The notes beneath the pieces were generated by a model. It saw only the letters and a program-made list of their open reading frames with translations. It ran no database searches and was not told the origin of the DNA. A DNA stretch of 64,000 bases from Lysinibacillus agricola (lineage in GTDB: Bacteria > Bacillota > Bacilli > Bacillales_A > Planococcaceae), in contig NZ_CP067341.1 of the NCBI RefSeq assembly GCF_016638705.1, forward strand, positions 4,281,501-4,345,500, in the 5' to 3' direction. Position numbers and translations under genes: made by a program. This document shows positions 1-64,000 of this stretch, piece after piece (positions within the stretch are counted from its first letter, which is position 1; each line of letters begins with the position of its first letter).

Positions 1-1232
1 GATCTACAGCCGATGTCAGTGCCATCTTGAAAATTGCGCATGCAGAACGTGTACCAGTCGTACCTTTTGGTGTTGGCTCAAGCTTGAAGGAAAATGCAAT
101 TCCTATTGCAAATGGGATTTCTATCGACTTCTCTGAAATGAATGCTATTTTAGAAATTCGACCAGATGACCTGCTAGTAAAAGTACAGCCAGGTGTAACA
201 CGTGCGCAATTGAATAAAGAATTAAAAAAACATGGACTTCAATTCACGGTTGATCCTGGCGCTGATGCTACACTTGGTGGAATGGCAGCGACAAATGCCA
301 GCGGAACAACCGCAGTGCGCTATGGTGTTATGCGCGATCAAGTACGAGATCTAGAGGTTGTACTCGCAGACGGTTCAGTCATTCATACCGGTAACTTAGC
401 AGCAAAATCTTCTTCTGGTTATCACTTGAATGGCCTTTTTGTTGGCTCTGAGGGTACGCTAGGTTGCTTTACAGAGTTAACTTTACAAGTCTATGGTATA
501 CCCGAATTTGTAACGGCGGGGCGTGCAGTCTTTGCGACAGTTGGCGATGCTGTCAGTGCAGTAACCGCATTGTTACAGGCGGGTATTTCAATAGGCCGTG
601 TTGAACTGGTCGATGAAGCCTCTATCAAACAAGCAAATATTTATAATGAAACATCCTATGATGAAAAACCAACACTATTTTTAGAATTCCACGGAAATGA
701 AGCAGGTATGCATGCTGATATAGAATTTGCTAAAGATATTTTTGAGGACTTTGGCTGTCTTTCTGTTGAATTTGAACAAGACAATGCAGCTCGTAATAAG
801 CTCTGGGAGACGCGCCATTCATTGGCCTATGCATATATCCATGCCTACCCAGGGAAAAAGCTTATGTCGACTGATGTTTGTGTGCCGATTTCTATGCTTG
901 CAGAATCCGTTTTATATGCTCGTGAACAGCTTGAGGAAGTTGGTCTTGCAGGCGGAATTGTTGGTCACGTTGGAGACGGTAACTTCCATGCCTTGCTAAT
1001 GTTAGATCCAAAAGATGCTGAGGAGCAAGCAAAGGCGGACCGCTTCAATGAACATATTGTCCAATACGCCTTACTACGTGGTGGTACTTGTACTGGCGAA
1101 CATGGTGTTGGTATTGGAAAAATGAAATATCAGTCTACAGAGCACGGAACATCTCTATTAGTGATGAAAAGCATCAAGGCAGCACTTGATCCACATAATA
1201 TTATGAATCCCGGGAAAATTTTCAATATGTAA
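1..1232 (+). CDS. FAD-binding oxidase, GlcD/D-lactate dehydrogenase type (5' end outside window)
   Basis: Flavin-dependent 2-hydroxyacid oxidase of the VAO/PCMH superfamily, probably oxidising glycolate or D-lactate and passing electrons to a membrane or flavoprotein acceptor. The frame is open to the first base, so the gene starts upstream and roughly the first 50-60 residues are missing; the TTG at 27 is internal. Visible FAD-binding segments are GADATLGGMAATNASG and GSEGTLGCFTELTL. The C-terminal substrate half has GHVGDGNFH, GEHGVGIGKM and the family-typical ending NPGKIF. A strong hairpin terminator follows at once, so it is the last gene of its unit. Substrate cannot be told from sequence: GlcD and Dld-like enzymes look alike. 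Confidence 0.85.
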   Translation, partial: STADVSAILKIAHAERVPVVPFGVGSSLKENAIPIANGISIDFSEMNAILEIRPDDLLVKVQPGVTRAQLNKELKKHGLQFTVDPGADATLGGMAATNASGTTAVRYGVMRDQVRDLEVVLADGSVIHTGNLAAKSSSGYHLNGLFVGSEGTLGCFTELTLQVYGIPEFVTAGRAVFATVGDAVSAVTALLQAGISIGRVELVDEASIKQANIYNETSYDEKPTLFLEFHGNEAGMHADIEFAKDIFEDFGCLSVEFEQDNAARNKLWETRHSLAYAYIHAYPGKKLMSTDVCVPISMLAESVLYAREQLEEVGLAGGIVGHVGDGNFHALLMLDPKDAEEQAKADRFNEHIVQYALLRGGTCTGEHGVGIGKMKYQSTEHGTSLLVMKSIKAALDPHNIMNPGKIFNM

Positions 1233-1240
1233 TGTAGATA

Positions 1241-1276
1241 AAACACGATCTCGCCACGAAAGGTGAGACCGTGTTT
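1241..1276 (+). terminator. Rho-independent terminator of the FAD oxidase gene
   Basis: Arms AAACACG and CGTGTTT close an inner TCTC/GAGA stem, followed by a T-rich stretch. It begins 9 bases after the stop codon. Confidence 0.8.
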
Positions 1277-1285
1277 CTTATTTGA

Positions 1286-1519
1286 GATTATCGACTGTTA
1301 CGCTCCGTCCCTAATGCGCTTGGTATCATCAATGCAGATATTTTAGTATCGACGGAAGATGGTGGTGCAGTTTTATATGTTGACACTGCCTCTACTGGCG
1401 GAACATGGATCATAACAACATTAGATCCTGATTTCCATTTCGGCTCTTACTTTATGCCAGCAACTGAACGATTCCTTGAAGGTTTTTTCCCATACTTAGC
1501 CTATGGGAAAATTTCGTAA
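1286..1519 (+). pseudogene. C-terminal gene remnant, family not recognised
   Basis: An open frame of 77 codons ends at TAA 1517-1519 but has no in-frame ATG or ribosome site; an in-frame TGA lies just upstream at 1283. The translation reads like real protein, with segments ADILVSTEDGGAVLYVD and FHFGSYFMPATERFLEGFFP, and is followed by its own terminator. I read it as the 3' stump of a lost gene. The TLDPDFHFG...MPATERFL stretch faintly recalls ThuA/glutamine-amidotransferase-like proteins, but I cannot assign it. It sits between two terminators, so it is unlikely to be expressed. Confidence 0.45.
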
Positions 1520-1539
1520 GCGCTAATTTAAGTGCAAAT

Positions 1540-1584
1540 GCCATAGAAAAAGGACTAACAAATCCTTTTTCTATGGCATTTTTT
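1540..1584 (+). terminator. Terminator after the gene remnant
   Basis: A long hairpin with outer arms GCCATAG and CTATGGC and inner AAAAAGGA/TCCTTTTT, then a run of six T. It also faces the end of the GNAT gene on the other strand. Confidence 0.8.
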
Positions 1585-1626
1585 AACAAGAAATTATACT
1601 AAATAGACACCGTACTCATGGTTTAT

Positions 1627-2139
1627 TTATAAATCATAGCGGAAACTTTTTACAAGCTTATCTCCCTTATTAAACTCTTTAGATTCATCTCTTACGAAGC
1701 CCAGGGATAAATAAAGATTAATAGCGGCCTGCATAATATCACCTGAGTGCAAATATAATGCTTGATCCTGACGATTGCGTGCAAAGGCGAAGCTTTCGTG
1801 CAATAATTTTTTAGCAACACCTAGCCCTCTTCCTTTAGGATGCACGCCAAGTAAGCGCACAATGGTAGACTGTATGTTAAGCTCTGGTAAACCGTATGCT
1901 TTTTCAGCATCTGTAAATAATTGCAGTCCCCCTAAAATTTCATCGCCACGCTTTGCCACTAAAATTGTTTCTGCATTAGGATTACCAACAGATGCCCGAA
2001 TATCATTTAAGTAGGAAGCCCAGTTCTCTGGGTTTTCATATTCTTTTTCATACTGTGCATAACTTTCTACTAGGACTTCTAAATACCTTGTATAGTCTTC
2101 CTCTTTCAAATGTTCAATCACTATTTCAGCTACTGTCAT
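1627..2139 (-). CDS. GNAT N-acetyltransferase (YtmI/SnaA-like by context)
   Basis: GNAT-fold acetyltransferase of 170 residues. The acetyl-CoA pyrophosphate loop is HPKGRGLGVAKKL at residues 100-113, and the C-terminal ALYLHSGDIMQAAINLYLSLGF matches the last GNAT strands. It is the last gene of the sulfur operon, 27 bp after the ABC permease. In B. subtilis the related ytm operon carries the acetyltransferase YtmI (SnaA), which N-acetylates S-alkyl or S-succinyl cysteines before oxidation. I infer the same role from context and size (YtmI about 178 residues). Sequence alone supports only a generic GNAT; it could act on another amine. Confidence 0.75.
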   Translation of the reverse strand: MTVAEIVIEHLKEEDYTRYLEVLVESYAQYEKEYENPENWASYLNDIRASVGNPNAETILVAKRGDEILGGLQLFTDAEKAYGLPELNIQSTIVRLLGVHPKGRGLGVAKKLLHESFAFARNRQDQALYLHSGDIMQAAINLYLSLGFVRDESKEFNKGDKLVKSFRYDL

Positions 2140-2166
2140 CGTCGATCCCCTTTCTATTTACTAAAT

Positions 2167-2874
2167 TTAAATGCCGCCCTTGCTATAGGCAGTTACTCTT
2201 TTTTCAATACGATGTGCAAGCCATTCAACGATAGCTGAAACACTCCAATAAATTAAACCGACAGCGATAAATGCCTCCAGAAACTTTAAATTAATAGAAG
2301 CAACGATATTCGCAACTCCTGTTAACTCTTTAACTGAAAGGAAAAAGGCTAGTGACGTAGCATGTAAGAATCCAATAAAAACATTTGTGAAGTTAGGAAT
2401 GGATTTACTAAATGCTTGGGGTAATATATAACGTCGCATCGCCTGTGAAAATGTTAAACCGACTGCATAAGCTGCCTCTAGCTGTCCCTTAGGTACACTT
2501 AAAATACCAGACCGAATTATTTCGGAGGCATAAGCTCCTGCACTTAGCGTCAAAGCCAAAATAACAAAAAATAAAATAGGGATAGAGCTTGATTGATACT
2601 CTATCTTTAAAGCCTTTGCAATAACATCAACCACAATTGGTATGCCAAAATAAACAAGCATAATGTGCATAATGATTGGTGTGCCTCTAAAAAAAGATAC
2701 GTAAAAATTCAACATTGGTGCGAGAATTTTTATTTGTTGTATCCGAACAAAAGCAACTATTATGCCGATTAAAATGCCCAATATGACAGGTGTAACTGTC
2801 ATAAACAAAGTTAACGGCAATACTTTACTAATTTCTATTAAAGCTTCAAAAATAAAAGCAAAATCTATTGTCAT
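2167..2874 (-). CDS. tcyM: Amino-acid ABC transporter permease (TcyM-like)
   Basis: Polar amino-acid family permease (HisM/GlnP type), 235 residues. Helices lie around residues 15-40, 55-75, 95-115, 155-180 and 190-215. The EAA loop that contacts the ATPase is EAAYAVGLTFSQAMRRYILPQA, near residues 133-154. With the second permease it would form the channel of a cystine or S-modified-cysteine importer. It follows the first permease by 11 bp. No ATP-binding subunit is encoded in this cluster. The symbol rests on similarity of layout and length to B. subtilis TcyM; another amino acid is possible. Confidence 0.8.
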   Translation of the reverse strand: MTIDFAFIFEALIEISKVLPLTLFMTVTPVILGILIGIIVAFVRIQQIKILAPMLNFYVSFFRGTPIIMHIMLVYFGIPIVVDVIAKALKIEYQSSSIPILFFVILALTLSAGAYASEIIRSGILSVPKGQLEAAYAVGLTFSQAMRRYILPQAFSKSIPNFTNVFIGFLHATSLAFFLSVKELTGVANIVASINLKFLEAFIAVGLIYWSVSAIVEWLAHRIEKRVTAYSKGGI

Positions 2875-2885
2875 AGCATTTCCCC

Positions 2886-3590
2886 CTAGCTAGATGCAGC
2901 TTCCTTTGGCATATATCGATTAAGATACCGTTCATTTAGCTTTAATACCTTTTCTAACAGCATAACAATGACAAAATAAACGATGGACAGCGCCAAATAT
3001 ATCTCCAGCGCCCTTGTCGTAGAAGCAATAAGTGTTTCTCCACGCCCCACCATATCCATGACACCAATTGAAAATGCTAAAGAAGTATCCTTTAATGAAT
3101 TAATCATCGTATTTGCCATATTGGGAAAGGCAACACGAATCGCCTGAGGGAGCACAATACGTAAAAAGGCCTGTATTCCACTTAATCCAACTGAATAAGC
3201 TGCCTCCATTTGTCCACGATCAACTGTTAAAATAGCCGCTCTAAAAATCTCAGCAAACGATGCAGCATTACTCAACGTATAAGTAATAATCACAAAATAC
3301 ATAGCATCCATTCTTGTTACATCAATATGCACAAGCTTTAATAATGCTGGTATACCATAAAACACTAAAAACAATTGCACTAAAATCGGCGTACCTCGAA
3401 TAAACGAAATATAAATCGTTATGATTTGCTTCAGAACTGGTATGTGTAACAGCTTTGGAATGGCGATCACTATACCAAGCAGCATGCCAAAAAAAGTGGC
3501 AAACACTAAAATTTCGAGTGTTACTGGTAAATACTGAAGCAATATTGGAAGTACTTTTGCAATTAGCGTAAAGTCAAAGTCATTGGCCAT
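2886..3590 (-). CDS. tcyL: Amino-acid ABC transporter permease (TcyL-like)
   Basis: Second permease of the importer, 234 residues, same family. It has a long N-terminal helix (residues 15-45), the RGTPILVQLFLVFYG motif of polar amino-acid permeases, and the EAA loop EAAYSVGLSGIQAFLRIVLPQA at about residues 133-154. The stop lies 11 bp before the second permease and the start 26 bp after the binding-protein gene, so the set is co-transcribed. Together the two permeases should make a heterodimeric channel for a cystine-like solute. Confidence 0.8.
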   Translation of the reverse strand: MANDFDFTLIAKVLPILLQYLPVTLEILVFATFFGMLLGIVIAIPKLLHIPVLKQIITIYISFIRGTPILVQLFLVFYGIPALLKLVHIDVTRMDAMYFVIITYTLSNAASFAEIFRAAILTVDRGQMEAAYSVGLSGIQAFLRIVLPQAIRVAFPNMANTMINSLKDTSLAFSIGVMDMVGRGETLIASTTRALEIYLALSIVYFVIVMLLEKVLKLNERYLNRYMPKEAASS

Positions 3591-3616
3591 ACTTCCTTCT
3601 TCCCCTCCAGTTTCGT

Positions 3617-4441
3617 TTAGAAGTCCACCGTATAATCGTCACCTAACCATTTTTTACTTAGCTCACTAATGACACCTTCTGCCTTTAATTCTCGAATGGC
3701 ATCATCAAGTCGCTCCTGTAAAACAACCTCGTCTTTATTTAATAAAAAGTAAACTTTTGAATTTAATAAAGCATCTCCAACAACCTTTTGCTGCGCTTTA
3801 TTGCTTTCGTTATAATACTTCACTGCAAAGGGTGTTGTAATGATTGCATCGATACGACCTGTCGCAAGTTGGTTGTTAACATCGACTGAGCCAGATGAAT
3901 ACACAATATTAGCACCTAAGTTATGCTCCTTATTGTATTTTTCGATAAAGACAGCAGAGTTACTTGTTGGTGAAACACTAATATTCTTCCCCTTTACATC
4001 ATCAATGGATTGAATATCATTGTTTTTTGCATTGACTGTTACCTTTAATGGGAATACATTATAAGGCTCTTTATTAAATAAGAATTTCTCCTCTCGCTCA
4101 TCATTGATTTCCATTTGATGGGCAATAAAGTCAATTTTTCTTGTCTCTAAACTTAGTAATAGATTTGAAAATTCCATTGTTTTAAATTCAAATTCATATT
4201 CTGGTAGCTTGTCATCAATGGCGCGAACAAGCTCCACATCATAGCCAGTTAAATTTCCCTTGTCATCAATGAAGCAAATATTTGGAAATTGTGTACCTGT
4301 ACCAACAATAATTTTTTGAACACCTTTTCCACCCTGTGCAGCATTATTTTCACTAGTATTCCCTTCGGACTTTTCCGTACTTGTACAAGCTGTTAAAAGT
4401 AAAACTAGCAACAATAGTAAATAAAACGATAATTTTTTCAT
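3617..4441 (-). CDS. Lipoprotein solute-binding protein of amino-acid ABC importer (TcyJ/TcyK-like)
   Basis: Extracellular family 3 binding protein, 274 residues. A lipoprotein signal peptide has the hydrophobic core YLLLLLVLLL and lipobox LTAC with Cys19. The mature protein starts its first lobe with KIIVGTGTQFPNICFIDDKGN and has the G-YDVELVRAI-D ligand-side motif typical of polar amino-acid binders. It captures substrate outside the membrane for the two permeases. B. subtilis has two such proteins, TcyJ and TcyK; only one is present here, so I give no symbol. It is 16 bp after the glutaredoxin-like gene. Confidence 0.85.
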   Translation of the reverse strand: MKKLSFYLLLLLVLLLTACTSTEKSEGNTSENNAAQGGKGVQKIIVGTGTQFPNICFIDDKGNLTGYDVELVRAIDDKLPEYEFEFKTMEFSNLLLSLETRKIDFIAHQMEINDEREEKFLFNKEPYNVFPLKVTVNAKNNDIQSIDDVKGKNISVSPTSNSAVFIEKYNKEHNLGANIVYSSGSVDVNNQLATGRIDAIITTPFAVKYYNESNKAQQKVVGDALLNSKVYFLLNKDEVVLQERLDDAIRELKAEGVISELSKKWLGDDYTVDF

Positions 4442-4456
4442 AAAATCCCTCTCTTC

Positions 4457-4729
4457 TTAAGCATGCGACGGTATATCAACAGCAAGTGCTGCTTTTAAAT
4501 GCTCCAGTCCTATTTCTGTTACTGCTTTAAAGACACCATTTGAGCCTATTTCGACAACCGGAACATAACGGACACCATATTTTACTTCAAGGATGTCACG
4601 GAATGCGTCATTATGTGTTATATCCACTGTTTTGTAAGAAATACCTTGTTGTTGTAAATACGTTTTCACTTCATCACAATAACTACAACCTTGCTTTGAC
4701 CAAACAATTACATCTATGTTTTTTGCCAT
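4457..4729 (-). CDS. ytnI: Glutaredoxin family protein (YtnI/CmoI-like)
   Basis: Small thioredoxin-fold protein of 90 residues with the redox motif CSYC at residues 15-18 and the cis-proline region YVPVVEI. I chose the second of two in-frame ATGs (4729), because AGGAGG lies 8 bases before it but only 2 bases before the ATG at 4735. B. subtilis YtnI occupies the same operon and is named CmoI in the S-alkylcysteine salvage work. It probably reduces a disulfide or sulfenate made during monooxygenase action; the exact partner is inferred. Confidence 0.8.
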   Translation of the reverse strand: MAKNIDVIVWSKQGCSYCDEVKTYLQQQGISYKTVDITHNDAFRDILEVKYGVRYVPVVEIGSNGVFKAVTEIGLEHLKAALAVDIPSHA

Positions 4730-4742
4730 GTGCATTTCCTCC

Positions 4743-5756
4743 TTAGCTTACCGCTTCTTTTTGCTGTAAATGTAAATAGACTGGACTTAATAGCTCAAAT
4801 GATCGTTCTCGTTCAAATTCCTTCAGTATAGGCGTATGCAAGATAAACTCATCAATTTGATAGCGCACATGATAGTCATCTAATATCGTTTTAATATCTT
4901 CTGGAGTACCATATAAAATATCTGCATCATACTGCTTCACCGTAAAAGTCTCTCCAGATTCCTGACCAAATTTCTCTGCTAACTCTACCGATTGTAAGGT
5001 TAGGCTTCTACCACTCGCTAAATGCACCTTCGTAATTTTTTGATCACCAATTAACTCTTTTGCTTCCTCTTTTGTAGGAGCTGCAAGTGCCGCGATGGAG
5101 ACGGCAAAATGACCGTTTGGATGATGCGTGCGATAAGCTGTAGCTGCTTGAGCTAACACATCATTGTCACTATTAATAAATCGAGCAAAGACGAACGCAA
5201 TGCCTAGCTTACCTGCAAGAGCGGCACTTTGTGGACTTGCCCCCAGTAAAAATAATGCAGGCTTTACCTTTGGAATCGGTGTTGCCTGTATTCCATATAA
5301 CTCGTGTTCCGACGGTACGGTTTGGTCAATTAATTGCTGTAAAAATATTAATCTTTCCTCAAAATCTTCACCAATATTGAGCATGCCATATTGCAATGCC
5401 TTCGTAGAGAGGGGTAAACCGCCCGGTGCCTTTCCTATGCCTAAATCAACGCGCCCTGGCTCTAACGATGCGAGAACATGAAAATTTTCTGCTACTTTGT
5501 ATGGGCTGTAGTGCTGTAGCATCACTCCACCCGACCCAATATTGATAGACTTTGTTTTAGCAAGGAGATAAGAAACTAATACCTCTGGAGATGACCCTGC
5601 TAATGTATCCGTATTATGGTGCTCTGACACCCAAAAACGTGTGTAGCCCAATTGCTCTGCTTTTTGAGCTAGAGTCACTGTTTTTTGTAAGGTCTGTTCG
5701 TTTGTTGCATCCTCAATAATAGGGCTTTGATCTAATATGCCTAATGAATAGCTCAT
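4743..5756 (-). CDS. ytmO: Luciferase-like monooxygenase, MsnO8 family (YtmO/CmoO-like)
   Basis: TIM-barrel flavin-dependent monooxygenase of 337 residues. The N-terminus SYSLGILDQSPI, the motif RFWVSEHHN and the segment EPGRVDLGIGKAPGG are the usual marks of the MsnO8 group of LLM oxidoreductases. The B. subtilis homologue YtmO (CmoO) is thought to oxygenate the sulfur of N-acetyl-S-alkylcysteine using reduced FMN. It starts at ATG with AGGAGG six bases upstream, and sits between the larger monooxygenase and the glutaredoxin, which supports a shared pathway. No flavin reductase is encoded nearby, so reduced flavin must come from elsewhere. Confidence 0.85.
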   Translation of the reverse strand: MSYSLGILDQSPIIEDATNEQTLQKTVTLAQKAEQLGYTRFWVSEHHNTDTLAGSSPEVLVSYLLAKTKSINIGSGGVMLQHYSPYKVAENFHVLASLEPGRVDLGIGKAPGGLPLSTKALQYGMLNIGEDFEERLIFLQQLIDQTVPSEHELYGIQATPIPKVKPALFLLGASPQSAALAGKLGIAFVFARFINSDNDVLAQAATAYRTHHPNGHFAVSIAALAAPTKEEAKELIGDQKITKVHLASGRSLTLQSVELAEKFGQESGETFTVKQYDADILYGTPEDIKTILDDYHVRYQIDEFILHTPILKEFERERSFELLSPVYLHLQQKEAVS

Positions 5757-5802
5757 ATATTGCCTCCTTAATTACATTTATTCATATATATTTACTAGGT
5801 TT

Positions 5803-7131
5803 TCAGACGGACTGTTTGATATAACGGCTTTCTTTAAATGGTAAACCTAAGTTGCCACGTAATGTGTCTGCCTCATATTCTTCACGGTATAGCCCTCTTG
5901 TTTGTAAAATCGGCACAACCTTATCTACAAAATCCTCCAGTGCTCCAGGTACAGTAACACCTATAATAAAGCCATCAGCTGCCTCTTGCTCAAACCATTT
6001 CTGCACGAGGTCAGCAACATGCTCTGCTGTACCAAAGAATGCTGTTTTTGGGGTTGCCTCTCGTAAAGCAACTTGTCGCAATGTTAGCCCCTCTTGTTTG
6101 GCATATTTTTTAATATAATCGGTCGTACTTCTAAAGCTGTTTGCTCCAATATCACCAAGCTCTGGGAACGGTGCATCTACATCATATTGTGTAAAATCAT
6201 GATGATCGAAATATCGACCAAGATAAGCAAGTGCACGTTCTATTGAAACGAGCTCAACGATTTCCTGATACTTTGCTTCAGCTTCCTCAAGCGTATCGCC
6301 AATAATCGGAGAGATTCCTGGGAAAATTTTCACTTCATCTGGATTGCGTCCAAATGCTTCAACCTCAGTCTTTAGCCTTTTATAAAATTTCTGTGACTCT
6401 TCTAGCGACGAACCATGTGTGAAAATGGCGTCTGCATCTTTTGCCGCTAATCGAATACCCGCATCTGAAGAACCCGCTTGGAAAATAACAGGCTGCCCCT
6501 GCTTAGAGCGTGCAATATTTAGCGGACCTTGAACTGAAAAATAGTTGCCCTGATGATTTAATGTGTGTAGCTTAGTTGAATCGAAAAATACATCATTTTC
6601 TACATCTGCAATGAAAGCATCATCTTCCCATGAATCCCACAATCCCCTTGCTACTTCTAAATATTCCTCAGCAATTTGATAGCGCTCTGCGTGACTAGGA
6701 TGCTGCTCAATTGTTTTATTGTAGTTCAAGGCAGTGCTTTCTAATGGTGTCGTTACGACGTTCCATCCTGCACGGCCCCCGCTAATATGATCCAAAGAGG
6801 CAAATTGACGTGCCACTGTAAATGGTTCGCTATAGGAAGTTGATACAGTACCTACTAATCCAATATTTTTAGTTGCTACTGCTAACGCCGAAAGAATTGT
6901 TATTGGCTCGAAACGATTTAAAAAATGAGGAATCGATTTTTCATTGATGAACAAACCATCCGCAATAAAAGCAACATCAAACTTCCCCTGCTCTGCCTTT
7001 TGTGCCTGCTGAATATAAAACGGCAAGCTTACACTTTGATTGCTAGCCACCTTAGGATGACGCCAACTTGAAATATTACCACCTACACCATGAATAATAG
7101 CCCCGAATCGAATTTTGTCCTGTCTCACCAT
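5803..7131 (-). CDS. ytnJ: Flavin-dependent monooxygenase, NtaA/SnaA/DszA family (YtnJ/CmoJ-like)
   Basis: 442-residue member of the NtaA/SnaA/DszA branch of luciferase-like monooxygenases, the same length as B. subtilis YtnJ. The start [18 protein letters not shown], the segment [10 protein letters not shown] (flavin and substrate pocket) and [13 protein letters not shown] are diagnostic of the branch. YtnJ (CmoJ) is described as cleaving the C-S bond of N-acetyl-alkylcysteine sulfoxide. The gene is first in the operon, has AGGAGG seven bases before ATG, and has a well-formed promoter and a 12-bp inverted repeat upstream. The exact sulfur substrate is inferred. Confidence 0.87.
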
Positions 7132-7198
7132 ATTTGTTCCTCCTCAAATTTTATTTTTACTAAACATAGTGGTTAAGTATGTTTTATGTTTAAAAAAA

Positions 7199-7230
7199 TA
7201 TTTTATTTATAGGTACTCATAAATAAAATA
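7199..7230 (-). promoter_or_regulatory. 12-bp perfect inverted repeat in operon leader
   Basis: Arms TATTTTATTTAT (7199-7210) and its exact complement (7219-7230) flank 8 bases. It begins about 6 bases after the presumed transcription start of the monooxygenase operon, so it could be an operator or an mRNA hairpin. AT richness makes a chance match less improbable. Confidence 0.45.
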
Positions 7231-7242
7231 GGATTGAGGAAG

Positions 7243-7271
7243 ATAATACAGTTCATTTATACAGTTTGCAA
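7243..7271 (-). promoter_or_regulatory. Sigma-A type promoter of the sulfur-monooxygenase operon
   Basis: On the minus strand TTGCAA (-35) and TATTAT (-10) are separated by exactly 17 bases, about 110 bp before the first gene. It lies between the LysR gene stop and the operon, so the operon can be read separately from its regulator. Confidence 0.65.
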
Positions 7272-7317
7272 TAGGCTACATAATAGAAAAAAATTTATTA
7301 ACTTATAAAAAATTTTA

Positions 7318-8217
7318 TCAATTCAGATTTTCTTGAATGCTTTCAAACTGCACAGCTGTTTCTACTATTGTTTTCCAAAATGCTGGTGCCAGCGTCTCTT
7401 TATTTTTATACGTTAAAAAAATGTGTTGATTCATATCAAGTAAATGCTTAACATCAATCTCAACAAATTCCCCACTTTCAAGCTCCTTTTTTACACAGAG
7501 ATGTGGTAAGAAGCTCATATATTCTTTCGTGCGGATAAATTCTTTCGCTACTTCTAAATGATCCGTTCGCACTTCAATATTTGCTGTTACGCCCTCTACC
7601 TCAAACATTTTATGCACATAATTCCAATCAAAAGCCCCACATTCAAAAAACACCATTTTCTGTTGTGCTAGTTCCTTTGCTTTAATTTGTTTTTGTTGTT
7701 TAAAGGGATGCTCGTGATGCATCACAAGTTTGACTGCATTACTTAGCAATAGCTCATTGCAAATTCCTTCTCTATGCACGTATTGAATAAGGCCGAGATG
7801 GATTTGATGACTTTGCAGCTTTTCTAAAATCACTGCTGTTGAACCTGTGATTATCTGAAAGCGCAAATGTGGAAAGTCATTCTTCCATTTAGGTAATGCG
7901 TACGCTAAAAAATATTGAGCTGTGACCCCGTTTGTCCCGATGCACACCTCATCAGACTCCTGCGTTTCCTCTAACTGCTTCTTTCCTTGCTGGAAGGTTT
8001 GTACAATCTGTGTCGCAAATGGTACAAAGTCTTTGCCTTTATCCGATAATATTACACTTCGCCCATCACGATGAAATAATTCAACATTTAGCTCTCGTTC
8101 CAATGATTTAATACGAGCCGTCACAGTTGGTTGAGATAAAAACAATGCATTTGCGGCCTTATGAATACTTTTATAATGCACTACATATAAAAATGCCTCG
8201 ATATGGTCAATGTTCAC
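7318..8217 (-). CDS. LysR-family transcriptional regulator (YtlI-like by position)
   Basis: 299-residue LysR regulator. The winged helix is at residues 1-60, with recognition segment NALFLSQPTVTARIKSLERELN, followed by the two-lobed inducer domain starting near residue 90. It starts with GTG, 7 bases after GGGGAGG. It lies directly upstream of the monooxygenase operon on the same strand, as YtlI lies next to the ytm operon in B. subtilis, so it is the likely activator, probably sensing a cysteine-pathway metabolite such as O-acetylserine (family inference). A structured, terminator-bearing RNA lies about 140 bp upstream of the start. Confidence 0.85.
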   Translation of the reverse strand: MNIDHIEAFLYVVHYKSIHKAANALFLSQPTVTARIKSLERELNVELFHRDGRSVILSDKGKDFVPFATQIVQTFQQGKKQLEETQESDEVCIGTNGVTAQYFLAYALPKWKNDFPHLRFQIITGSTAVILEKLQSHQIHLGLIQYVHREGICNELLLSNAVKLVMHHEHPFKQQKQIKAKELAQQKMVFFECGAFDWNYVHKMFEVEGVTANIEVRTDHLEVAKEFIRTKEYMSFLPHLCVKKELESGEFVEIDVKHLLDMNQHIFLTYKNKETLAPAFWKTIVETAVQFESIQENLN

Positions 8218-8358
8218 CTGAAGCCCTCCCCGAATTACTTATTTATCCTATTATATAGATAATCGTTTTTATTCTCTATAAAAGATTGGAAAACTAGGTT
8301 TAAATTTTAATAATGTATCTGAATGAAAGTAAATACCCGCGAATGGCAACGCAACAAG

Positions 8359-8390
8359 AAAAAAAGTAACCTAGCGTCTCCCAGGTTACT
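8359..8390 (-). terminator. Rho-independent terminator upstream of the LysR gene
   Basis: Perfect 8-bp arms AGTAACCT/AGGTTACT and a run of seven T on the minus strand. It could end argF transcription or act as an attenuator. Confidence 0.85.
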
Positions 8391-8525
8391 TTCACTATGT
8401 AGCGATGTGGTCATCCACCTTGACAACATACATCGCGCGTGGTTTGCATCCCTCTGTCTGCGTACCACTGTTATGCTATTCACATTGACACCCCCTGTTG
8501 CCAATGTGAACTCTGTCTATATAAT
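8359..8525 (-). ncRNA. Unassigned structured RNA or leader ending in a terminator
   Basis: Four consecutive hairpins on the minus strand lie between argF and the LysR gene. Their arms are 8502-8510 with 8479-8487 (9 bp), 8464-8468 with 8439-8443 (5 bp), 8430-8436 with 8402-8408 (7 bp), and a terminator with arms 8383-8390 and 8365-8372 followed by seven T. It does not match the consensus motifs I know for T-box, S-box, lysine, TPP, FMN, purine, glycine, c-di-GMP, 6S or SRP RNA. It may be a leader controlling the LysR gene by attenuation, a stand-alone small RNA, or the 3' UTR of argF. Confidence 0.5.
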
Positions 8526-8600
8526 ACTTCTCAAACCGAAAGCATATGCCCTAAAGTAAATTTGTGCTTGCTCTACGCAGAACAAATAAAGTTCATACTA

Positions 8601-9566
8601 TTAAGCTAGAATTGATGCAAGCACCGCTTTTTGTGCATGAAGTCTATTTTCTGCTTGCTCAAAGATATAGGAATTTGGGCCATCAATAACAGATGACGCT
8701 ACTTCTTCTTCACGATGAGCTGGTAAACAGTGCAGGAACATATAATTCGGTTTTGCGTATGCGACAAGTTCATCATTAATTTGATAATCTGCAAAGTCTT
8801 CTAGTCGTTTTGCAGCCTCCTCTTCTTGCCCCATCGACGTCCATACATCAGCGTACACTACATCCGCGTTTATAACCGCATCTATAGGATCGTTTGTAAT
8901 TATAATAGTACTACCATTTGCTGCTGCGATAGCCTGCGCTTTTGCGATAACCTCTGCATCACATTCATAGCCAACTGGTGTCGCCACTGCCACGTTCATT
9001 CCTACATGTGCAGAAGCGACTACTAATGAGTGCGCCACGTTGTTGCCATCTCCAACATATGCAATTTTAAGTCCTTTTAGTTCACCTTTATTTTCAGCGA
9101 TTGTTTCTAAATCCGCTAAGGCTTGGCATGGGTGATAAATATCCGTTAGTCCATTTATTACTGGTATAAATGCATGATCTGCTAGCTCCTTCACCATAGC
9201 ATGAGAGTTCGCGCGAATCATAATACCATCTAAATAGCCTGATAACACATGTGCTGTATCATAAATCGATTCACCACGTCCAATCTGCAAATCACGCGCA
9301 TGCATAAACATACCTTTTCCACCCAATTGATTCATGCCTACTTCAAATGAAATACGAGTACGAGTTGAATGTTTTTCAAAGATCATGCCGAGTGTCTTAC
9401 CTTCTAGTAGCTTCGGACATTTCCCTTCTTTTGTAATTATTTTCAGCTGTGTCGCTAATTCAACTAACTGTTGAACCTCTTCACTTGTATAGTCTAGTAA
9501 GGTTAATAGGTCCTTACCTTTTAAGCTAGACACTAACTTTAACTGCACTTCTTCGAGTAATTTCAT
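8601..9566 (-). CDS. argF: Ornithine carbamoyltransferase
   Basis: Makes citrulline from ornithine and carbamoyl phosphate in arginine synthesis; 321 residues (B. subtilis ArgF 319). Carbamoyl-phosphate binding motif STRTR at residues 67-71, [11 protein letters not shown] near 146, and the ornithine/catalytic motif FLHCLPAHR near 280. I start it at 9566, where AAGGAG lies 8 bases before ATG; the upstream extension to 9710 has no ribosome site and is not family-like. It stands alone, without other arg genes. The leader holds two 11-base ATATTTATGCA/TGCATAAATAT segments (about 9609-9620 and 9699-9711) in opposite orientation that might be ArgR sites, but their match to a consensus is weak. Confidence 0.93.
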
Positions 9567-9780
9567 AGCCTTCGCTCCTTGTTTCGTTGCTGTTGAGTTT
9601 AGTATAACATGCATAAATATAAAATCAACTGAATTTTTATGTTTATTTTCGAAAATTATAATTTTATCTTTAAATGTGTCTGAGATGCGGATAATCGAAT
9701 ATTTATGCATATTTCATCTTCAATCGCATATTTAAGAGAATTGCACTATTGGTAATAATTAATATATATTAGGTATTCAG

Positions 9781-9931
9781 GTGGTAAAATATACGGATAA
9801 GGAATTGGTGCATCTTTTAAGTCCTCTTCAGACGAATGGTCCGTTCAAACTTATTAACAAAGTTAATGGATACATCCGCAGGCGCTGTTAGCCAATTAGT
9901 AAATTGGCTGGAGCAAGAAAAAGAACAATGA
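9781..9931 (+). pseudogene. Remnant of a MarR-like regulator
   Basis: A GTG-started frame (KYTDKELVHLLSPLQ...) runs 36 codons to a TAG at 9889-9891. Overlapping in another frame, LMDTSAGAVSQLVNWLEQE reads like the recognition helix of a MarR protein (SAVSQLxxxLE) before TGA at 9929-9931. Both the frame break and the tiny size suggest decay. It lies upstream of the serine hydrolase gene. Family assignment rests on one short helix only. Confidence 0.3.
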
Positions 9932-10139
9932 TATAAAAAGGATCATAGAGAGGTTATTATATAGCTAGATGAACGAGGACATATTTATTTTCAAAAGCAG
10001 GAGGAAATTAAGCTTGCTATTATTTATAAAAAATTATACAAAGCTAGATTTGTTACAATTAAAGCACATACTTTTGAAATTACATTCTATTATTTCAATG
10101 GAGCAGGAAAAAATAAGTGTTCTTAATGGAGGAACTATT

Positions 10140-11135
10140 GTGGATTTACATGATTTAAAGAAGGACATATTTAAAATTGCTTTTCCCTATATAAAAACTC
10201 GTCCAAATGTTGCCTTATCCATTGGTATCATTTATCAAGGCCAAGAAGCTACTTTTACTTTCAGTGGCTCGGATTTTATGTTGGAAGAAAAGCCTTATAT
10301 ATATGAAGTTGGATCGATTTCTAAAGTTTTGACTACATCCATTTTAGGGGAAATGATTCAGGAGGGAAAAGTCCATGTAGAAGATTCCCTTGGTAAATAT
10401 TTTTCCGCAATTCCAGACAATCATCCCGTCACACTCAAACGTTTAGCAAATCATACTTCTGGACTACCAGGAATAGGTGTGCTGAAGAACATTTACAATG
10501 TTTTTGACGCGCAAACACCTCGTGATCCTTTTTGTCAATATTCACTGAACGAAACTATACATTATTTTAAAACACACACCGACGAGCCAAAAGTTAAATT
10601 TAGATATTCTAACGTAGGAATGGGGCTTTTAGGATATATTTTAGCCAATACACTGCATACTGATTATGAAACAGCTATTAAACAAAGATTAACAGATCCT
10701 TTAGATATGCCAAATACATTTATCTCTATCCCTTCTGATCAAGCAGAGGCGGTATTGCAAGGCTACACGATCCTAGGACATAAAAAGCCCCCGCTCCAAA
10801 TGAATGACTTTATGGCAGCAGGGGCAGTCCGTTCAACTGTTAATGATCTTTTAAAATTTATGAAAGTACATTTAAGTGATGAAAATTTAGGTTATACATT
10901 CACACACCAAGCTACTAATACTATGTCAAAAGATTTGAGCATTGGCTTAGGGTGGTTTCTTGAAGACAATATTATTTGGCATAACGGTTCAACAAAAGGC
11001 TTCTCTAGTTATTTAGGGTTTGATAAAACACGACAAACAGGCGTCGTTGTTTTATCAAATTATCGCTCTTCTATATTGGCGACAAACCCTGGGCAAATTG
11101 GGAAAGATATATTACAGCTTTTACAAGTTAAATAG
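10140..11135 (+). CDS. Serine hydrolase, beta-lactamase / penicillin-binding protein (PF00144) family
   Basis: Stand-alone serine hydrolase of 331 residues with the three class C-type motifs: SISK (residues 59-62, nucleophile and lysine), YSN in RYSNVGMG, and HNG in WHNGSTKGF. I prefer the GTG at 10140, which has GGAGG 7 bases upstream. The frame stays open to 9969, but that extension has no ribosome site and an atypical, basic, Leu/Ile-rich sequence. No signal peptide is seen with the GTG start, so it would be cytoplasmic, unlike true beta-lactamases. Such proteins are usually esterases or peptidases; substrate unknown. Convergent with the M42 gene, sharing a terminator. Confidence 0.8.
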   Translation: MDLHDLKKDIFKIAFPYIKTRPNVALSIGIIYQGQEATFTFSGSDFMLEEKPYIYEVGSISKVLTTSILGEMIQEGKVHVEDSLGKYFSAIPDNHPVTLKRLANHTSGLPGIGVLKNIYNVFDAQTPRDPFCQYSLNETIHYFKTHTDEPKVKFRYSNVGMGLLGYILANTLHTDYETAIKQRLTDPLDMPNTFISIPSDQAEAVLQGYTILGHKKPPLQMNDFMAAGAVRSTVNDLLKFMKVHLSDENLGYTFTHQATNTMSKDLSIGLGWFLEDNIIWHNGSTKGFSSYLGFDKTRQTGVVVLSNYRSSILATNPGQIGKDILQLLQVK

Positions 11136-11177
11136 ATGCTTTATATAAATACACATTGAAATTCTTCACTTTTTATT

Positions 11178-11229
11178 TTTATCGAGCGATAATGTGAATT
11201 TATCGATAAAGATTTTGAATTTATCGACA
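11178..11229. repeat. 21-bp-period TTTATCG repeat (first site)
   Basis: TTTATCG recurs at 11178, 11199 and 11220, exactly 21 bases apart, each followed by A/T-rich sequence. It lies in a convergent gap directly before a bidirectional terminator, like the second site at 13462. Confidence 0.6.
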
Positions 11230-11230
11230 T

Positions 11231-11268
11231 AAAACAGCCCTCAAACATTTAAGATTGAGGGCTGTTTT
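11231..11268. terminator. Bidirectional terminator between serine hydrolase and M42 genes
   Basis: Perfect 14-bp arms beginning AAAACAGCCCTCAA and ending in TTTT. Both strands carry the T-rich end, so it serves both convergent genes. Confidence 0.85.
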
Positions 11269-11281
11269 AATTATAATATGC

Positions 11282-12370
11282 TTAGTCAAAAATAATTTTA
11301 TTGACTGCATCACGGTCTAATTTTTTAATAACTTCCACCATTAATTTTACAGCGTTATCATAATCATCACGATGTAAAATACCTGCATGTGAGTGGATAT
11401 AGCGTGTAGCAATACCGATTGATAGTGCTGGTATACCATTTGCTGTTACGTGGATAGAGCCAGCGTCTGTACCGCCACCAGCCATTGCCTCGAATTGATA
11501 TGGAATATTGTGCTCATCAGCCACATCTAATACGAATTCACGTAAGCCACGGTGTGACACCATTGATGCATCGTAGACAACAATTTGTGGACCAGCGCCC
11601 ATTTTACTAGTTGATTCTTTTGCAGTTACCCCTGGTGTGTCTCCTGCTACACCTACATCGACAGCAAAGCCAATGTCAGGTTGGATTTTATATGTAGCCG
11701 TTTTCGCACCACGAAGCCCAACTTCCTCTTGTACGTTCCCTACAGAATAAAGGATGTTAGGATGCTTTTCATTTTGCAATGCTTTCATCACATCTATTGC
11801 AATTGCACAACCAATGCGGTTATCCCATGCTTTTGCTAATAAGTACTTTTCGTTTTTCATCACATTAAATTCAAAATACGGTGTCACCATATCGCCAGGA
11901 CGTACGCCCCATTCAAGCACATCTTCTTTTGAAGCCGCACCAACATCGATAAACATATCTTTAATGTCTACCACTTTGTTACGCACATCTGCTGGTAAAA
12001 TATGAGGTGGCTTTGAACCAATAACCCCAATAATTTCATCACCTTTACGTGTTGTAATTGTTACACGCTGTGCAAGCATAACCTGGCTCCACCAACCGCC
12101 TACAGTTTGGAATTTGATAAACCCTTTGTCATCGATTTGAGTAACCATGAAGCCTACTTCATCTAAATGGCCTGCAACCATAATTTTAGGGCCATTTTCA
12201 TCGCCAACCTTTTTAGCAATGACGCTACCTAAATTATCTGTTTCAACTACGTCTGCATATGGTCCAATGTACTTTTTCATAACCTCGCGTGGTGCACGTT
12301 CATTACCTGCAATACCATTCGCATCTGTTAAATCTTTAAACATTTGTAATGTTGAATCTAGCTGTGTCAT
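11282..12370 (-). CDS. ysdC: M42 family metallopeptidase (YsdC-like glutamyl aminopeptidase / deblocking peptidase)
   Basis: Cytoplasmic aminopeptidase with two metal ions; members form large tetrahedral shells trimming peptides. 362 residues. Metal and catalytic regions in order: [19 protein letters not shown] (bridging Asp), [11 protein letters not shown] (catalytic Glu pair), AVDVG, and HSHAG near the C-terminus. B. subtilis has YsdC of the same family next to ysdB and ysdA, and those two genes follow here, so the symbol is by synteny. Older annotations call the family endoglucanase (CelM), which is not supported. Confidence 0.88.
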
Positions 12371-12464
12371 CCTTTTGCCTCCTGACTCTTGTATCTTCTC
12401 TATTATACTTCGTTTACCGAAATATTCCTAGCTTAATCGTCAGAAAATTGGTGTATTTCTCACA

Positions 12465-12950
12465 TTAATATCCTGAACGCTGACGATTATAATTTTCTTC
12501 ATTTTTCTCTATATATGCCGCAACAACATCCTCAAACGTAAAGCCTAGATTGTATGCAATTAATCCATAGCATTGCCAGATAGCTAAATATCTATCCTCT
12601 GTCGGTTGACTAATAAACTTTAAAATATCGTCTTGTGTCATTAAAAATGTCTCTGTTAAATCTCTCTTCTCTTCAATCACTGGCCATTTGTCTATCGCTG
12701 TATAACCTTTTAATAAGCCAAGTGATAAAATAAAATGAATCGAATCCACATATTCCTCTAAAATCACATCACGCTCTGAAGCCCCCTTTGTGCTCCAAAA
12801 CTTAAAACAGCGTGTTTCATTTGCTAGTTCAGCTAGCTCTACCATTAAAGCTAAACCTTTTTCTTTAAATACATCACGTTCAATATTTTGTGTTTTCTCG
12901 ATAAAATCATCAAGTTCTTTCTGCATTTTAAACAATTGTTGTAAATTCAT
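12465..12950 (-). CDS. dUTP diphosphatase, dimeric type (MazG-like fold)
   Basis: 161 residues of the all-alpha dUTPase_2 family, which hydrolyses dUTP to dUMP and pyrophosphate with Mg2+ and keeps uracil out of DNA. The metal-binding ExxE motif is in MVELAELANETRCFKFW, and the second acidic cluster in EEYVDSIHFILSLG. Starts at ATG after AGGA. Set between the M42 gene and the divergent ysdB gene. Members are common in Bacillales chromosomes and phages; no other phage gene is near, so it looks like the housekeeping copy. Confidence 0.8.
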   Translation of the reverse strand: MNLQQLFKMQKELDDFIEKTQNIERDVFKEKGLALMVELAELANETRCFKFWSTKGASERDVILEEYVDSIHFILSLGLLKGYTAIDKWPVIEEKRDLTETFLMTQDDILKFISQPTEDRYLAIWQCYGLIAYNLGFTFEDVVAAYIEKNEENYNRQRSGY

Positions 12951-13053
12951 TTTTTCCTCCTAAATTTCTTAAAAATATTTATAAAAAGTGAAACTAATTG
13001 CCCCCTCCAATCGTATAGGAAGGAATAACCTTTCTTCAAGGGGGAAATTAAAA

Positions 13054-13446
13054 ATGTTGCCGTTACTGATTCGTCTTGCTGTTATTGCGCTTATTATCTA
13101 TGTATTTTATAAAGCGATTCGTTATATAACCGATCCTAAGCGAAAACTTGATGAAGCCTATGAAAAAGGCCAATACTATTTTTATGATGACGTCAAAAAT
13201 GTCCGAAAAAATTTCTTTATTTCTTATAAGGGTGCTCTTTTCGAAGGTGAAAAATACCTTGGTACTACTGAGGATGCCTTCGAGGTTGTTACGATTTTTG
13301 TTGGTGCCCGTGACGCCGCTGCACTGCAAGGTTTTACGAAAAGTGACTTTGAATATCTACAGCAAGAAATCCTATTGAACTATCCAAACGCAAAAATAAA
13401 TTGGAAGCAACCCATTGAAAAGCTTATGCAAAACACATCCTCATAA
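13054..13446 (+). CDS. ysdB: YsdB-like small membrane-anchored protein
   Basis: 130 residues with one N-terminal membrane helix (LLIRLAVIALIIYVFYKAI) and a soluble domain holding YDDVKNVRKNFFISYKGALFEGEKYLG. In B. subtilis ysdB lies between ysdA and ysdC and belongs to the sigma-W (envelope stress) regulon; its biochemical role is unknown. I start it at 13054, with AAGGGGG 8 bases upstream, rather than the unsupported upstream frame opening at 12988. The last codons lie inside the terminator hairpin, whose loop contains the stop codon. Confidence 0.82.
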   Translation: MLPLLIRLAVIALIIYVFYKAIRYITDPKRKLDEAYEKGQYYFYDDVKNVRKNFFISYKGALFEGEKYLGTTEDAFEVVTIFVGARDAAALQGFTKSDFEYLQQEILLNYPNAKINWKQPIEKLMQNTSS

Positions 13447-13460
13447 TGAGGATGTGTTTT
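13431..13460 (+). terminator. Terminator overlapping the ysdB stop codon
   Basis: Perfect 13-bp arms AAACACATCCTCA/TGAGGATGTGTTT with the TAA stop in the 3-base loop, then a T-rich tail. Confidence 0.8.
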
Positions 13461-13461
13461 A

Positions 13462-13551
13462 TTTATCGGAATGTTTTCGAGTTTTATCAGAATGTTTTCG
13501 TGATTTATCGGAACATTTTTAAGTTTTATCGGAATGTTTTTACGATTTATC
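13462..13551. repeat. 21-bp-period TTTATCGGAATGTTTT repeat (second site)
   Basis: TTTATC occurs at 13462, 13483, 13504, 13525 and 13546, each exactly 21 bases apart. Units share TTTATCGGAATGTTTT with small changes (CAG, AACAT). It fills the convergent gap between ysdB and ysdA and resembles the repeat at 11178. Confidence 0.75.
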
Positions 13552-13810
13552 ACCATATTTGTACTATGATAAAAATTTGAATAGCTGCTAGCAGCGGGAA
13601 GCCAAATGCAAAGCTGTTATGGCGTGTTTTATGACGGAATAAATACATTCCTAGCACACCACCTACTGCACCCCCAGCAATTGCTAATGTAAACAACGTA
13701 CGTTCTGCAATACGCCATTCATGCTTTTTCGCTTTTGATTTATCCATGCCCATCATTATGAGCAGGACTATAGAAACAATTGCCATATAAGCTAATAATG
13801 CTTGTCCCAT
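13550..13810 (-). CDS. ysdA: DUF1294 small membrane protein (YsdA-like)
   Basis: 86 residues with membrane helices at about 4-18, 38-58 and 66-84, and the family motif AGGAVGGVLGMYLFRHKTRH. DUF1294 proteins are of unknown function. Position just downstream of rplT is the same as ysdA in B. subtilis. A terminator separates it from the ribosomal operon, so it is probably transcribed alone. Its stop codon lies against the 21-bp repeat. Confidence 0.85.
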   Translation of the reverse strand: MGQALLAYMAIVSIVLLIMMGMDKSKAKKHEWRIAERTLFTLAIAGGAVGGVLGMYLFRHKTRHNSFAFGFPLLAAIQIFIIVQIW

Positions 13811-13852
13811 TGAGTACTCCTTTTAATTTTCTATTTCCTACTACTCTAACAC

Positions 13853-13887
13853 AAAAAAAGACTGACGGAAAAATCCATCAGTCTTTT
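13853..13887 (-). terminator. Terminator of the infC-rpmI-rplT operon
   Basis: Minus-strand hairpin with GACTGA/TCAGTC arms extended by AA/TT, followed by seven T. Confidence 0.8.
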
Positions 13888-13948
13888 AATAACTTTTGCA
13901 CCTGTCGCTTCGCTTTCGGTGCAGAAGTAATTTTGACTTTGTCAAAAA

Positions 13949-14344
<396 letters not shown>

Positions 14345-14369
14345 TTAGTATTTTGTTTTTGTAGTCAAA

Positions 14370-14570
14370 TTATTTCATGTAAACAAGTAATGATTTGATG
14401 CGTTTGAAGTCACCAGATGAAACGATATTTGCTTTACGTAGGTGACGTTTTTGTTTTGTAGATTTGTTTGCGAATAAGTGGCTTCCATAAGCACGGTCAT
14501 ATTTTAATTTACCTGAACCCGTTTTTTTGAAACGTTTCGCAGCTCCACGGTGAGTTTTCATTTTTGGCAT
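14370..14570 (-). CDS. rpmI: 50S ribosomal protein L35
   Basis: 66 residues. [22 protein letters not shown] and the ending [15 protein letters not shown] tail (here [12 protein letters not shown]) are characteristic. Sits 31 bp after infC, with AGGAGG upstream of the ATG. Confidence 0.97.
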
Positions 14571-14601
14571 GTCGAATTCCTCCTAAACTGTTCGTCTAAT
14601 A

Positions 14602-15117
14602 TTATTTCTCGTTCTTTGGTTGAAGAACTAAGAACATGCTTCGGCCTTCCATCTTCGGTTTTTGTTCAACCGTTGATACTTCAGCACAAGCTTCAGCAAA
14701 ACGATCTAACACACGTTGACCAATGTCTTTATGTGTAATCGCACGACCTTTGAAACGTAAGCTACATTTAACCTTATCACCTTTTTCAAGGAATTTAATC
14801 GCGTTACGTAACTTCGTTTGGAAATCATGCTCATCGATTGATGGGCTCAGACGAACCTCTTTCATTACGATGACCTTTTGATTTTTACGAATTTCACGGT
14901 CTTTCTTTTGCTGTTCAAACTTAAATTTACCATAGTCCATGATACGAGCGACTGGCGGCTTGGCTTGAGGGGCCACAAGGACAAGATCCAAGTTTACACG
15001 AGTGGCGATTTCTAGCGCTTCATTACGTGTCTTTACACCAAGCTGGTCACCATTGTGATCGATTAATCGAAGTTCACGTGCGCGAATGCCTTCGTTTACA
15101 TACATGTCTTTGCTAAT
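14602..15117 (-). CDS. infC: Translation initiation factor IF-3, ATT start codon
   Basis: IF-3 keeps 30S subunits free and checks start codons. 171 residues from ATT at 15117 (reading [16 protein letters not shown]...). That codon has GGAGGT 8 bases upstream, while the first ATG, at 15105, is 20 bases away and would drop conserved residues. The rare AUU start is a known device by which IF-3 limits its own synthesis (E. coli, Geobacillus). N-domain up to about residue 75, linker [23 protein letters not shown]-domain to the end with [10 protein letters not shown]. First gene of the operon behind an L20-type leader. Confidence 0.95.
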
Positions 15118-15122
15118 AGTAA

Positions 15123-15370
15123 TCCACCTCCAAGTAGTTGTCGCGAATACATGGTTTGGGCAAAGCCTTGCCCGGTTGAACGGTACATCCTCTTGTCATG
15201 TCCATAAAAAAAGGGCGGACATTTTGAAGATGTCCGCCCGCTATATGTGCATGCGCAAGTCTGCGCAAAACAATTCAACGTGTCATACCTGTTCACAGCC
15301 CAAGAGCGTTGTATCAGGTGAGAAGCGGGCAGCCTCTACTTCAACCACAAACTTTGTATTCATTAACCTT
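15123..15370 (-). promoter_or_regulatory. L20-type autoregulatory leader of infC-rpmI-rplT
   Basis: The 250-nt leader before infC holds a perfect 10-bp terminator hairpin (15213-15239, GGGCGGACAT arms) followed by seven T at 15206-15212. Upstream, several pairing segments such as TTGGGC and GCCC could form the anti-terminator. This layout is that of the Bacillales L20 leader, where L20 binding promotes early termination. Boundaries are approximate. Confidence 0.75.
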
Positions 15371-15485
15371 AATCATATTAGCATGTACTTCATAAGCTGT
15401 CAAATGTTTTTCAGCTTATTTATTAATAAAGTAACCTAAAAACTTTTAATCTAAACTATTATAATGGTTTTCATCATAACGTGAG

Positions 15486-15605
15486 GTTGACTAGGCGCTT
15501 TACCGATGTTGGTCCCGAAGGCGTTATCACAGGACGTGATGTTTTTAGCCTTCACTCCTCTATTGCTAATCCCCAAGGAGTCGCCTAGCCTCCACTCCAA
15601 TCAAC
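15486..15605. repeat. Repeat family B, copy B1 (internally deleted)
   Basis: Begins GGTTGACTAGGCG and ends CACTCCAATCAAC, keeping the core GGTCCCGAAGGCGTTATCAC and the GAGTCGCCTAGCC end. It lacks the left half found in B2 and B5. It lies between the infC leader and thrS. Confidence 0.75.
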
Positions 15606-15658
15606 CTATATAAATACGTTCTAACAAATGTCATTCCAAACTTTTGATGATCTTGCCC

Positions 15659-15699
15659 GGCGAATTCTAATTCTTTTTCAATCTGATCGAATTCGCCGA
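15659..15699 (-). terminator. Possible 3' hairpin of thrS
   Basis: Arms GGCGAATTC/GAATTCGCC around a loop of about 21 bases, just after the thrS stop. No T-run follows, so it may only be a stabilising hairpin. Confidence 0.35.
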
Positions 15700-15704
15700 C
15701 AAAA

Positions 15705-17636
15705 TTATTTTGTAATTTCTGCTTTAATGTTTGCTAGGAAGTCTTGGAAGCTAATTGTTTCTGAATCTTTTGAGCCATAGCGACGTACGTTTACGCCACC
15801 AGCCTCTACTTCTTTGTCTCCGATAACAAGCATATACGGAATTTTTTTCATTTGTGCTTCACGGATTTTGTAGCCTAGTTTTTCTTCACGGTCATCCATT
15901 TCAACGCGTAAGCCTGCAGCATTTAATTGCTCTTCAATTTGTTTTGCATAATCAAAGTGTGCTTCGTTTGAAACTGGGATGACTTCAACTTGTACTGGTG
16001 CTAACCATGTTGGGAATGCACCTTTATATTCTTCAATTAAGAAGGCTACGAAACGTTCCATTGTTGATACAACACCACGGTGAATAACAACTGGACGATG
16101 TGGTTTACCATCTTCTCCAACATAAGTTAAGTCAAAGCGCTCTGGTAATAAGAAATCAAGCTGCACTGTTGATAAAGTTTCTTCTTTACCAATTGCAGTT
16201 TTTACTTGTACGTCAAGTTTAGGACCGTAGAATGCAGCTTCACCTTCAGCTTCGAAGTAATCTAAGCCAAGCTCATCCATTGCCTCTTTTAACATACTTT
16301 GTGCTTTTTCCCACATTGCATCATCATCGAAGTATTTTTCAGTATCTGCTGGGTCGCGATAAGATAAACGGAACGAGTAATCGTTTAAATCAAAGTCCTT
16401 GTAAACCTCTAAAATTAACTGTACTACTTTTTGGAATTCCGCTTTAATTTGATCTGGACGAACGAAGATATGTGCATCGTTTAAAGTCATCCCACGTACA
16501 CGTTGTAAGCCAGAAACTGCGCCTGACATTTCATAACGGTGCATTGTACCAAGCTCCGCAATACGTAATGGTAGGTTACGATAAGAATGCATGCTATTTT
16601 TGTACACCATCATATGGTGAGGACAGTTCATCGGACGCATAATTAATGTTTCATTGTCCATCTCCATTGGTGGGAAAATAGAATCTTGGTAGTGATCCCA
16701 GTGACCTGAAGTTTGATAAAGCTCTTTAGAACCAAGTACTGGTGTGTAAACATGCTTATAACCAAGAGATACTTCTTTATCCACGATATAGCGCTCAATG
16801 ACACGACGGATTGTCGCACCGTTTGGTAGCCATAGTGGTAAGCCTTGGCCAACTTTTTGAGAAGTTGTAAATAATTCTAATTCCTTACCGATTTTACGGT
16901 GATCACGTTCTTTTGCTTCTTCAAGCATTTGTAGGTGATGTTTCAATTCTTCTTTTTTAAAGAATGCTGTACCATAAATACGTTGAAGCATTTTGTTATC
17001 TGAGTTACCTCTCCAGTAAGCACCCGCTAATGAAAGAAGTTTGAACTCACGAAGCTTACCAGTTGATGGTGCGTGGATACCGCGGCAAAGGTCGAAAAAT
17101 TCACCTTGATGATAAATAGAAACTTGTTCATCAGCCGGAATCGCTTCAAGTAATTCTAATTTATATTCATCGCCGATTTCTTGATAGATTCCTTGTGCTT
17201 CTGCACGGCTAACATTTTTGCGCTCGATCTCTAGGTTTTCAGCGATAATCTTTTTCATTTCTTTTTCAATTGCTGGTAAGTCTTCAGCTGTGATTGGAGT
17301 TGGTGCATCAATATCGTAGTAGAAACCACCTTCAATAACTGGACCAATACCAAGTTTAACGTCTGGGAATAAACGCTTAATCGCTTGTGCTGTTAAGTGC
17401 GCAGTAGAGTGACGTAGGATTTCAAGTGCTTCCTCATCATCTTGTGTAATAATTGCGATTGTAGCGTCCTCTTCAATCGGTGTTTTTAAATCCACTAAGA
17501 CACCATTTACTTTACCAGCATATGCTTTTTTTCGAAGTCCTGGGCTGATTGATAATGCCACGTCATCAGTAGATGTACCTTTTGCAAATTCCTTTACAGC
17601 GCCATCTGGGAAAGTTAATTTAATCATATCTGACAT
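15705..17636 (-). CDS. thrS: Threonyl-tRNA synthetase
   Basis: 643 residues, the usual ThrS length, charging tRNA-Thr. Domains in order: TGS (residues 1-62), editing domain with [15 protein letters not shown] and the [10 protein letters not shown] zinc/editing region (to about 225), class II catalytic core (motif 2 [14 protein letters not shown], motif 3 with [17 protein letters not shown]), and anticodon-binding domain from about 545. I use ATG 17636, with AAGGAG 10 bases upstream; the longer frame to 17672 would overlap the T-box leader. Expression is set by the T-box just upstream. Confidence 0.97.
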
Positions 17637-17689
17637 TTTGTTTGCACTCCTTATAGTCTTATAGTGATGCATGATCGAATCCCTGGAAA

Positions 17690-17930
17690 ATAAAAAAGCT
17701 CCGTCCCTACGAAAGGGACGAAGCGTATGCTCGTGGTTCCACCCTTCTTTCTTCCGACTTTTTATAGTCAGACGAAGCTCAAGGCTAGCTAACGGGCTAG
17801 GGACCGGCGAAAGATTTTCCCTTTCGCTGCTCAGTAGGTAGTAAATGATGTGCTCGAACTAGGAAGCTTACAGCCAATGACTTCCCTCTCTAAAAGCTGA
17901 TACACAAAATTCATGTCCTCATCAATGCAT
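17690..17930 (-). promoter_or_regulatory. T-box leader of thrS
   Basis: Minus-strand leader with the T-box core GGGTGGAACCACGAG (about 17730-17745), overlapping a terminator with arms GCTTCGTCCC/GGGACGGAGC (17698-17724) and six T. Uncharged tRNA-Thr should favour the antiterminator. A threonine ACC triplet at 17837-17839, in the expected stem I region, is a candidate specifier; I could not fold the whole leader to confirm it. Confidence 0.88.
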
Positions 17931-17936
17931 TTTTTG

Positions 17937-18138
17937 ATCAATTATGCCTCGGCATAATTGCGTCTGGAATCGGCTTTGTGCTTAGGCCTGCACTATGCAG
18001 GTCAGTTAGCCGTTATCGCATGGATGCGATGATTTTAGGCTAACATCCTCTAAGTACTCCTTTCCGATTCCGTGACATCCGCCGGAGGCATTAACTTCTT
18101 TCAGCGGGTGTTTGCACAGCCTGCTGAAAGAAGTTAAT
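17937..18138 (+). repeat. Repeat family A, copy A1 (long form)
   Basis: Begins ATCAATTATGCCTCGGCATA, a near-palindrome with 10-bp arms. Next is helix 2 (GGAATCGG/CCGATTCC) enclosing an insert with hairpins CCTGCA/TGCAGG and ATCGCAT/ATGCGAT, then GTGACATCCGCCGGAGGC, and helix 3 (CTTTCAGC.../GCTGAAAG). It lies between dnaI and the thrS T-box. Confidence 0.85.
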
Positions 18139-18189
18139 TATTATATGAGACAGTATACGCTCGATTGTCGTAAAATGCAACTGTCAATC

Positions 18190-19128
18190 TTACATACGTC
18201 GATTTTTGCCGTGCATTTCAATTGGCTCTGTCAAGGCTTTGACACGTTCCATAATACGTCCAGCCTTCACAACTTCTATGTCACCTTTTTGCGACTGTGC
18301 TAAATGATGCTCTAGTTCATCATATTTAAAATTAGATGTAATGAATGTTGGCAATTGCTCCGCCATGCGGTAATGGAAAATAGTCCCCAAAATTTCATCT
18401 CGCGTCCAAGCGGTCATTGTCTCGGCTCCTAAATCATCAAGCATTAGCACTGGTGCCTTCTTCACATAGTCTAATTTTTCATTCAATGTATTATCGCCAA
18501 TTGCATTTTTCATTTCTCGTAAAAATTCAGGCACGAACACGACTACTGAACGAATTTTGATGGAGGCTAATTCATTAGCAAGTGCTCCTAGTACAAAAGA
18601 TTTCCCTACACCAAATTTCCCGTATAAATAATAACCCTTTGCTGGAAGCTTTCCTGTTTCCAATGTTGTCTTCACAAATTGTGCCGCTTTTTGAGCAATC
18701 ATGACACGAGATTCATCGTCAATGAGTAAATCTTGAATTGTCGCTTGCAGCACATCCTTAGGCATATGCATACTCGCAATCATATTGGTTACATCACGTC
18801 GCTCATCCTCGCGTATCTTTTGCTCACAACGTACATAATCAATTTCAACGGTACTTCTCACTACACGTAAAGTAGGTAAAAAACCTTTTAAGTAGTTTGT
18901 ACAACTTTCCGTATTGTTACAGCCACAGCAGACAGTAGATTGACTAATAAACTCATGGAGCTTCGGTAAATTACGTTCAATTGTTTCATAGCTTAACTCA
19001 TCTGCATGCGCTGCTAAAAATTCTTGCACACGAGGGTTTTCTAAAATTTCTCGACGCATCGTTTCGTAACGTTCTTGAAATGATGGTACATTAATTGCTC
19101 TTTTTAATGGTCCATTAATCTGTTCGAT
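18190..19128 (-). CDS. dnaI: Primosomal helicase loader DnaI (apparent ATC start)
   Basis: AAA+ ATPase that loads the replicative helicase. N-terminal zinc region CCGCNNTESC, Walker A YGKFGVGKS near residues 168-176, Walker B VLMLDDLGAE near 232, arginine-finger side SNFKYDELEHH. Homology to B. subtilis DnaI (311 residues, MEPIGRSLQG...PDFQKRLEQM) continues upstream of the first ATG (19059) through EQINGPLKRAINVPSFQERYETM. The codon aligned with the initiator Met is ATC at 19126-19128, with GGAGGG 9 bases before it; no ATG, GTG or TTG exists in that stretch. From ATC the protein is 312 residues. Either a true AUC start or a base error. Confidence 0.9.
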   Translation of the reverse strand: MEQINGPLKRAINVPSFQERYETMRREILENPRVQEFLAAHADELSYETIERNLPKLHEFISQSTVCCGCNNTESCTNYLKGFLPTLRVVRSTVEIDYVRCEQKIREDERRDVTNMIASMHMPKDVLQATIQDLLIDDESRVMIAQKAAQFVKTTLETGKLPAKGYYLYGKFGVGKSFVLGALANELASIKIRSVVVFVPEFLREMKNAIGDNTLNEKLDYVKKAPVLMLDDLGAETMTAWTRDEILGTIFHYRMAEQLPTFITSNFKYDELEHHLAQSQKGDIEVVKAGRIMERVKALTEPIEMHGKNRRM

Positions 19129-19143
19129 TGTCGTTCACCCTCC

Positions 19144-20511
19144 TTACTTATCACTTTTCCCTAGCATTTCCAATATTTTTTGACGCTCTTGCTCAAAATC
19201 TATCGTGCTTGAAGTGTTATCTTCTTGTTGCTCGTTACGTTTGTAAAACCATTCAGGCACCTTCTCTTCACGTTGATTTCCTGAACGCCCTTTAGCACCT
19301 TGATTACTTTTCCTCGGTGTCTGCGGCTTATTTTTCCACGTAGTGTATTTATCATGCTCCTGGCGTGCTAGCTCCATTGCTTCCTTTGCAGTTTGAATAT
19401 TTTTACGTACCCAATGATCCGCAATCGTTTCCACATATTTTTTAGGTAGCTTCATATCAGTTGTTAACATTACATATTCCAAAAGAGCATTAACAACACC
19501 TACTGGCATTCCATGCTGGACAATTAAGCTTTCAGCAAGCTGAACGGAAGTCTGTAGAGGTTCTTTGCCATTATTGATATCTCGCAGCACTTGGACTGGC
19601 GGAGTCGTCTCTAAATAATGCTGAAGCTCCTGATCCTTTGTTTTTTGTCCTGATTCTTCTAGAGATGATGGCTCAATCACTCTTGCAAGCTTTGGTGGTT
19701 CTTTTGATACCGTTAGCTTATAAAAATCGGCAGCTGCCTTACGTAATCGTTCCAGTGAAATACCTAGGTCATCATCTAATGCAAGAATCACAACTTTTTG
19801 CATATCCAGTGCCGTTAAGCGATATAAAAAAGCAAGTTTTGCTATTGTTTCACGTACCTCAAGTGTTAGTAAACTGGACGGCACTAGCTGCTCCGATAAA
19901 CCCGCCTGCAGTAATTCGAAGTCAAACTGTTCAAAATAAAACGGATATACCTTTTGCTGTTGATCCTTACGACTAGTATCGACTTGTAAATCATCTGGAA
20001 TCTTTGAACTAACAGGCTTAAAAACGTCTATGAAGACACGTGATACATCTTTAAATTCTGCATCTCTTGCAGATGGAATAAAACGCTGACGTAACTTTCG
20101 ATAAGCTTGCTCCCCAATTTTACTAAACAAAAACATCGACAGCAGTGGGTCTTTCATAAAGCTATCTGCATCAAGCGGACGCATCAGCTCATATAAAAAG
20201 CTTCGCTGGTCAGCATCTTCTTTTTTCCATGTGCGTAACAAGCCAATTGCTTCGAGCGCAATACGTGCCTCAAATATTTTACCAATAGGAAGCCCTAGCA
20301 CATTCATTAAATAATAATGTGTCATTTGCTGACTTGGCATTTGCTCAGCTTCTGCCCATAGTGTTAAATAAAGGCTGATTGGCTCCGCTCCAATTAAAGG
20401 CTGATAAAATAGCGTTACTAATTGACGTTCCTGCGTAGAAAGTGCATGAGGTAGGCGAATGTCAAAAGAATCAGCGGGCTGCAATTCCTTATACAAATGG
20501 ATCAACGTCAT
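19144..20511 (-). CDS. dnaB: Replication initiation and membrane attachment protein DnaB
   Basis: 455-residue Firmicute DnaB (not the helicase), which with DnaD and DnaI loads the helicase at oriC and at restart sites. Two DnaD-like winged and DDBH domains: the N-terminal part with RQLVTLFYQPLIGAEPISLYLTLW, and the C-terminal part with AESLIVQHGMPVGVVNALLEYVML and YVETIADHWVRKNI. A polar, charged tail ends KILEMLGKSDK. Lies 15 bp before the proposed dnaI start and 18 bp after nrdR, hence nrdR-dnaB-dnaI as one unit. Confidence 0.92.
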   Translation of the reverse strand: MTLIHLYKELQPADSFDIRLPHALSTQERQLVTLFYQPLIGAEPISLYLTLWAEAEQMPSQQMTHYYLMNVLGLPIGKIFEARIALEAIGLLRTWKKEDADQRSFLYELMRPLDADSFMKDPLLSMFLFSKIGEQAYRKLRQRFIPSARDAEFKDVSRVFIDVFKPVSSKIPDDLQVDTSRKDQQQKVYPFYFEQFDFELLQAGLSEQLVPSSLLTLEVRETIAKLAFLYRLTALDMQKVVILALDDDLGISLERLRKAAADFYKLTVSKEPPKLARVIEPSSLEESGQKTKDQELQHYLETTPPVQVLRDINNGKEPLQTSVQLAESLIVQHGMPVGVVNALLEYVMLTTDMKLPKKYVETIADHWVRKNIQTAKEAMELARQEHDKYTTWKNKPQTPRKSNQGAKGRSGNQREEKVPEWFYKRNEQQEDNTSSTIDFEQERQKILEMLGKSDK

Positions 20512-20529
20512 TCACCCTCTCTGTTTTCC

Positions 20530-21000
20530 CTATGATTTTTGCTCTGTCTGACGTTGAATAATCTCTTTAATCTCTTCAATAAAGACATTGATGTCCTTAA
20601 ATTGGCGGTAAACCGATGCAAAGCGCACATAAGCAACCTCATCAATTTTCGCTAAGCGATCCATCACCATTTCCCCTACATCCTCAGACTGGACTTCAGA
20701 ATTCCCAATGCGACGAAGATCTTTTTCAATAGACATTACTAGTCCCTCAAGTACTTCAAGAGAAACAGGGCGTTTTTCGCAAGCACGAATTAGTCCACGA
20801 AGTACTTTTTCACGACTAAATTCTTCTCGTGAACCTTCCTTTTTCACTACAACTAACGGTGTCTCTTCAATTTTTTCAAACGTTGTGAAGCGGAAGCCAC
20901 ATGACTCACATTCACGACGTCTACGAATTTCTTTATTATCATCTACAGGCCTCGAATCCACAACACGCGTTCCGTTAAATTGGCAAGATGGACATCTCAT
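20530..21000 (-). CDS. nrdR: Transcriptional repressor NrdR
   Basis: 156 residues. N-terminal zinc ribbon with CPSC and CESC pairs (MRCPSCQ...[16 protein letters not shown]), then the ATP-cone from residue 49 with [19 protein letters not shown]. NrdR represses ribonucleotide reductase genes when dATP is high. No nrd genes are in the window, so it acts in trans. The nrdR-dnaB-dnaI order is the same as in B. subtilis; speD is not present next to it. Confidence 0.96.
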
Positions 21001-21206
21001 ATAATTACTCTCCTGATTTCACAACATTTAATATTTCTATTATAACAAATTTCCTATGTGTAAGAAAAGCGCATTCACGCTAGTGTGCTCATGATAAGCC
21101 CTGAAAGGAGAAAGTACAAGCATAGATTGCAATAATTTATCTAAGGAGATCGCAACATACTCTTGATATCAAATACAATACCAATAACGATAAACTATCT
21201 ATTTAA

Positions 21207-21247
21207 TAAAAAAAAGCACATCGAAACCACTAGGATTTCAATGTGCT
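21207..21247 (-). terminator. Terminator of gapB
   Basis: Arms AGCACATTGAAA/TTTCGATGTGCT (one mismatch) and nine T on the minus strand, 11 bp after the gapB stop. Confidence 0.8.
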
Positions 21248-21258
21248 CAGAATAATTT

Positions 21259-22281
21259 TTAAGCGTTAACTGTTTCTAAAGCTTTTGCCACTTTTTTCAC
21301 AAGATCTACAACACGTGCAGAATAACCCCACTCATTGTCGTACCAAGCAAGTACTTTCACTTTGCGGTCACCCATTACCATTGTCGAAAGTCCATCCACT
21401 GTAGAAGAGTAAGTTGTTGTATTGTAATCAGAAGATACTAGAGGCTCAACTGAGAAGTTTAAGATACCTTTCATTGGACCTTCAGTAGCAGCTTTCACAA
21501 ATGCAGCATTGATAGAATCTACTGTTACATCTGTATTTAAATCAACTACAAGGTCAACTAATGATACGTTTGGTGTTGGAACACGAAGTGCCATACCGTG
21601 AATTTTGCCTTCTAATTCTGGTAATACCAATTTCAAAGCTTTGGCAGCACCTGTAGATGTTGGAATGATTGATTGTGCGCATCCACGTGCACGACGTAAA
21701 TCTTTATGTGGATTGTCTAGATTCTTTTGGTCATTTGTATAAGCGTGAACTGTTGTCATTAATCCGCTTTCGATACCAAATGTGTCATTTAATACTTTAG
21801 CAACTGGTGCTAAGCAGTTTGTTGTACAAGAAGCATTTGAAATAACATCATGTTTTGCGATATCAAGTTTCTCATCATTTACACCTAAAACAATTGTTAC
21901 GTCCTCGTTTTTACCAGGTGCTGTTAAGATCACTTTCTTTGCGCCTGCTTCTAAGTGCATTGCTGCTTTTTCACGATCATTAAATTTACCAGTTGCTTCA
22001 ATAACGATATCCACACCCATTGTTGCCCATGGTAATTTTAATGGGTCGCGTTCGCTAATAATTTGAACACGTTTACCATTTACAATTAAAGCATCGCCTG
22101 CTGGTTCAATCGTACCTTCGAATGTTCCGTGATTTGTGTCATACTTAATCAAATGTGCTAACGTTTCAGCTGGATAGCTCGCGTTAATCGCAACGATATT
22201 TAAACTTTCTTGTACGATCGCTTGGCGGAAAACCATACGTCCGATACGCCCGAAACCATTAATAGCAACTGATACTGTCAT
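21259..22281 (-). CDS. gapB: Glyceraldehyde-3-phosphate dehydrogenase, gluconeogenic GapB type
   Basis: 340 residues, the GapB length. Rossmann motif INGFGRIGRMVFRQA at the N-terminus, catalytic Cys in NASCTTNCLAPVAKVL, and AYTNDQKNLDNPHKDLRRARG. Where glycolytic GapA has Asp (VNDL) for NAD ribose, this protein has INAS, which fits NADP preference and the gluconeogenic direction. Position between the replication genes and coaE is that of gapB in B. subtilis. A 14-bp palindrome in the 5' UTR may take part in control. Confidence 0.93.
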   Translation of the reverse strand: MTVSVAINGFGRIGRMVFRQAIVQESLNIVAINASYPAETLAHLIKYDTNHGTFEGTIEPAGDALIVNGKRVQIISERDPLKLPWATMGVDIVIEATGKFNDREKAAMHLEAGAKKVILTAPGKNEDVTIVLGVNDEKLDIAKHDVISNASCTTNCLAPVAKVLNDTFGIESGLMTTVHAYTNDQKNLDNPHKDLRRARGCAQSIIPTSTGAAKALKLVLPELEGKIHGMALRVPTPNVSLVDLVVDLNTDVTVDSINAAFVKAATEGPMKGILNFSVEPLVSSDYNTTTYSSTVDGLSTMVMGDRKVKVLAWYDNEWGYSARVVDLVKKVAKALETVNA

Positions 22282-22297
22282 TTATAAAATCCTCCCG

Positions 22298-22311
22298 TGA
22301 GTACGTACTCA
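22298..22311. promoter_or_regulatory. 14-bp perfect palindrome in the gapB leader
   Basis: TGAGTACGTACTCA reads the same on both strands and ends just before the gapB ribosome site (GGGAGG). It could be an operator for a gluconeogenesis repressor such as CcpN, or a hairpin close to the ribosome site; I cannot tell which. Confidence 0.4.
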
Positions 22312-22492
22312 TATTAATTATATACTTTATGCTGATTAGTATAACACAATTTTAAAAAAGATGAACATTATATATTCATAATATAAAAGTTCTTATTTTC
22401 TGAAAAATAAAATCGCCTAAATTAGTCCTTATTATGGTATAAATCCACAAAAAAATGCATAGCAAAGTGTTCTTGTCACGCATCCGTATTGT

Positions 22493-22545
22493 TGAATATA
22501 ATGTCAATGAAATTAATGTGTCATATTAAATAAAGTATGGCTCTT
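22493..22545. repeat. Repeat family C, copy C1 (tail only)
   Basis: Contains TATAATGTCAATGAAATTAA and TCATATTAAATAAAGTATGG, the reverse complement of the tail of copy C3. It abuts family B copy B2. Confidence 0.6.
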
Positions 22546-22557
22546 CGGCAGCGAGGG

Positions 22558-22776
22558 GTTGATTTCCGTTCCGGCTGGGCGCTTTGTTGCTGCCGCTACG
22601 CTTTCGCACAGAGCAAAGCTTCCTGGGGGCGTCCGATGAGCCGCTTCGCTGCGCTCCAGGGTCTCGGGCCAACACGATGTTGGTCACGGAGGCGTTATCA
22701 CAGGATGTGATGCTTTTAGCCTCCGTTCCTCTATTGCTGATCCCCGAGGAGTCGCCCAGCCTCCACTCCAATCAAC
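22558..22776. repeat. Repeat family B, copy B2 (complete)
   Basis: Ends are imperfect 24-bp inverted repeats: GTTGATTTCCGTTCCGGCTG at the left and the complement of GTTGATTGGAGTGGAGGCTG at the right, both followed by GGGCG. The inside holds GCTACGCTTTCGCACAGAG, GTTGGTCACGGAGGCG and the hairpin ATCACAGGATGTGAT. No ORF with a ribosome site. Confidence 0.85.
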
Positions 22777-22973
22777 TAATTCACATAGCATGTATCCTCT
22801 GACATGTCGCTATAATTTAAGTGATAAAACGTAACTTTTGCTAAATGATTTTATCTGTGCGACAGCAACAACGACTATACAATCACGTCACTGTTATAAG
22901 TCTATTCTGTTCAATTAAGGTGCGTTGTTATAGGTCCAATGCATAAAATTTATAAAAGTTCTACGCTATTGCT

Positions 22974-23076
22974 GATTTCCGTTCCAGGCTACTCGACTCC
23001 CGTGGGAAAGCGAGTAGCCTGGAACGGAAATCACCCAATGTGACACCATAATTTCATTGACATAATAGTTTTTCAA
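22974..23076. repeat. Repeat family C, copy C2 with a 22-bp perfect palindrome
   Basis: Arms 22974-22995 and 23011-23032 are exact complements over 22 bases (starting GATTTCCGTTCC) around a 15-base loop. The tail ends TTGACATAATAGTTTTTCAA. The palindrome arm shares TGATTTCCGTTCC with the family B left end. Confidence 0.8.
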
Positions 23077-23141
23077 AGAAAGTAATGCGTAGCAATATGT
23101 CATTGCTACGCATCGATTAATTTTACGGATTATTAATTTGA

Positions 23142-23735
23142 TTATAAAACGTCCCAATATGTCAGGATTTTTTTTAATTGGTGCTCTGTTTGTTCTAAAT
23201 TTTCATTATTGTAAATAACCGCATGGGCACCTTTTTCTTTGACTGACATAGGTAGTTGAGAATGCATTCGAGCTAGTGCATCCTCCTTCGATAAGTTGTT
23301 ACGCTCCATTAAGCGACGGAGCTGTACCTCTTCACTAACCGATACTACAATAATACGCTCGACAAAATGCTGTAGCTTGCTTTCGAATAAAAGTGGAATA
23401 TCCATCACTACATGCTTTTCTCCAGACTCTAAATAAGCATCGCGCTGGCGCAGCATTTCCTTACGAATAGCAGGATGCATAATATCATTTAAAATTTTAC
23501 GCTTTGCAGGCTCATGGAAAATAATATCGCCAAGCTTGGCACGATTTAAACTACCATCTTCTAGTAATATGTCTTGTCCAAAATTTTCAGCTATTAACTT
23601 TAAAGTCTCCGTTCCTGGTTCTACAACATCACGCGCTACAATATCTGCATCGACAATCGGTAAACCAAGTGCTGTCATCATTTTTACTACTGTACTTTTT
23701 CCGCTCGCTATACTTCCTGTTAATCCGATAATCAT
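23142..23735 (-). CDS. coaE: Dephospho-CoA kinase
   Basis: Last step of coenzyme A synthesis, phosphorylating the 3'-OH of dephospho-CoA. 197 residues from ATG 23735, the B. subtilis length, with AAGGGG 9 bases upstream; the longer frame to 23789 overlaps mutM and is rejected. P-loop GLTGSIASGKST at residues 4-15; CoA-binding DADIVARDVVEPGT; lid region RLMERNNLSKEDALARM. 13 bp after mutM, so polA-mutM-coaE form an operon. Confidence 0.95.
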   Translation of the reverse strand: MIIGLTGSIASGKSTVVKMMTALGLPIVDADIVARDVVEPGTETLKLIAENFGQDILLEDGSLNRAKLGDIIFHEPAKRKILNDIMHPAIRKEMLRQRDAYLESGEKHVVMDIPLLFESKLQHFVERIIVVSVSEEVQLRRLMERNNLSKEDALARMHSQLPMSVKEKGAHAVIYNNENLEQTEHQLKKILTYWDVL

Positions 23736-23748
23736 AGTTAAATCCCCT

Positions 23749-24621
23749 TTAATGTTGACAATTTGGGCAAAAGACTGATATGCGCCCACCTATCGTCATT
23801 TGGCTCGTTGCAGTTCCACACGTTGGACACATCTTCTTGCCATACATTTGCAATCGATTTTGCATACTTCCAGCCTCACCATTTATATTACGATAATCTG
23901 AAATTGTTGAACCTCCTGCTTCAATGCTCTGGCGTAAAATAGCGACAATCGCCTCGAATAATGCACGCTTACGCTTTTCACTAATGCGGTTCATAGTGCG
24001 GGTCGGATGAATTTTTTGAGCAAATAGTGCTTCTGTAGCATAAATATTGCCACAGCCCGAAATAACCTGCCCATCCATAATTACTTCCTTAACGGCCTTT
24101 TTCTCATATTTCGGTAACTTTGATTTCGCAATAAAATAATCACATGCTGCTTCATCGAATGGCTCTGGTGCCATTTTAGTTAATGGTGCATGATCCTCAA
24201 TTTTTGTTAAAAAACGTAATTCACCAAAGCGACGTATGTCCGAGTATATTAAATAGCCACCATCTGCCATTTGAAATGTAGCATGAATATGCTTTTGAAA
24301 TTTCGCCTCATTAATTTCCTCAGGCGAATTCACAACAAACCATGCACCTGTCATCCCTAAATGACTAACAAGTACATAAGGAACATCCTCTTTCAGCAAA
24401 TGAAAAAAGATGTATTTTGCACGTCGTTCAATTTTTGTAATTGTCATTTGGGACAAGGTTATTTCAAATGCATCGGGCTCAGCTTGCTTCACGATACATT
24501 GTTTTCCTTCCCCAAAGGACAAACGAATAATTTCAGACAGTTGAACCTGTTGAATTGTGCGCCCTTCAATCTTAGGTTTTAATGCCTGGACGACACCTTC
24601 AACCTCTGGTAATTCAGGCAT
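23749..24621 (-). CDS. mutM: Formamidopyrimidine-DNA glycosylase
   Basis: Removes oxidised purines such as 8-oxoguanine and nicks the abasic site. 290 residues. Catalytic N-terminus MPELPEVEG (Pro2 nucleophile, Glu3), Lys in VSHLGMTG region, helix-two-turn-helix EALFAQKIHPTR, and C-terminal zinc finger CPTC...CPNC. 12 bp after polA; the polA-mutM pairing suits a repair unit and matches B. subtilis. Confidence 0.96.
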   Translation of the reverse strand: MPELPEVEGVVQALKPKIEGRTIQQVQLSEIIRLSFGEGKQCIVKQAEPDAFEITLSQMTITKIERRAKYIFFHLLKEDVPYVLVSHLGMTGAWFVVNSPEEINEAKFQKHIHATFQMADGGYLIYSDIRRFGELRFLTKIEDHAPLTKMAPEPFDEAACDYFIAKSKLPKYEKKAVKEVIMDGQVISGCGNIYATEALFAQKIHPTRTMNRISEKRKRALFEAIVAILRQSIEAGGSTISDYRNINGEAGSMQNRLQMYGKKMCPTCGTATSQMTIGGRISVFCPNCQH

Positions 24622-24633
24622 TTTAACCCCTCC

Positions 24634-27261
24634 TTATTTTGCTTCGTACCAAGTCGCGCCGTAGTTGAAGTCCACTTTTAGCGGTACATCAAGCTCGATC
24701 GCATTCTCCATAACCTCTGGTACTATTTTTTCAAGCAGCGCAATCTCCTCCTTAGGTGCTTCAAAAATTAATTCATCATGCACTTGTAATAGGAGCTTTG
24801 CCTGCATATTTTCTTTTTTCAATCGAGCATCCATATCAATCATTGCTTTTTTAATAATATCAGCTGCACTTCCCTGAATCGGTGTATTCATCGCGGTACG
24901 CTCAGCAAAGCTTCGCAGATTGAAATTTGAGCTCGTAATATCAGGTAAATATCGACGTCGATTTAAAATCGTTGTCACATAACCATTAAATTTTGCATCC
25001 TGCACGATATCATCCATATATTGTTTTACACCTGGGAAGCTCGCAAAATATTTCTCGATAAATATAGCAGCTTCCTTTCGAGTAATATCTAAATTTTGCG
25101 ATAAGCCATAATCACTAATACCATAAACGATACCAAAGTTTACCGCTTTAGCAGCGCGACGCATATTGCTATCGACCTCATCAGCTGAGACATGGAATAC
25201 ATCCATTGCTGTACGTGTATGAACATCCATACCTTCACGGAAAGCTTCTACTAAATTTTTATCCTTTGACATATGGGCCAATACTCGCAATTCGATTTGT
25301 GAATAGTCGGCAGAAAACAATATCCAATCTTCTTGCGATGGGACAAACGCTTGACGGATTTTTCGCCCTTCTTCTAAACGAATCGGGATGTTTTGCAAAT
25401 TCGGATCAGTTGAGCTTAAACGCCCTGTAGCTGTTAATGCTTGTTGGAATCGAGTATGCACCTTTCCATCCTCTTCATGGATTTCCTTGAGCAAGCCTTC
25501 AATATATGTTGACTGTAATTTTCCAAGCTGACGATACAAAAGAATATGCTCAATAATGGCATGCTCTGGCTTTAATTTTTCCAATACATCTGCTGCAGTG
25601 GAATAACCTGTTTTTGTCTTTTTAATAACAGGAAGACCTAGTTTATCAAAGAGAATAACACCTAATTGCTTTGGTGAATTAATATTGAAGGCTTCTCCCG
25701 CCTCCGCATAAATTTCTTGTTCGATAACAATTAGCTTGTCATTTAGCTCTTGCCCCATTTTTTCCAATGTGGCACGATTGACCGTGATACCCTCACTTTC
25801 CATTTCCCTAAAAATGAAAGCAAGTGGAAGTTCTAAGTTTTTATAGAGTTCGAACTGTTCATTTTCCTTTAACAATGTCTCAAGCTTTGACTGTAATGAC
25901 CACACAGCAAAGGCTTTACGGCCGGCATGCTCAGCCAGTACATCCATGGCTGGTATAGCTCGTTTAGCTCCTTTACCATAAACACTCTCATTTGCCTGCA
26001 CATTACGATAGCCCAGTTCTTTCGCAAGTGTCGCCACATCATCTCCACTTAGCCCAGGATTATTAATATAAGAGGCAAGCAATAAGTCAAATTCAACACC
26101 CGCTAAACGAATCCCCGCACGTTTTAACGCCGCCTGAGATGCCTTTGAATCAGACACATACTTTATTTTAGTAGCATCTTCTAACCAGAGACGAAGAACA
26201 TCTGATTTAGCCGCAGTATCAAACGGCACGTACATTGTTTTCGCTCCATCTGTTAGTGCAATGCCTAGTTGCTGACACGTATGATAATGCTCGTCCTCTA
26301 GTTCCAAGTGCACTGCCATTACATCCTTTAAATGCTCTTGCTTTACTTCTTGCACAATTTCATAGTCAAACGGCGCTTGTTCTTCTTCTTGGACAGTAAA
26401 ATCACTTTTATCTAGTAGTGACTTAAAGCCAAGCTCCCGCCACACGTTCATTAATTCTTCCTCATTCGGACCATTATAACCAAGATCAGTAAGCGTTATA
26501 TCAATTGGTGCATCTGTAAAAATGGTAGCAAGCTTTTTACTCATTAGTGCCTGCTCTTCATTGGCAACTAATTTTTCTTTCATTTTTGAAGTCTTTACCG
26601 TATCCATTGCCGCATAAAGCGACTCCACTGAACCATGCTCTTTCAGCAATTTAACAGCCGTTTTTTCACCAACACCTGGTACACCAGGAATATTATCTGA
26701 AGCATCTCCCATTAAACCTTTCATATCAATAATTTGCCCGGGAGCTAAGCCGTATTTTTCTGCAATAAAGGCTGGTGTATTTTTTTCAATTTCGGTAATA
26801 CCCTTTTTAGTAATGTATACGGTTACCTGCTCAGTCGCGAGTTGTGTTAAGTCACGATCTCCTGATACGACGATGACGTCCATATCCTGTGATGAAGCTT
26901 CTTTGGCAAGTGTCCCTATAATATCGTCCGCTTCGTATAATTCAAGCTCATATCGCTTAATACCATAAGCATCAATAAGCTTACGTATATAAGGAAATTG
27001 CTCAGATAATTCTGGTGGAGTCTTTTGTCGACCACCTTTATATTCCGTAAATGTCTCATGACGGAAGGTTGTCTTACCTGCATCAAAGGCAACCAAAATT
27101 TTCGTTGGTTGCTCTTCCTCTAATATTCTTTGTAGCATTGTTGTAAAGCCGTATACTGCATTTGTATGAATCCCACTATCGTTCGTTAATAAAGGTAACG
27201 CAAAGAACGCGCGATACGCTAAACTATTGCCGTCCAATAATAGCAATTTTTCCTTTGTCAT
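24634..27261 (-). CDS. polA: DNA polymerase I
   Basis: 875 residues. N-terminal 5'-3' exonuclease (residues 1-290) with intact DGNSLAYRAFFALP and GDRDLTQLA acidic motifs; middle 3'-5' exonuclease-like domain lacking the DxE metal ligands, as in Bacillus; polymerase with motif A FSADYSQIELRVLAH, motif B RRAAKAVNFGIVYGIS and motif C LLQVHDELIFE. Fills gaps in repair and removes Okazaki primers. Starts at ATG with AGGAGG 8 bases upstream. First gene of polA-mutM-coaE. Confidence 0.97.
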   Translation of the reverse strand: MTKEKLLLLDGNSLAYRAFFALPLLTNDSGIHTNAVYGFTTMLQRILEEEQPTKILVAFDAGKTTFRHETFTEYKGGRQKTPPELSEQFPYIRKLIDAYGIKRYELELYEADDIIGTLAKEASSQDMDVIVVSGDRDLTQLATEQVTVYITKKGITEIEKNTPAFIAEKYGLAPGQIIDMKGLMGDASDNIPGVPGVGEKTAVKLLKEHGSVESLYAAMDTVKTSKMKEKLVANEEQALMSKKLATIFTDAPIDITLTDLGYNGPNEEELMNVWRELGFKSLLDKSDFTVQEEEQAPFDYEIVQEVKQEHLKDVMAVHLELEDEHYHTCQQLGIALTDGAKTMYVPFDTAAKSDVLRLWLEDATKIKYVSDSKASQAALKRAGIRLAGVEFDLLLASYINNPGLSGDDVATLAKELGYRNVQANESVYGKGAKRAIPAMDVLAEHAGRKAFAVWSLQSKLETLLKENEQFELYKNLELPLAFIFREMESEGITVNRATLEKMGQELNDKLIVIEQEIYAEAGEAFNINSPKQLGVILFDKLGLPVIKKTKTGYSTAADVLEKLKPEHAIIEHILLYRQLGKLQSTYIEGLLKEIHEEDGKVHTRFQQALTATGRLSSTDPNLQNIPIRLEEGRKIRQAFVPSQEDWILFSADYSQIELRVLAHMSKDKNLVEAFREGMDVHTRTAMDVFHVSADEVDSNMRRAAKAVNFGIVYGISDYGLSQNLDITRKEAAIFIEKYFASFPGVKQYMDDIVQDAKFNGYVTTILNRRRYLPDITSSNFNLRSFAERTAMNTPIQGSAADIIKKAMIDMDARLKKENMQAKLLLQVHDELIFEAPKEEIALLEKIVPEVMENAIELDVPLKVDFNYGATWYEAK

Positions 27262-27429
27262 GATTTTATCCTCCTGCGTTTTCGTCTTCTTAATTGTAAA
27301 ACGAAAACGTATGTTTGAAAATGCCTCTTCCTTTTTACTTTATCGAGAAAACGATTATTTTACCAATCATAACGATGAAAATCGCTAAAATTTCTATATT
27401 TATATATTAGCTTAGGATTGTCTATACAC

Positions 27430-27459
27430 AAAAAAGCCAATCACTTATAGTAATTGACT
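27430..27459 (-). terminator. Terminator of the small membrane protein gene
   Basis: Imperfect arms AGTCAAT/ATTGGCT on the minus strand with six T. Confidence 0.7.
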
Positions 27460-27468
27460 TCTCTCATG

Positions 27469-27915
27469 TTATTCACTGACTTCATTTGTTTTTTCTTTAC
27501 GATAGAAAATCTCTTCATATATTACTGTCAATATAAAGGCATTCATAAAGGCAAACACTAAAAATAATGGCATACCACCAAGCTGTGGTTGTGTAAGCTC
27601 TGTACTGAATACCATTACGGTACCAATTTGTGCTAAGAAGAAAATGAAGCCAATCCCAACTTGCCATATAGGACGCTTGACTTTGCGTTTTTCGTACCAA
27701 AATATTTTTTTAAATATCTTTCGTACATCCTCAGCAATGACTAACCCTAATAAAAACAAAATCATAAAAAACACTGGTATATGATAAACACTTTTTGTGA
27801 TCCATGCAAAATCTGATAGACGGAAGAAAAGTGTAAATAACGATGCAATACTACAGGCTATCCCTAAATTTTGGAGCCACTTGCTAATTGGCAACTTCAC
27901 AACTATTACCCCCAT
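27469..27915 (-). CDS. Four-helix membrane protein, function unknown
   Basis: 148 residues I do not recognise. Predicted helices at about 18-35, 44-62, 83-103 and 112-135, separated by a basic loop (RKIFKKIFWYEKRKVKRP); the tail KEKTNEVSE is polar. ATG 27915 has no clear ribosome site; a GTG five codons further in (27900) has GGGGG 8 bases upstream and may be the true start. Monocistronic, with its own terminator, between polA and the repeat-rich gap. Confidence 0.6.
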   Translation of the reverse strand: MGVIVVKLPISKWLQNLGIACSIASLFTLFFRLSDFAWITKSVYHIPVFFMILFLLGLVIAEDVRKIFKKIFWYEKRKVKRPIWQVGIGFIFFLAQIGTVMVFSTELTQPQLGGMPLFLVFAFMNAFILTVIYEEIFYRKEKTNEVSE

Positions 27916-28150
27916 TTTTTAATTCTGAACATTATCATTCTATCAGATAATAGTCATCTACGAAACACAAAATTATAAATTTCTATTATTTTCATAACGT
28001 ATTATCGATAATTGAAAGATATTTATAAGATATGTGATTAAATTCCTAAAACCAAAATTGATAATTAAATAGTACAGAAGATTAAAATTATAACTAGATC
28101 ACTCTTAAAAAGTTTGGAATGATATTTATTGAAATGTATGCCAAGTATAA

Positions 28151-28515
28151 GTTGACCTTCGTTCCGACCGGGCGACTCCTTGGGGATTAGCGTCAAGGGC
28201 ACTGAAAAACTAAAGAAATTCATTTTTTTATATTATAAATCTGTCTTTTGTTGGATTTAGAAACTCAAAAAAGTCGATTTGCATCACATTTTTTGTGGCA
28301 AATCGACTTTTTCAGTGCCCTCGATTAGCGTCACAGATGAGACCCTGGAACGAGCCGGCAGAGGAACGAAGGCTAAAAACATCACGTCCTGTGATAACGC
28401 CTTCGTGACCAACATCGTGTTGGCCCAAGCGGCTCATTGGACGCCCTCAGGAAGCTTTGCTCTGCGCGAAAGCGAAGCGTCAGCGGCAAAGCGCCCAGTC
28501 GGAACGGAAATCAAC
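28151..28515. repeat. Repeat family B, copy B3 (reverse orientation, interrupted)
   Basis: Reads from the right end (GTTGACCTTCGTTCC...GGGCGACTCC) to the left end (GGGCGCTTTG complement, ...GGAACGGAAATCAAC). It is split at 28194 by a 128-bp insert; removing the insert and one copy of GATTAGCGTC restores a family B sequence. Confidence 0.85.
28195..28322. mobile_element. MITE-like insertion with 14-bp inverted ends and 10-bp target duplication
   Basis: Terminal repeats AGGGCACTGAAAAA (28196-28209) and its exact complement (28308-28321) enclose a non-coding body. Direct copies of GATTAGCGTC flank it at 28185-28194 and 28323-28332. The right half folds into a hairpin with AAAAAGTCGATTTGC arms. 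No transposase frame is present, so movement would need an enzyme from elsewhere. The parent IS family is not identified. Confidence 0.82.
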
Positions 28516-28600
28516 CACACGTAATAGTGACGAGCCTTAAAACCTATAACCAATATGAAAAATATCATACAAAACACCTTGCTAGTTTCATGGATAGTGT

Positions 28601-28631
28601 AAAAAAGCCGTCTCAGAAAATTTGAGACGAC
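28601..28631 (-). terminator. Terminator of hflKC
   Basis: Arms GTCGTCTCA/TGAGACGGC followed by six T on the minus strand, 33 bp after the hflC stop. Confidence 0.85.
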
Positions 28632-28663
28632 TTTATATACTAATCCCTACAAGAATAATAGTA

Positions 28664-29674
28664 TTATTTTATATAGCCAGATAATAGTTTTGCATATGGT
28701 GAAGTGGATGGCAAAATAATGACCGTATCCTCACCTACAGTTTTCTTATATGATTCTAATGTACGGTACAATGAATAGAATTCAGGGTCTTGAGAAAATG
28801 ATTTATTATAAATCTTCGCTGCTTCTGCTTCACCTTCCGCTTGAATCAATGCTCCATCCTTTTTAGCCGTTGCTAGCATTTCTTGAACCTGCTTATCTGT
28901 TTGAGCTTCGATACGGCGTTTCTGAGCGTCACCTTCAGATAGATATTTTTGTGCGATTGATTCACGCTTTGAAATCATATTCGTAAACACGGATTGCTCA
29001 TTCTCAGTTGGCAAGTCGATACGACGCATACGGACATCCACTACTTCAATTCCATACTTATCGTTTGAGAGCAATTCATTAACACGTTTAGTGACCTCGT
29101 CATTGATACTACCACGTGAAGAGTTTTCATCGTTAATAATCTCTGTATATTCTATTCGACCAAGCTCAGAACGAATAACTGAATAGATAAACTCTTCCAT
29201 ACGTGTTTCAACTTTTTCTATTGTTCCTGCATTGGAAATTAATTGCTTTGGATCTGTAATACGCCAAACTGCATAATTATCAATGATAATTCGCTTTTTA
29301 TCCTTTGTATTAATCTCCTCTTCTGAAATTTCATAGGTCATTTGATTTTTTGGTAGTTTCGTTACGGTTTGAAGAAATGGTACTTTTATTTTCAAGCCAG
29401 GCTCACTCTGAAATTTCACTACTTCCCCAAACTGTCGAACAACAGCATACTCAGATTCTTTTACAATATAAGTATTGGCAAATAAAATAATTGCTATTGC
29501 GAAGACAACTGTTAACGTCACAGCAAGAGAAAGGAATTTTTTAGGATTCAACGGGCTCTTTTTAGACATTTTAATAACATTATCCCCTGTATCACCCTCA
29601 CTAGGAGCAGTATTTTTCGATTTTCCTGATAAAAAATTTAAGAATTTGTCTAGATCCTTATTTTTTTGGTCCAT
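28664..29674 (-). CDS. hflC: Protease modulator HflC
   Basis: SPFH/prohibitin-family protein of 336 residues. A polar N-terminal extension (residues 1-45), one membrane helix at about 47-70 (FLSLAVTLTVVFAIAIILFA), the SPFH domain from SEYAVVRQFGE, and a coiled-coil part with QAEGEAEAAKIYNKSFSQDPEFYSLYRTLESYKKT, the HflC signature. With HflK it forms a membrane cage that controls FtsH in proteobacteria. The start ATG overlaps the hflK stop (TAATG), implying coupled translation. The N-terminal extension is longer than in E. coli HflC. Confidence 0.92.
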   Translation of the reverse strand: MDQKNKDLDKFLNFLSGKSKNTAPSEGDTGDNVIKMSKKSPLNPKKFLSLAVTLTVVFAIAIILFANTYIVKESEYAVVRQFGEVVKFQSEPGLKIKVPFLQTVTKLPKNQMTYEISEEEINTKDKKRIIIDNYAVWRITDPKQLISNAGTIEKVETRMEEFIYSVIRSELGRIEYTEIINDENSSRGSINDEVTKRVNELLSNDKYGIEVVDVRMRRIDLPTENEQSVFTNMISKRESIAQKYLSEGDAQKRRIEAQTDKQVQEMLATAKKDGALIQAEGEAEAAKIYNKSFSQDPEFYSLYRTLESYKKTVGEDTVIILPSTSPYAKLLSGYIK

Positions 29675-30642
29675 TAGTTACCGCTCCCCTCTTTTTTCTC
29701 TGTTGGTGTCTCCTGTGCTGCAGGTTGCAATGCTTGAAGAGGCAAGTATTTCATCGTACTACCATCATCATTCATAATGTAAATTTGCGCTTTAGGTAAA
29801 ACATTTTCAAGCGTTTCTAAAATTAAACGCTCGCGTGTAATCTGTTGATTGCCCTTATATTGCTCATACATTTTATTAAAGACAGCTACATCACCTTGAG
29901 CCTGCTCGATACGCGCTGTTTTTTCACCTTGAGCCTTCGAGATAATAGCATCCTTTTCACCTTGAGCCTCATTAGTACGCTGATTCGCATATTTTTCTGC
30001 TTCATTTATTTTTGTATTTTTCATTTCACGTGCATCAGTAACCGCTGTAAATGCCGCTCGCACATCTGTATTTGGTAATTCAACATCCTGTAGTTTTACC
30101 CCTAAAACACTTATCCCAATATCGTATTTTTCAATAAGAGAAACGAGTAAGTCTCTTGATTTTGCTTCTATGTCCGCTTTTCCCTCAGTTAACGCAGCAT
30201 CGACTTTGGAACTTCCGATAATGGATCGAATCGCACTCGACGTAGCGCTATGTAATATTTTTTCTGGATCTTGTGAGTTGAATAAATATTTGTTCGGTTC
30301 TGTAATTTTCCATTGAACTACAAGGTCTGTTAAAACAATATTTTCATCCCCTGTAATCATTTTCGTTTCAGCATCGTAATCTTCCAATTCACCTTTTTTA
30401 TTTTGCTTATAGCCAAACTGCAAACTAAATGTTTCCTTCGATAAAACCTCAACTGATTGTACAGGCCAAGGTAATTTAAAATGTAAACCTGGTTCTGTTA
30501 CTGTATCATCGGCACGGCCGAATGTAATGACAACTGCTTGTTCTGATTCATCTACCGTGTACCACGATGTAAAAACTGCAATAAGTGCAACTATGCCGAA
30601 AATGCCAAGTCCCACCATCATTAGTGACCTTTTCACACTCAT
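29674..30642 (-). CDS. hflK: Protease modulator HflK
   Basis: 322 residues from ATG 30642 (GGGAGG 8 bases upstream); the upstream frame to 30702 has no ribosome site. One N-terminal helix (MMVGLGIFGIVALIAVFTSWY), SPFH core starting VDESEQAVVITFGR with GLHFKLPWPVQSVEVL, and a long helical region rich in NEAQGEKDAI/AQGEKTAR repeats, ending in a Gln/Glu-rich tail. Partner of HflC in one operon. No ftsH is nearby. Confidence 0.92.
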   Translation of the reverse strand: MSVKRSLMMVGLGIFGIVALIAVFTSWYTVDESEQAVVITFGRADDTVTEPGLHFKLPWPVQSVEVLSKETFSLQFGYKQNKKGELEDYDAETKMITGDENIVLTDLVVQWKITEPNKYLFNSQDPEKILHSATSSAIRSIIGSSKVDAALTEGKADIEAKSRDLLVSLIEKYDIGISVLGVKLQDVELPNTDVRAAFTAVTDAREMKNTKINEAEKYANQRTNEAQGEKDAIISKAQGEKTARIEQAQGDVAVFNKMYEQYKGNQQITRERLILETLENVLPKAQIYIMNDDGSTMKYLPLQALQPAAQETPTEKKEGSGN

Positions 30643-30771
30643 GTCGAATCCTCCCTTATACTTAGTACTATAGTTTACGAGATACTTTATAAAAAGTTTC
30701 AAAATATTTTAATAAACTAATACTTTAATTTTAGGCAGTTTGACATATGGTACATTTTTTATTTGGAAAAT

Positions 30772-30802
30772 AAAAAACCCTGTTACCATTTAAGGCAACA
30801 GG
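30772..30802 (-). terminator. Terminator of the lrgAB-like operon
   Basis: Arms CCTGTT-GCC/GGT-AACAGG and a T-run on the minus strand; it overlaps the last codons of the lrgB-like gene. Confidence 0.8.
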
Positions 30803-31503
30803 ATATTGACAACTAGATGTTCCAATGCTGGGAAAAATGTTGTTGTTAAAACAATACTAATTAATGCAGCTACGATCATAGCAAGACTTGCAAAAGTACC
30901 TTCAAGCTCACCAAACTCAAACGCTTTAGAAGTACCTGTACCGTGGGCTCCCATTCCCAGCATTAAACCTCTAGAAGAAGGTCTGTGAAAACGACATACT
31001 TTAATAACTAACGGTGCAATCAGACTTCCTAAAATACCCGTTGCCATAACAAAAACGGCTGTCAGCGTAGGAGAGCCACCAATCATATTGGAAATATCCA
31101 TCGCGATTGGTGTAGTGACTGAACGCGGTACTAAGCTATGCACAAGCTCATCATTTAATCCAACTACTACGGCAATTATAAATGATGATGTAATGGCAAC
31201 CGCAGATCCAACTGCAATACTTAGAAAAATTTCAAAGGCATGTTTCTTTAATAGGTTAAAATTTTTATAAATTGGTACAGCAAATGCAACTGTTGCTGGA
31301 CCTAGTAAATTTGTTAAAATATTGGCTCCTGCATTAAAGGATTTATAGGATGTACCTGTTAGTAGCAAAATGATAATTATAACTAACGGTGTAATCAGTA
31401 TAGGTGTTAGCCATTCCTTCTTATACTTTTTATAAAACATTTTACTAATATAAAAAATTGCAATAGTACCAAGTAAACTTAAGATAGCTATTAAAAAGCT
31501 CAT
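30790..31503 (-). CDS. LrgB/CidB family membrane protein
   Basis: 237 residues with about six helices, the LrgB hallmark GLNDELVHSLVPRSVTTPIAMD near residues 113-134 and GMGAHGTGTSKAFEFGELEG near 190-209. LrgB-type proteins work with LrgA/CidA in murein hydrolase control or, as shown for some members, in pyruvate or 3-hydroxypropionate transport. Its ATG overlaps the stop of the LrgA-like gene (ATGA), so they are translated together. Which of the paralogous pairs it matches (LrgAB, CidAB, YwbHG) cannot be decided here. Confidence 0.88.
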   Translation of the reverse strand: MSFLIAILSLLGTIAIFYISKMFYKKYKKEWLTPILITPLVIIIILLLTGTSYKSFNAGANILTNLLGPATVAFAVPIYKNFNLLKKHAFEIFLSIAVGSAVAITSSFIIAVVVGLNDELVHSLVPRSVTTPIAMDISNMIGGSPTLTAVFVMATGILGSLIAPLVIKVCRFHRPSSRGLMLGMGAHGTGTSKAFEFGELEGTFASLAMIVAALISIVLTTTFFPALEHLVVNILLP

Positions 31504-31868
31504 GCAGTATCACCTTTCTTTCGTTGCTCTAGCCATTGTGCTGTGAAACCTGTTGCAAACATAACAACAATAGCACTCACTACAATAACAAGCACAACCT
31601 TCACACCTTGCACACCGAATAGTGCATCATAGTCGATTACTCCGATAGCAGATGGAATGAAAAATAGTAATAACTCACTAAGTAATAAACCTGCACCTAG
31701 CTCAATCCATTCAAGCTTAATAATATGAAACTGTAAAAGTAAAAACAATAAGACTAGTCCAATTATGCTCCCTGGAATCGGCAAGTGAAGTAGACGTGCA
31801 ATACTATTTCCAACAAATAATAGTATATAAAGATAGCCGATTTGCACGATACTTTTGACGATTTTCAT
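31500..31868 (-). CDS. LrgA/CidA family holin-like protein
   Basis: 122 residues and four membrane helices, with the family motif LLHLPIPGSIIGLVLLFLLL and the following LLLSELLLFFIPSAIGV. I use the second ATG (31868), because AGAAGG is 6 bases before it, while the first (31874) has the ribosome site abutting. First gene of a two-gene operon with the LrgB-like protein. No LytTR or LysR regulator of such operons is adjacent. Confidence 0.88.
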   Translation of the reverse strand: MKIVKSIVQIGYLYILLFVGNSIARLLHLPIPGSIIGLVLLFLLLQFHIIKLEWIELGAGLLLSELLLFFIPSAIGVIDYDALFGVQGVKVVLVIVVSAIVVMFATGFTAQWLEQRKKGDTA

Positions 31869-31928
31869 GGTCATCCTTCTTTCAATTTTTTATCCCGCTT
31901 TTACGGTCAGTAATATAGATCACTTCTT

Positions 31929-32013
31929 GATTAATTTCACCTTGGCATAATTGCGTCAGGAGGCATTATCTTCATTCAGTAGGTGTTTGGACACCTACTG
32001 AATGAAGATAATG
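31929..32013 (+). repeat. Repeat family A, copy A2 (short form)
   Basis: Keeps the first hairpin (TTTCACCTTGGCATAATTG, weakened), GCGTCAGGAGGC and helix 3, which here is a perfect 23-bp stem (31964-31986 with 31991-32013, loop TTGG). Helix 2 is absent. It lies about 60 bp upstream of the lrgA-like start. Confidence 0.8.
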
Positions 32014-32125
32014 TGGGCTAATTAACTGAACGATAAGCGCGATTGGTTCTACTAACAAGTACACTGATTATTAGTTGAATATTATGCTACTATACTTTAC
32101 ACCTATTTGCGTTACGTGTAAAACA

Positions 32126-32166
32126 GAAAAAGAATCTACCACCAAAAACTTTGGCAATAGATTCTT
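32126..32166 (-). terminator. Probable terminator of phoPR
   Basis: Minus-strand arms AAGAATCTA/TAGATTCTT followed by more T, about 160 bp after the phoR stop. Nothing coding is seen between. Confidence 0.65.
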
Positions 32167-32327
32167 CCTTCTATGACGATAGCTAAGCAGCACAATCAAA
32201 AAATCTTCATGCATATAAGTAAAGATTTCTTAGCCAATTTATAGTCTTATCAATTATATAGGGGGTTTCTATTAATAAGTATAAGCCCCCATTGTGAATC
32301 TAAAATTGTGCTATTGTAAAGAAATCG

Positions 32328-33863
32328 TTAATTTTTCGGGATCATGACAATCATTTTTGTGCCTACGCTAACTTCACTTTCTACTTGAATGCGACCATGA
32401 TGCGCCTCTACTAAGTGTTTAACAATAGCAAGCCCTAAACCTGTTCCCCCAGAATTCCGGCTTCGCGCACGATCCACACGATAAAATCGTTCAAAGACAC
32501 GGGCTATTTCATGCTTTTCAATCCCTATACCCTGATCCTCTATTTCAATAATGCCGTACGTTTCATTTTCCTTTAATCGAATTGTAACGGTTGTATTTTC
32601 TGGCGAGTACGTAATGGCATTGGTAATTAAATTAGTGACAATTTGAATGATACGATTCGCATCACCCATAACCTGGACATCACGTTCTATATCAACATGA
32701 AAGCTCATATTTTTCTCATCTAGACGAGGTCCTGTCAGCTCTGCTCCACGTATAAGTACATCTTGCAAGCCCATCGGCATTATATTAACGGTAAAACCAT
32801 GCTGTTCAATTTTCGATAACTCTAGTAAGTCCTGGATTAGCATCTGTAGACGGTTACTTTCTTTATAAATGATCTCTAAAAAAGATAGCAACATTTTTTC
32901 GTCCTTATAGGCCCCATCAAGTAAAGTTTCCGAAAAACCTTTAATAGATGTAATAGGTGTACGCAATTCATGAGATACATTGGCCACAAAGTCCTTACGA
33001 ATCTGCTCTAAACGAACAAGCTCCGTAATATCGTGCATAACAATAACGACACCAAGCCATCGACCATGATCTCCTATAACAGGTGCTCCATACACTTCCT
33101 TATTATAAAGCTCCTGTTGGACCTCCATTTTAATTTGTTGTCGATAAGGCATTTCTGTTAGAAACACATGGTCGATAAACTGCTCCATTGATTTAGGTAA
33201 ACCTATAGTACGAAAGACTTTTCCTTGCACATCGTCAATTTGCATACCGAAACGCTCTAAAAATACACGGTTCACGATAGATATATTCCCCTCACGTCCA
33301 ATCATCATGAGGGAACTTCCCATGTTTTCAATTAACGTTTTAAGCCTTTCCTCTTCTACCTCACGAATCGTCGTAATATCCTGTAAATTACGCGCTAAAA
33401 TATTGATAGAGTGACTAAGTGGCATCATACGTTCATGCTCATTTTCATGGGCACGTGCACGATAATTTCCCTTTGCCAGCTCAAGTGCTGTATCTGTTAC
33501 GTTATCAATAGGAGCGGTGAAATTTCGAATCATATAGCGACAGACAACAGCTATTAATATAAGCGTGATTGTAAACAAAATCGCTAGCACTACATAAACT
33601 CGTGCACGAACATTCGATAATATTGTGTCCTTTGCTTCAATGTTTTGAGCAGTATACAGTGCCTCTTTATCTTCCTTAGATAGTTCAATCTTTCGTTCAT
33701 CTAATACTTGACTGATGGATTCTTGCATCTGCGAACTCGCCTGCTCATTGTACTGTTCTATATAAACAGGAAAAAGCTGACCTATAACAATCATTAGGAC
33801 AGCTAGTATCGTTCCAAGCAATAGCATGAATGTCAAGAATAAGCGGTTGCTCATTGATTTCAT
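32328..33863 (-). CDS. phoR: Sensor histidine kinase PhoR
   Basis: 511 residues. Two helices (about 8-32 and 87-112) enclose a short extracytoplasmic part of roughly 55 residues; then HAMP, a PAS domain (about 175-270), the HisKA box FVANVSHELRTPITSIKGF with phospho-His, and HATPase with NLITNAITYSP (N box), GIGIEKHEIARVF and GGTGLGLAIVKH (G boxes). It senses phosphate limitation through PhoP in Bacillus. The sensor loop is shorter than in B. subtilis PhoR (579 residues), so signal input may differ. ATGA overlap with phoP. Confidence 0.9.
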   Translation of the reverse strand: MKSMSNRLFLTFMLLLGTILAVLMIVIGQLFPVYIEQYNEQASSQMQESISQVLDERKIELSKEDKEALYTAQNIEAKDTILSNVRARVYVVLAILFTITLILIAVVCRYMIRNFTAPIDNVTDTALELAKGNYRARAHENEHERMMPLSHSINILARNLQDITTIREVEEERLKTLIENMGSSLMMIGREGNISIVNRVFLERFGMQIDDVQGKVFRTIGLPKSMEQFIDHVFLTEMPYRQQIKMEVQQELYNKEVYGAPVIGDHGRWLGVVIVMHDITELVRLEQIRKDFVANVSHELRTPITSIKGFSETLLDGAYKDEKMLLSFLEIIYKESNRLQMLIQDLLELSKIEQHGFTVNIMPMGLQDVLIRGAELTGPRLDEKNMSFHVDIERDVQVMGDANRIIQIVTNLITNAITYSPENTTVTIRLKENETYGIIEIEDQGIGIEKHEIARVFERFYRVDRARSRNSGGTGLGLAIVKHLVEAHHGRIQVESEVSVGTKMIVMIPKN

Positions 33864-34576
33864 GTCGTCTTCGGCTCCTCAAATTTATAGCCAAGGCCGC
33901 GAATTGTTTTGATGAACATCGGCTTACGGCTATTTTCCTCGATTTTATCGCGAAGGTGGCTAATGTGTACATCCACAATTCGAGTATCGCCAGCAAAATC
34001 ATACTTCCATACAGCACTTAATAGCTGATCACGCGTTAAAACACGGTTTTTATTTTCAAGTAAGTAAATGAGTAACTCAAATTCCTTTGGTGTAAATTCC
34101 AGCGCCTCATCTTGTAAAAACACTTCAAAACGCTCAGGAAAGACACGCAATTGTCCAAACTCATACATTTTCTCTTTAGGCACATTCTTATCTTCTGCCA
34201 CAACATTTTGTGTAAAACGTCTTAATACAGCCTTTACCCGCGCTAACACTTCGCGTGGACTAAAAGGCTTCGTCATATAATCATCTGCCCCTAGCTCTAG
34301 ACCAAGTACTTTGTCGAACTCGTCATCCTTTGCTGTTAACATAATAATAGGTGTATTCATACGTTGTTGACGAATTTGTTTACATACCTCCATACCATCA
34401 AGCCTTGGAAGCATCAAATCTAATAGAATTAAATCTGGCTGTAAGTCAATTGCCTTATCAAGCCCTTCTTGACCATCTGCAGCTGTTTCTACAACATAGC
34501 CAGCCTGCTCTAAATTATATTTCAATAATGTCGCAATAGAAAATTCATCTTCTACAACTAAAATCGTTTTTGTCAT
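33860..34576 (-). CDS. phoP: Response regulator PhoP
   Basis: OmpR-type regulator of 238 residues. Receiver: acidic pair in VVEDEFS, phospho-acceptor Asp in DLILLDLMLPRLDGM, conserved Lys in YMTKPFSPRE. C-terminal winged helix with LEFTPKEFELLIYLLENKNRVLTRDQLL and VDVHISHLRDKIE. Overlaps phoR by 4 bases and precedes it in one operon. phoP-phoR just downstream of mdh matches B. subtilis. Confidence 0.94.
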   Translation of the reverse strand: MTKTILVVEDEFSIATLLKYNLEQAGYVVETAADGQEGLDKAIDLQPDLILLDLMLPRLDGMEVCKQIRQQRMNTPIIMLTAKDDEFDKVLGLELGADDYMTKPFSPREVLARVKAVLRRFTQNVVAEDKNVPKEKMYEFGQLRVFPERFEVFLQDEALEFTPKEFELLIYLLENKNRVLTRDQLLSAVWKYDFAGDTRIVDVHISHLRDKIEENSRKPMFIKTIRGLGYKFEEPKTT

Positions 34577-34619
34577 GTGTTATGCCTCCGATAGTGATTT
34601 GAAACCCCCATTTCAAATC

Positions 34620-35069
34620 TCAAGACGTCAATAATGCAATAGGTGGCGTCACTAGCAATGTACCTTCAATCACAAGTTGCTTTTTCTCATTATATGAGTG
34701 CACAGATACAGTAATTGTATTTTGTATTTTATTTACTTCTGTTACCTCTAAAAGCGTATCAAACAATTCATAATGATAGAGAGGTCCTAAATATTTTAAA
34801 TGTTGCTCAATAATTCGTGCACCTGGTCCAGGTATATACTTTGACACAGCTGACGTAATAATACCATTTAACATGATCGTTGGTACGATTGGCTTTTGAA
34901 AAGGTGTCATCGCAGCATAATCATGTTGAATATAAAGCGGATTACTATCATTTGTAAGCCCTAAATAAAGCAATAAATCCTTATCTTCTATCTTTTCGGT
35001 AATATGAATTTTCTCGCCAACTGTAATTTCGTCAATAGTGAGACCAAGCTTACTGTTTTTTTGAAGCAA
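34620..35069 (-). CDS. MaoC-like hot-dog dehydratase domain protein
   Basis: Single hot-dog domain protein, about 149 residues from a TTG at 35069 with AAAGGGG 11 bases upstream; the frame continues to ATG 35162 but that part (KIKWLFCFSLYFWNK) has no ribosome site. The MaoC hydratase motif is GLTNDSNPLYIQHDYA (Asp/His pair of R-specific enoyl-CoA hydratases) with FQKPIVPTIMLNGIITS. It may hydrate 2-enoyl-thioesters, perhaps in fatty acid metabolism; substrate unknown. Between mdh and phoP on the same strand. Confidence 0.75.
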   Translation of the reverse strand: MLQKNSKLGLTIDEITVGEKIHITEKIEDKDLLLYLGLTNDSNPLYIQHDYAAMTPFQKPIVPTIMLNGIITSAVSKYIPGPGARIIEQHLKYLGPLYHYELFDTLLEVTEVNKIQNTITVSVHSYNEKKQLVIEGTLLVTPPIALLTS

Positions 35070-35250
35070 AAATACGCCAACCCCTTTTCTATCATATACC
35101 TTCATAGTATCAATTTTATTCCAAAAGTACAACGAAAAGCAGAATAACCATTTTATCTTCATTTAGCATTTTTTTATTTGTAACAAATAGAACGCGACAG
35201 CTACCATTACACCAAAGCGAAATTGATAAAAGTTTACTACCAAAACGTGG

Positions 35251-35343
35251 GGTTGATTTCCGTTCCACGCCACTCGCTTTGCAAAAGAGTCATACTTTAA
35301 TTAATATGACACTTTAATTTCATTGACATAATAGTTTTTCAAC
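35251..35343. repeat. Repeat family C, copy C3
   Basis: Starts GGTTGATTTCCGTTCCACGC, then CACTCGCTTTGC, and ends with TTCATTGACATAATAGTTTT as in C2. The right palindrome arm is lost. Between the MaoC-like gene and mdh. Confidence 0.7.
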
Positions 35344-35348
35344 AACAT

Positions 35349-35380
35349 AAAATCGAGTAGGAATGAATCCCACTCGATTT
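35349..35380 (-). terminator. Terminator of mdh
   Basis: Arms AAATCGAGT/ACTCGATTT with inner GGGATT/AATCCC-like pairing, 13 bp after the stop on the minus strand. Confidence 0.75.
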
Positions 35381-35392
35381 CATAAACTTTTA

Positions 35393-36331
35393 TTAAGCTA
35401 AAACTTTCATAACGTCGCGGACAGCCTCTGCCGATTTATCTAAAGCTGCCTTTTCATTGTCTGTTAATTCAAGTTCGAAGATTTTTTCGATACCATTTGC
35501 TCCAAGTAATGTCGGAACACCTAAATATAAATCATTGTAGCCATATTCGCCCTCTAAGTATGCGATAGATGGAAGTATACGTTTTTGGTCTTTAATGATA
35601 GCTTCCGCCATTTCAATAAGTGCCGCCGAAGGAGCATAATATGCAGAACCATTACCAAGGAGGTTAACGATTTCAGCACCACCGTTACGTGTACGATCAA
35701 CAATCTCTTCAAGACGATCAGCCGGGATTAATGTTTCTAATGGAATACCACCCGCGAATGAGTAACGAGTAAGTGGCACCATTGTATCACCATGACCACC
35801 TAAAACAAAACCAGTGATGTCTTTTACTGAGATATTAAGCTCTTCAGCAACAAACGCACAGAAACGAGCCGTATCAAGAACTCCTGATTGACCGATTACA
35901 CGATTTTTAGGGAAACCAGTTTCTTTGTAAACAGTGTAAGTCATTGCATCAACTGGGTTTGTAAGAACGAGGATTGTTGCATTTGGTGAGTAATTCGCAA
36001 TTTCCTTGGAAACAGCTTTCATAACACCTTGGTTAATTTGAACAAGATCGTCACGGCTCATACCTGGTTTACGAGCAACACCAGCAGTGATGATTACTAC
36101 ATCTGAATCTGCAGTATCCGCATAATTGGAAGTACCTTTAACATAAGAATCATAGCCTTGCACTGGTGCAGCTTCCCACATATCTAGAGCTTTACCTTTT
36201 GTTGGGTTTTCAGCTTGTGGGATATCCACTAACACTACATCACCAAGTTCTTTTTGAGCTGCTAAAAATGCTGCAGTAGCGCCAGTAAAACCGCTACCGA
36301 TTACTGAGATTTTTTTTCGTTTCAGAGACAT
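35393..36331 (-). CDS. mdh: Malate dehydrogenase
   Basis: 312 residues of the LDH-like MDH group; oxidises malate to oxaloacetate with NAD. NAD-binding [13 protein letters not shown] with acidic VLVDI after strand 2, active loop [10 protein letters not shown], substrate Arg in that loop, catalytic His in [10 protein letters not shown]. Ribosome site AAAGGAG. In B. subtilis mdh follows citZ-icd; here the order is kept, but a family A repeat and the icd terminator lie between icd and mdh, so mdh likely has its own promoter. Confidence 0.97.
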
Positions 36332-36363
36332 TCGAATACGCTCCTTTAAAATTAGGTTTTATA

Positions 36364-36490
36364 ATCAATTATGCCTCGGCATAATTGCGTCAGGAATCGG
36401 CTTTGTGCAAGCACAAAGCACTCCTTTCCGATTCCGTGACATCCGCCGGAGGCTTCTTTCAGCGGTTGTTTAAACACCCACTGAAAGAAA
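36364..36490 (+). repeat. Repeat family A, copy A3 (compact form)
   Basis: Clearest copy: hairpin 1 ATCAATTATGCCTCGGCATA, helix 2 GGAATCGG/CCGATTCC enclosing CTTTGTGC/GCACAAAG, linker GTGACATCCGCCGGAGGC, helix 3 CTTTCAGCGG/CCCACTGAAAG. Its end is about 30 bases upstream of the mdh start codon, on the 5' UTR side. Confidence 0.88.
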
Positions 36491-36492
36491 TT

Positions 36493-36522
36493 AAAAAAGG
36501 GAGGAGAATAAATTCTCCTCCC
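36493..36522 (-). terminator. Terminator of icd
   Basis: Perfect 10-bp arms GGGAGGAGAA/TTCTCCTCCC with six T on the minus strand; directly followed by repeat A3. Confidence 0.88.
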
Positions 36523-36649
36523 TCGATTAAACAAGTTCATCGTAAATATTTTATTAAGCTAAGGTCAATAGAAATTTACATTTCACCCTAATTATATCGG
36601 CAGAATATACTTCCGCTTTAACTATAATTTCTATTTTTAGAATAGAAAA

Positions 36650-37912
36650 TTATAGGTTTTTGATTAATTCAGTAGCGAATTCTGAACATTTTACTTCTTT
36701 AGCGCCGTCCATTAAACGAGCGAAGTCGTAAGTTACAACTTTAGAAGAAATTGTTTTCTCTACAGATTTAGTAACCATGTCAGCTGCTTCTTGCCATCCT
36801 AAGTGTTCAAGCATTAATACACCTGAAAGTAATACTGAAGATGGGTTTACTTTATCTTGACCAGCATATTTTGGAGCTGTACCGTGAGTAGCTTCGAAGA
36901 TCGCGTGTCCAGTTACATAGTTAATGTTTGCGCCTGGAGCGATACCGATACCACCAACTTGTGCAGCTAATGCGTCAGAAATATAGTCACCGTTTAAGTT
37001 CATTGTAGCTACTACATCGAACTCAGTTGGACGAGTTAAGATTTGTTGTAAGAAGATATCAGCGATAGAATCTTTAACTAAGATTTTACCAGCTGCTAAA
37101 GCGTCAGCTTGCGCTTTGTTTGCTGCTTCTTCACCTTGTTCAGCTTTAATTGCATCATATTGATTCCAAGTGAAAGTTTGATCAGCAAATTCTTTTTCAG
37201 CTAATTCATAACCCCATTTTTTGAATCCACCTTCAGTGAATTTCATGATGTTACCTTTGTGTACTAAAGTAACAGATGGGCGTTTATGTTTAATTGCATA
37301 TTCGATAGCAGAACGTACTAAACGCTCAGTACCTTCTTTAGATACAGGTTTTACACCGATACCAGAAGTTTCTGGGAAGCGGATTTGATTAACACCAAAT
37401 TCAGTTTGTAGGAAGTTGATGATTTTTTGTGCTTGTTCTGAACCAGATTCGAATTCAATACCAGCGTAGATGTCTTCTGTGTTTTCGCGGAAGATAACCA
37501 TTTCAACGTCTTCTGGGCGTTTAACTGGAGAAGGTACTCCATCAAAGTGACGTACTGGACGTAAGCATACATATAGGTCAAGCTGTTGACGTAATGCTAC
37601 GTTTAGAGAGCGGATACCACCACCGATTGGAGTAGTAAGAGGACCTTTGATTGCGATTAAGTATTCGTTAATTTTGTCTAAAGTTTCTTGTGGTAACCAT
37701 TCACCAGTTTGGTTGAATGCTTTTTCACCAGCTAAAACTTCTAACCATTCGATTTTCTTTTCACCGTTGTAAGCTTTTTCTACTGCTGCGTCGATTACGC
37801 GTGATGCTGCAGCCCAAATATCTGGACCGATTCCGTCACCTTCGATGAAAGGAATCACCGGATTGTTTGGTACATTAAGTACGCCATTTTCAACTACAAT
37901 TTTGTTTGACAT
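36650..37912 (-). CDS. icd: Isocitrate dehydrogenase (NADP type)
   Basis: 420 residues; oxidative decarboxylation of isocitrate to 2-oxoglutarate. [11 protein letters not shown] at the N-terminus, substrate motif [14 protein letters not shown], phospho-site region [14 protein letters not shown], metal/cofactor region [28 protein letters not shown], and HGTAPKYAG for NADP. Starts with AGGAGG upstream. 80 bp after citZ, with a perfect 11-bp hairpin in the gap. Confidence 0.97.
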
Positions 37913-37941
37913 TGCTGTTGCCTCCTAAATTCATAATCATA

Positions 37942-37967
37942 GGACTGTGTTATAGGTAACACAGTCC
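37942..37967 (-). promoter_or_regulatory. Perfect 11-bp hairpin between citZ and icd
   Basis: GGACTGTGTTA and its exact complement around a 4-base loop, without a T-run, so not a normal terminator. It could be an mRNA processing or stability element in the citZ-icd message. Confidence 0.6.
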
Positions 37968-37992
37968 CAAATATTCTAGCATATTTTCCAAA

Positions 37993-39108
37993 TTAGCGCT
38001 CGCTGACTGGAATATATTTTTGCATACCTGGTCCAACATACTCTGCACGTGGACGGATTAGGCGGTTGTTAGCATATTGCTCTAGAATATGAGCTACCCA
38101 ACCAGAAGTACGTGATACTGCGAAAATTGGTGTGAATAGGTCATGATCAATACCTAAAGAATCATACACTGACGCAGAGAAGAAGTCTACGTTTGCAGGT
38201 AATTTCTTTTGTTCTACGATCATGTCATGGATTTTAACTGACATTTCATAAAGCTCTGGTTTACCAGTTAACTCAGTTAATTTTTGTGACATTACACGTA
38301 AGTGTGGTGCACGTGGGTCGCCTTTGCGGTATACGCGGTGACCGAAGCCCATGATTTTTTCTTTGTTGTCTAATTTATTTTGAATATAAGATTCAACGTT
38401 TTCAAGTGAGCCAATTTCAGTTAACATTTTCATAACTTGCTCGTTTGCACCACCATGAAGTGGTCCTTTTAATGCACCGATAGCTGCAGTTACACCAGAA
38501 TAAACATCTGATAATGTAGCTACACATACACGTGCTGTGAATGTAGATGCATTTAATTCGTGGTCAGCATGTAATACTAATGCTTTGTCGAATGCTTCAA
38601 CTTCAATTGCTGCTGGTTCTTCACCTTTAAGCATGTATAAGAAGTTTGCTGCATATCCTAATTCTGGTTTTGGTGCAACTGGCTCTAAACCTTTACGAAC
38701 ACGCGCAAATGCAGTAACTACTGTAGCAATCTTAGCTTGTAAACGGATAGCTTTACGGTAGTTAGCTTCTGGATCCATAACATCCGCTTCGTCATCGAAT
38801 ACACCAAGTAAAGATACTGCAGTACGTAGTGCAGCCATTGGATGTACAGTTGAAAGTGGGTACGTTTTGAATTGGTCTACAATTGCTTGCGGAATAGACA
38901 TGTTGTCCGCCAATTGTTGTTTTAATTCAGCTAACTCGTCCGCTTTTGGTAAACGAGTATGCCATAATAAATAAATTACCTCTTCAAATGACGCATTCTC
39001 TGCTAAATCATCAATGTTGTAACCAACATATGTAAGTGTGTCATCGATGATTGAGCTGATTTTAGATTCCGCTGCTACGATACCTTCTAAACCTTTAGTT
39101 GCTGACAT
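37993..39108 (-). CDS. citZ: Citrate synthase
   Basis: 371 residues, short Gram-positive type. Joins acetyl-CoA and oxaloacetate. Catalytic His in LKGPLHGGANEQVM, second His and Arg in GFGHRVYRKGDPRAPHLR, catalytic Asp in VDFFSASVYDSLG. First gene of citZ-icd, with a promoter upstream and GAGGGAG as ribosome site. Confidence 0.97.
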   Translation of the reverse strand: MSATKGLEGIVAAESKISSIIDDTLTYVGYNIDDLAENASFEEVIYLLWHTRLPKADELAELKQQLADNMSIPQAIVDQFKTYPLSTVHPMAALRTAVSLLGVFDDEADVMDPEANYRKAIRLQAKIATVVTAFARVRKGLEPVAPKPELGYAANFLYMLKGEEPAAIEVEAFDKALVLHADHELNASTFTARVCVATLSDVYSGVTAAIGALKGPLHGGANEQVMKMLTEIGSLENVESYIQNKLDNKEKIMGFGHRVYRKGDPRAPHLRVMSQKLTELTGKPELYEMSVKIHDMIVEQKKLPANVDFFSASVYDSLGIDHDLFTPIFAVSRTSGWVAHILEQYANNRLIRPRAEYVGPGMQKYIPVSER

Positions 39109-39215
39109 AAATTATCGCTCCCTCATATTTATATTTTGTAGTTGTAAATGCATTTTGTAGGTCACATTTACGTTTTTTGCTCATATGAACCATTAAGTAA
39201 ATCGCTTACATTGCT

Positions 39216-39244
39216 ATTATAATCATTTTTGACAGCTTTGTGAA
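39216..39244 (-). promoter_or_regulatory. Sigma-A type promoter of citZ
   Basis: TTCACA (-35) and a perfect TATAAT (-10) with 17-base spacing on the minus strand, about 110 bp before citZ. Confidence 0.65.
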
Positions 39245-39360
39245 TGAAAATCCTCCGAATAAAGAAAAAGGCGATCGAGCGATTATATATACGCTTTAAA
39301 GAGAGTCTTTTGCATTTTTTGACATTGATTCATTATTTGAAAAGGGGTGAATTTGTTAAA

Positions 39361-40326
39361 ATGAGGAATATTAAATATTTTTCATACGAAAGAACTACAA
39401 GTATTTTATTTTTTATATTCTATTTGGTAATACTTTGGTTCGTATTGCCTGTATCACTTGCAATTTTCTTGTCTTTTTCTACGTATCCTATCATAAAATT
39501 TCTTCACTCTTATTGTAGGATCACCTATTGGCTTGCAGCAATTATTGTGGAAGCACTCATACTAACTTGCATTTTTCTTCTCGTTATCATATCTATAAAC
39601 AGCATTATTCTTGTCTTCCCTGAAATTCGAGACACACTACAAAATTTCCCACTTTTCAATGAATATGAATCAATGTTCATGCAAGTCCTAAAGGAAAAAT
39701 CACTTTCTATATTCGATTCAACCTTAGTATATATAGCAAATATTTTCCAATTATTAATGAAGCATGTAATTGAAGTATTTATATTCCTTGTCGCATACTA
39801 TTTCGCCCTATTAGAAACTCGCAAATCTCGATATTGGTTCTTTCAATATGTGCCAAAAAAATTTCGCAATGAGTGGCAGTCACATTTTTCTAAAATTATG
39901 CAACTATTTCATTACTTTATATTCGTGGAGTTTCAGCTATTCACGATCACACTGCTCATTCTTTGTGCGGGATTTTTGATTCTTCAATTTGAACAAGCCA
40001 TCATTAAAGCATTTATAGTAGCTTTTGCAGATGTACTTCCATTCTTCGGCATCGGAGTGTTTCTTGTGCCAATGAGCTTTTATTTTTACTTAAAAGGAAA
40101 TACCTTTTTATGTGTGGCTATTTTACTTTTGTATCTATTCGTTCAATTAACAAGGCAGCTAGCTGATTCTATGCTTTGGTCAAATACGCTACAATTGCGA
40201 ACATTCCATACCTTTTTCATCAGTGCTGCCTCTATTTTATTATTTGGTTTTTACGGTATTTTACTTAGCCCCGTATTTTTATTTTTGGCGGTTAAACTAA
40301 AGGAAAATACTATTTTTGAACGATGA
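39361..40326 (+). CDS. ytvI: AI-2E/YtvI family membrane protein
   Basis: 321 residues and 7-8 membrane helices, with C-terminal LLFGFYGILLSPVFLFLAVKLKE typical of the AI-2E (PerM) family, and the middle ADVLPFFGIGVFLVPMSFYFYLKGN matching its conserved P-x-x-G-x loop. Function in Bacillales is unproven; some members export Na+ in exchange for protons. I use ATG 39361, with AAGGGG 11 bases upstream; the frame opens at 39244 without a ribosome site. Divergent from citZ; its end overlaps fxsA by 17 bases. In B. subtilis ytvI lies at the same place between citZ and pyk. Confidence 0.8.
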   Translation: MRNIKYFSYERTTSILFFIFYLVILWFVLPVSLAIFLSFSTYPIIKFLHSYCRITYWLAAIIVEALILTCIFLLVIISINSIILVFPEIRDTLQNFPLFNEYESMFMQVLKEKSLSIFDSTLVYIANIFQLLMKHVIEVFIFLVAYYFALLETRKSRYWFFQYVPKKFRNEWQSHFSKIMQLFHYFIFVEFQLFTITLLILCAGFLILQFEQAIIKAFIVAFADVLPFFGIGVFLVPMSFYFYLKGNTFLCVAILLLYLFVQLTRQLADSMLWSNTLQLRTFHTFFISAASILLFGFYGILLSPVFLFLAVKLKENTIFER

Positions 40327-40699
40327 TAAATTGACCTTTTTTCATTTTTTTACGCATCCAATAATAAAAGACTGGTTGGAACATTTTACGAGAAAAAGGC
40401 ATGAGTAGTAATAAACCAATAAGATCCGTTAAAAAACCTGGTAATGCTAAAAGTACACCACCGCTAAAATTTAACACTGTATCAATTAAAGCTGGCCCTG
40501 GAGCCTCTCCACGTGCTATCGTATTTTTTACCTTTTGTACAGAATTCATACCTTTATTTTTCACTATATAAATACCTATAATACTCGTAGCAACTATGAG
40601 CAATAGTGTACTTAATACACCAATATTTTTACCAATTACTATTAATAACGCCAACTCGGCTAATGCGTAGACAATGAAACCAAGAAAAATTTTTCGCAT
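40310..40699 (-). CDS. fxsA: FxsA family membrane protein
   Basis: 129 residues, three N-terminal helices and a conserved core SIIGIYIVKNKGMNSVQKV, followed by LLALPGFLTDLIGLLLLMPFSR, the FxsA signature. E. coli FxsA overproduction relieves phage T7 exclusion by F; the normal role is unknown. The polar tail is basic. Overlaps the end of the ytvI-like gene on the other strand. Confidence 0.88.
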   Translation of the reverse strand: MRKIFLGFIVYALAELALLIVIGKNIGVLSTLLLIVATSIIGIYIVKNKGMNSVQKVKNTIARGEAPGPALIDTVLNFSGGVLLALPGFLTDLIGLLLLMPFSRKMFQPVFYYWMRKKMKKGQFIIVQK

Positions 40700-40853
40700 A
40701 TTTTTCTCCTTCCTATCTAAAAAAGCTATACCTTTTATACGTTATTATAGCCCATTTAGTTTCATAAAAAAACAATGAGCCCTATTTAAAGAGTTGACGA
40801 CGCTAAGATTTCGGTGAAAAACCGCAAAATGCTATTTACTTCTTTATTATAAG

Positions 40854-40891
40854 AAAAGCTCTAGTACAATTATTTGCACTAGAGCTTTTTT
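40854..40891 (-). terminator. Terminator downstream of pyk (bidirectional)
   Basis: 12-bp arms AAAAGCTCTAGT/ACTAGAGCTTTT with T-runs on both strands. It comes after repeat A4, so the repeat would be transcribed in the pyk 3' UTR. Confidence 0.75.
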
Positions 40892-40896
40892 ATAGA

Positions 40897-41082
40897 ATCA
40901 ATTATGCCTCGGCATAATTGCGTCCGGAATCGGCTTTGTGCTTAGGCCTGCACGATGCAGGTCAGTTAGCTGTTATCGCATGGATGCGATGATTTTAGGC
41001 TAACATCCTCTAAGAATTCCTTTACGATTCCGTGACATCCGTCGAAGGCCATAACTTCTTTCAGCGGCCACCCGGAAGTTAA
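40897..41082 (+). repeat. Repeat family A, copy A4 (long form)
   Basis: Same plan as A1, including the CCTGCA/TGCAGG and ATCGCAT/ATGCGAT hairpins, with GTGACATCCGTCGAAGGC replacing the usual linker. Helix 3 is damaged (TTTCAGCGGCCACCCGGAAG). Its end overlaps the pyk stop codon. Confidence 0.85.
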
Positions 41083-42839
41083 AGAACACTTGCATGCCCT
41101 TTGTATATAACTCCAGTTTCAGCATCCATCGTAATTTCTTGATCGTGGCGGATCAATGTAGTGGCTTCTTTTACTCCGACGATAACAGGAATGCCAAGGC
41201 TCAGCCCTACAACCGCAGCATGACTTGTAAGCCCGCCTTCCTCTGTAATCAGACCGATGCAGTTTTCAATTGCTGGCATCATATCGCGATCTGAACCAAC
41301 CGTTACTAAAATGCATCCGTCTGTATCATACGCTAGTGCCTCTGCTGCATTTTTTGCAACAACTGTTTTACCTACTACTGAAGCCTTACCGATACCTTGA
41401 CCACGGGCTAGTAAATCTCCGATGATGTGTACCTTCATTAAGTTAGTAGTACCTGCTTCACCTACTGGTACACCCGCTGTAATAACAACTGCATCACCGT
41501 GTGTTACAAAGCCATGCTTTAAGCTTTCATCAACAGCTAGCTCTAAAATTTCATCTGTTGTCGTTACACGTTGACATACAACTGGGTATACACCCCAAAC
41601 TAATGTTAATGTGTTAGCTGTATTGGCAGAGCCTGTTACAGCGACAATTGGTACACCTGGGCGATATTTTGCAATCATTCTAGCTGTGTTACCACTTTCT
41701 GTTGGTGCTAGTACTGCTTTCACGCCTAAGTTAATCGAAGTGTAAGCTACTGCCTGAGAAATTGCCTCAGTCATATTTGCCTCTTTTTCACGACTACGTG
41801 TAGAGACAACCGCCTTATAATCTAATGAATTTTCTGTACGCTGTGCGATTTTATTCATTGTTTGTACAGACTCTACTGGATAAAGTCCCGCTGCAGTTTC
41901 ACCAGACAGCATAATCGCATCTGTACCATCGATAATTGCGTTTGCTACGTCACTTGCCTCTGCTCGCGTTGGACGTGGATTACGCTGCATCGAATCTAAC
42001 ATTTGTGTAGCTGTAATAACTGGTTTACCTACTTGATTACATTTTAAAATTAATTTCTTTTGTACAAGTGGTACTTCTTCTGCCGGAATTTCTACACCAA
42101 GGTCACCGCGTGCTACCATTAATCCATCTGAAACTAAGATGATTTCATCGATATTATCGACACCCTCTTGGTTCTCGATTTTCGGGATAATTTGAATATG
42201 GCTACCACCATTTTGTTCAAGCAATTCTCGAATCTCTAGTACATCCTTTGCTCGACGAACGAATGAGGCTGCAATAAAATCAACGCCTTGCTTAATACCG
42301 AATAGAATGTCTTGGGCATCTTTTTCTGTAATTCCTGGAAGCTGTACAGAAACACCTGGCACGTTAACACCCTTTTTATTTTTTAAGACACCTGCATTTT
42401 CAACTATCGTATGAATAAGACCTTTTTCCATATCAGTTGCTAATACACGTAATTGAATAAGACCATCATCTAATAAAATAATTGAGTTTTGCTCAACGTC
42501 CTCGATTAAGTGATCATATGTGACAGAAAAGCTTGTCTCTGTTCCTTCGACTTCGGTCATTGAGATATCAATCACTTGCCCTGCCGCTAAATGTAATTCC
42601 CCATTTTTCATATTATGTGTACGAATTTCAGGGCCTTTTGTGTCGAGTAAAATACCAACTGGCTTGCTTAATTTCTGTGCTACTTCGCGAATTAAATTAA
42701 TACGTCCTTCATGCTCTTCATGAGAACCATGTGAAAAATTTAAGCGGGCAACATTCATACCTGCTTCAATTAGTTTCTCTAAAGTTTCTGGTGACTCACT
42801 TGCTGGACCAATTGTACATACGATTTTTGTTTTTCTCAT
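41079..42839 (-). CDS. pyk: Pyruvate kinase with C-terminal PEP-utiliser domain
   Basis: 586 residues. Makes pyruvate and ATP from phosphoenolpyruvate. N-terminal [16 protein letters not shown], metal/K+ site ARLNFSHG, catalytic KIENQEGV, and [12 protein letters not shown]. The extra domain from about 475 carries [21 protein letters not shown], as in Bacillus and Geobacillus enzymes. 27 bp after pfkA, same operon. The stop codon lies at the edge of a family A repeat, so the repeat's arrival may have set the present 3' end. Confidence 0.96.
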
Positions 42840-42866
42840 TTTCTGCCCACTCCGTTTTATGCCAAA

Positions 42867-43856
<990 letters not shown>

Positions 43857-44087
43857 TCACATTAACATGAAAAAACAAACTATGTAAGGGCTCTGAGGCT
43901 ACAAAAACATAACTTTTACATAAAAAATAAAAAGAATGCGCTTTCACACACTCTTTCCATACAAAAACATCCGAAATCTAACATTTTTTCAAGAAGTCTG
44001 GCGTTATTTTTGCGCTGTTTTCTTCTTCCGTTATTAGAGCTTTTTATCAATCTAAGACACAAATTAGCTTCCTCATCATAGTTTATT

Positions 44088-44480
44088 GTTAATTTCCGTT
44101 CCGCCTGTACGCTTTTCATGGGCATCCGATGAGCGTTTAGAGAAACAAATGGTTTCTGTGCGAAAGCGTAGTGCTAACGTAGCGACAGCAACAAATGGTT
44201 TCCGGGCGAAAGCGTAGTGCTAACGTAGCGACAGCAACAAATGGTTTCTGTGCGAAAGCGTAGTGCTAACGTAGCGACAGCAACAAATGGTTTCTGTGCG
44301 AAAGCGTAGTGTTAACGTAGCGACAGCAACAAATGGTTTTTGTGCGAAAACGAGCGCGGGAACACGACGTTGGTCACGAAGGCGTTATCACAGGACGTGA
44401 TGTTTTTTAGCCTCCGTTTCTATACAACATTCGTTCCAATTTTTTCCCTAGGGAGTTGCCCAGTCTCCACTCCAATCAAC
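44088..44480. repeat. Repeat family B, copy B4 (expanded)
   Basis: Begins GTTAATTTCCGTTCCGCCTG and ends CACTCCAATCAAC, with the GTTGGTCACGAAGGCG core. Its left half is enlarged by a 46-bp tandem array. Between accA and pfkA. Confidence 0.8.
44143..44350. repeat. 46-bp tandem array inside B4, about 4.5 units
   Basis: Units begin at 44143, 44189, 44235, 44281 and 44327, exactly 46 bases apart, each starting CAACAAATGG and containing GCGAAAGCGTAGTGCTAACG and TAGCGACAG. Units differ at one to three bases. 46 is not a multiple of 3 and there is no supporting ORF. Confidence 0.9.
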
Positions 44481-44548
44481 TAACTAACAAAATCTTTACA
44501 ATTCTTGTTACTGACCACTTTTAATGAAAAAACATAAAATATGTGAAT

Positions 44549-45505
44549 TTAAGCTTCTGTATATTGTCCGATCTTTCTGAACTTCTCATAACGGTCTTCA
44601 ATCAATTGTTCGCTATTTAAAGAATTTAATGCTTTTAAAGTGTCACTAATACATTCTTTTATATAAAGTGCTTGCTTCGCTACATTGCGATGTGCTCCAC
44701 CTGTTATTTCAGGGACTATCCCATCAATAACGCCAAGCTCTTTTAAGTCAGGTGCTGTTATTCGCATTGCTTCTGCTGCTTGCTTCGCAAGACTACCATC
44801 ACGCCATAAAATCGAAGCAGCCCCTTCTGGTGAGATAACCGAATACGTTGAGTTTTCTAACATAAAGACACGATTCGCTACACCTAATGCAATTGCACCA
44901 CCACTTCCGCCTTCCCCAATAACGATAGTAATTACTGGTACTGTTAAACCCGCCATTTCGACTAGATTTCTGGCAATCGCTTCACTTTGACCACGTTCCT
45001 CAGCTGCCTTACCCGGATAAGCACCTTTTGTATCAATAAAACAAATAATTGGGCGCTTAAATTTCTCAGCCTGCTTCATTAAGCGTAATGCCTTACGATA
45101 TCCTTCAGGGTGTGGCATACCAAAATTCCGACGAATGTTTTCTTTAGTTGATTTTCCGCGTTGGTGTCCAACAATTGTTACTGGCTGACCTTCAAAGACA
45201 GCGATTCCTCCAAGAATAGCCGCATCATCACCAAATGTACGATCTCCATGTAATTCAATAAAGTTTTCGCACATAGCTTCTATATATTGTAATGTCGTTG
45301 GTCGTTCTGGATGTCTAGCAACCTGTACACGATCCCATGGTTTCATATTGGCATAAATGGATTGTTCTAGCTGTGTTAGGCGTGTTTCTAGCTTTTCGAT
45401 TTCGCCTGTCATGTCTACATCCGCATCGGCAGCAATTGTTTTTAATTCATCAATTTTTTCACGTAATTGTACTACTGGTTCTTCAAACGCTAAATTTTTA
45501 GACAT
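44549..45505 (-). CDS. accA: Acetyl-CoA carboxylase carboxyltransferase subunit alpha
   Basis: 318 residues. With AccD transfers CO2 from carboxybiotin to acetyl-CoA, giving malonyl-CoA for fatty acids. [39 protein letters not shown] and [19 protein letters not shown] are the oxyanion and CoA-binding segments. Overlaps accD by 8 bases, so translation is coupled. A family B repeat lies downstream, separating it from pfkA. Confidence 0.97.
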
Positions 45506-46346
45506 GTTGCACGCCGCCTTTCGTATGCATTTTTACAAGCATTGCTACTTGGTTTCGTAAATCTTTTCGATGGAAGATTGCATCAAGCTGACCATGCTCT
45601 AGTAAAAATTCTGCCGTTTGGAAATCACTTGGTAGTTTTTCTCTAACTGTTTCTTCAATTACACGACGACCAGCAAAGCCAATTAAAGCTTGTGGTTCAG
45701 CAATATTAATATCTCCAACAGAGGCAAAGCTTGCCGAAACGCCACCTGTTGTCGGATGCGTCAATATAGAAATAAACAATAATCCTTCATCACTATGACG
45801 TTTTAATGCTACACTCGATTTCGCCATTTGCATTAATGATAGAATGCCTTCTTGCATGCGAGCTCCACCACTAGCAGTAAAAATAATAAACGGTACACGT
45901 AATTCAGTAGCTTTTTCAACGGCACGTGTGATTTTTTCTCCTACAACTGAGCCCATTGAGCCCATACGGAAATGAGAATCCATAATTGCTACAACAATTT
46001 CTTCTCCATCAAGAGTACCTACCCCAGTCAGTACAGCTTCGCTTAATCCCGTTTTTTGTTGATCCACTGAAATTTTTTCTACATAAGCAGGGAAATTAAG
46101 TGGATTACTTGTTTGTAAATGATCATCCATCGAAACAAATGACCCTTCATCTAAGAAATATGCTACGCGCTCTTGGGCAGTCATTTTGAAATGATGGTCA
46201 CATTTTGTACATACTTTATGATTTTTTTCTAATTCCTTCGTTAATTGAATATGACGGCATTCGGGACATTTTGTCATAAGTCCTTCTGGAAATCCCTTTT
46301 CTTGTCCGTCATCTTTCTTTTTGCTAAATAAGCTGCGTATTGCCAT
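45498..46346 (-). CDS. accD: Acetyl-CoA carboxylase carboxyltransferase subunit beta
   Basis: 282 residues. N-terminal zinc ribbon (CPEC...CTKC, residues about 28-49), then the crotonase-like carboxyltransferase with [21 protein letters not shown] and [28 protein letters not shown]. Ribosome site GGGGGAG before ATG. Lies 21 bp after the GntR regulator. Confidence 0.97.
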
Positions 46347-46367
46347 GTTCGACTCCCCCTTTGTTGT

Positions 46368-47009
46368 CTAAATGCTTTGTACAGTCTTCATCCACTGCTC
46401 GTAAGCTTTAAATGCTTCTTTTTCATAGCCAAGCTGCATCGATTTCAACATAGTTTGAATGATTAATTTTTCATCTTCAGTTGAGTTTCGATTTAAACGG
46501 TCACCATCATAAGCTGCTAACTGAAACCAGATTTTCAATGAAAGACGATTTCCTGACGTGATTAATATTTCTCGTAAAACATCCCGACAATTAATCGTAC
46601 CTTCTATCTCTAGCTTTACAAAAAAACTGTCCCACACAGGTAGTGTTCGCAGAGTCTCTGTACAACTTATTACGCGAATGGCTTCCATTTCATGAATTTG
46701 TCGCGTTAATTCGACATCCTTTTTCGATTTTTCATCTTCTAATATAAACATCGACAGTATTTCTACGAGCTGATGCTTATGTGTGGAAGCTAGAAACGTA
46801 CCTCCACCATGTCTCGTTTCAATAAGACCTAACAATTCTAAGCTTCGCAATGCCTCTCTCACAGAGGATCGCCCGACACCTAGACGCTCTGAAAGGACTC
46901 GTTCGGAAGGTAGCTTTTCGCCAGCTTGTATTTTTTCCATTTTAATAAGTTGACGTAATTGTTGGACGATTTCTAAAAACACTTTCTTTTGTTCGGTTTT
47001 TGTATCCAT
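46368..47009 (-). CDS. GntR/FadR-type transcriptional regulator
   Basis: 213 residues. Winged helix at about 10-80 with AGEKLPSERVLSERLGVGRSSVREALRSLELLGLIETRHGGGTFL, the GntR signature. The C-terminal helical part is FCD-like and slightly short. It precedes accD by 21 bp, so it may be co-transcribed with accDA and respond to an acyl-CoA or organic acid; that link is inference. A family A repeat ends 17 bases upstream of its start codon and next to its ribosome site GAGGAG. Confidence 0.82.
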   Translation of the reverse strand: MDTKTEQKKVFLEIVQQLRQLIKMEKIQAGEKLPSERVLSERLGVGRSSVREALRSLELLGLIETRHGGGTFLASTHKHQLVEILSMFILEDEKSKKDVELTRQIHEMEAIRVISCTETLRTLPVWDSFFVKLEIEGTINCRDVLREILITSGNRLSLKIWFQLAAYDGDRLNRNSTEDEKLIIQTMLKSMQLGYEKEAFKAYEQWMKTVQSI

Positions 47010-47026
47010 ACGATCAACTCCTCTTA

Positions 47027-47220
47027 ATCAATTTCGCCTTGGCGTAATTGCGTCGGATTTTTGAATTGTGCCCGCACAATTCATTCCTTTCAAAATCCGT
47101 GACATCCGCCGGAGGCTTTATCTTCATTCAGTAGCTGTTTGGATACCTTTGAAAAGGAACTACATCCACATTCATACACCACCTTCAGAAGTGGGAGTCT
47201 TTTACTGAATGAAGATAAAA
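47027..47220 (+). repeat. Repeat family A, copy A5 (divergent, compensated)
   Basis: Hairpin 1 reads CAATTTCGCCTTGGCGTAAT; helix 2 is GGATTTTTG/CAAAATCC around GAATTGTGC/GCACAATTC, all different in sequence from A3 but still paired. Linker GTGACATCCGCCGGAGGC is conserved. Helix 3 is a 17-bp stem (47117-47133 with 47203-47219) enclosing extra sequence. Confidence 0.85.
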
Positions 47221-47280
47221 GTGGTCTGGCCACTTTTCAACATTGACTATAGCTTACAAAAAAACTGTTAAAAAGTAAAG

Positions 47281-47309
47281 AAAAAACTGCATAATAATCT
47301 ATGCAGTTT
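47281..47309 (-). terminator. Terminator of dnaE
   Basis: Perfect 10-bp arms AAACTGCATA/TATGCAGTTT followed by T on the minus strand. Confidence 0.85.
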
Positions 47310-47327
47310 CTAAAATCTTCTTTAATT

Positions 47328-50300
47328 TCATATTTTTTTTGTCGTTTGTGCATGTTTTACTTTTACCTGAGGCTTACCAAAACGTCTTTCTAGCGTCCCC
47401 TCAATATAAAGCAATTCATCTTCAAGTAATAGCTCTTGAACAAGATGAAAAACCTGCGGGAATAAGGTTACAGATACCGTTCCAAATTCATCCTGAAGCT
47501 GAACAAAAGCCATTTGCTCCCCTTTTTTTGTGCGTATTTTTTTCACTTCTTCTATCATGCCAATTATTTTCACATACGTTCCCTCACGTGCATGCTTTAA
47601 CTCTCGACACGTACTATTTACTTCATTCCAAAAAGCTCTTTCCTCTGTGACTGGATGGGCCGAAATATAGAAACCGAGACTTTCCTTCTCATGTAATAAT
47701 TTTTCCTTTTGCGACATCGCTTCCGCTTCCATATACTTTGGCTTACCAAAACTAAAGGCAGTAGCCGATTCGATATCAATATCGTCAGTTGGTCGTAGTA
47801 ACTCAGCATGCTTCAAGGCTGCCTCTAATGTCGCTATCAGTATAGCACGATCTTTGTCCAAATAATCGAGAGCCCCAGCGAAAATTAAAGACTCCATAAC
47901 TTTCGGTTTAAAATGCTGTGCGCTTACAGCAACTGCCAAGTCAAATAAATTATTAAATGCTTCTGCATTCGTTTGGCGTAAGGCATTAACTGTTTCTATA
48001 AATGTATAGGGTACACCCTTTATTCCAGATAAGCTATAGCGAACTCCGTCCTTTTCAACAGTGAAAAATTTCGTACTATGTTTTAATGAGGGTGGGTAAA
48101 ACGGTATCCCCTTCTCTTTTGCCTCACTCAGAAGCTGTTGAATTTTTTCCACATTTCCAGTTGCATTTGATAATAACGCAGCATAAAAACTTAGTGGGAA
48201 ATGTGCCTTTAAATAGGCCATTTGATAAGAAATAACACTATATGCCACAGCATGACTTTTAGGGAAACCATAGTCTGCAAAGCGCACAATTAATGCATAC
48301 ACGTCTTCCGCCACAGGAATATCAAAGCCTTGCTTCATTGCTCCATTGACAAATGTGGCACGCTGCTCCTCTAATACTTGACGATTTTTCTTACTTACTG
48401 CTCGACGCAATAAATCCGCTTGTCCCATCGTAAAACCAGCCATCACCGAGGCAATTTGCATGATCTGCTCTTGATAAACTATAACACCAAATGTTTCCCG
48501 TAAAATGGGCTCTAACGCTGGGTGTGGCATAATAACCGGTTCCTTCCCTGCTTTCCGTCTTGCATAGGCAGGAATAAAATCCATTGGGCCCGGACGATAC
48601 AACGCATTGACTGCTACTATATCTAAAAAATGGGTTGGATGAATATCACGTAAAGCTTGTTTCATACCTTCAGATTCTAATTGAAAAATACCTAATGTAT
48701 CTCCCATTTGAAGAAGCTGAAATGTCTTTTCATCTTGCATTGGTATAAGCTCAAACTCTATCCAAGGGCCACCTGCTTTATAAATTGACCAACGCACCTG
48801 CTCTAATATTGTCAGATTGCGCAAACCTAAAAAATCCATTTTAACAAGCCCACAAGCTTCTACATCTCCCATTGGCCATTGCGTACAATATATTTCATCA
48901 TGTCCCTCTTCAATCGGTATCGTATTAACTAGTGGTGATGGTGCTAGCACAATCCCAGCCGCATGAGTAGAAGAATTTCTTGGCAATCCTTCTAGTTTTA
49001 ACGCCACCTCTAACCAGCGACGATGCTGCTCATCCTCTGCTAGCCAGCCTTGTAAGCCTTGTGATTCGGCCACAGCTCTTTGCAGTGTTATCCCAGGTTT
49101 ATTCGGAATCATTTTTGAAATTTTTTCCAATGTTTCAGCTTCAAAACCAAAGACACGGGCAACATCTCTAGCAACTGCCTTAGCAGATAATGTGCCAAAT
49201 GTAATAATTTGCGCTACATTTGATTTTCCATATTTTTGAGCGACATAGTGGATCACTTTTTGTCTTTTACTGTCGACAAAATCAATATCTATATCTGGTA
49301 GTGTGACACGTTCAGGATTTAAAAATCGTTCAAATAATAAGCCGTAAACTAGTGGATCTACTTGTGTAATAGATAGACTATAGGCTACAAGAGAACTTGC
49401 TGATGAACCACGACCAGGGCCAGTTAAAATACGGTTCTCTTTAGCAAAATGCATAAAATCTGCAACAATTAAAAAATAATCTGCAAAGCCCATTGAACAA
49501 ATAATTTCCAGCTCATACTGAAGTCGCTCCCGATAAACTTGAGGGATTTCAGTTTGCTTGAAACGCTCTGCTAATCCTGTAAATGCCTCTTTGACAAGCA
49601 AGCTTTCGGCTGTTTCATTTGTTGGCACAGGAAATTTAGGCATTTGCACGTGCATTTCAGGGATTTCCGCTGTACAGCTAGCTAACATCGCAGCACTAGC
49701 ATCAAGCCATTCCGGGTGATCCGCAAACCAGCTTCGCCATTCTTCCGCTGTTGGAGCGAAATAACCTTGCACATGCGCTGATAACATTGTACCAGTGAGC
49801 TTTTCACCTGTATCAATTGCTCTTGCAACTTCAAAGGCAAAATGATCTTCTGGACGTAAAAAATAACAGCTCTGTGAGGCAACCATCGTTATGTTCTCAG
49901 TTTCACACCATGTTACATACGATTCTTCTTTTTCGGCTATCATTCCTGCTGGTCTTGCTATACCCATAAATAAATGCTTACCAAATACCTTGTTGAGAGC
50001 ACTCGCTACTTCAGTCCAATCCTCCATTTCTACTAAATCATCAGAAGAAAGTAATGCCATACAGCCTGTTGCATACCCTTCCAGCCATTTCCACGGAAGT
50101 ACGTCATCCTCCCTAATCGAAACGGCACTACTAATCTTTAAAAGGTGCTGATAGCCTTCTTGTGTCTGAGCATACAACACAAGTGGAACCTTTCTTTCCT
50201 GCCACTGTACGTTTATCGAAAGCCCTAATACAGCATGAATATTTGCTTGCTGTAATGCTTTACAAAAAGGCAAAAGCCCGTACAATTTCGAATTGACTAT

Positions 50301-50411
50301 TGCACAGGCCTGAGTATTTTGCTCTTGTAAAAAAGGGACCAATTGTTCAAGCCGAATCGTGCTTTTTAATAAATCCGCGCTCGTATGCATTTTCGTGTAT
50401 ACATGTGTCAA
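47328..50411 (-). CDS. dnaE: DNA polymerase III subunit alpha, DnaE type
   Basis: 1027 residues, shorter than B. subtilis DnaE (1115). In Firmicutes DnaE extends RNA primers before PolC takes over. TTG start with GGAAGGG 6 bases upstream. N-terminal PHP region (residues 8-200) looks degenerate: the usual HxHxxYS and TDDH metal motifs read KMHTSADLL and IVNSKLYG. Polymerase active site GRGSSASSLVAY and PDIDIDFVDSKR; helix-hairpin-helix region; OB fold near the end with YVKIIGMIEEVKKIRTKKGEQMAFVQLQD. Alone in its unit. Confidence 0.95.
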   Translation of the reverse strand: MTHVYTKMHTSADLLKSTIRLEQLVPFLQEQNTQACAIVNSKLYGLLPFCKALQQANIHAVLGLSINVQWQERKVPLVLYAQTQEGYQHLLKISSAVSIREDDVLPWKWLEGYATGCMALLSSDDLVEMEDWTEVASALNKVFGKHLFMGIARPAGMIAEKEESYVTWCETENITMVASQSCYFLRPEDHFAFEVARAIDTGEKLTGTMLSAHVQGYFAPTAEEWRSWFADHPEWLDASAAMLASCTAEIPEMHVQMPKFPVPTNETAESLLVKEAFTGLAERFKQTEIPQVYRERLQYELEIICSMGFADYFLIVADFMHFAKENRILTGPGRGSSASSLVAYSLSITQVDPLVYGLLFERFLNPERVTLPDIDIDFVDSKRQKVIHYVAQKYGKSNVAQIITFGTLSAKAVARDVARVFGFEAETLEKISKMIPNKPGITLQRAVAESQGLQGWLAEDEQHRRWLEVALKLEGLPRNSSTHAAGIVLAPSPLVNTIPIEEGHDEIYCTQWPMGDVEACGLVKMDFLGLRNLTILEQVRWSIYKAGGPWIEFELIPMQDEKTFQLLQMGDTLGIFQLESEGMKQALRDIHPTHFLDIVAVNALYRPGPMDFIPAYARRKAGKEPVIMPHPALEPILRETFGVIVYQEQIMQIASVMAGFTMGQADLLRRAVSKKNRQVLEEQRATFVNGAMKQGFDIPVAEDVYALIVRFADYGFPKSHAVAYSVISYQMAYLKAHFPLSFYAALLSNATGNVEKIQQLLSEAKEKGIPFYPPSLKHSTKFFTVEKDGVRYSLSGIKGVPYTFIETVNALRQTNAEAFNNLFDLAVAVSAQHFKPKVMESLIFAGALDYLDKDRAILIATLEAALKHAELLRPTDDIDIESATAFSFGKPKYMEAEAMSQKEKLLHEKESLGFYISAHPVTEERAFWNEVNSTCRELKHAREGTYVKIIGMIEEVKKIRTKKGEQMAFVQLQDEFGTVSVTLFPQVFHLVQELLLEDELLYIEGTLERRFGKPQVKVKHAQTTKKI

Positions 50412-50542
50412 ATGAATCCCTTCCTTTCTTTCTAGGTAATATATTTCAATAACAATGCATTATTATCATAGCTAAAGCACGTTCTTATTATCTTGAGTTT
50501 AACAGGTTATTGCCAAATATTAGATTATCACCATAACGTATG

Positions 50543-50746
50543 GTTGATTTTCCGTTCCGTCTGGGCGCTTTGTAGCTGTCGCTTTGCTTTCGCTACAGAA
50601 AACATTTGTTGCTGCCGCTACGCTTTCGCACAGATAAAACATTACCGATGTTGGTCACGAAGGCGTTATCACAGGACGTGATGGTTTTAGCCTTTGTTCC
50701 TCTATTGCTAATCCCCTAGGAGTGCCCAGCCTCCACTCCAATCAAC
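50543..50746. repeat. Repeat family B, copy B5 (complete)
   Basis: Starts GTTGATTTTCCGTTCCGTCTG, contains GCTACGCTTTCGCACAGATA and GTTGGTCACGAAGGCG, ends CTCCACTCCAATCAAC. It fills most of the gap between dnaE and nrnA; nothing else is seen there. Confidence 0.85.
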
Positions 50747-50811
50747 TTATATATGGCATACGTTTAACAAATGTCATCCACAACTTTTGGTGATGAGCCA
50801 AATATTCATGT

Positions 50812-51757
50812 TTATTGATACGCCTTACAAATTTCCTGTAATCTCGTTATAACACGATCTGCTTCTTCCCATGAGTAAGCTGTTGCACCAGAAGCGAGCG
50901 GATGTCCACCACCATTAAATTCCTTGGCCAAAGTGTTAATAATAGGGCCTTTTGAGCGTAAACGTACACGAATCTGATCGGCCTCTTCAATGAAGACTAC
51001 CCAAGCACAAATACCTTTCACACTTCCAAGACAGCCGACTAACAGAGACGCTTCTGACGCTACAACATTGAATTCTGCCAGCAATTCCTTTGTCAGCTTA
51101 ATATGTGCCGCCCCATACTCATCCATTTTGAAATTTTGATAAATATACCCCTGTAAATTTAAAACCTTTTGATCCATTTCATACATTCCATCGAAAAATT
51201 TGATTTCGATCAAAATCATATGTAATAAGCTCCCCTGCAATTTTAAAAGTTTTGACTGTCGTACTTGGGAATTGGAATCGTCCTGTATCTCCTACAATAC
51301 CAGCGAATAATAATCTTGCAGCTGCGTCAGATAACGTCCAGTTTGCTACTTCTTTCCCTTCCTCAAAAAGCTCATAAATCATTTCACTACAAGAGCTCGC
51401 AGTTGTATCCACCCATAGTAAATCACCATATGCATCATCATTTGGATGGTGGTCTATTTTAATGACCATTTTTCCTTTTGTATAGCGTTGATCGTCAACA
51501 CGTTCAGTATTTGCCGTATCTGTCACAATAACTAAAGCATTATCGTATACATCATCCGTAATGTGATCTGGCTTCGCTAAAAATGATAAAGATTCATCAT
51601 GTTCACCTACAGCAAAAACCTTCTTTTCAGGATAATTTGCTAAAATGAGCTCTTTTAAGCCTTGTTGAGATCCGTAAGCGTCCGGATCTGGACGTACATG
51701 GCGATGAATAACGATCGTTTCATATGAAGCAATTGTGTCGATGATTTGTCTTTTCAA
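50812..51757 (-). pseudogene. nrnA: Oligoribonuclease NrnA, interrupted by a 1-base frameshift
   Basis: DHH-family phosphoesterase (nanoRNase and pAp phosphatase). The two frames together give about 315 residues, the NrnA length. Part 1, from TTG 51757 (GGGG nine bases upstream), has HVRPDPDAYGSQ, VIVTDTANTERVD and IDHHPNDDAYGD (DHH). Part 2 (DGMYEMDQKVLNLQGYIYQNF...) has GGGHPLASG of the DHHA1 domain. The join falls at a run of five A on the plus strand (51194-51198), where four would restore the frame. Everything else is intact, so a sequencing error or recent mutation is likely. Confidence 0.88.
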
Positions 51758-51847
51758 ATTAATTTCCCCCAAAATGATAGTAATAACCGTTAGCATTTTT
51801 CTTCAATAATCGTTACAATAATGACTAGTTATGCTAGGAGGTTTACT

Positions 51848-52153
51848 ATGCTCAATTTAATATTTGTTTTTGCAATAATCATATCATTTGTTTTCTATTT
51901 TTATTTTAAAACAAAACAGTTTCGTTCACCATTACCCATTGCTAAAAATTGGTACAAAAGTAAAGCCAATGTAAGTTTTGGCGCATTTATTCTTGTATTT
52001 GGTTTCAATCAAGCGTATTTATTCCCTGGGTTATATACATTTATTATTGTAGCAATTCTTGTCGTTTTAGGCATCTTTGTTGTTATCGAAAATATTAAAA
52101 AGGTTCGTCACTACGGTCAATTTGTTGACGAAGAGTACCGAATTAACCAATGA
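51848..52153 (+). CDS. ytpI: YtpI family membrane protein
   Basis: 101 residues with three membrane helices (about 2-20, 36-53, 60-80), and a short charged tail ending DEEYRINQ. YtpI is conserved beside nrnA in B. subtilis; function unknown. ATG 51848 has AGGAGG 6 bases upstream. It is divergent from nrnA. Its stop codon is followed within four bases by a family A repeat. Confidence 0.82.
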   Translation: MLNLIFVFAIIISFVFYFYFKTKQFRSPLPIAKNWYKSKANVSFGAFILVFGFNQAYLFPGLYTFIIVAILVVLGIFVVIENIKKVRHYGQFVDEEYRINQ

Positions 52154-52156
52154 ATA

Positions 52157-52345
52157 ATCAATTATGCCTCGGCATAATTGCCGCTGACGCTTCGCTTTCG
52201 CGCAGATAAACAATGCGTTGGAATCGGCTTTGTGCCTAGGCCTGCACGATGCAGATCAGTCGTTTTCGCATGGATGCGATGATTTTAGGCTAACATCCTT
52301 TTTTAGAACTCCCTTCCGATTCCGTGACATCCGTTGAAAGAAGTG
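52157..52345 (+). repeat. Repeat family A, copy A6 (long form with a family B module)
   Basis: Hairpin 1 as in A3, then an insert GCTGACGCTTCGCTTTCGCG and CAGATAAACAATGCG resembling family B, then helix 2 with the CCTGCA and ATCGCAT hairpins as in A1 and A4. Ends GTGACATCCGTTGAAAGAAG; helix 3 is lost. Confidence 0.83.
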
Positions 52346-52385
52346 AAAGGGATGACCTAGCATTTGTCCTAGGCCATCCCTTTTT
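52346..52385. terminator. Terminator between ytpI and ytoI
   Basis: Outer arms AAAGGGATG/CATCCCTTT and inner CCTAG/CTAGG; T-run on the plus strand, T-rich also on the minus strand. Confidence 0.85.
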
Positions 52386-52393
52386 GTGTCTTC

Positions 52394-53701
52394 TTAACGT
52401 TCTAGTAGTTGGAACATCATCATTGCCTTTCCGACAAGCATTTGTTGATTAAACACTTCGAAGTCCATTTTCACAAACTTACGACTCATGTCTAATATTC
52501 GAGGCCTTACCGTAAGAGTACTTTCCATTTGCACAGGCTTGATGAAATAAATCGTCATGTTTTCAGCAACTGCATCCCCACGTTTCCGGCGCTTTAACGC
52601 AAATGACCCTACTTCTGCTAACAAAGTTGTAAATGCTCCGTAAGAAATTGCCCCATATTGGTTTGTCATTTGAGGTGTTACTTTAAACTCTACGATTAAT
52701 TCTTCATCGCCAAGCACCTTCATCTCATTTTTCACTAAATCATCAATTGTTTCACCATGCTGCGGCTGTCTTTGTGCAAGCTGAAGCGCCTTTAGTACAT
52801 CTTGTCGACTAATTACACCTTGTAAAACATTGTCATCATCAACAATTGGTAACAGGTCAATCCCTTCCCAAATCATACGATGTCCTGCCGAAGCAACACT
52901 CATTTTCATCGATCCAGCAATCGGATTTTTTGTCATAACCTTTTCAATAAGCTCGTTTTCTTCTCGACCGATAACGTCTTTTACTGTAATCATCCCAATA
53001 AGCTTATTGTTTGCTGTAACAACAGGGAATGCACCATGAGTTGTTCGTTCATTTAGCTTGTGGAAATGTTGAATTGTTTCATCATTTCGAAGAACAGAAG
53101 TATCAGTCATCGGCACAAAAATATCTTCAATAAATAAAATATCCTTTTTGATTAATTGGTCATAAATTGCACGGTTAATCATTGTTGCCACAGTAAAGGT
53201 ATCATAGCTTGTTGAAATGATCGGTAAGTCCAAGGAATCTGCAAGTAACTTGTTTTCCTCAGTTGTATCAAAGCCCCCTGTAATTAAAACAGCTGCACCC
53301 GCTCGCAGTGCATTTTCATGTGCTTTAATACGGTTACCAACGATGAGCAAGCTTCCTGCATCTGTATAACGCATCATATCTTCTAATTGCATGGCACCAA
53401 TAACAAATTTCGTTAACGTTTTATGTAGACCTGTTTTTCCACCTAAAACTTGGCCGTCTATTATATTAACGATTTCAGCGAAGGTTAATCGCTCAATATT
53501 CTCTTTCTTTTTCTTCTCAATACGAATTGTTCCAACACGTTCAATAGAGCTTACTAAACGACGATTTTCCGCTTCCTTAATGGCACGGTAAGCCGTTCCC
53601 TCACTCACCTGCATTTCCTTTGCAATTTGACGTACTGAAATTTTATCGCCCACGGGTAGTGATTCGATGTATTGTAAAATCTTCTCATGTTTTGTAGACA
53701 A
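52394..53701 (-). CDS. ytoI: HTH-DRTGG-CBS-hotdog regulator, YtoI-like
   Basis: 435 residues with an unusual domain row: N-terminal DeoR-like helix-turn-helix (VRQIAKEMQVSEGTAYRAIKEAENRRLV, residues 21-48), DRTGG domain (about 70-190), two CBS repeats (about 193-315, with AFPVVTANNKLIGMITVKDVIG), and a C-terminal hot-dog thioesterase-like domain (YGAISYGAFTTLLAEVG). The CBS pair probably binds an adenine nucleotide and the hot-dog an acyl-CoA; its targets are unknown. TTG start after AGGTGA. Position next to ytpI matches B. subtilis ytoI. Confidence 0.88.
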   Translation of the reverse strand: MSTKHEKILQYIESLPVGDKISVRQIAKEMQVSEGTAYRAIKEAENRRLVSSIERVGTIRIEKKKKENIERLTFAEIVNIIDGQVLGGKTGLHKTLTKFVIGAMQLEDMMRYTDAGSLLIVGNRIKAHENALRAGAAVLITGGFDTTEENKLLADSLDLPIISTSYDTFTVATMINRAIYDQLIKKDILFIEDIFVPMTDTSVLRNDETIQHFHKLNERTTHGAFPVVTANNKLIGMITVKDVIGREENELIEKVMTKNPIAGSMKMSVASAGHRMIWEGIDLLPIVDDDNVLQGVISRQDVLKALQLAQRQPQHGETIDDLVKNEMKVLGDEELIVEFKVTPQMTNQYGAISYGAFTTLLAEVGSFALKRRKRGDAVAENMTIYFIKPVQMESTLTVRPRILDMSRKFVKMDFEVFNQQMLVGKAMMMFQLLER

Positions 53702-53853
53702 AATATCACCTATTTCTCAATCATCAATTCTGCTCTTAGTGTACCATATTTTTTATGAAAATATTTAATATAAAGTGATGAATTTGTTCAACTTTTCCCA
53801 TCGTTTCAACTACGCACGTGGTGTCAATACATATAGTACAGCAGTGTCAATGA

Positions 53854-54537
53854 TTAGGAACAGTTTACTTTTTCACCCGCTTTTAAAATTTGAACCTCTG
53901 AATTTTGCACTAAATCTGCAAAATTTTGTGGATTCTGCTCGATTGGAGGGAATGTATTGTAATGTACTGGTACGACAATTTTCGGCTTCAAAAATGAGAC
54001 TGCACAAGCAGCGTCTTCTGGGCCCATTGTGAAATTGTCACCAATTGGTAAAAACGCAATATCAATAGGATGGCGTTCTCCAATTAATTTCATATCACTA
54101 AACAAAGCTGTATCTCCTGCATGATAGATTGTTAATCCTTCGATAAATAATAAAATTCCAGCCGGCATTCCCATATAAATGATTTCATTATTTTCAGTTA
54201 CATATGACGAACCGTGGAAGGCTTGAGTAAATTTCACTTTACCAAAATCAAATTCCTTGGCCCCGCCTATATGCATTGGATGCGCTTTCACTCCTTGCCA
54301 AGAAATCCAATTAGCTAGCTCATTTGGTGCAATGACAAGCGCATCTTTTTTCTTTGCAAGCTCCACTGTATCCCCAACATGATCATTATGTCCATGTGTA
54401 AGTAAAATAATATCTGGTGCTTCATCAGCAACCTTCAAATCTGTTTGCCCATTCCCATTAATGAATGGATCAATCAATATTGTTTTTCCATTTGATTGAA
54501 TTTTGACAACTGAATGACCATGATAACTAATTTCCAT
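53854..54537 (-). CDS. ytkL: UPF0173 metal-dependent hydrolase (YtkL-like)
   Basis: 227 residues, metallo-beta-lactamase fold. [13 protein letters not shown] at the start, metal motif [12 protein letters not shown] (HxHxDH), [12 protein letters not shown] and a late His in [10 protein letters not shown]. Hydrolase of unknown substrate. ATG 54537 has GGAGG 8 bases upstream; the longer frame is rejected. Divergent from the M24 gene and downstream of ytoI's start, as ytkL lies near ytoI in B. subtilis. Confidence 0.9.
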
Positions 54538-54773
54538 ATAAGTTTCCTCCCAGCAGTACATATTGTGCTACATCATTTTTATTCGCTACCCATGCGATTT
54601 TTCCCTTTTTTTGATATGCTTGTACAGAGAATAATAGATTCTTTCCCAACAGAGCTATACCTAGTCCTTGTTAGGAAACAATTTTTCATTCGATTGAAGC
54701 CCATGCCGGGTAGGCTATAAATTTAGCTAAGCACGTGAAAATTTTTTCAATGCTATAAGAGGAGGAACTGTTT

Positions 54774-55862
54774 ATGTCAAAGGTTGAAGAAATTCAAAAC
54801 TATTTACAACAAAACCAAATTGATGCCGCTTTCGTAACAACACCAGACAATGTTTTTTATGTTTCAGGCTTTAAAAGTAATCCACATGAGAGATTACTAG
54901 GTGTGGTAATTTTTAAAGAGGCGGAACCTTTTTTAATTTGCCCACAAATGGAAATCCCAGATGCGAAGGATGCAGGTTGGCCTTATGAAGTCATTGGTCA
55001 CCAAGATACTGAAAATTCAATGGAAGTTCTTGCACAAGCAATAAAGGCTCGTAATGTTAACCCACAAACTTTTGCCATTGAAAAAGCTCACCTCATTGTA
55101 GAGCGTTTAGAAGCTCTACAACAATCGTTCCCGCAGGCAAACTTTGTCCGTCTAGACGAAAAAATCAATGCTATGCGAGTAATTAAAGATGAAAATGAAT
55201 TAGAAAAATTACGTAAAGCTGCTGAACTAGCTGATTATGCTATTGAAATTGGCTGTAAAGAAATCGCTGAAGGCAAAACAGAAATGGAAATCTTAACAGC
55301 GATAGAAAATGCTATTCAAGATAAAGGCTGCAAAATGTCCTTTGAGACAATGGTATTAAGTGGTCCAAAAACAGCCTCTCCACACGGTACACCAGGTGCT
55401 CGCAAAATCGAAAAAGGCGATATGGTATTATTCGATCTTGGCGTAATTTACGACGGTTATTGCTCTGACATTACGCGTACGGTTGCCTATGGTGAACCTA
55501 GTGAGGCACAAAAGGAAATCTACAACACGGTACTATCTGCTAACACAAATGCAATTGCAGCAGTAAAACCAGGTGTTCGTGCAATGGATTTAGATAAAAT
55601 TGCTCGTGATACTATTTCTGAAGCAGGCTATGGTGAATATTTCACACATCGACTCGGTCATGGACTCGGCATTTCTGTACATGAATTCCCATCTGTTACA
55701 GGTGCAAATGAAATGACTATGGAGGAAGGCATGGTCTTCACAATTGAGCCAGGTATCTATAAATCTGATGTGACAGGCGTCCGTATTGAGGATGATGTAG
55801 TAGTAACTAAAGACGGAGTAGAAGTACTAACAAAATTCCCGAAAGATTTAATTGTACTGTAA
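54774..55862 (+). CDS. Aminopeptidase P family protein (M24B Xaa-Pro peptidase)
   Basis: 362 residues. N-terminal creatinase-like domain (1-130), then the pita-bread catalytic domain with all five metal ligands: Asp in LFDLGVIYDGYCSDITRT (two Asp), His in HRLGHGLGISVHEFP, Glu in FTIEPGIY and Glu in VRIEDDV. Removes N-terminal residues before proline. AGAGGAGGAA precedes ATG. Single gene with a hairpin downstream. It could be a Xaa-Pro dipeptidase rather than aminopeptidase P; they are not separable by eye. Confidence 0.9.
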   Translation: MSKVEEIQNYLQQNQIDAAFVTTPDNVFYVSGFKSNPHERLLGVVIFKEAEPFLICPQMEIPDAKDAGWPYEVIGHQDTENSMEVLAQAIKARNVNPQTFAIEKAHLIVERLEALQQSFPQANFVRLDEKINAMRVIKDENELEKLRKAAELADYAIEIGCKEIAEGKTEMEILTAIENAIQDKGCKMSFETMVLSGPKTASPHGTPGARKIEKGDMVLFDLGVIYDGYCSDITRTVAYGEPSEAQKEIYNTVLSANTNAIAAVKPGVRAMDLDKIARDTISEAGYGEYFTHRLGHGLGISVHEFPSVTGANEMTMEEGMVFTIEPGIYKSDVTGVRIEDDVVVTKDGVEVLTKFPKDLIVL

Positions 55863-55894
55863 TTGAAAATATTTACTCAAGTAAAGTGAACTTT

Positions 55895-55928
55895 AATCAG
55901 TGGGGATTTTCTTCATCCTCCACTGATT
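55895..55928 (+). terminator. Hairpin after the M24 peptidase gene
   Basis: Arms AATCAGTGG/CCACTGATT; weak T-tract afterwards, so termination is probable but not certain. Confidence 0.6.
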
Positions 55929-56008
55929 ATTAGTCTTCACCAGTCTAGCTTTTACGGGCAGTTAATCTCCACCTTAGTACAGATTAAATTACTGCCCGTT
56001 AATGCAGG

Positions 56009-57899
56009 ATCGAGTAGGAGGGAGTGATTAACTCCCGACCTCTCCAACCACCGTACGTACGGATCCGTATACGGCGGTTCAATTAAGATGAATAACGCAA
56101 GATTTCATAACGAGCTTGCAGACTTTTGAGCCCTTGGTTACTCCAATAAGAGTTACCAAGGGTTCTGTGTAATATTGGACTTTTCGAAATACGCCAGTAA
56201 CTCTTGCGAGTATTGCCCCATTCGTAAGCCTTCCAGTCTGGAACTCCTAAGCGAATGAGGTTGCGCACTTTCGTACGAGGTTTCTTCCAATCCTTCCATA
56301 AGCACATGCGAAGTCTTCTTCTAATCCATCCATCCAGTGATTCAAATATTGATTTCGTATCCGCTAATGCAAAGTAGCCACACCACCCAATTAAGTATTG
56401 ATTCAATTGTTGAATTCGGTACTCCATTGGAAATGGCTTCTTTCTAGCTGTTAATTCCCGAATTTTGTTCTTCATTCGCTTTATGCTCTCTTTCGCAATT
56501 CGAACTTGTGGTTCTTTGCGGGAGGTAAAGCTAAATCCTAGGAATTTACGTTGCCAGGGACGAGCCACTGCGGATTTCTTCTCATTTATTTTTCAATCGT
56601 AGCGTCTTCTCAATAAAAGTTTTGATACTTGCCATCACTCGTTCTCCTGCTCGTTTTGTTTTCACATAAATATTGCAGTCATCGGCGTAACGGACAAATT
56701 TATGACCACGTTTCTCTAATTCTTTGTCTAATTCATCCAGTACAATGTTTGAGAGAAGTGGGCTCAGTGGTCCCCCTGGGGTGTTCCTTCATCTGTATCA
56801 TAAACGACACCATTTATCATGACACCCGATTGTAAGTATCTACGAATCAGCTTGAGTAGAGGTTTATCAGAAATTTTCTTTGCTAATGTACTCATTAGAC
56901 GGTCATGGTTTACTTTGTCGAAGAATTTCTCTAAGTCCATATCTACTACCCAGCGGTATCCTTCTTTTATATAGCCTTTGGCTTCTCGGATTGCATCGTG
57001 AGCACTTCGTTTTGGTCGAAATCCGTAACTATGATTCGAGAAGTTTGGGTCGTATAGGTTGGATAGCACTTGGGCAATCGCCTGTTGAATGAGTCGGTCT
57101 GTCACGGTTGGGATTCCTAATAGTCGCACACCGCCGTCAGGTTTCGGGATTTCGATTCTGCGAACTGGTTGTGGTTGGTAGGTTCCCTCAAGAATTTGTT
57201 TCTTAATCGTTAGCCAGTTTTCGACTACATGCTGTCGTAGGAATTTTACGGGCATTTTGTCTACTCCATGACTCCCTTTGTTTCGTTCCACCCTGTTTGA
57301 GTGCGAGAAGCAGATTCTCCCGTGATAATATTTGATTCATTAACATCTCGTTCGACTCCTCCGTGAATAGCTTGTCTTCTTATAACAGTTTCTACTGCAC
57401 CCGCTCAATGTCCCTCATGGGATTCACCATTACCTCCATTAAGTCGGTCCTTCTGGATTTTTCTGTGTTTATCATAGAAAAACTGCATGCCAAGGGCTAT
57501 TCTCTCCGAATTGTTCGGTCCTTCCCATTCATTCTAGAAGTGAATGGTACTATGACCTCTGCTGACTTCTGATGGTTCAGCTACCTATCGCTAAGTAGGT
57601 TACAAAGTGTACTTTGCGTTTCCATCAGACCTCCCCGGGTAAGCGCATGCACTTTCACACCATCTATCCGCCTCATTTACTCGATATGACCTTCGACAGA
57701 AAGGACTTTGTGTTGTTATGCACACTCATCCAATCATACCTAGCCTTATATGAGATTCGTGTTCCTCGGACCGGTGTTTTGCCTCCAGCTTCCTTCAGAT
57801 TCCGCGTCGCCACGGACACCCTTGCTCTTGGCTAACCTCTACTTCTGTCTTCGAGGTTTGGGACTTGCACCCTATAGTTCATACGCATGCCGGGCGCAC
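56009..57899 (-). mobile_element. Group II intron, class C-like
   Basis: Minus-strand 5' end GTGCGCCCGGCATGCG, followed by GGTGCAAGTCCC and AAGGGTGTCCGTGGCGAC, is the domain I pattern of class C introns such as the Oceanobacillus one. Near the 3' end, domain V arms (ACCGCCGTATACGG, GTACGTACGGTGG) and domain VI are followed by ...CTACTCGAT as the 3' end. The 5' splice site comes right after the T-tract of the M20 gene's terminator, the usual class C target. It encodes a maturase with three frameshifts. Confidence 0.85.
56083..57346 (-). pseudogene. ltrA: Intron-encoded reverse transcriptase/maturase, three frameshifts
   Basis: Reverse transcriptase and maturase for intron splicing and retrohoming, about 420 residues if frames are joined. 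ATG 57346 opens MLMNQILSRENLLLALK, which shifts into NKGSHGVDKMP at a CCC run (57291-57293). Next part has DGGVRLLGIPTVTDRLIQQA and ends GTPQG at a C run (56772-56776, one base short). Then YADDCNIYVKT (catalytic YADD) runs to a T run at 56589-56593, after which KFLGFSFTSRKEP and the maturase domain with YLIGWCGYF follow. All breaks are one base long in homopolymers; motifs are otherwise intact. Confidence 0.88.
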
Positions 57900-57901
57900 A
57901 T

Positions 57902-57938
57902 AAAAAGGAAGCACCATTATAGCAGTGGTGCTTCCTTT
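57902..57938 (-). terminator. Terminator of the M20 gene and intron target
   Basis: Perfect 13-bp arms AAAGGAAGCACCA/TGGTGCTTCCTTT then T on the minus strand; the intron begins three bases after. Confidence 0.88.
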
Positions 57939-57952
57939 CGTTATGTCATTTA

Positions 57953-59137
57953 TTATTTTTCCAAATAATCAAGAGTTGCCTGTCCTAAAACATTTGCAGC
58001 AATGCGAAGCGAGCGTTCGTCAATATCAAATTTGGGATGGTGATGAGGATATACTTCCGTCCAAGAAGGGTTTTGTGCACCTACAAAGAAGAATGCACCT
58101 GGTTTTTCTTCTAAATAGTAAGCAAAATCTTCTCCACCCATCGTAGGATCGACAATTTCAACAGCTTCGACAATAGATACCTTTTTGGCTGCCTCGATAA
58201 CATGCTCAGTTTCTGCTGGATGATTCACAACAGGTGGATAGCCTCTACGGTATTCATATTCATACTCAGCCTTTGTTAAATAGCAAGTAGCTATTAGTAC
58301 TTCTTCAATTTCTTGTTCAAGGAGATCACGCTCTTCGTTATGGAATGTACGAACCGTTCCTTTCATATACACTTTATCTGCTATAACATTAAATGGGTTG
58401 AGTGCTTCAATATGTCCAATTGACACTACAGCTGGGCGTAGTGGATTTACTCGGCGTGCTACAAGCTGTTGTAAATTCGTAATAAATTGTGCAGCTAGTA
58501 CAATCGAATCTTTCGTTTCATTTGGTGTAGAGCCATGCCCACCCTTCCCTTTGATTGTAATATCAATAGAATCTGCCGCAGCCATCAATGGTCCAGATGC
58601 AATTTGCACTTTACCAAGTTCTGCAGGAGCCCATAAATGCGTTCCGAAAATAACATCGACACCTTCTAGACAGCCATCCTCAATCATAGACTTTGCTCCA
58701 CCCGGCGCTATTTCTTCTGCGTGTTGATGGATGAAAACAATCGTTCCTGCTAAATCTGCTTGCATTTTGTTTAATGCCTTCGCTAATACAAGTAGTGTTG
58801 CTGTATGACCATCATGCCCACAAGCGTGCATTCGACCCTTGATTTTAGATTGGAATGGTAGCCCTGTCTCTTCCGTAATTGCTAATGCATCGAAATCTGC
58901 TCGAAGTGCCACTGTTTTACCTGGTTTACCCCCAATAAGCTTTGCGACAACTCCATTACCCCCTACGCCTTCTCGCACCTCATGTCCTAATGCACGATGA
59001 AACGCAGCAATTGTTTTAGGGGTTTCTACCTCTTCAAAAGAAAGCTCTGGATTTTCATGAAAATGACGACGCAGTGTAATCATTTCCTCCTCAAATTGTT
59101 CAAGTAATGTTGAAAGTTGTACATGTTGTGTAGTCAT
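57953..59137 (-). CDS. M20D amidohydrolase (N-acyl amino acid / aminobenzoyl-glutamate type)
   Basis: 394 residues. Metal and catalytic motifs: LRADFDALAITEETGLPF, MHACGHDGHTA, HQHAEEIAPGGAK (Glu pair), and a late His in MGGEDFAYYLEEKPG. Such enzymes split N-acyl amino acids, hippurate or p-aminobenzoyl-glutamate. The gene follows AbgT transporter on the same strand, so import and hydrolysis of an acyl-amino acid is likely. It might also supply the deacetylase missing from the sulfur operon, though 50 kb away. A family A repeat ends about 20 bases before the start, next to ribosome site AGGAGGGG. Confidence 0.88.
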   Translation of the reverse strand: MTTQHVQLSTLLEQFEEEMITLRRHFHENPELSFEEVETPKTIAAFHRALGHEVREGVGGNGVVAKLIGGKPGKTVALRADFDALAITEETGLPFQSKIKGRMHACGHDGHTATLLVLAKALNKMQADLAGTIVFIHQHAEEIAPGGAKSMIEDGCLEGVDVIFGTHLWAPAELGKVQIASGPLMAAADSIDITIKGKGGHGSTPNETKDSIVLAAQFITNLQQLVARRVNPLRPAVVSIGHIEALNPFNVIADKVYMKGTVRTFHNEERDLLEQEIEEVLIATCYLTKAEYEYEYRRGYPPVVNHPAETEHVIEAAKKVSIVEAVEIVDPTMGGEDFAYYLEEKPGAFFFVGAQNPSWTEVYPHHHPKFDIDERSLRIAANVLGQATLDYLEK

Positions 59138-59156
59138 TCAAACCCCTCCTATTATT

Positions 59157-59402
59157 ATCAATTATGCCTCGGCATAATTGCGTCACTCAGTCGTGTGTTG
59201 TTGCTGTCGTTTCGCTTTCGCACAGATAAATTACCACAGAACATGGCGTTCTTAGATTGAGTTCCTCTATTTCAGCAAATGTCTTTTGTACCGAAAGCGT
59301 AGCGACAGGTACAGGTGTTTGAACACCCGCTGATGAGTAACTTAAATCCGCATTCATCTCACCACCTATAGTGGTGGGATTCTTCTGCTTAATGAAGATA
59401 AA
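59157..59402 (+). repeat. Repeat family A, copy A7 (chimeric)
   Basis: Hairpin 1 as in A3, then TTCGCTTTCGCACAGATAAA (family B module), GGTGTTTGAACACCC hairpin, and an end with CACCACCTATAGTGGTGGGA and AATGAAGATAAA, like the interior and end of A5. Its end runs into the last codons of the AbgT gene. Confidence 0.8.
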
Positions 59403-60912
59403 TGTAATCTCCTGGTCCAAGTGGTAATCCCAATAAGAACCAAATGGCGAATAATATAATCCAACCAATCGCGAAGAATATAGTATATGGGAATAACGCT
59501 GAAATTAGTGTTCCGATACCGATATTTTTATCGTAACGTCTTGCAAATGCTAATAAAATAGCAAAATATGCAAGCATCGGTGTAATAGGATTTGTAATCG
59601 AATCTCCTACCCGATACGCTACTTGTGTAACTGCTGGTGAATAATCAAGATACATAAACATCGGTACAAAAATCGGTGCTAATAATGCCCATTTTGCAGA
59701 GGCACTCGCAATCAGTAAATTAACGAATGCACAAATGATAACAAACCCGATAATCATTGGTAAACCTGTGAAATTTAATGCCTGTAAAAATTCTGCTCCT
59801 TTAATCGCAACAATTGAGCCAATATTACTCCAGTTGAAGTACGCAATCATTTGTGAAGCAACAAATGCAAGTACGATAAACGATGACATATCTGCAATTG
59901 ATTTAAATATTTTTTCTGCTACGTCCTTGTCACTCTTCACCTCTTTTGCTGCAATACCATATGCCAACGCTGGTAATAGGAAAAAGAACAGCATAATTGG
60001 TACAATACCTGTCATAAATGGTGAATTTAAAAAGCCCCCTGTTTCAGGATCTCGTAGTAGACCGTTTGATGGTATAACTGTATATGCAATAATCGCAGAA
60101 TATATAATAGCAACAATCGCTGCCCACCTTAAACCACGCATCTCTAGCGGTGTCAATGGTTCGAGTACGCTAATTTCTCCTTTATAATCGCCAAAGCGGG
60201 GTTCTGTAAACTTTTTTGTCACCCATGTACCGATAAATATTAAAAGAAATGTTGAAGCAATTAAGAAATAATAGTTCATTGTAGCGCGACCTGTATAATC
60301 TGGATCTACAATATGAGCAGCTGATTCTGTAATACCTAATAATAATACATCGAGTGAACTAATTAATAAGTTTGCACTAAAGCCACCAGCAACAGCCGCA
60401 TACGTCACAATTAAACCTGCTAGAGGGTTACGTCCTACACTCATAAAAATAAGTGCTGCCACTGGAGGTAAAATAATGAAAGCCGCATCTGCAGCCAAAT
60501 TGCCCACTAAACCTGTTAAAATAATCACTGGTACAATCAATTTTTGTGGTGCGCTCATAACAGTCTTTTTCATAATCGCAGAAATCAGACCTGTCTGTTC
60601 CGCCAAACCAATTCCAATCATTGATACAATAACTAAGCCAAGTGGCGGAAATCCTGTGAAATTACTTTGCATTTGTGTAACGATTAAAATTAAGCCCTCT
60701 CGACTCAATAAATTAACGACCTCTATCGTTTCATTCGTTCCTGGTTTTACAGCCGAAACACCCATTGCATCTAATACCCAAGAAAAGACGAGTACTAATA
60801 ATGCCATAATAACAAATAATGTAATCGGATCTGGCAGTTTATTACCAGTACGTTCAATTATGTCGAGCATCTTATTGACAAACGATTTTTTTTGAGTTTT
60901 TTCATGTTGCAT
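59389..60912 (-). CDS. abgT: AbgT family transporter
   Basis: 507 residues from ATG 60912 (GAGGA 8 bases upstream); 11-13 membrane helices. Opening ERTGNKLPDPITLFVIMALLVLV and the later SASAKWALLAPIFVPMFM with PITPMLAYFAILLAFA are the AbgT hairpin and core motifs. Members import p-aminobenzoyl-glutamate (E. coli) or export sulfonamides (MtrF). Adjacent M20 hydrolase favours import here. The last five codons (YIYLH) and the stop lie inside repeat A7, so the C-terminus has been replaced by repeat sequence. Confidence 0.87.
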   Translation of the reverse strand: MQHEKTQKKSFVNKMLDIIERTGNKLPDPITLFVIMALLVLVFSWVLDAMGVSAVKPGTNETIEVVNLLSREGLILIVTQMQSNFTGFPPLGLVIVSMIGIGLAEQTGLISAIMKKTVMSAPQKLIVPVIILTGLVGNLAADAAFIILPPVAALIFMSVGRNPLAGLIVTYAAVAGGFSANLLISSLDVLLLGITESAAHIVDPDYTGRATMNYYFLIASTFLLIFIGTWVTKKFTEPRFGDYKGEISVLEPLTPLEMRGLRWAAIVAIIYSAIIAYTVIPSNGLLRDPETGGFLNSPFMTGIVPIMLFFFLLPALAYGIAAKEVKSDKDVAEKIFKSIADMSSFIVLAFVASQMIAYFNWSNIGSIVAIKGAEFLQALNFTGLPMIIGFVIICAFVNLLIASASAKWALLAPIFVPMFMYLDYSPAVTQVAYRVGDSITNPITPMLAYFAILLAFARRYDKNIGIGTLISALFPYTIFFAIGWIILFAIWFLLGLPLGPGDYIYLH

Positions 60913-61081
60913 ATATTTCATCCTCTTTACTTTCAATAATTCACCTAAAATAGCAACTAATTAAAATATTCTGTTTTTTATGTACCAAAAGATTCACTAT
61001 AAGTCCTTTTAAAAAAGTTGTTTATATAAAGGGGATGAAATCTATTAGTATTGGAATATTATATTGAAATGCTAGAATAAT

Positions 61082-61118
61082 AATGAGGGAGCGTATCAAA
61101 TTGAACTGCTCCCTTATT
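61082..61118 (-). terminator. Terminator of ald
   Basis: Arms AATAAGGGAGC/GCTCCCTCATT (one mismatch) around about 15 bases; 6 bp after the ald stop on the minus strand. Confidence 0.65.
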
Positions 61119-61123
61119 TTCAT

Positions 61124-62239
61124 TTATTGAATTAACTCATCAACATTTACATATGGCAGACCTTGAGAATCTGCAACAGCCTTGTAAACTAGATGACCAT
61201 CTATAGTATTAACACCTTTTTTCAGTGCAGCGTTTTCACCACATGCTTGTCTATAACCCTTATTTGCAATTTGAAGTGCATAAGGAATTGTATTATTTGT
61301 TAAAGCAATTGTTGATGTACGTGGTACAGCCCCTGGCATATTCGCTACTGCATAATGCACAACTCCATGTTTTACATAAGTTGGGTCATCATGTGTCGTC
61401 ACACGATCGGATGTCGCAAAAATACCGCCTTGGTCAATGGCAATATCAACAACTACTGAGCCTGGTTGCATTGACTGAATCATTTCCTCAGAAACAAGTT
61501 TTGGTGCTTTAGCGCCAGGAATTAAAACGGCTCCGACTACTAAATCTGAGTTTTTCACTGATTCTGCAATATTATAAGGATTGGACATTAATGTTTGAAC
61601 ATCACGACCAAACAGATCCTCTAATTGACGTAAACGCTCTGGACTTAAATCGATGACCGTTACATCTGCACCCATTCCGACAGCTATTTTCGCCGCATTT
61701 GTTCCAGCAATACCGCCACCGATAACAGTTACTTTACCACGTGGTACACCTGATACGCCGCCCAGTAAAATACCTTTACCTTCATGATTTTTCTCTAAGA
61801 ATTGAGCACCAATCTGCGTTGCCATTTTACCTGCAACCTCACTCATTGGTGTTAAAAGCGGTAAAGAACCATTTGCTAATTGCACTGTCTCATAAGCAAT
61901 GCCTACAACTCTTTTATTTAAAAGTGCCTGTGTTAATTCAAGCTCTGGCGCTAAATGTAAATAAGTAAATAAGATTTGACCTTCATAGAAGTAATCGTAT
62001 TCTGATGCTACGGGTTCCTTTACTTTCATGATCATTTCTTGCGCCCATGCCTCTTTTGCTGTCTCAACAATATGAGCACCTGCTGCAAGGTAGTCTGCAT
62101 TTGTAAAGCTTGAGCCCAAACCTGCTCCAGTTTCAATGTACACCTCATGGCCTGCATGTGTTAATGTGACAACCCCTGCTGGTGTCATAGCTACACGATT
62201 TTCGTTGTTTTTAATCTCTTTTGGAATACCAATCTTCAT
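61124..62239 (-). CDS. ald: Alanine dehydrogenase
   Basis: 371 residues; reversible NAD-dependent deamination of L-alanine to pyruvate, used in growth on alanine and in sporulating bacilli. [20 protein letters not shown], active Lys in IMKVKEP, His in [11 protein letters not shown] fold [28 protein letters not shown]. Ribosome site GGGGATAGG. Upstream 460 bp to the divergent usp gene hold no gene. Confidence 0.97.
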
Positions 62240-62703
62240 CTTCCCTATCCCCTTCCATTACCTAAAAAAATAAGCATCATTTTGTTACACACACTTCGAT
62301 GTATTGATGCACCCCTTGCATTTCCATATTACCAAACATAAACAAAAAATGCTTTAATTAAAATAATAATAGATAAAATTCACAATATTCTAATAATGTA
62401 AAATAATAAAAGTGGATGAACATAGTAAATCAACACATCTAATTTTTAATATTTTGTTTAAGTCAACGTGTAACGATTCCTATGAAAACATTGATGCGCG
62501 CTACTGCAAAGCGCCACATATGTAATGAAATATGCTTCTGGTAGTAATACTTATTTTGCGAATTTAAGGAGGTGTAATCGTTAAGGAAAAATTGAAATCA
62601 CTGTAAATGTCTTCACTTTTTCACATTTTTTCTTTCGGAAAGTATTTCCTTTAGAAAATCATTTGGTATAATCAACATATACAAATCAGGGAGGTAATTT
62701 CAA
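62240..62703. other. Divergent intergenic region ald/usp
   Basis: No ORF with support. A strong AAGGAGGTG at 62567-62575 is not followed by a usable reading frame. An extended -10 element (TGGTATAAT, TATAAT at 62667-62672) lies 31 bp before usp, with no good -35, so usp may use an extended -10 promoter or another sigma factor. Confidence 0.5.
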
Positions 62704-63153
62704 ATGGCTAATCAATATAAAAGCATTGTAGTTGCAGTAGACGGTTCTAAGGAAGCAGAATACGCTTTCCGTAAATCGATTGACGTTGCAAAACGTAACG
62801 AAGGTGCTGTATTAAATCTAGTAAATGTTATTGACACTCGTTCATTCGCTGCAATCGAAGCATATGACCGTTCAATTGCTGAGCGTGCTCAAGCATTCTC
62901 TGAAGAACTATTAAATGGTTACAAAAAACAAGCTGAAGAAGAAGGCTTAGCAAACGTTAACCTTGTAATTGAATACGGCTCACCAAAAAATATCATTACA
63001 AAAGAGCTTTCTAAAATCGTAGACGCAGACTTAATCATCTGTGGTGCAACTGGTCTAAATGCAGTAGAACGCTTCCTAATCGGTTCAGTTTCTGAAGCAA
63101 TTGTACGCTCAGCTAAATGTGACGTACTTGTTATCCGTACACCTGAAATTTAA
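62704..63153 (+). CDS. Universal stress protein, UspA family
   Basis: 149 residues. ATP-binding type: N-terminal SIVVAVDGSKEAEYAFRKS, and the late G-2x-G-9x-GS motif CGATGLNAVERFLIGSVS. It binds ATP as a dimer and is usually made in stationary phase or stress. GGGAGG lies 9 bases before ATG, and a terminator follows closely. Very highly biased codon use suggests high expression. Confidence 0.93.
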   Translation: MANQYKSIVVAVDGSKEAEYAFRKSIDVAKRNEGAVLNLVNVIDTRSFAAIEAYDRSIAERAQAFSEELLNGYKKQAEEEGLANVNLVIEYGSPKNIITKELSKIVDADLIICGATGLNAVERFLIGSVSEAIVRSAKCDVLVIRTPEI

Positions 63154-63166
63154 TTTTGCATTACAT

Positions 63167-63195
63167 AAAAGGTATCCAATTTCGGATACCTTTTT
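63167..63195 (+). terminator. Terminator of usp
   Basis: Arms AAAAGGTATCC/GGATACCTTTTT with a 6-base loop. Confidence 0.88.
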
Positions 63196-63201
63196 CATAT
63201 T

Positions 63202-63325
63202 GTTGAAAAAACTATTATGTCAATGAGATTAAAGGGTCGTAAAACGAAGTGTCAGCGGCAACGCAGCGGAGGAAGCGGCTCGTCGCTCGCCCGCAGGAAA
63301 ACGAGTAGCCCGTAGCGGAAATCAG
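63202..63325. repeat. Repeat family C, copy C4 (reverse orientation)
   Basis: Starts GTTGAAAAACTATTATGTCA, the complement of the C2/C3 tail, and ends AACGAGTAGCCCGTAGCGGA followed by AATCAG, corresponding to the palindrome arm. The gap from usp to the next gene holds otherwise only a terminator. Confidence 0.75.
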
Positions 63326-63408
63326 ACTTCTAATTAATTAGGATGGATAAAAAATGGTTAATCAACATACCTGATTTTTTATAGCACAATTAAAAAAATT
63401 CACATCAG

Positions 63409-63456
63409 AAAAGCGCAAGAAATCAACGTTTCTAAAATTGATTTCTTGCGCTTTTT
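63409..63456. terminator. Large bidirectional terminator before ytxK-like gene end
   Basis: 18-bp arms starting AAAAGCGCAAGAAATCAA and ending in TTTTT; T-rich on both strands. Confidence 0.85.
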
Positions 63457-63492
63457 AAGGTTTTGACCAATTATGTCTCAGCCTCTTTTTAC

Positions 63493-64000
63493 TTATTTCT
63501 CTTCTTGCCACATCTTCACTTTGTCAAAGAACATAGCAAGAGCTTGTTTATTTTGCATATTTGGCACTTTTGCTAACAACACCTCTTTAGGTGCCTTGAA
63601 ATCCTTACTTTGCTTTTGTAAAATGACAATGCTCTTTTCAAGGGCTTTATTAGCGAACATTGTATCTGGCAATTGAATAATTGCTTGAATCCAAGCATGC
63701 TTTTGAATGTATTTATGCAGTTGTTTCGACTGCTCAGAATCAAAGAGATGGGTTGGTGCTAGGAAAAATAAGTAGCCTCCATCCTTCGTATAGTTAATGG
63801 ACTGCTCAATAAATAAGTGGTGTGCATAACTCATTCCTTCTGAAGCGCATAGTTCATACTCTAACGCAACATCTTCATTCGGATAATATCCGACTGGCAG
63901 ATCACAAACAATAGCATCAACAGGATTTACTAATAGATTTTGTAAAGCATCTTGGCGATATAATGAAACCGGTTGCTCCGTCAAATCAGCAGTAGCAGCC
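63493..64000 (-). CDS. ytxK: YtxK-like class I SAM-dependent methyltransferase (5' end outside window)
   Basis: C-terminal 169 codons of a DNA N6-adenine-type methyltransferase-fold protein. The frame is open to the window edge (ATAD before the TTG at 63984), so that TTG is not the true start. The family's NPPY-like motif appears as VCDLPVGYYPNED, as in B. subtilis YtxK, followed by DGGYLFFLAPTHLFDSEQSKQLHKYI and IQLPDTMFANKALEKSIVILQK. YtxK's substrate is unknown. In B. subtilis it lies next to ackA and tpx. Confidence 0.8.
   Translation of the reverse strand, partial: AATADLTEQPVSLYRQDALQNLLVNPVDAIVCDLPVGYYPNEDVALEYELCASEGMSYAHHLFIEQSINYTKDGGYLFFLAPTHLFDSEQSKQLHKYIQKHAWIQAIIQLPDTMFANKALEKSIVILQKQSKDFKAPKEVLLAKVPNMQNKQALAMFFDKVKMWQEEK

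Follow-up and report, generated by a model that had tools for sequence, protein, structure and literature searches.

Family A, a repeat with seven copies in a 64,000-nucleotide stretch of the Lysinibacillus agricola genome (the window), is probably a non-autonomous mobile DNA element of the PATE kind that moves by a single-strand mechanism. We regard the unit as a transposable element because of its empty orthologous sites, its short target and its orientation relative to the replication strand. The element has no coding capacity. It would constitute a new, widespread PATE-like family; membership in PATE/IS200/IS605 is not established, since no Y1 transposase was found in its own or in four other copy-rich genomes.

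Copies in the window

The initial annotation described seven copies with one plan, i.e., hairpin 1, helix 2 with an inner hairpin, a linker and helix 3. Hairpin 1 is indeed present in all seven, that of A2 beginning at 31930 instead of 31929. The complete plan, however, is not common to all: helix 2 and the linker are missing from A2 and A7, A6 has an insert and lacks one arm of helix 3, the 3' arm of helix 3 is truncated in A4, and A5 and A7 contain an extra insert within helix 3. In the following list, minus is the strand taken as the transposed/sense strand, and relatives are denoted by G numbers.

17937..18133, minus strand: copy A1; hairpin 1 at 17937-17960, helix 2 at 17966-17981 with 18064-18071, RF01690-bearing inner module at 17982-18053, linker at 18072-18089, helix 3 at 18090-18133; target flank TTAA from 18134; site empty in G025
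31930..32007, minus strand: copy A2, short form; hairpin 1 leads directly to helix 3, without helix 2 and linker; target flank ATAA from 32008; site empty in G024 (ATAA) and G025 (ATTA)
36364..36490, minus strand: copy A3, minimal form; hairpin 1 at 36364-36387, helix 2 at 36393-36435, linker at 36436-36453, helix 3 at 36453-36490; target flank TTAA from 36491; between an isocitrate-dehydrogenase-type gene and a lactate/malate-dehydrogenase-type gene; site empty in G007, filled in G022, G024, G025 and G028
40897..41084, minus strand: copy A4; hairpin 1, helix 2, RF01690-bearing inner module at 40942-41013, linker at 41032-41049 (two mismatches), truncated helix 3; 3' boundary approximate, the given end including flank
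47027..47214, minus strand: copy A5, type 2 (ATTCAG arm); hairpin 1 at 47027-47050, helix 2 at 47055-47098, linker at 47099-47116, helix 3 with internal insert at 47118-47214; target flank ATAA from 47215; adjoins the start of the 46368-47009 ORF; site empty in G025 and G007
52157..52343, minus strand: copy A6; hairpin 1, 35-nt insert at 52181-52215, helix 2 with RF01690-bearing module, partial linker, end of the 3' arm of helix 3 without its 5' arm; flank TGAA from 52344; site empty in G007 (TTAA)
59157..59397, minus strand: copy A7, mosaic; hairpin 1 and other hairpin modules, without helix 2 and linker; helix-3 insert with the CACCACCTATAGTGGTG hairpin at 59360-59376; no anchor for its flanks in the relatives' stretches compared

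The linker is exact in three of the seven copies and present with two mismatches in one more; four matches occurred in none of 100 shuffles. An Rfam search revealed no family spanning the whole layout, in agreement with the annotation's statement that no named family has it. Nevertheless, in A1, A4 and A6 the Bacillaceae-1 RNA RF01690 (described in PMC2864571) overlaps helix 2 at its inner module, where it scores above the gathering threshold on the minus strand. RF01690 covers 67 positions only, is absent from the other four window copies at this threshold, and has eight matches in the window, five of them outside family A.

Copy number and distribution

By covariance model, the one-contig genome contains 111 non-overlapping full-length copies, and copies occur in 77 of 151 genomes and 13 of 19 genera of the host's bacterial family. 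Element length is mostly about 120-140 or 180-200 nt. The 142-position model recovers five of the seven window copies at E<=1e-6, two of which (A3 and A5) belong to its training set; A6 and A7 are missed. Plasmid and phage records revealed no element match. One viral contig carries hairpin 1.

Empty sites, ends and target

Empty orthologs were identified at 16 sites (14 and 2 from two comparison sets). Of 44 comparisons, those outside the 14-site set are filled-versus-filled, repeat the same sites, or show no single clean junction. The junction reads left flank, then ATCAATT...GAAG, then target, such that the element spans ATC...GAAG. A Helitron-like reading, with the boundary between A and TC, was rejected, as the A arrives with the element at most empty sites. 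No target-site duplication and no repeated flank were found at any of the 16 sites, which were probably filled by insertion rather than emptied by precise excision. Terminal inverted repeats are absent, and hairpins lie near both ends.

The first four target bases are TTAA (7 sites), ATAA (5), GTAA, TTAT, TTAG and AGAA (one each), so that NTAA accounts for 13 of 16. Three of the 14 empty sites have no canonical 5' arm; at all 11 that have one, the arm base at the junction is the complement of the base with which the empty target begins. Across 114 parsed copies, a few of the parses being wrong, these two positions are complementary in 103: flank T with arm A in 77/85, flank A with arm T in 23/25, flank G with arm C in 3/3 and flank C in 0/1.

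Orientation and gene context

In the own genome, 94 of the 111 copies are oriented one way relative to replication (Fisher 1e-13; 92 copies if the boundary is placed at 2.5 Mb), with GC skew changing sign between about 2.7 and 3.0 Mb. Among the matches listed for three congeners, the corresponding counts are 41/44 in G001 (44 of 77), 40/48 in G007 (48 of 90) and 30/38 in G005 (38 of 80), contig halves being taken as replichores. On the lagging-strand template, the target lies 5' of the element, the same as reported for IS608/ISDra2.

Gene context was classified with a crude ORF caller for the 47 of 111 copies with flanking sequence and a gene called on each side. Between convergent or divergent genes, 14 of 17 copies follow replication (11 of 12 in a second set, orthologs included). 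Between codirectional genes, 29 of 30 are gene-sense. All three head-on codirectional sites follow the genes, not replication, which counts against the mobile-element reading. The lagging-strand orientation is a bias, not a rule.

The gene-sense placement would be expected of a functional structured RNA, cis-regulatory or sRNA, which was spread by mobility and then kept, its covariation reflecting RNA selection. Along this line, hairpin 1 ends at most 35 nt from the downstream ORF start in 10 of 39 cases (14 of 35 in a second set), and A3 is flanked by two metabolic genes that share a strand. However, the nine flanking proteins scanned have unrelated functions, sites are polymorphically empty, and modules are missing or swapped at orthologous sites, all of which speaks against this explanation.

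Fold and covariation

DNA folding yields z = -12.6 and -13.4 for the two strands of the intact copy L003, and z = -7.2 and -5.8 for those of A3. Hairpin 1 is a 9-bp stem adjoining CGTC or TGTC, whose GTC takes part in the basal pairing of helix 2 as well.

The changes on both sides of helix 2 and its inner hairpin between A3 and A5, to which the initial annotation pointed, are present in the sequence. Hairpin 1 departs from its description: that of A5 contains one unpaired T.T position, and the pair altered in it goes from TA to CG. After collection of copies and covariance modelling, as suggested in the annotation, and comparison with shuffled controls, there is strong support for a conserved structure with compensatory changes: cells altered on both sides number 44 versus 9.0 +- 3.0 shuffled in a 29-copy alignment and 297 versus 77.8 +- 7.7 in a cross-genus set, and 43 of 48 pairs are altered on both sides across genera. 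The former alignment comprises 27 of 28 selected copies (one without the bulge was omitted) and two window copies; as the 28 were picked by both core arms and the linker, their pairing percentage is biased upwards. For the cross-genus set, 40 copies were picked from the best matches of the family-wide model search. The alignment labelled A5 (not copy A5) holds 45 matches in 44 distinct rows, with three same-site pairs and five low-scoring reverse or overlapping matches. The linker is exact in 125 of 192 copies. The bulge CTCC and the linker GGAG form a candidate pseudoknot, perfect in 115 of 192 copies and compensated in only two.

This very strong covariation, together with the conserved unpaired linker and bulge, is again what a functional RNA would show. 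The mismatch counts point the other way: on the antisense strand G.T exceeds A.C (305 versus 189 in model-fitted alignments, which favour G.T; 16 versus 8 for hairpin 1 only), opposite to what selection on a gene-sense RNA would leave and giving no sign of it. All in all, we regard the RNA explanation as unlikely.

Strong covariation need not mean RNA selection, since one site shows a base of the host flank and an element arm that have changed together. At 2275165, the flank is TGAA and the arm TTTCA, while the flank is TTAA in all six empty genomes (TTAAA in three). Template switching within a hairpin can produce such a joint change, and the annotation's conclusion that the pattern indicates selection on structure, not just copying, therefore does not follow from covariation alone.

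The hairpins might even be kept by mutation only, if template switching between arms (quasipalindrome correction, a process described in PMC8794818) rewrites them, host flank included, with no structural selection. Besides 2275165, this is suggested by 3066050, with arms GTTC/GAAC here versus CTTC in G025 and GAAG in G024, and by 17937, where G024 reads CATC/GATG. One-sided changes nevertheless persist uncompensated (G022 and G028 at 17937, G025 at 3066050), and the conserved unpaired linker and bulge, the precise insertion and the target choice are left unexplained. As a complete account we consider mutation improbable; as a means of maintenance it can be compatible with a mobile element. The three TTTAC/GTAA copies are not clustered among 16 RF01690-type copies. 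Rewriting of the arm once the element has inserted would explain this better than a guide that is inherited, although all three are of the RF01690 type.

Search for a mobilizing enzyme

PF01797 (Y1) has no match in the own genome or in G003, G022, G024 and G028, and its matches in G001, G007, G017 and G025 are all either partial or interrupted by stops. PF07282 (TnpB) has none in the own genome either. These results count against our explanation. No element ends were found beside 30 Y1 loci of the genus (of the matches listed), except for one separate repeat near an IS relic; in this comparison, no known insertion-sequence end matched the element. Eight Lysinibacillus genomes contain another type of Y1, about 190-205 aa long and at a guess RAYT-like, which was rejected as a lead because it does not track copy number.

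An autonomous copy with these ends was not seen in 10 of 18 long intervals between hairpin 1 and a helix-3 end, which contain either ordinary genes with a separate element on each side or arrays of repeats; for 72 of 259 hairpins there is no helix-3 end to which an interval could be measured. Together with the lack of plasmid and phage matches, this also counts against our explanation.

Comparison with known systems

The closest parallel is given by the PATEs of Haloquadratum walsbyi. In the account of PMC3119063, they share with family A the absence of terminal inverted repeats and target duplication, palindromes near the ends, a length too short for a transposase, a short targeting sequence at one end, and other small repeats which insert into palindromes. 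According to the same account, their insertions are strain-specific although the IS200-type transposases are broken. Family A differs from the PATEs as described there in being bacterial, in its three helices and conserved linker, and in a helix 3 that reaches the junction, such that the target can pair with it; furthermore, no transposon of the IS605 type was found to share its ends.

With IS200/IS605 (IS608, ISDra2), as far as covered in PMC6006769, family A shares end hairpins, a tetranucleotide target flanking one end, lagging-strand-template orientation and, if the arm acts as a guide, base interactions between target and element. Unlike these, it has no tnpA. The guide described there lies 5' of the hairpin foot, whereas the complementary bases of family A appear to lie on the far, 3' side of helix 3, a difference that we count against our reading.

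The CGTC-tagged REPs, in the description of PMC3733652, are 8-9 bp palindromes tagged with CGTC or TGTC at one end, with a short tail, often in dimers and with no dedicated transposase known. In family A, CGTC follows hairpin 1 and may correspond to this tag, but the element is much larger and its GTC is involved in the basal pairing of helix 2 too.

BOX elements of pneumococcus are portrayed in PMC3049150 as strongly folding, non-autonomous interspersed repeats of modular and nested build, and family A, intergenic as BOX is, might accordingly be an element of the MITE or BOX type, mobilized by a DDE transposase or by some other double-strand system. Judged by eye at a single site, another repeat family of the same genome even looks like an ordinary element with terminal inverted repeats and a duplication of 7-8 bp. 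But BOX, in that source, has terminal inverted repeats likened to those of IS, and the MITE hallmarks of such repeats and of a target duplication are both absent from family A, the latter at 16 sites. Given the strong replication-strand bias as well, this origin is very unlikely. That the copies are old repeats which arose by chance or in assembly and are neither functional nor mobile, as many truncated copies might suggest, is refuted by the empty sites; 111 copies in a one-contig genome and the spread over 13 genera also speak against it, and it has next to no probability.

Proposed mechanism

On the active strand (minus in the window), the mobile element reads 5'-TTAN^CTTC-helix 3-GCCTCCGGCGGATGTCA-helix 2-GACG-hairpin 1-AT^-3'. 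We propose that it folds when the lagging-strand template becomes single-stranded, and that an HUH (Y1-type) transposase supplied in trans would recognise the end hairpins. The excised single strand would then be joined to another lagging-strand template, immediately 3' of a TTAN target; the target bases would pair with NTAA inside helix 3, and the arm would thereby act as a guide. After insertion, the arms would be kept matched by selection for mobility, by template switching as the DNA is replicated, or by both, and this would give rise to the compensatory changes seen between copies. Inner modules are probably exchanged between copies by recombination.

A bolder version, which we hold to be doubtful, is that of a family-wide single-strand mobile DNA in which arm and host target form one hairpin: the target would be programmable by a short internal sequence that is rewritten post-insertion, and the mover would be found outside the known Y1 transposases or in the replication machinery alone.

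Implications

As a mobile element, family A would explain an abundant class of hairpins found between genes in this environmental family of Bacilli, and an Rfam 'sRNA' family would occur as a module within mobile DNA. It also offers an example from nature of host flanking DNA taking part in strong covariation, a signal commonly interpreted as RNA selection. Should the guide interpretation prove correct, family A would represent a single-strand element of bacteria whose retargeting in nature is visible (TTAA, ATAA, GTAA).

Structure and covariation of family A

In an alignment of 29 family A copies, 96.3% of the pair cells are paired and both sides have changed in 44 cells, against 9.0 ± 3.0 after shuffling. 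Both-sided changes affect helix 3 (11 of 22 pairs), helix 2 (4 of 9), its inner hairpin (2 of 8) and hairpin 1 (1 of 9). Forty copies from other genera, picked among the best covariance-model matches, reveal such changes in 43 of 48 pairs and 297 both-sided cells (77.8 ± 7.7 when shuffled, 16-54 when slid), figures that are biased toward structure, since the alignment is model-fitted and includes three same-site pairs. The helix-3 arms of these copies differ widely in raw sequence and still pair, with a stem of at least 16 positions in 33 of the 40, a few mismatches counted in. The initial annotation had claimed conserved helices with compensatory change, and given the covariation and the differing yet pairing arms, this structural claim is correct. 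As DNA, one intact copy folds with z about -13 on both strands. Of 192 copies, 125 have the exact linker TGACATCCGCCGGAGGC and 85 the exact bulge AACTCCTTT.

A possible pseudoknot joins bulge CTCC of helix 2 to linker GGAG (e.g., window 36420-36453); it is perfect in 115 of the 192 copies, with two compensated cases.

Copies, inserts and distribution

The window (4281501-4345500) lies within a one-contig genome of 5.29 Mb. Its seven copies were initially described as following one plan. Hairpin 1 is present at all seven places, but the copies are mosaic in build: helix 2 and the linker are missing from two, three carry the Rfam family Bacillaceae-1 (RF01690) inside helix 2, and inserts or truncations mark others. 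The covariance model from collected copies, proposed in the same annotation, finds 125 matches in this genome (E<=1e-3), of which 111 are full-length and non-overlapping.

At E<=1e-8, 77 of 151 genomes of the family, our own counted, and 13 of 19 genera hold at least one match; per-genome copy numbers in this survey are lower bounds because filters were strict and few candidates were scored per genome. Plain DNA search with the 36364 copy (A3) reached genus members only (27 of 61 genomes). The repeat-bearing relatives are Lysinibacillus xylanilyticus and related strains; in one of them, G024, the counterpart of window gene 36650-37912 is 98% identical. Among the titles and abstracts listed on Lysinibacillus repeats or Bacillaceae-1, drawn largely from outside subscription journals, no earlier description of the element was found.

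Interiors differ between orthologous copies. By sequence, an RF01690-type module occurs at site 36364 in G022 alone among five filled genomes, and at 17937 in the own genome and G022, not in G024; at genome position 4072703, three species share the junctions around different interiors. These differences probably arose by recombination between copies.

Inserts with a CCACC...GGTGG hairpin occupy the helix-3 3' arm at window 47140-47200 and 59340-59397, and follow helix 3 in four other-genus copies (L375, L376, L381, L384); with this insert the element end may take an alternative, longer form. Rfam gave no match over window 47000-47260. Units of 36-46 nt (GCTGTCGCTTCGCTTTCGCACAGA), akin to the 46-bp tandem array at window 44141-44324, sit inside several family A copies, at times in tandem.

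Other elements in the window
15480-15640, 22480-22800, 28340-28540, 44100-44500, 50620-50780: second intergenic repeat family (GGTTGATTTCCGTTCC...AATCAAC)
44141-44324: 46-bp tandem array (GTGCGAAAGCGTAGTGCTAACGTAGCGACAGCAACAAATGGTTTCT)
57518-57602, 57644-57816, 56009-56079, minus strand: group II intron matches, within 55990-57820

The second repeat family also carries RF01690; by eye, one orthologous site outside the window has TIR-like, GGCTCATCACC-like ends and a 7-8 bp duplication. ORFs 56083-56568 and 56764-57291 adjoin the intron matches.

Empty sites and target

Orthologs were compared in five congeners across the window and in two across a further 400 kb. Empty orthologs, i.e., loci without the element, were found at 14 sites, with two more at 2275165 and 3066050. 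In one example, empty GCATTTG/TTATTTATT (slash, junction) corresponds to filled GCATTTG/ATCAATT...GATG/TTATTTAG in G024; site 2275165 reads ACATATT/TTAAAGC in three other genomes. None of the 16 junctions, some ambiguous by 1-2 bases, has a flank duplication. An empty ortholog could alternatively reflect precise excision, which is mobility either way.

The target, the host flank beside helix 3, begins with TTAA at seven empty sites, ATAA at five, and GTAA, TTAT, TTAG and AGAA at one each. Arm and flank mostly correspond: type 1 copies (arm CTTCTTTCAG) have TTAA in 72 of 90 cases, type 2 copies (CTTCATTCAG) ATAA in 19 of 24, and GTAA flanks the three copies whose arm is TTTAC.

In its combined traits the element matches IS200/IS605 single-strand transposons (as far as covered by excerpts of PMC6006769) and palindrome-associated transposable elements, PATEs (likewise, PMC3119063). 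The Y1 transposase domain (PF01797) had no match in the own genome or in G003, G022, G024 and G028, which are copy-rich by candidate counts of the plain DNA search; TnpB (PF07282) had none in the own genome, and no autonomous copy was seen among the loci read (Y1 loci, long intervals between element ends). Hence we state that family A works like IS200/IS605 or PATE elements, and claim no membership. The Haloquadratum PATE study, in the part available, meets the same enzyme puzzle (PMC3119063).

Cause of the compensatory changes

G.T and A.C cells stand at 305:189 in the model alignments and at 16:8 when hairpin 1 is scanned symmetrically, counts that do not show selection on a gene-sense RNA. 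The target at 2275165 reads TTAA in all six empty genomes, and the filled copy has flank TGAAA facing arm TTTCA; therefore a base of the host flank differs along with the arm base that pairs with it. From the six empty genomes we infer that the change ran from TTAA to TGAA. At 3066050 the arms are GTTC/GAAC in the own genome, with 5' arm CTTC in G025 and 3' arm GAAG in G024; one change in the G025 3' arm is left uncompensated. The 17937 copy in G024 has arms CATC/GATG. Template switching in hairpins is able to produce such double changes, according to the portion of PMC8794818 consulted. Selection for mobility probably also acts on the element, because the unpaired linker is kept across genera.

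Orientation and gene context

Orientation was scored on the strand reading 5'-target-helix 3 ... hairpin 1-3'. In the own genome, where mean GC skew is positive in all 0.5-Mb bins sampled up to 3.0 Mb and negative in those beyond it, 94 of 111 copies point the same way relative to replication. Among the matches listed, this holds for 41 of 44 copies in G001, 40 of 48 in G007 and 30 of 38 in G005, with replichores taken as contig halves without a skew check. Genes are themselves biased (78% minus in the own-genome region), and copies flanked by codirectional genes lie in gene sense in 29 of 30 cases. At sites without a common gene direction, 14 of 17 copies follow replication (11 of 12 in a second count, whose orthologs are not independent). 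At head-on codirectional sites three copies follow the genes, and one case in the second count follows replication against them. Replication looks the better predictor than gene direction, and transcription or purifying selection contributes to the bias beside it.

By eye, the TTTAA target at 3066050 perhaps serves the upstream gene as its stop codon, and hairpin 1 adjoins an apparent Shine-Dalgarno sequence of the next gene in the copy at that site (L004) and at window 47027 and 59157. With the element inserted between stop codon and ribosome site, operons could be spared.
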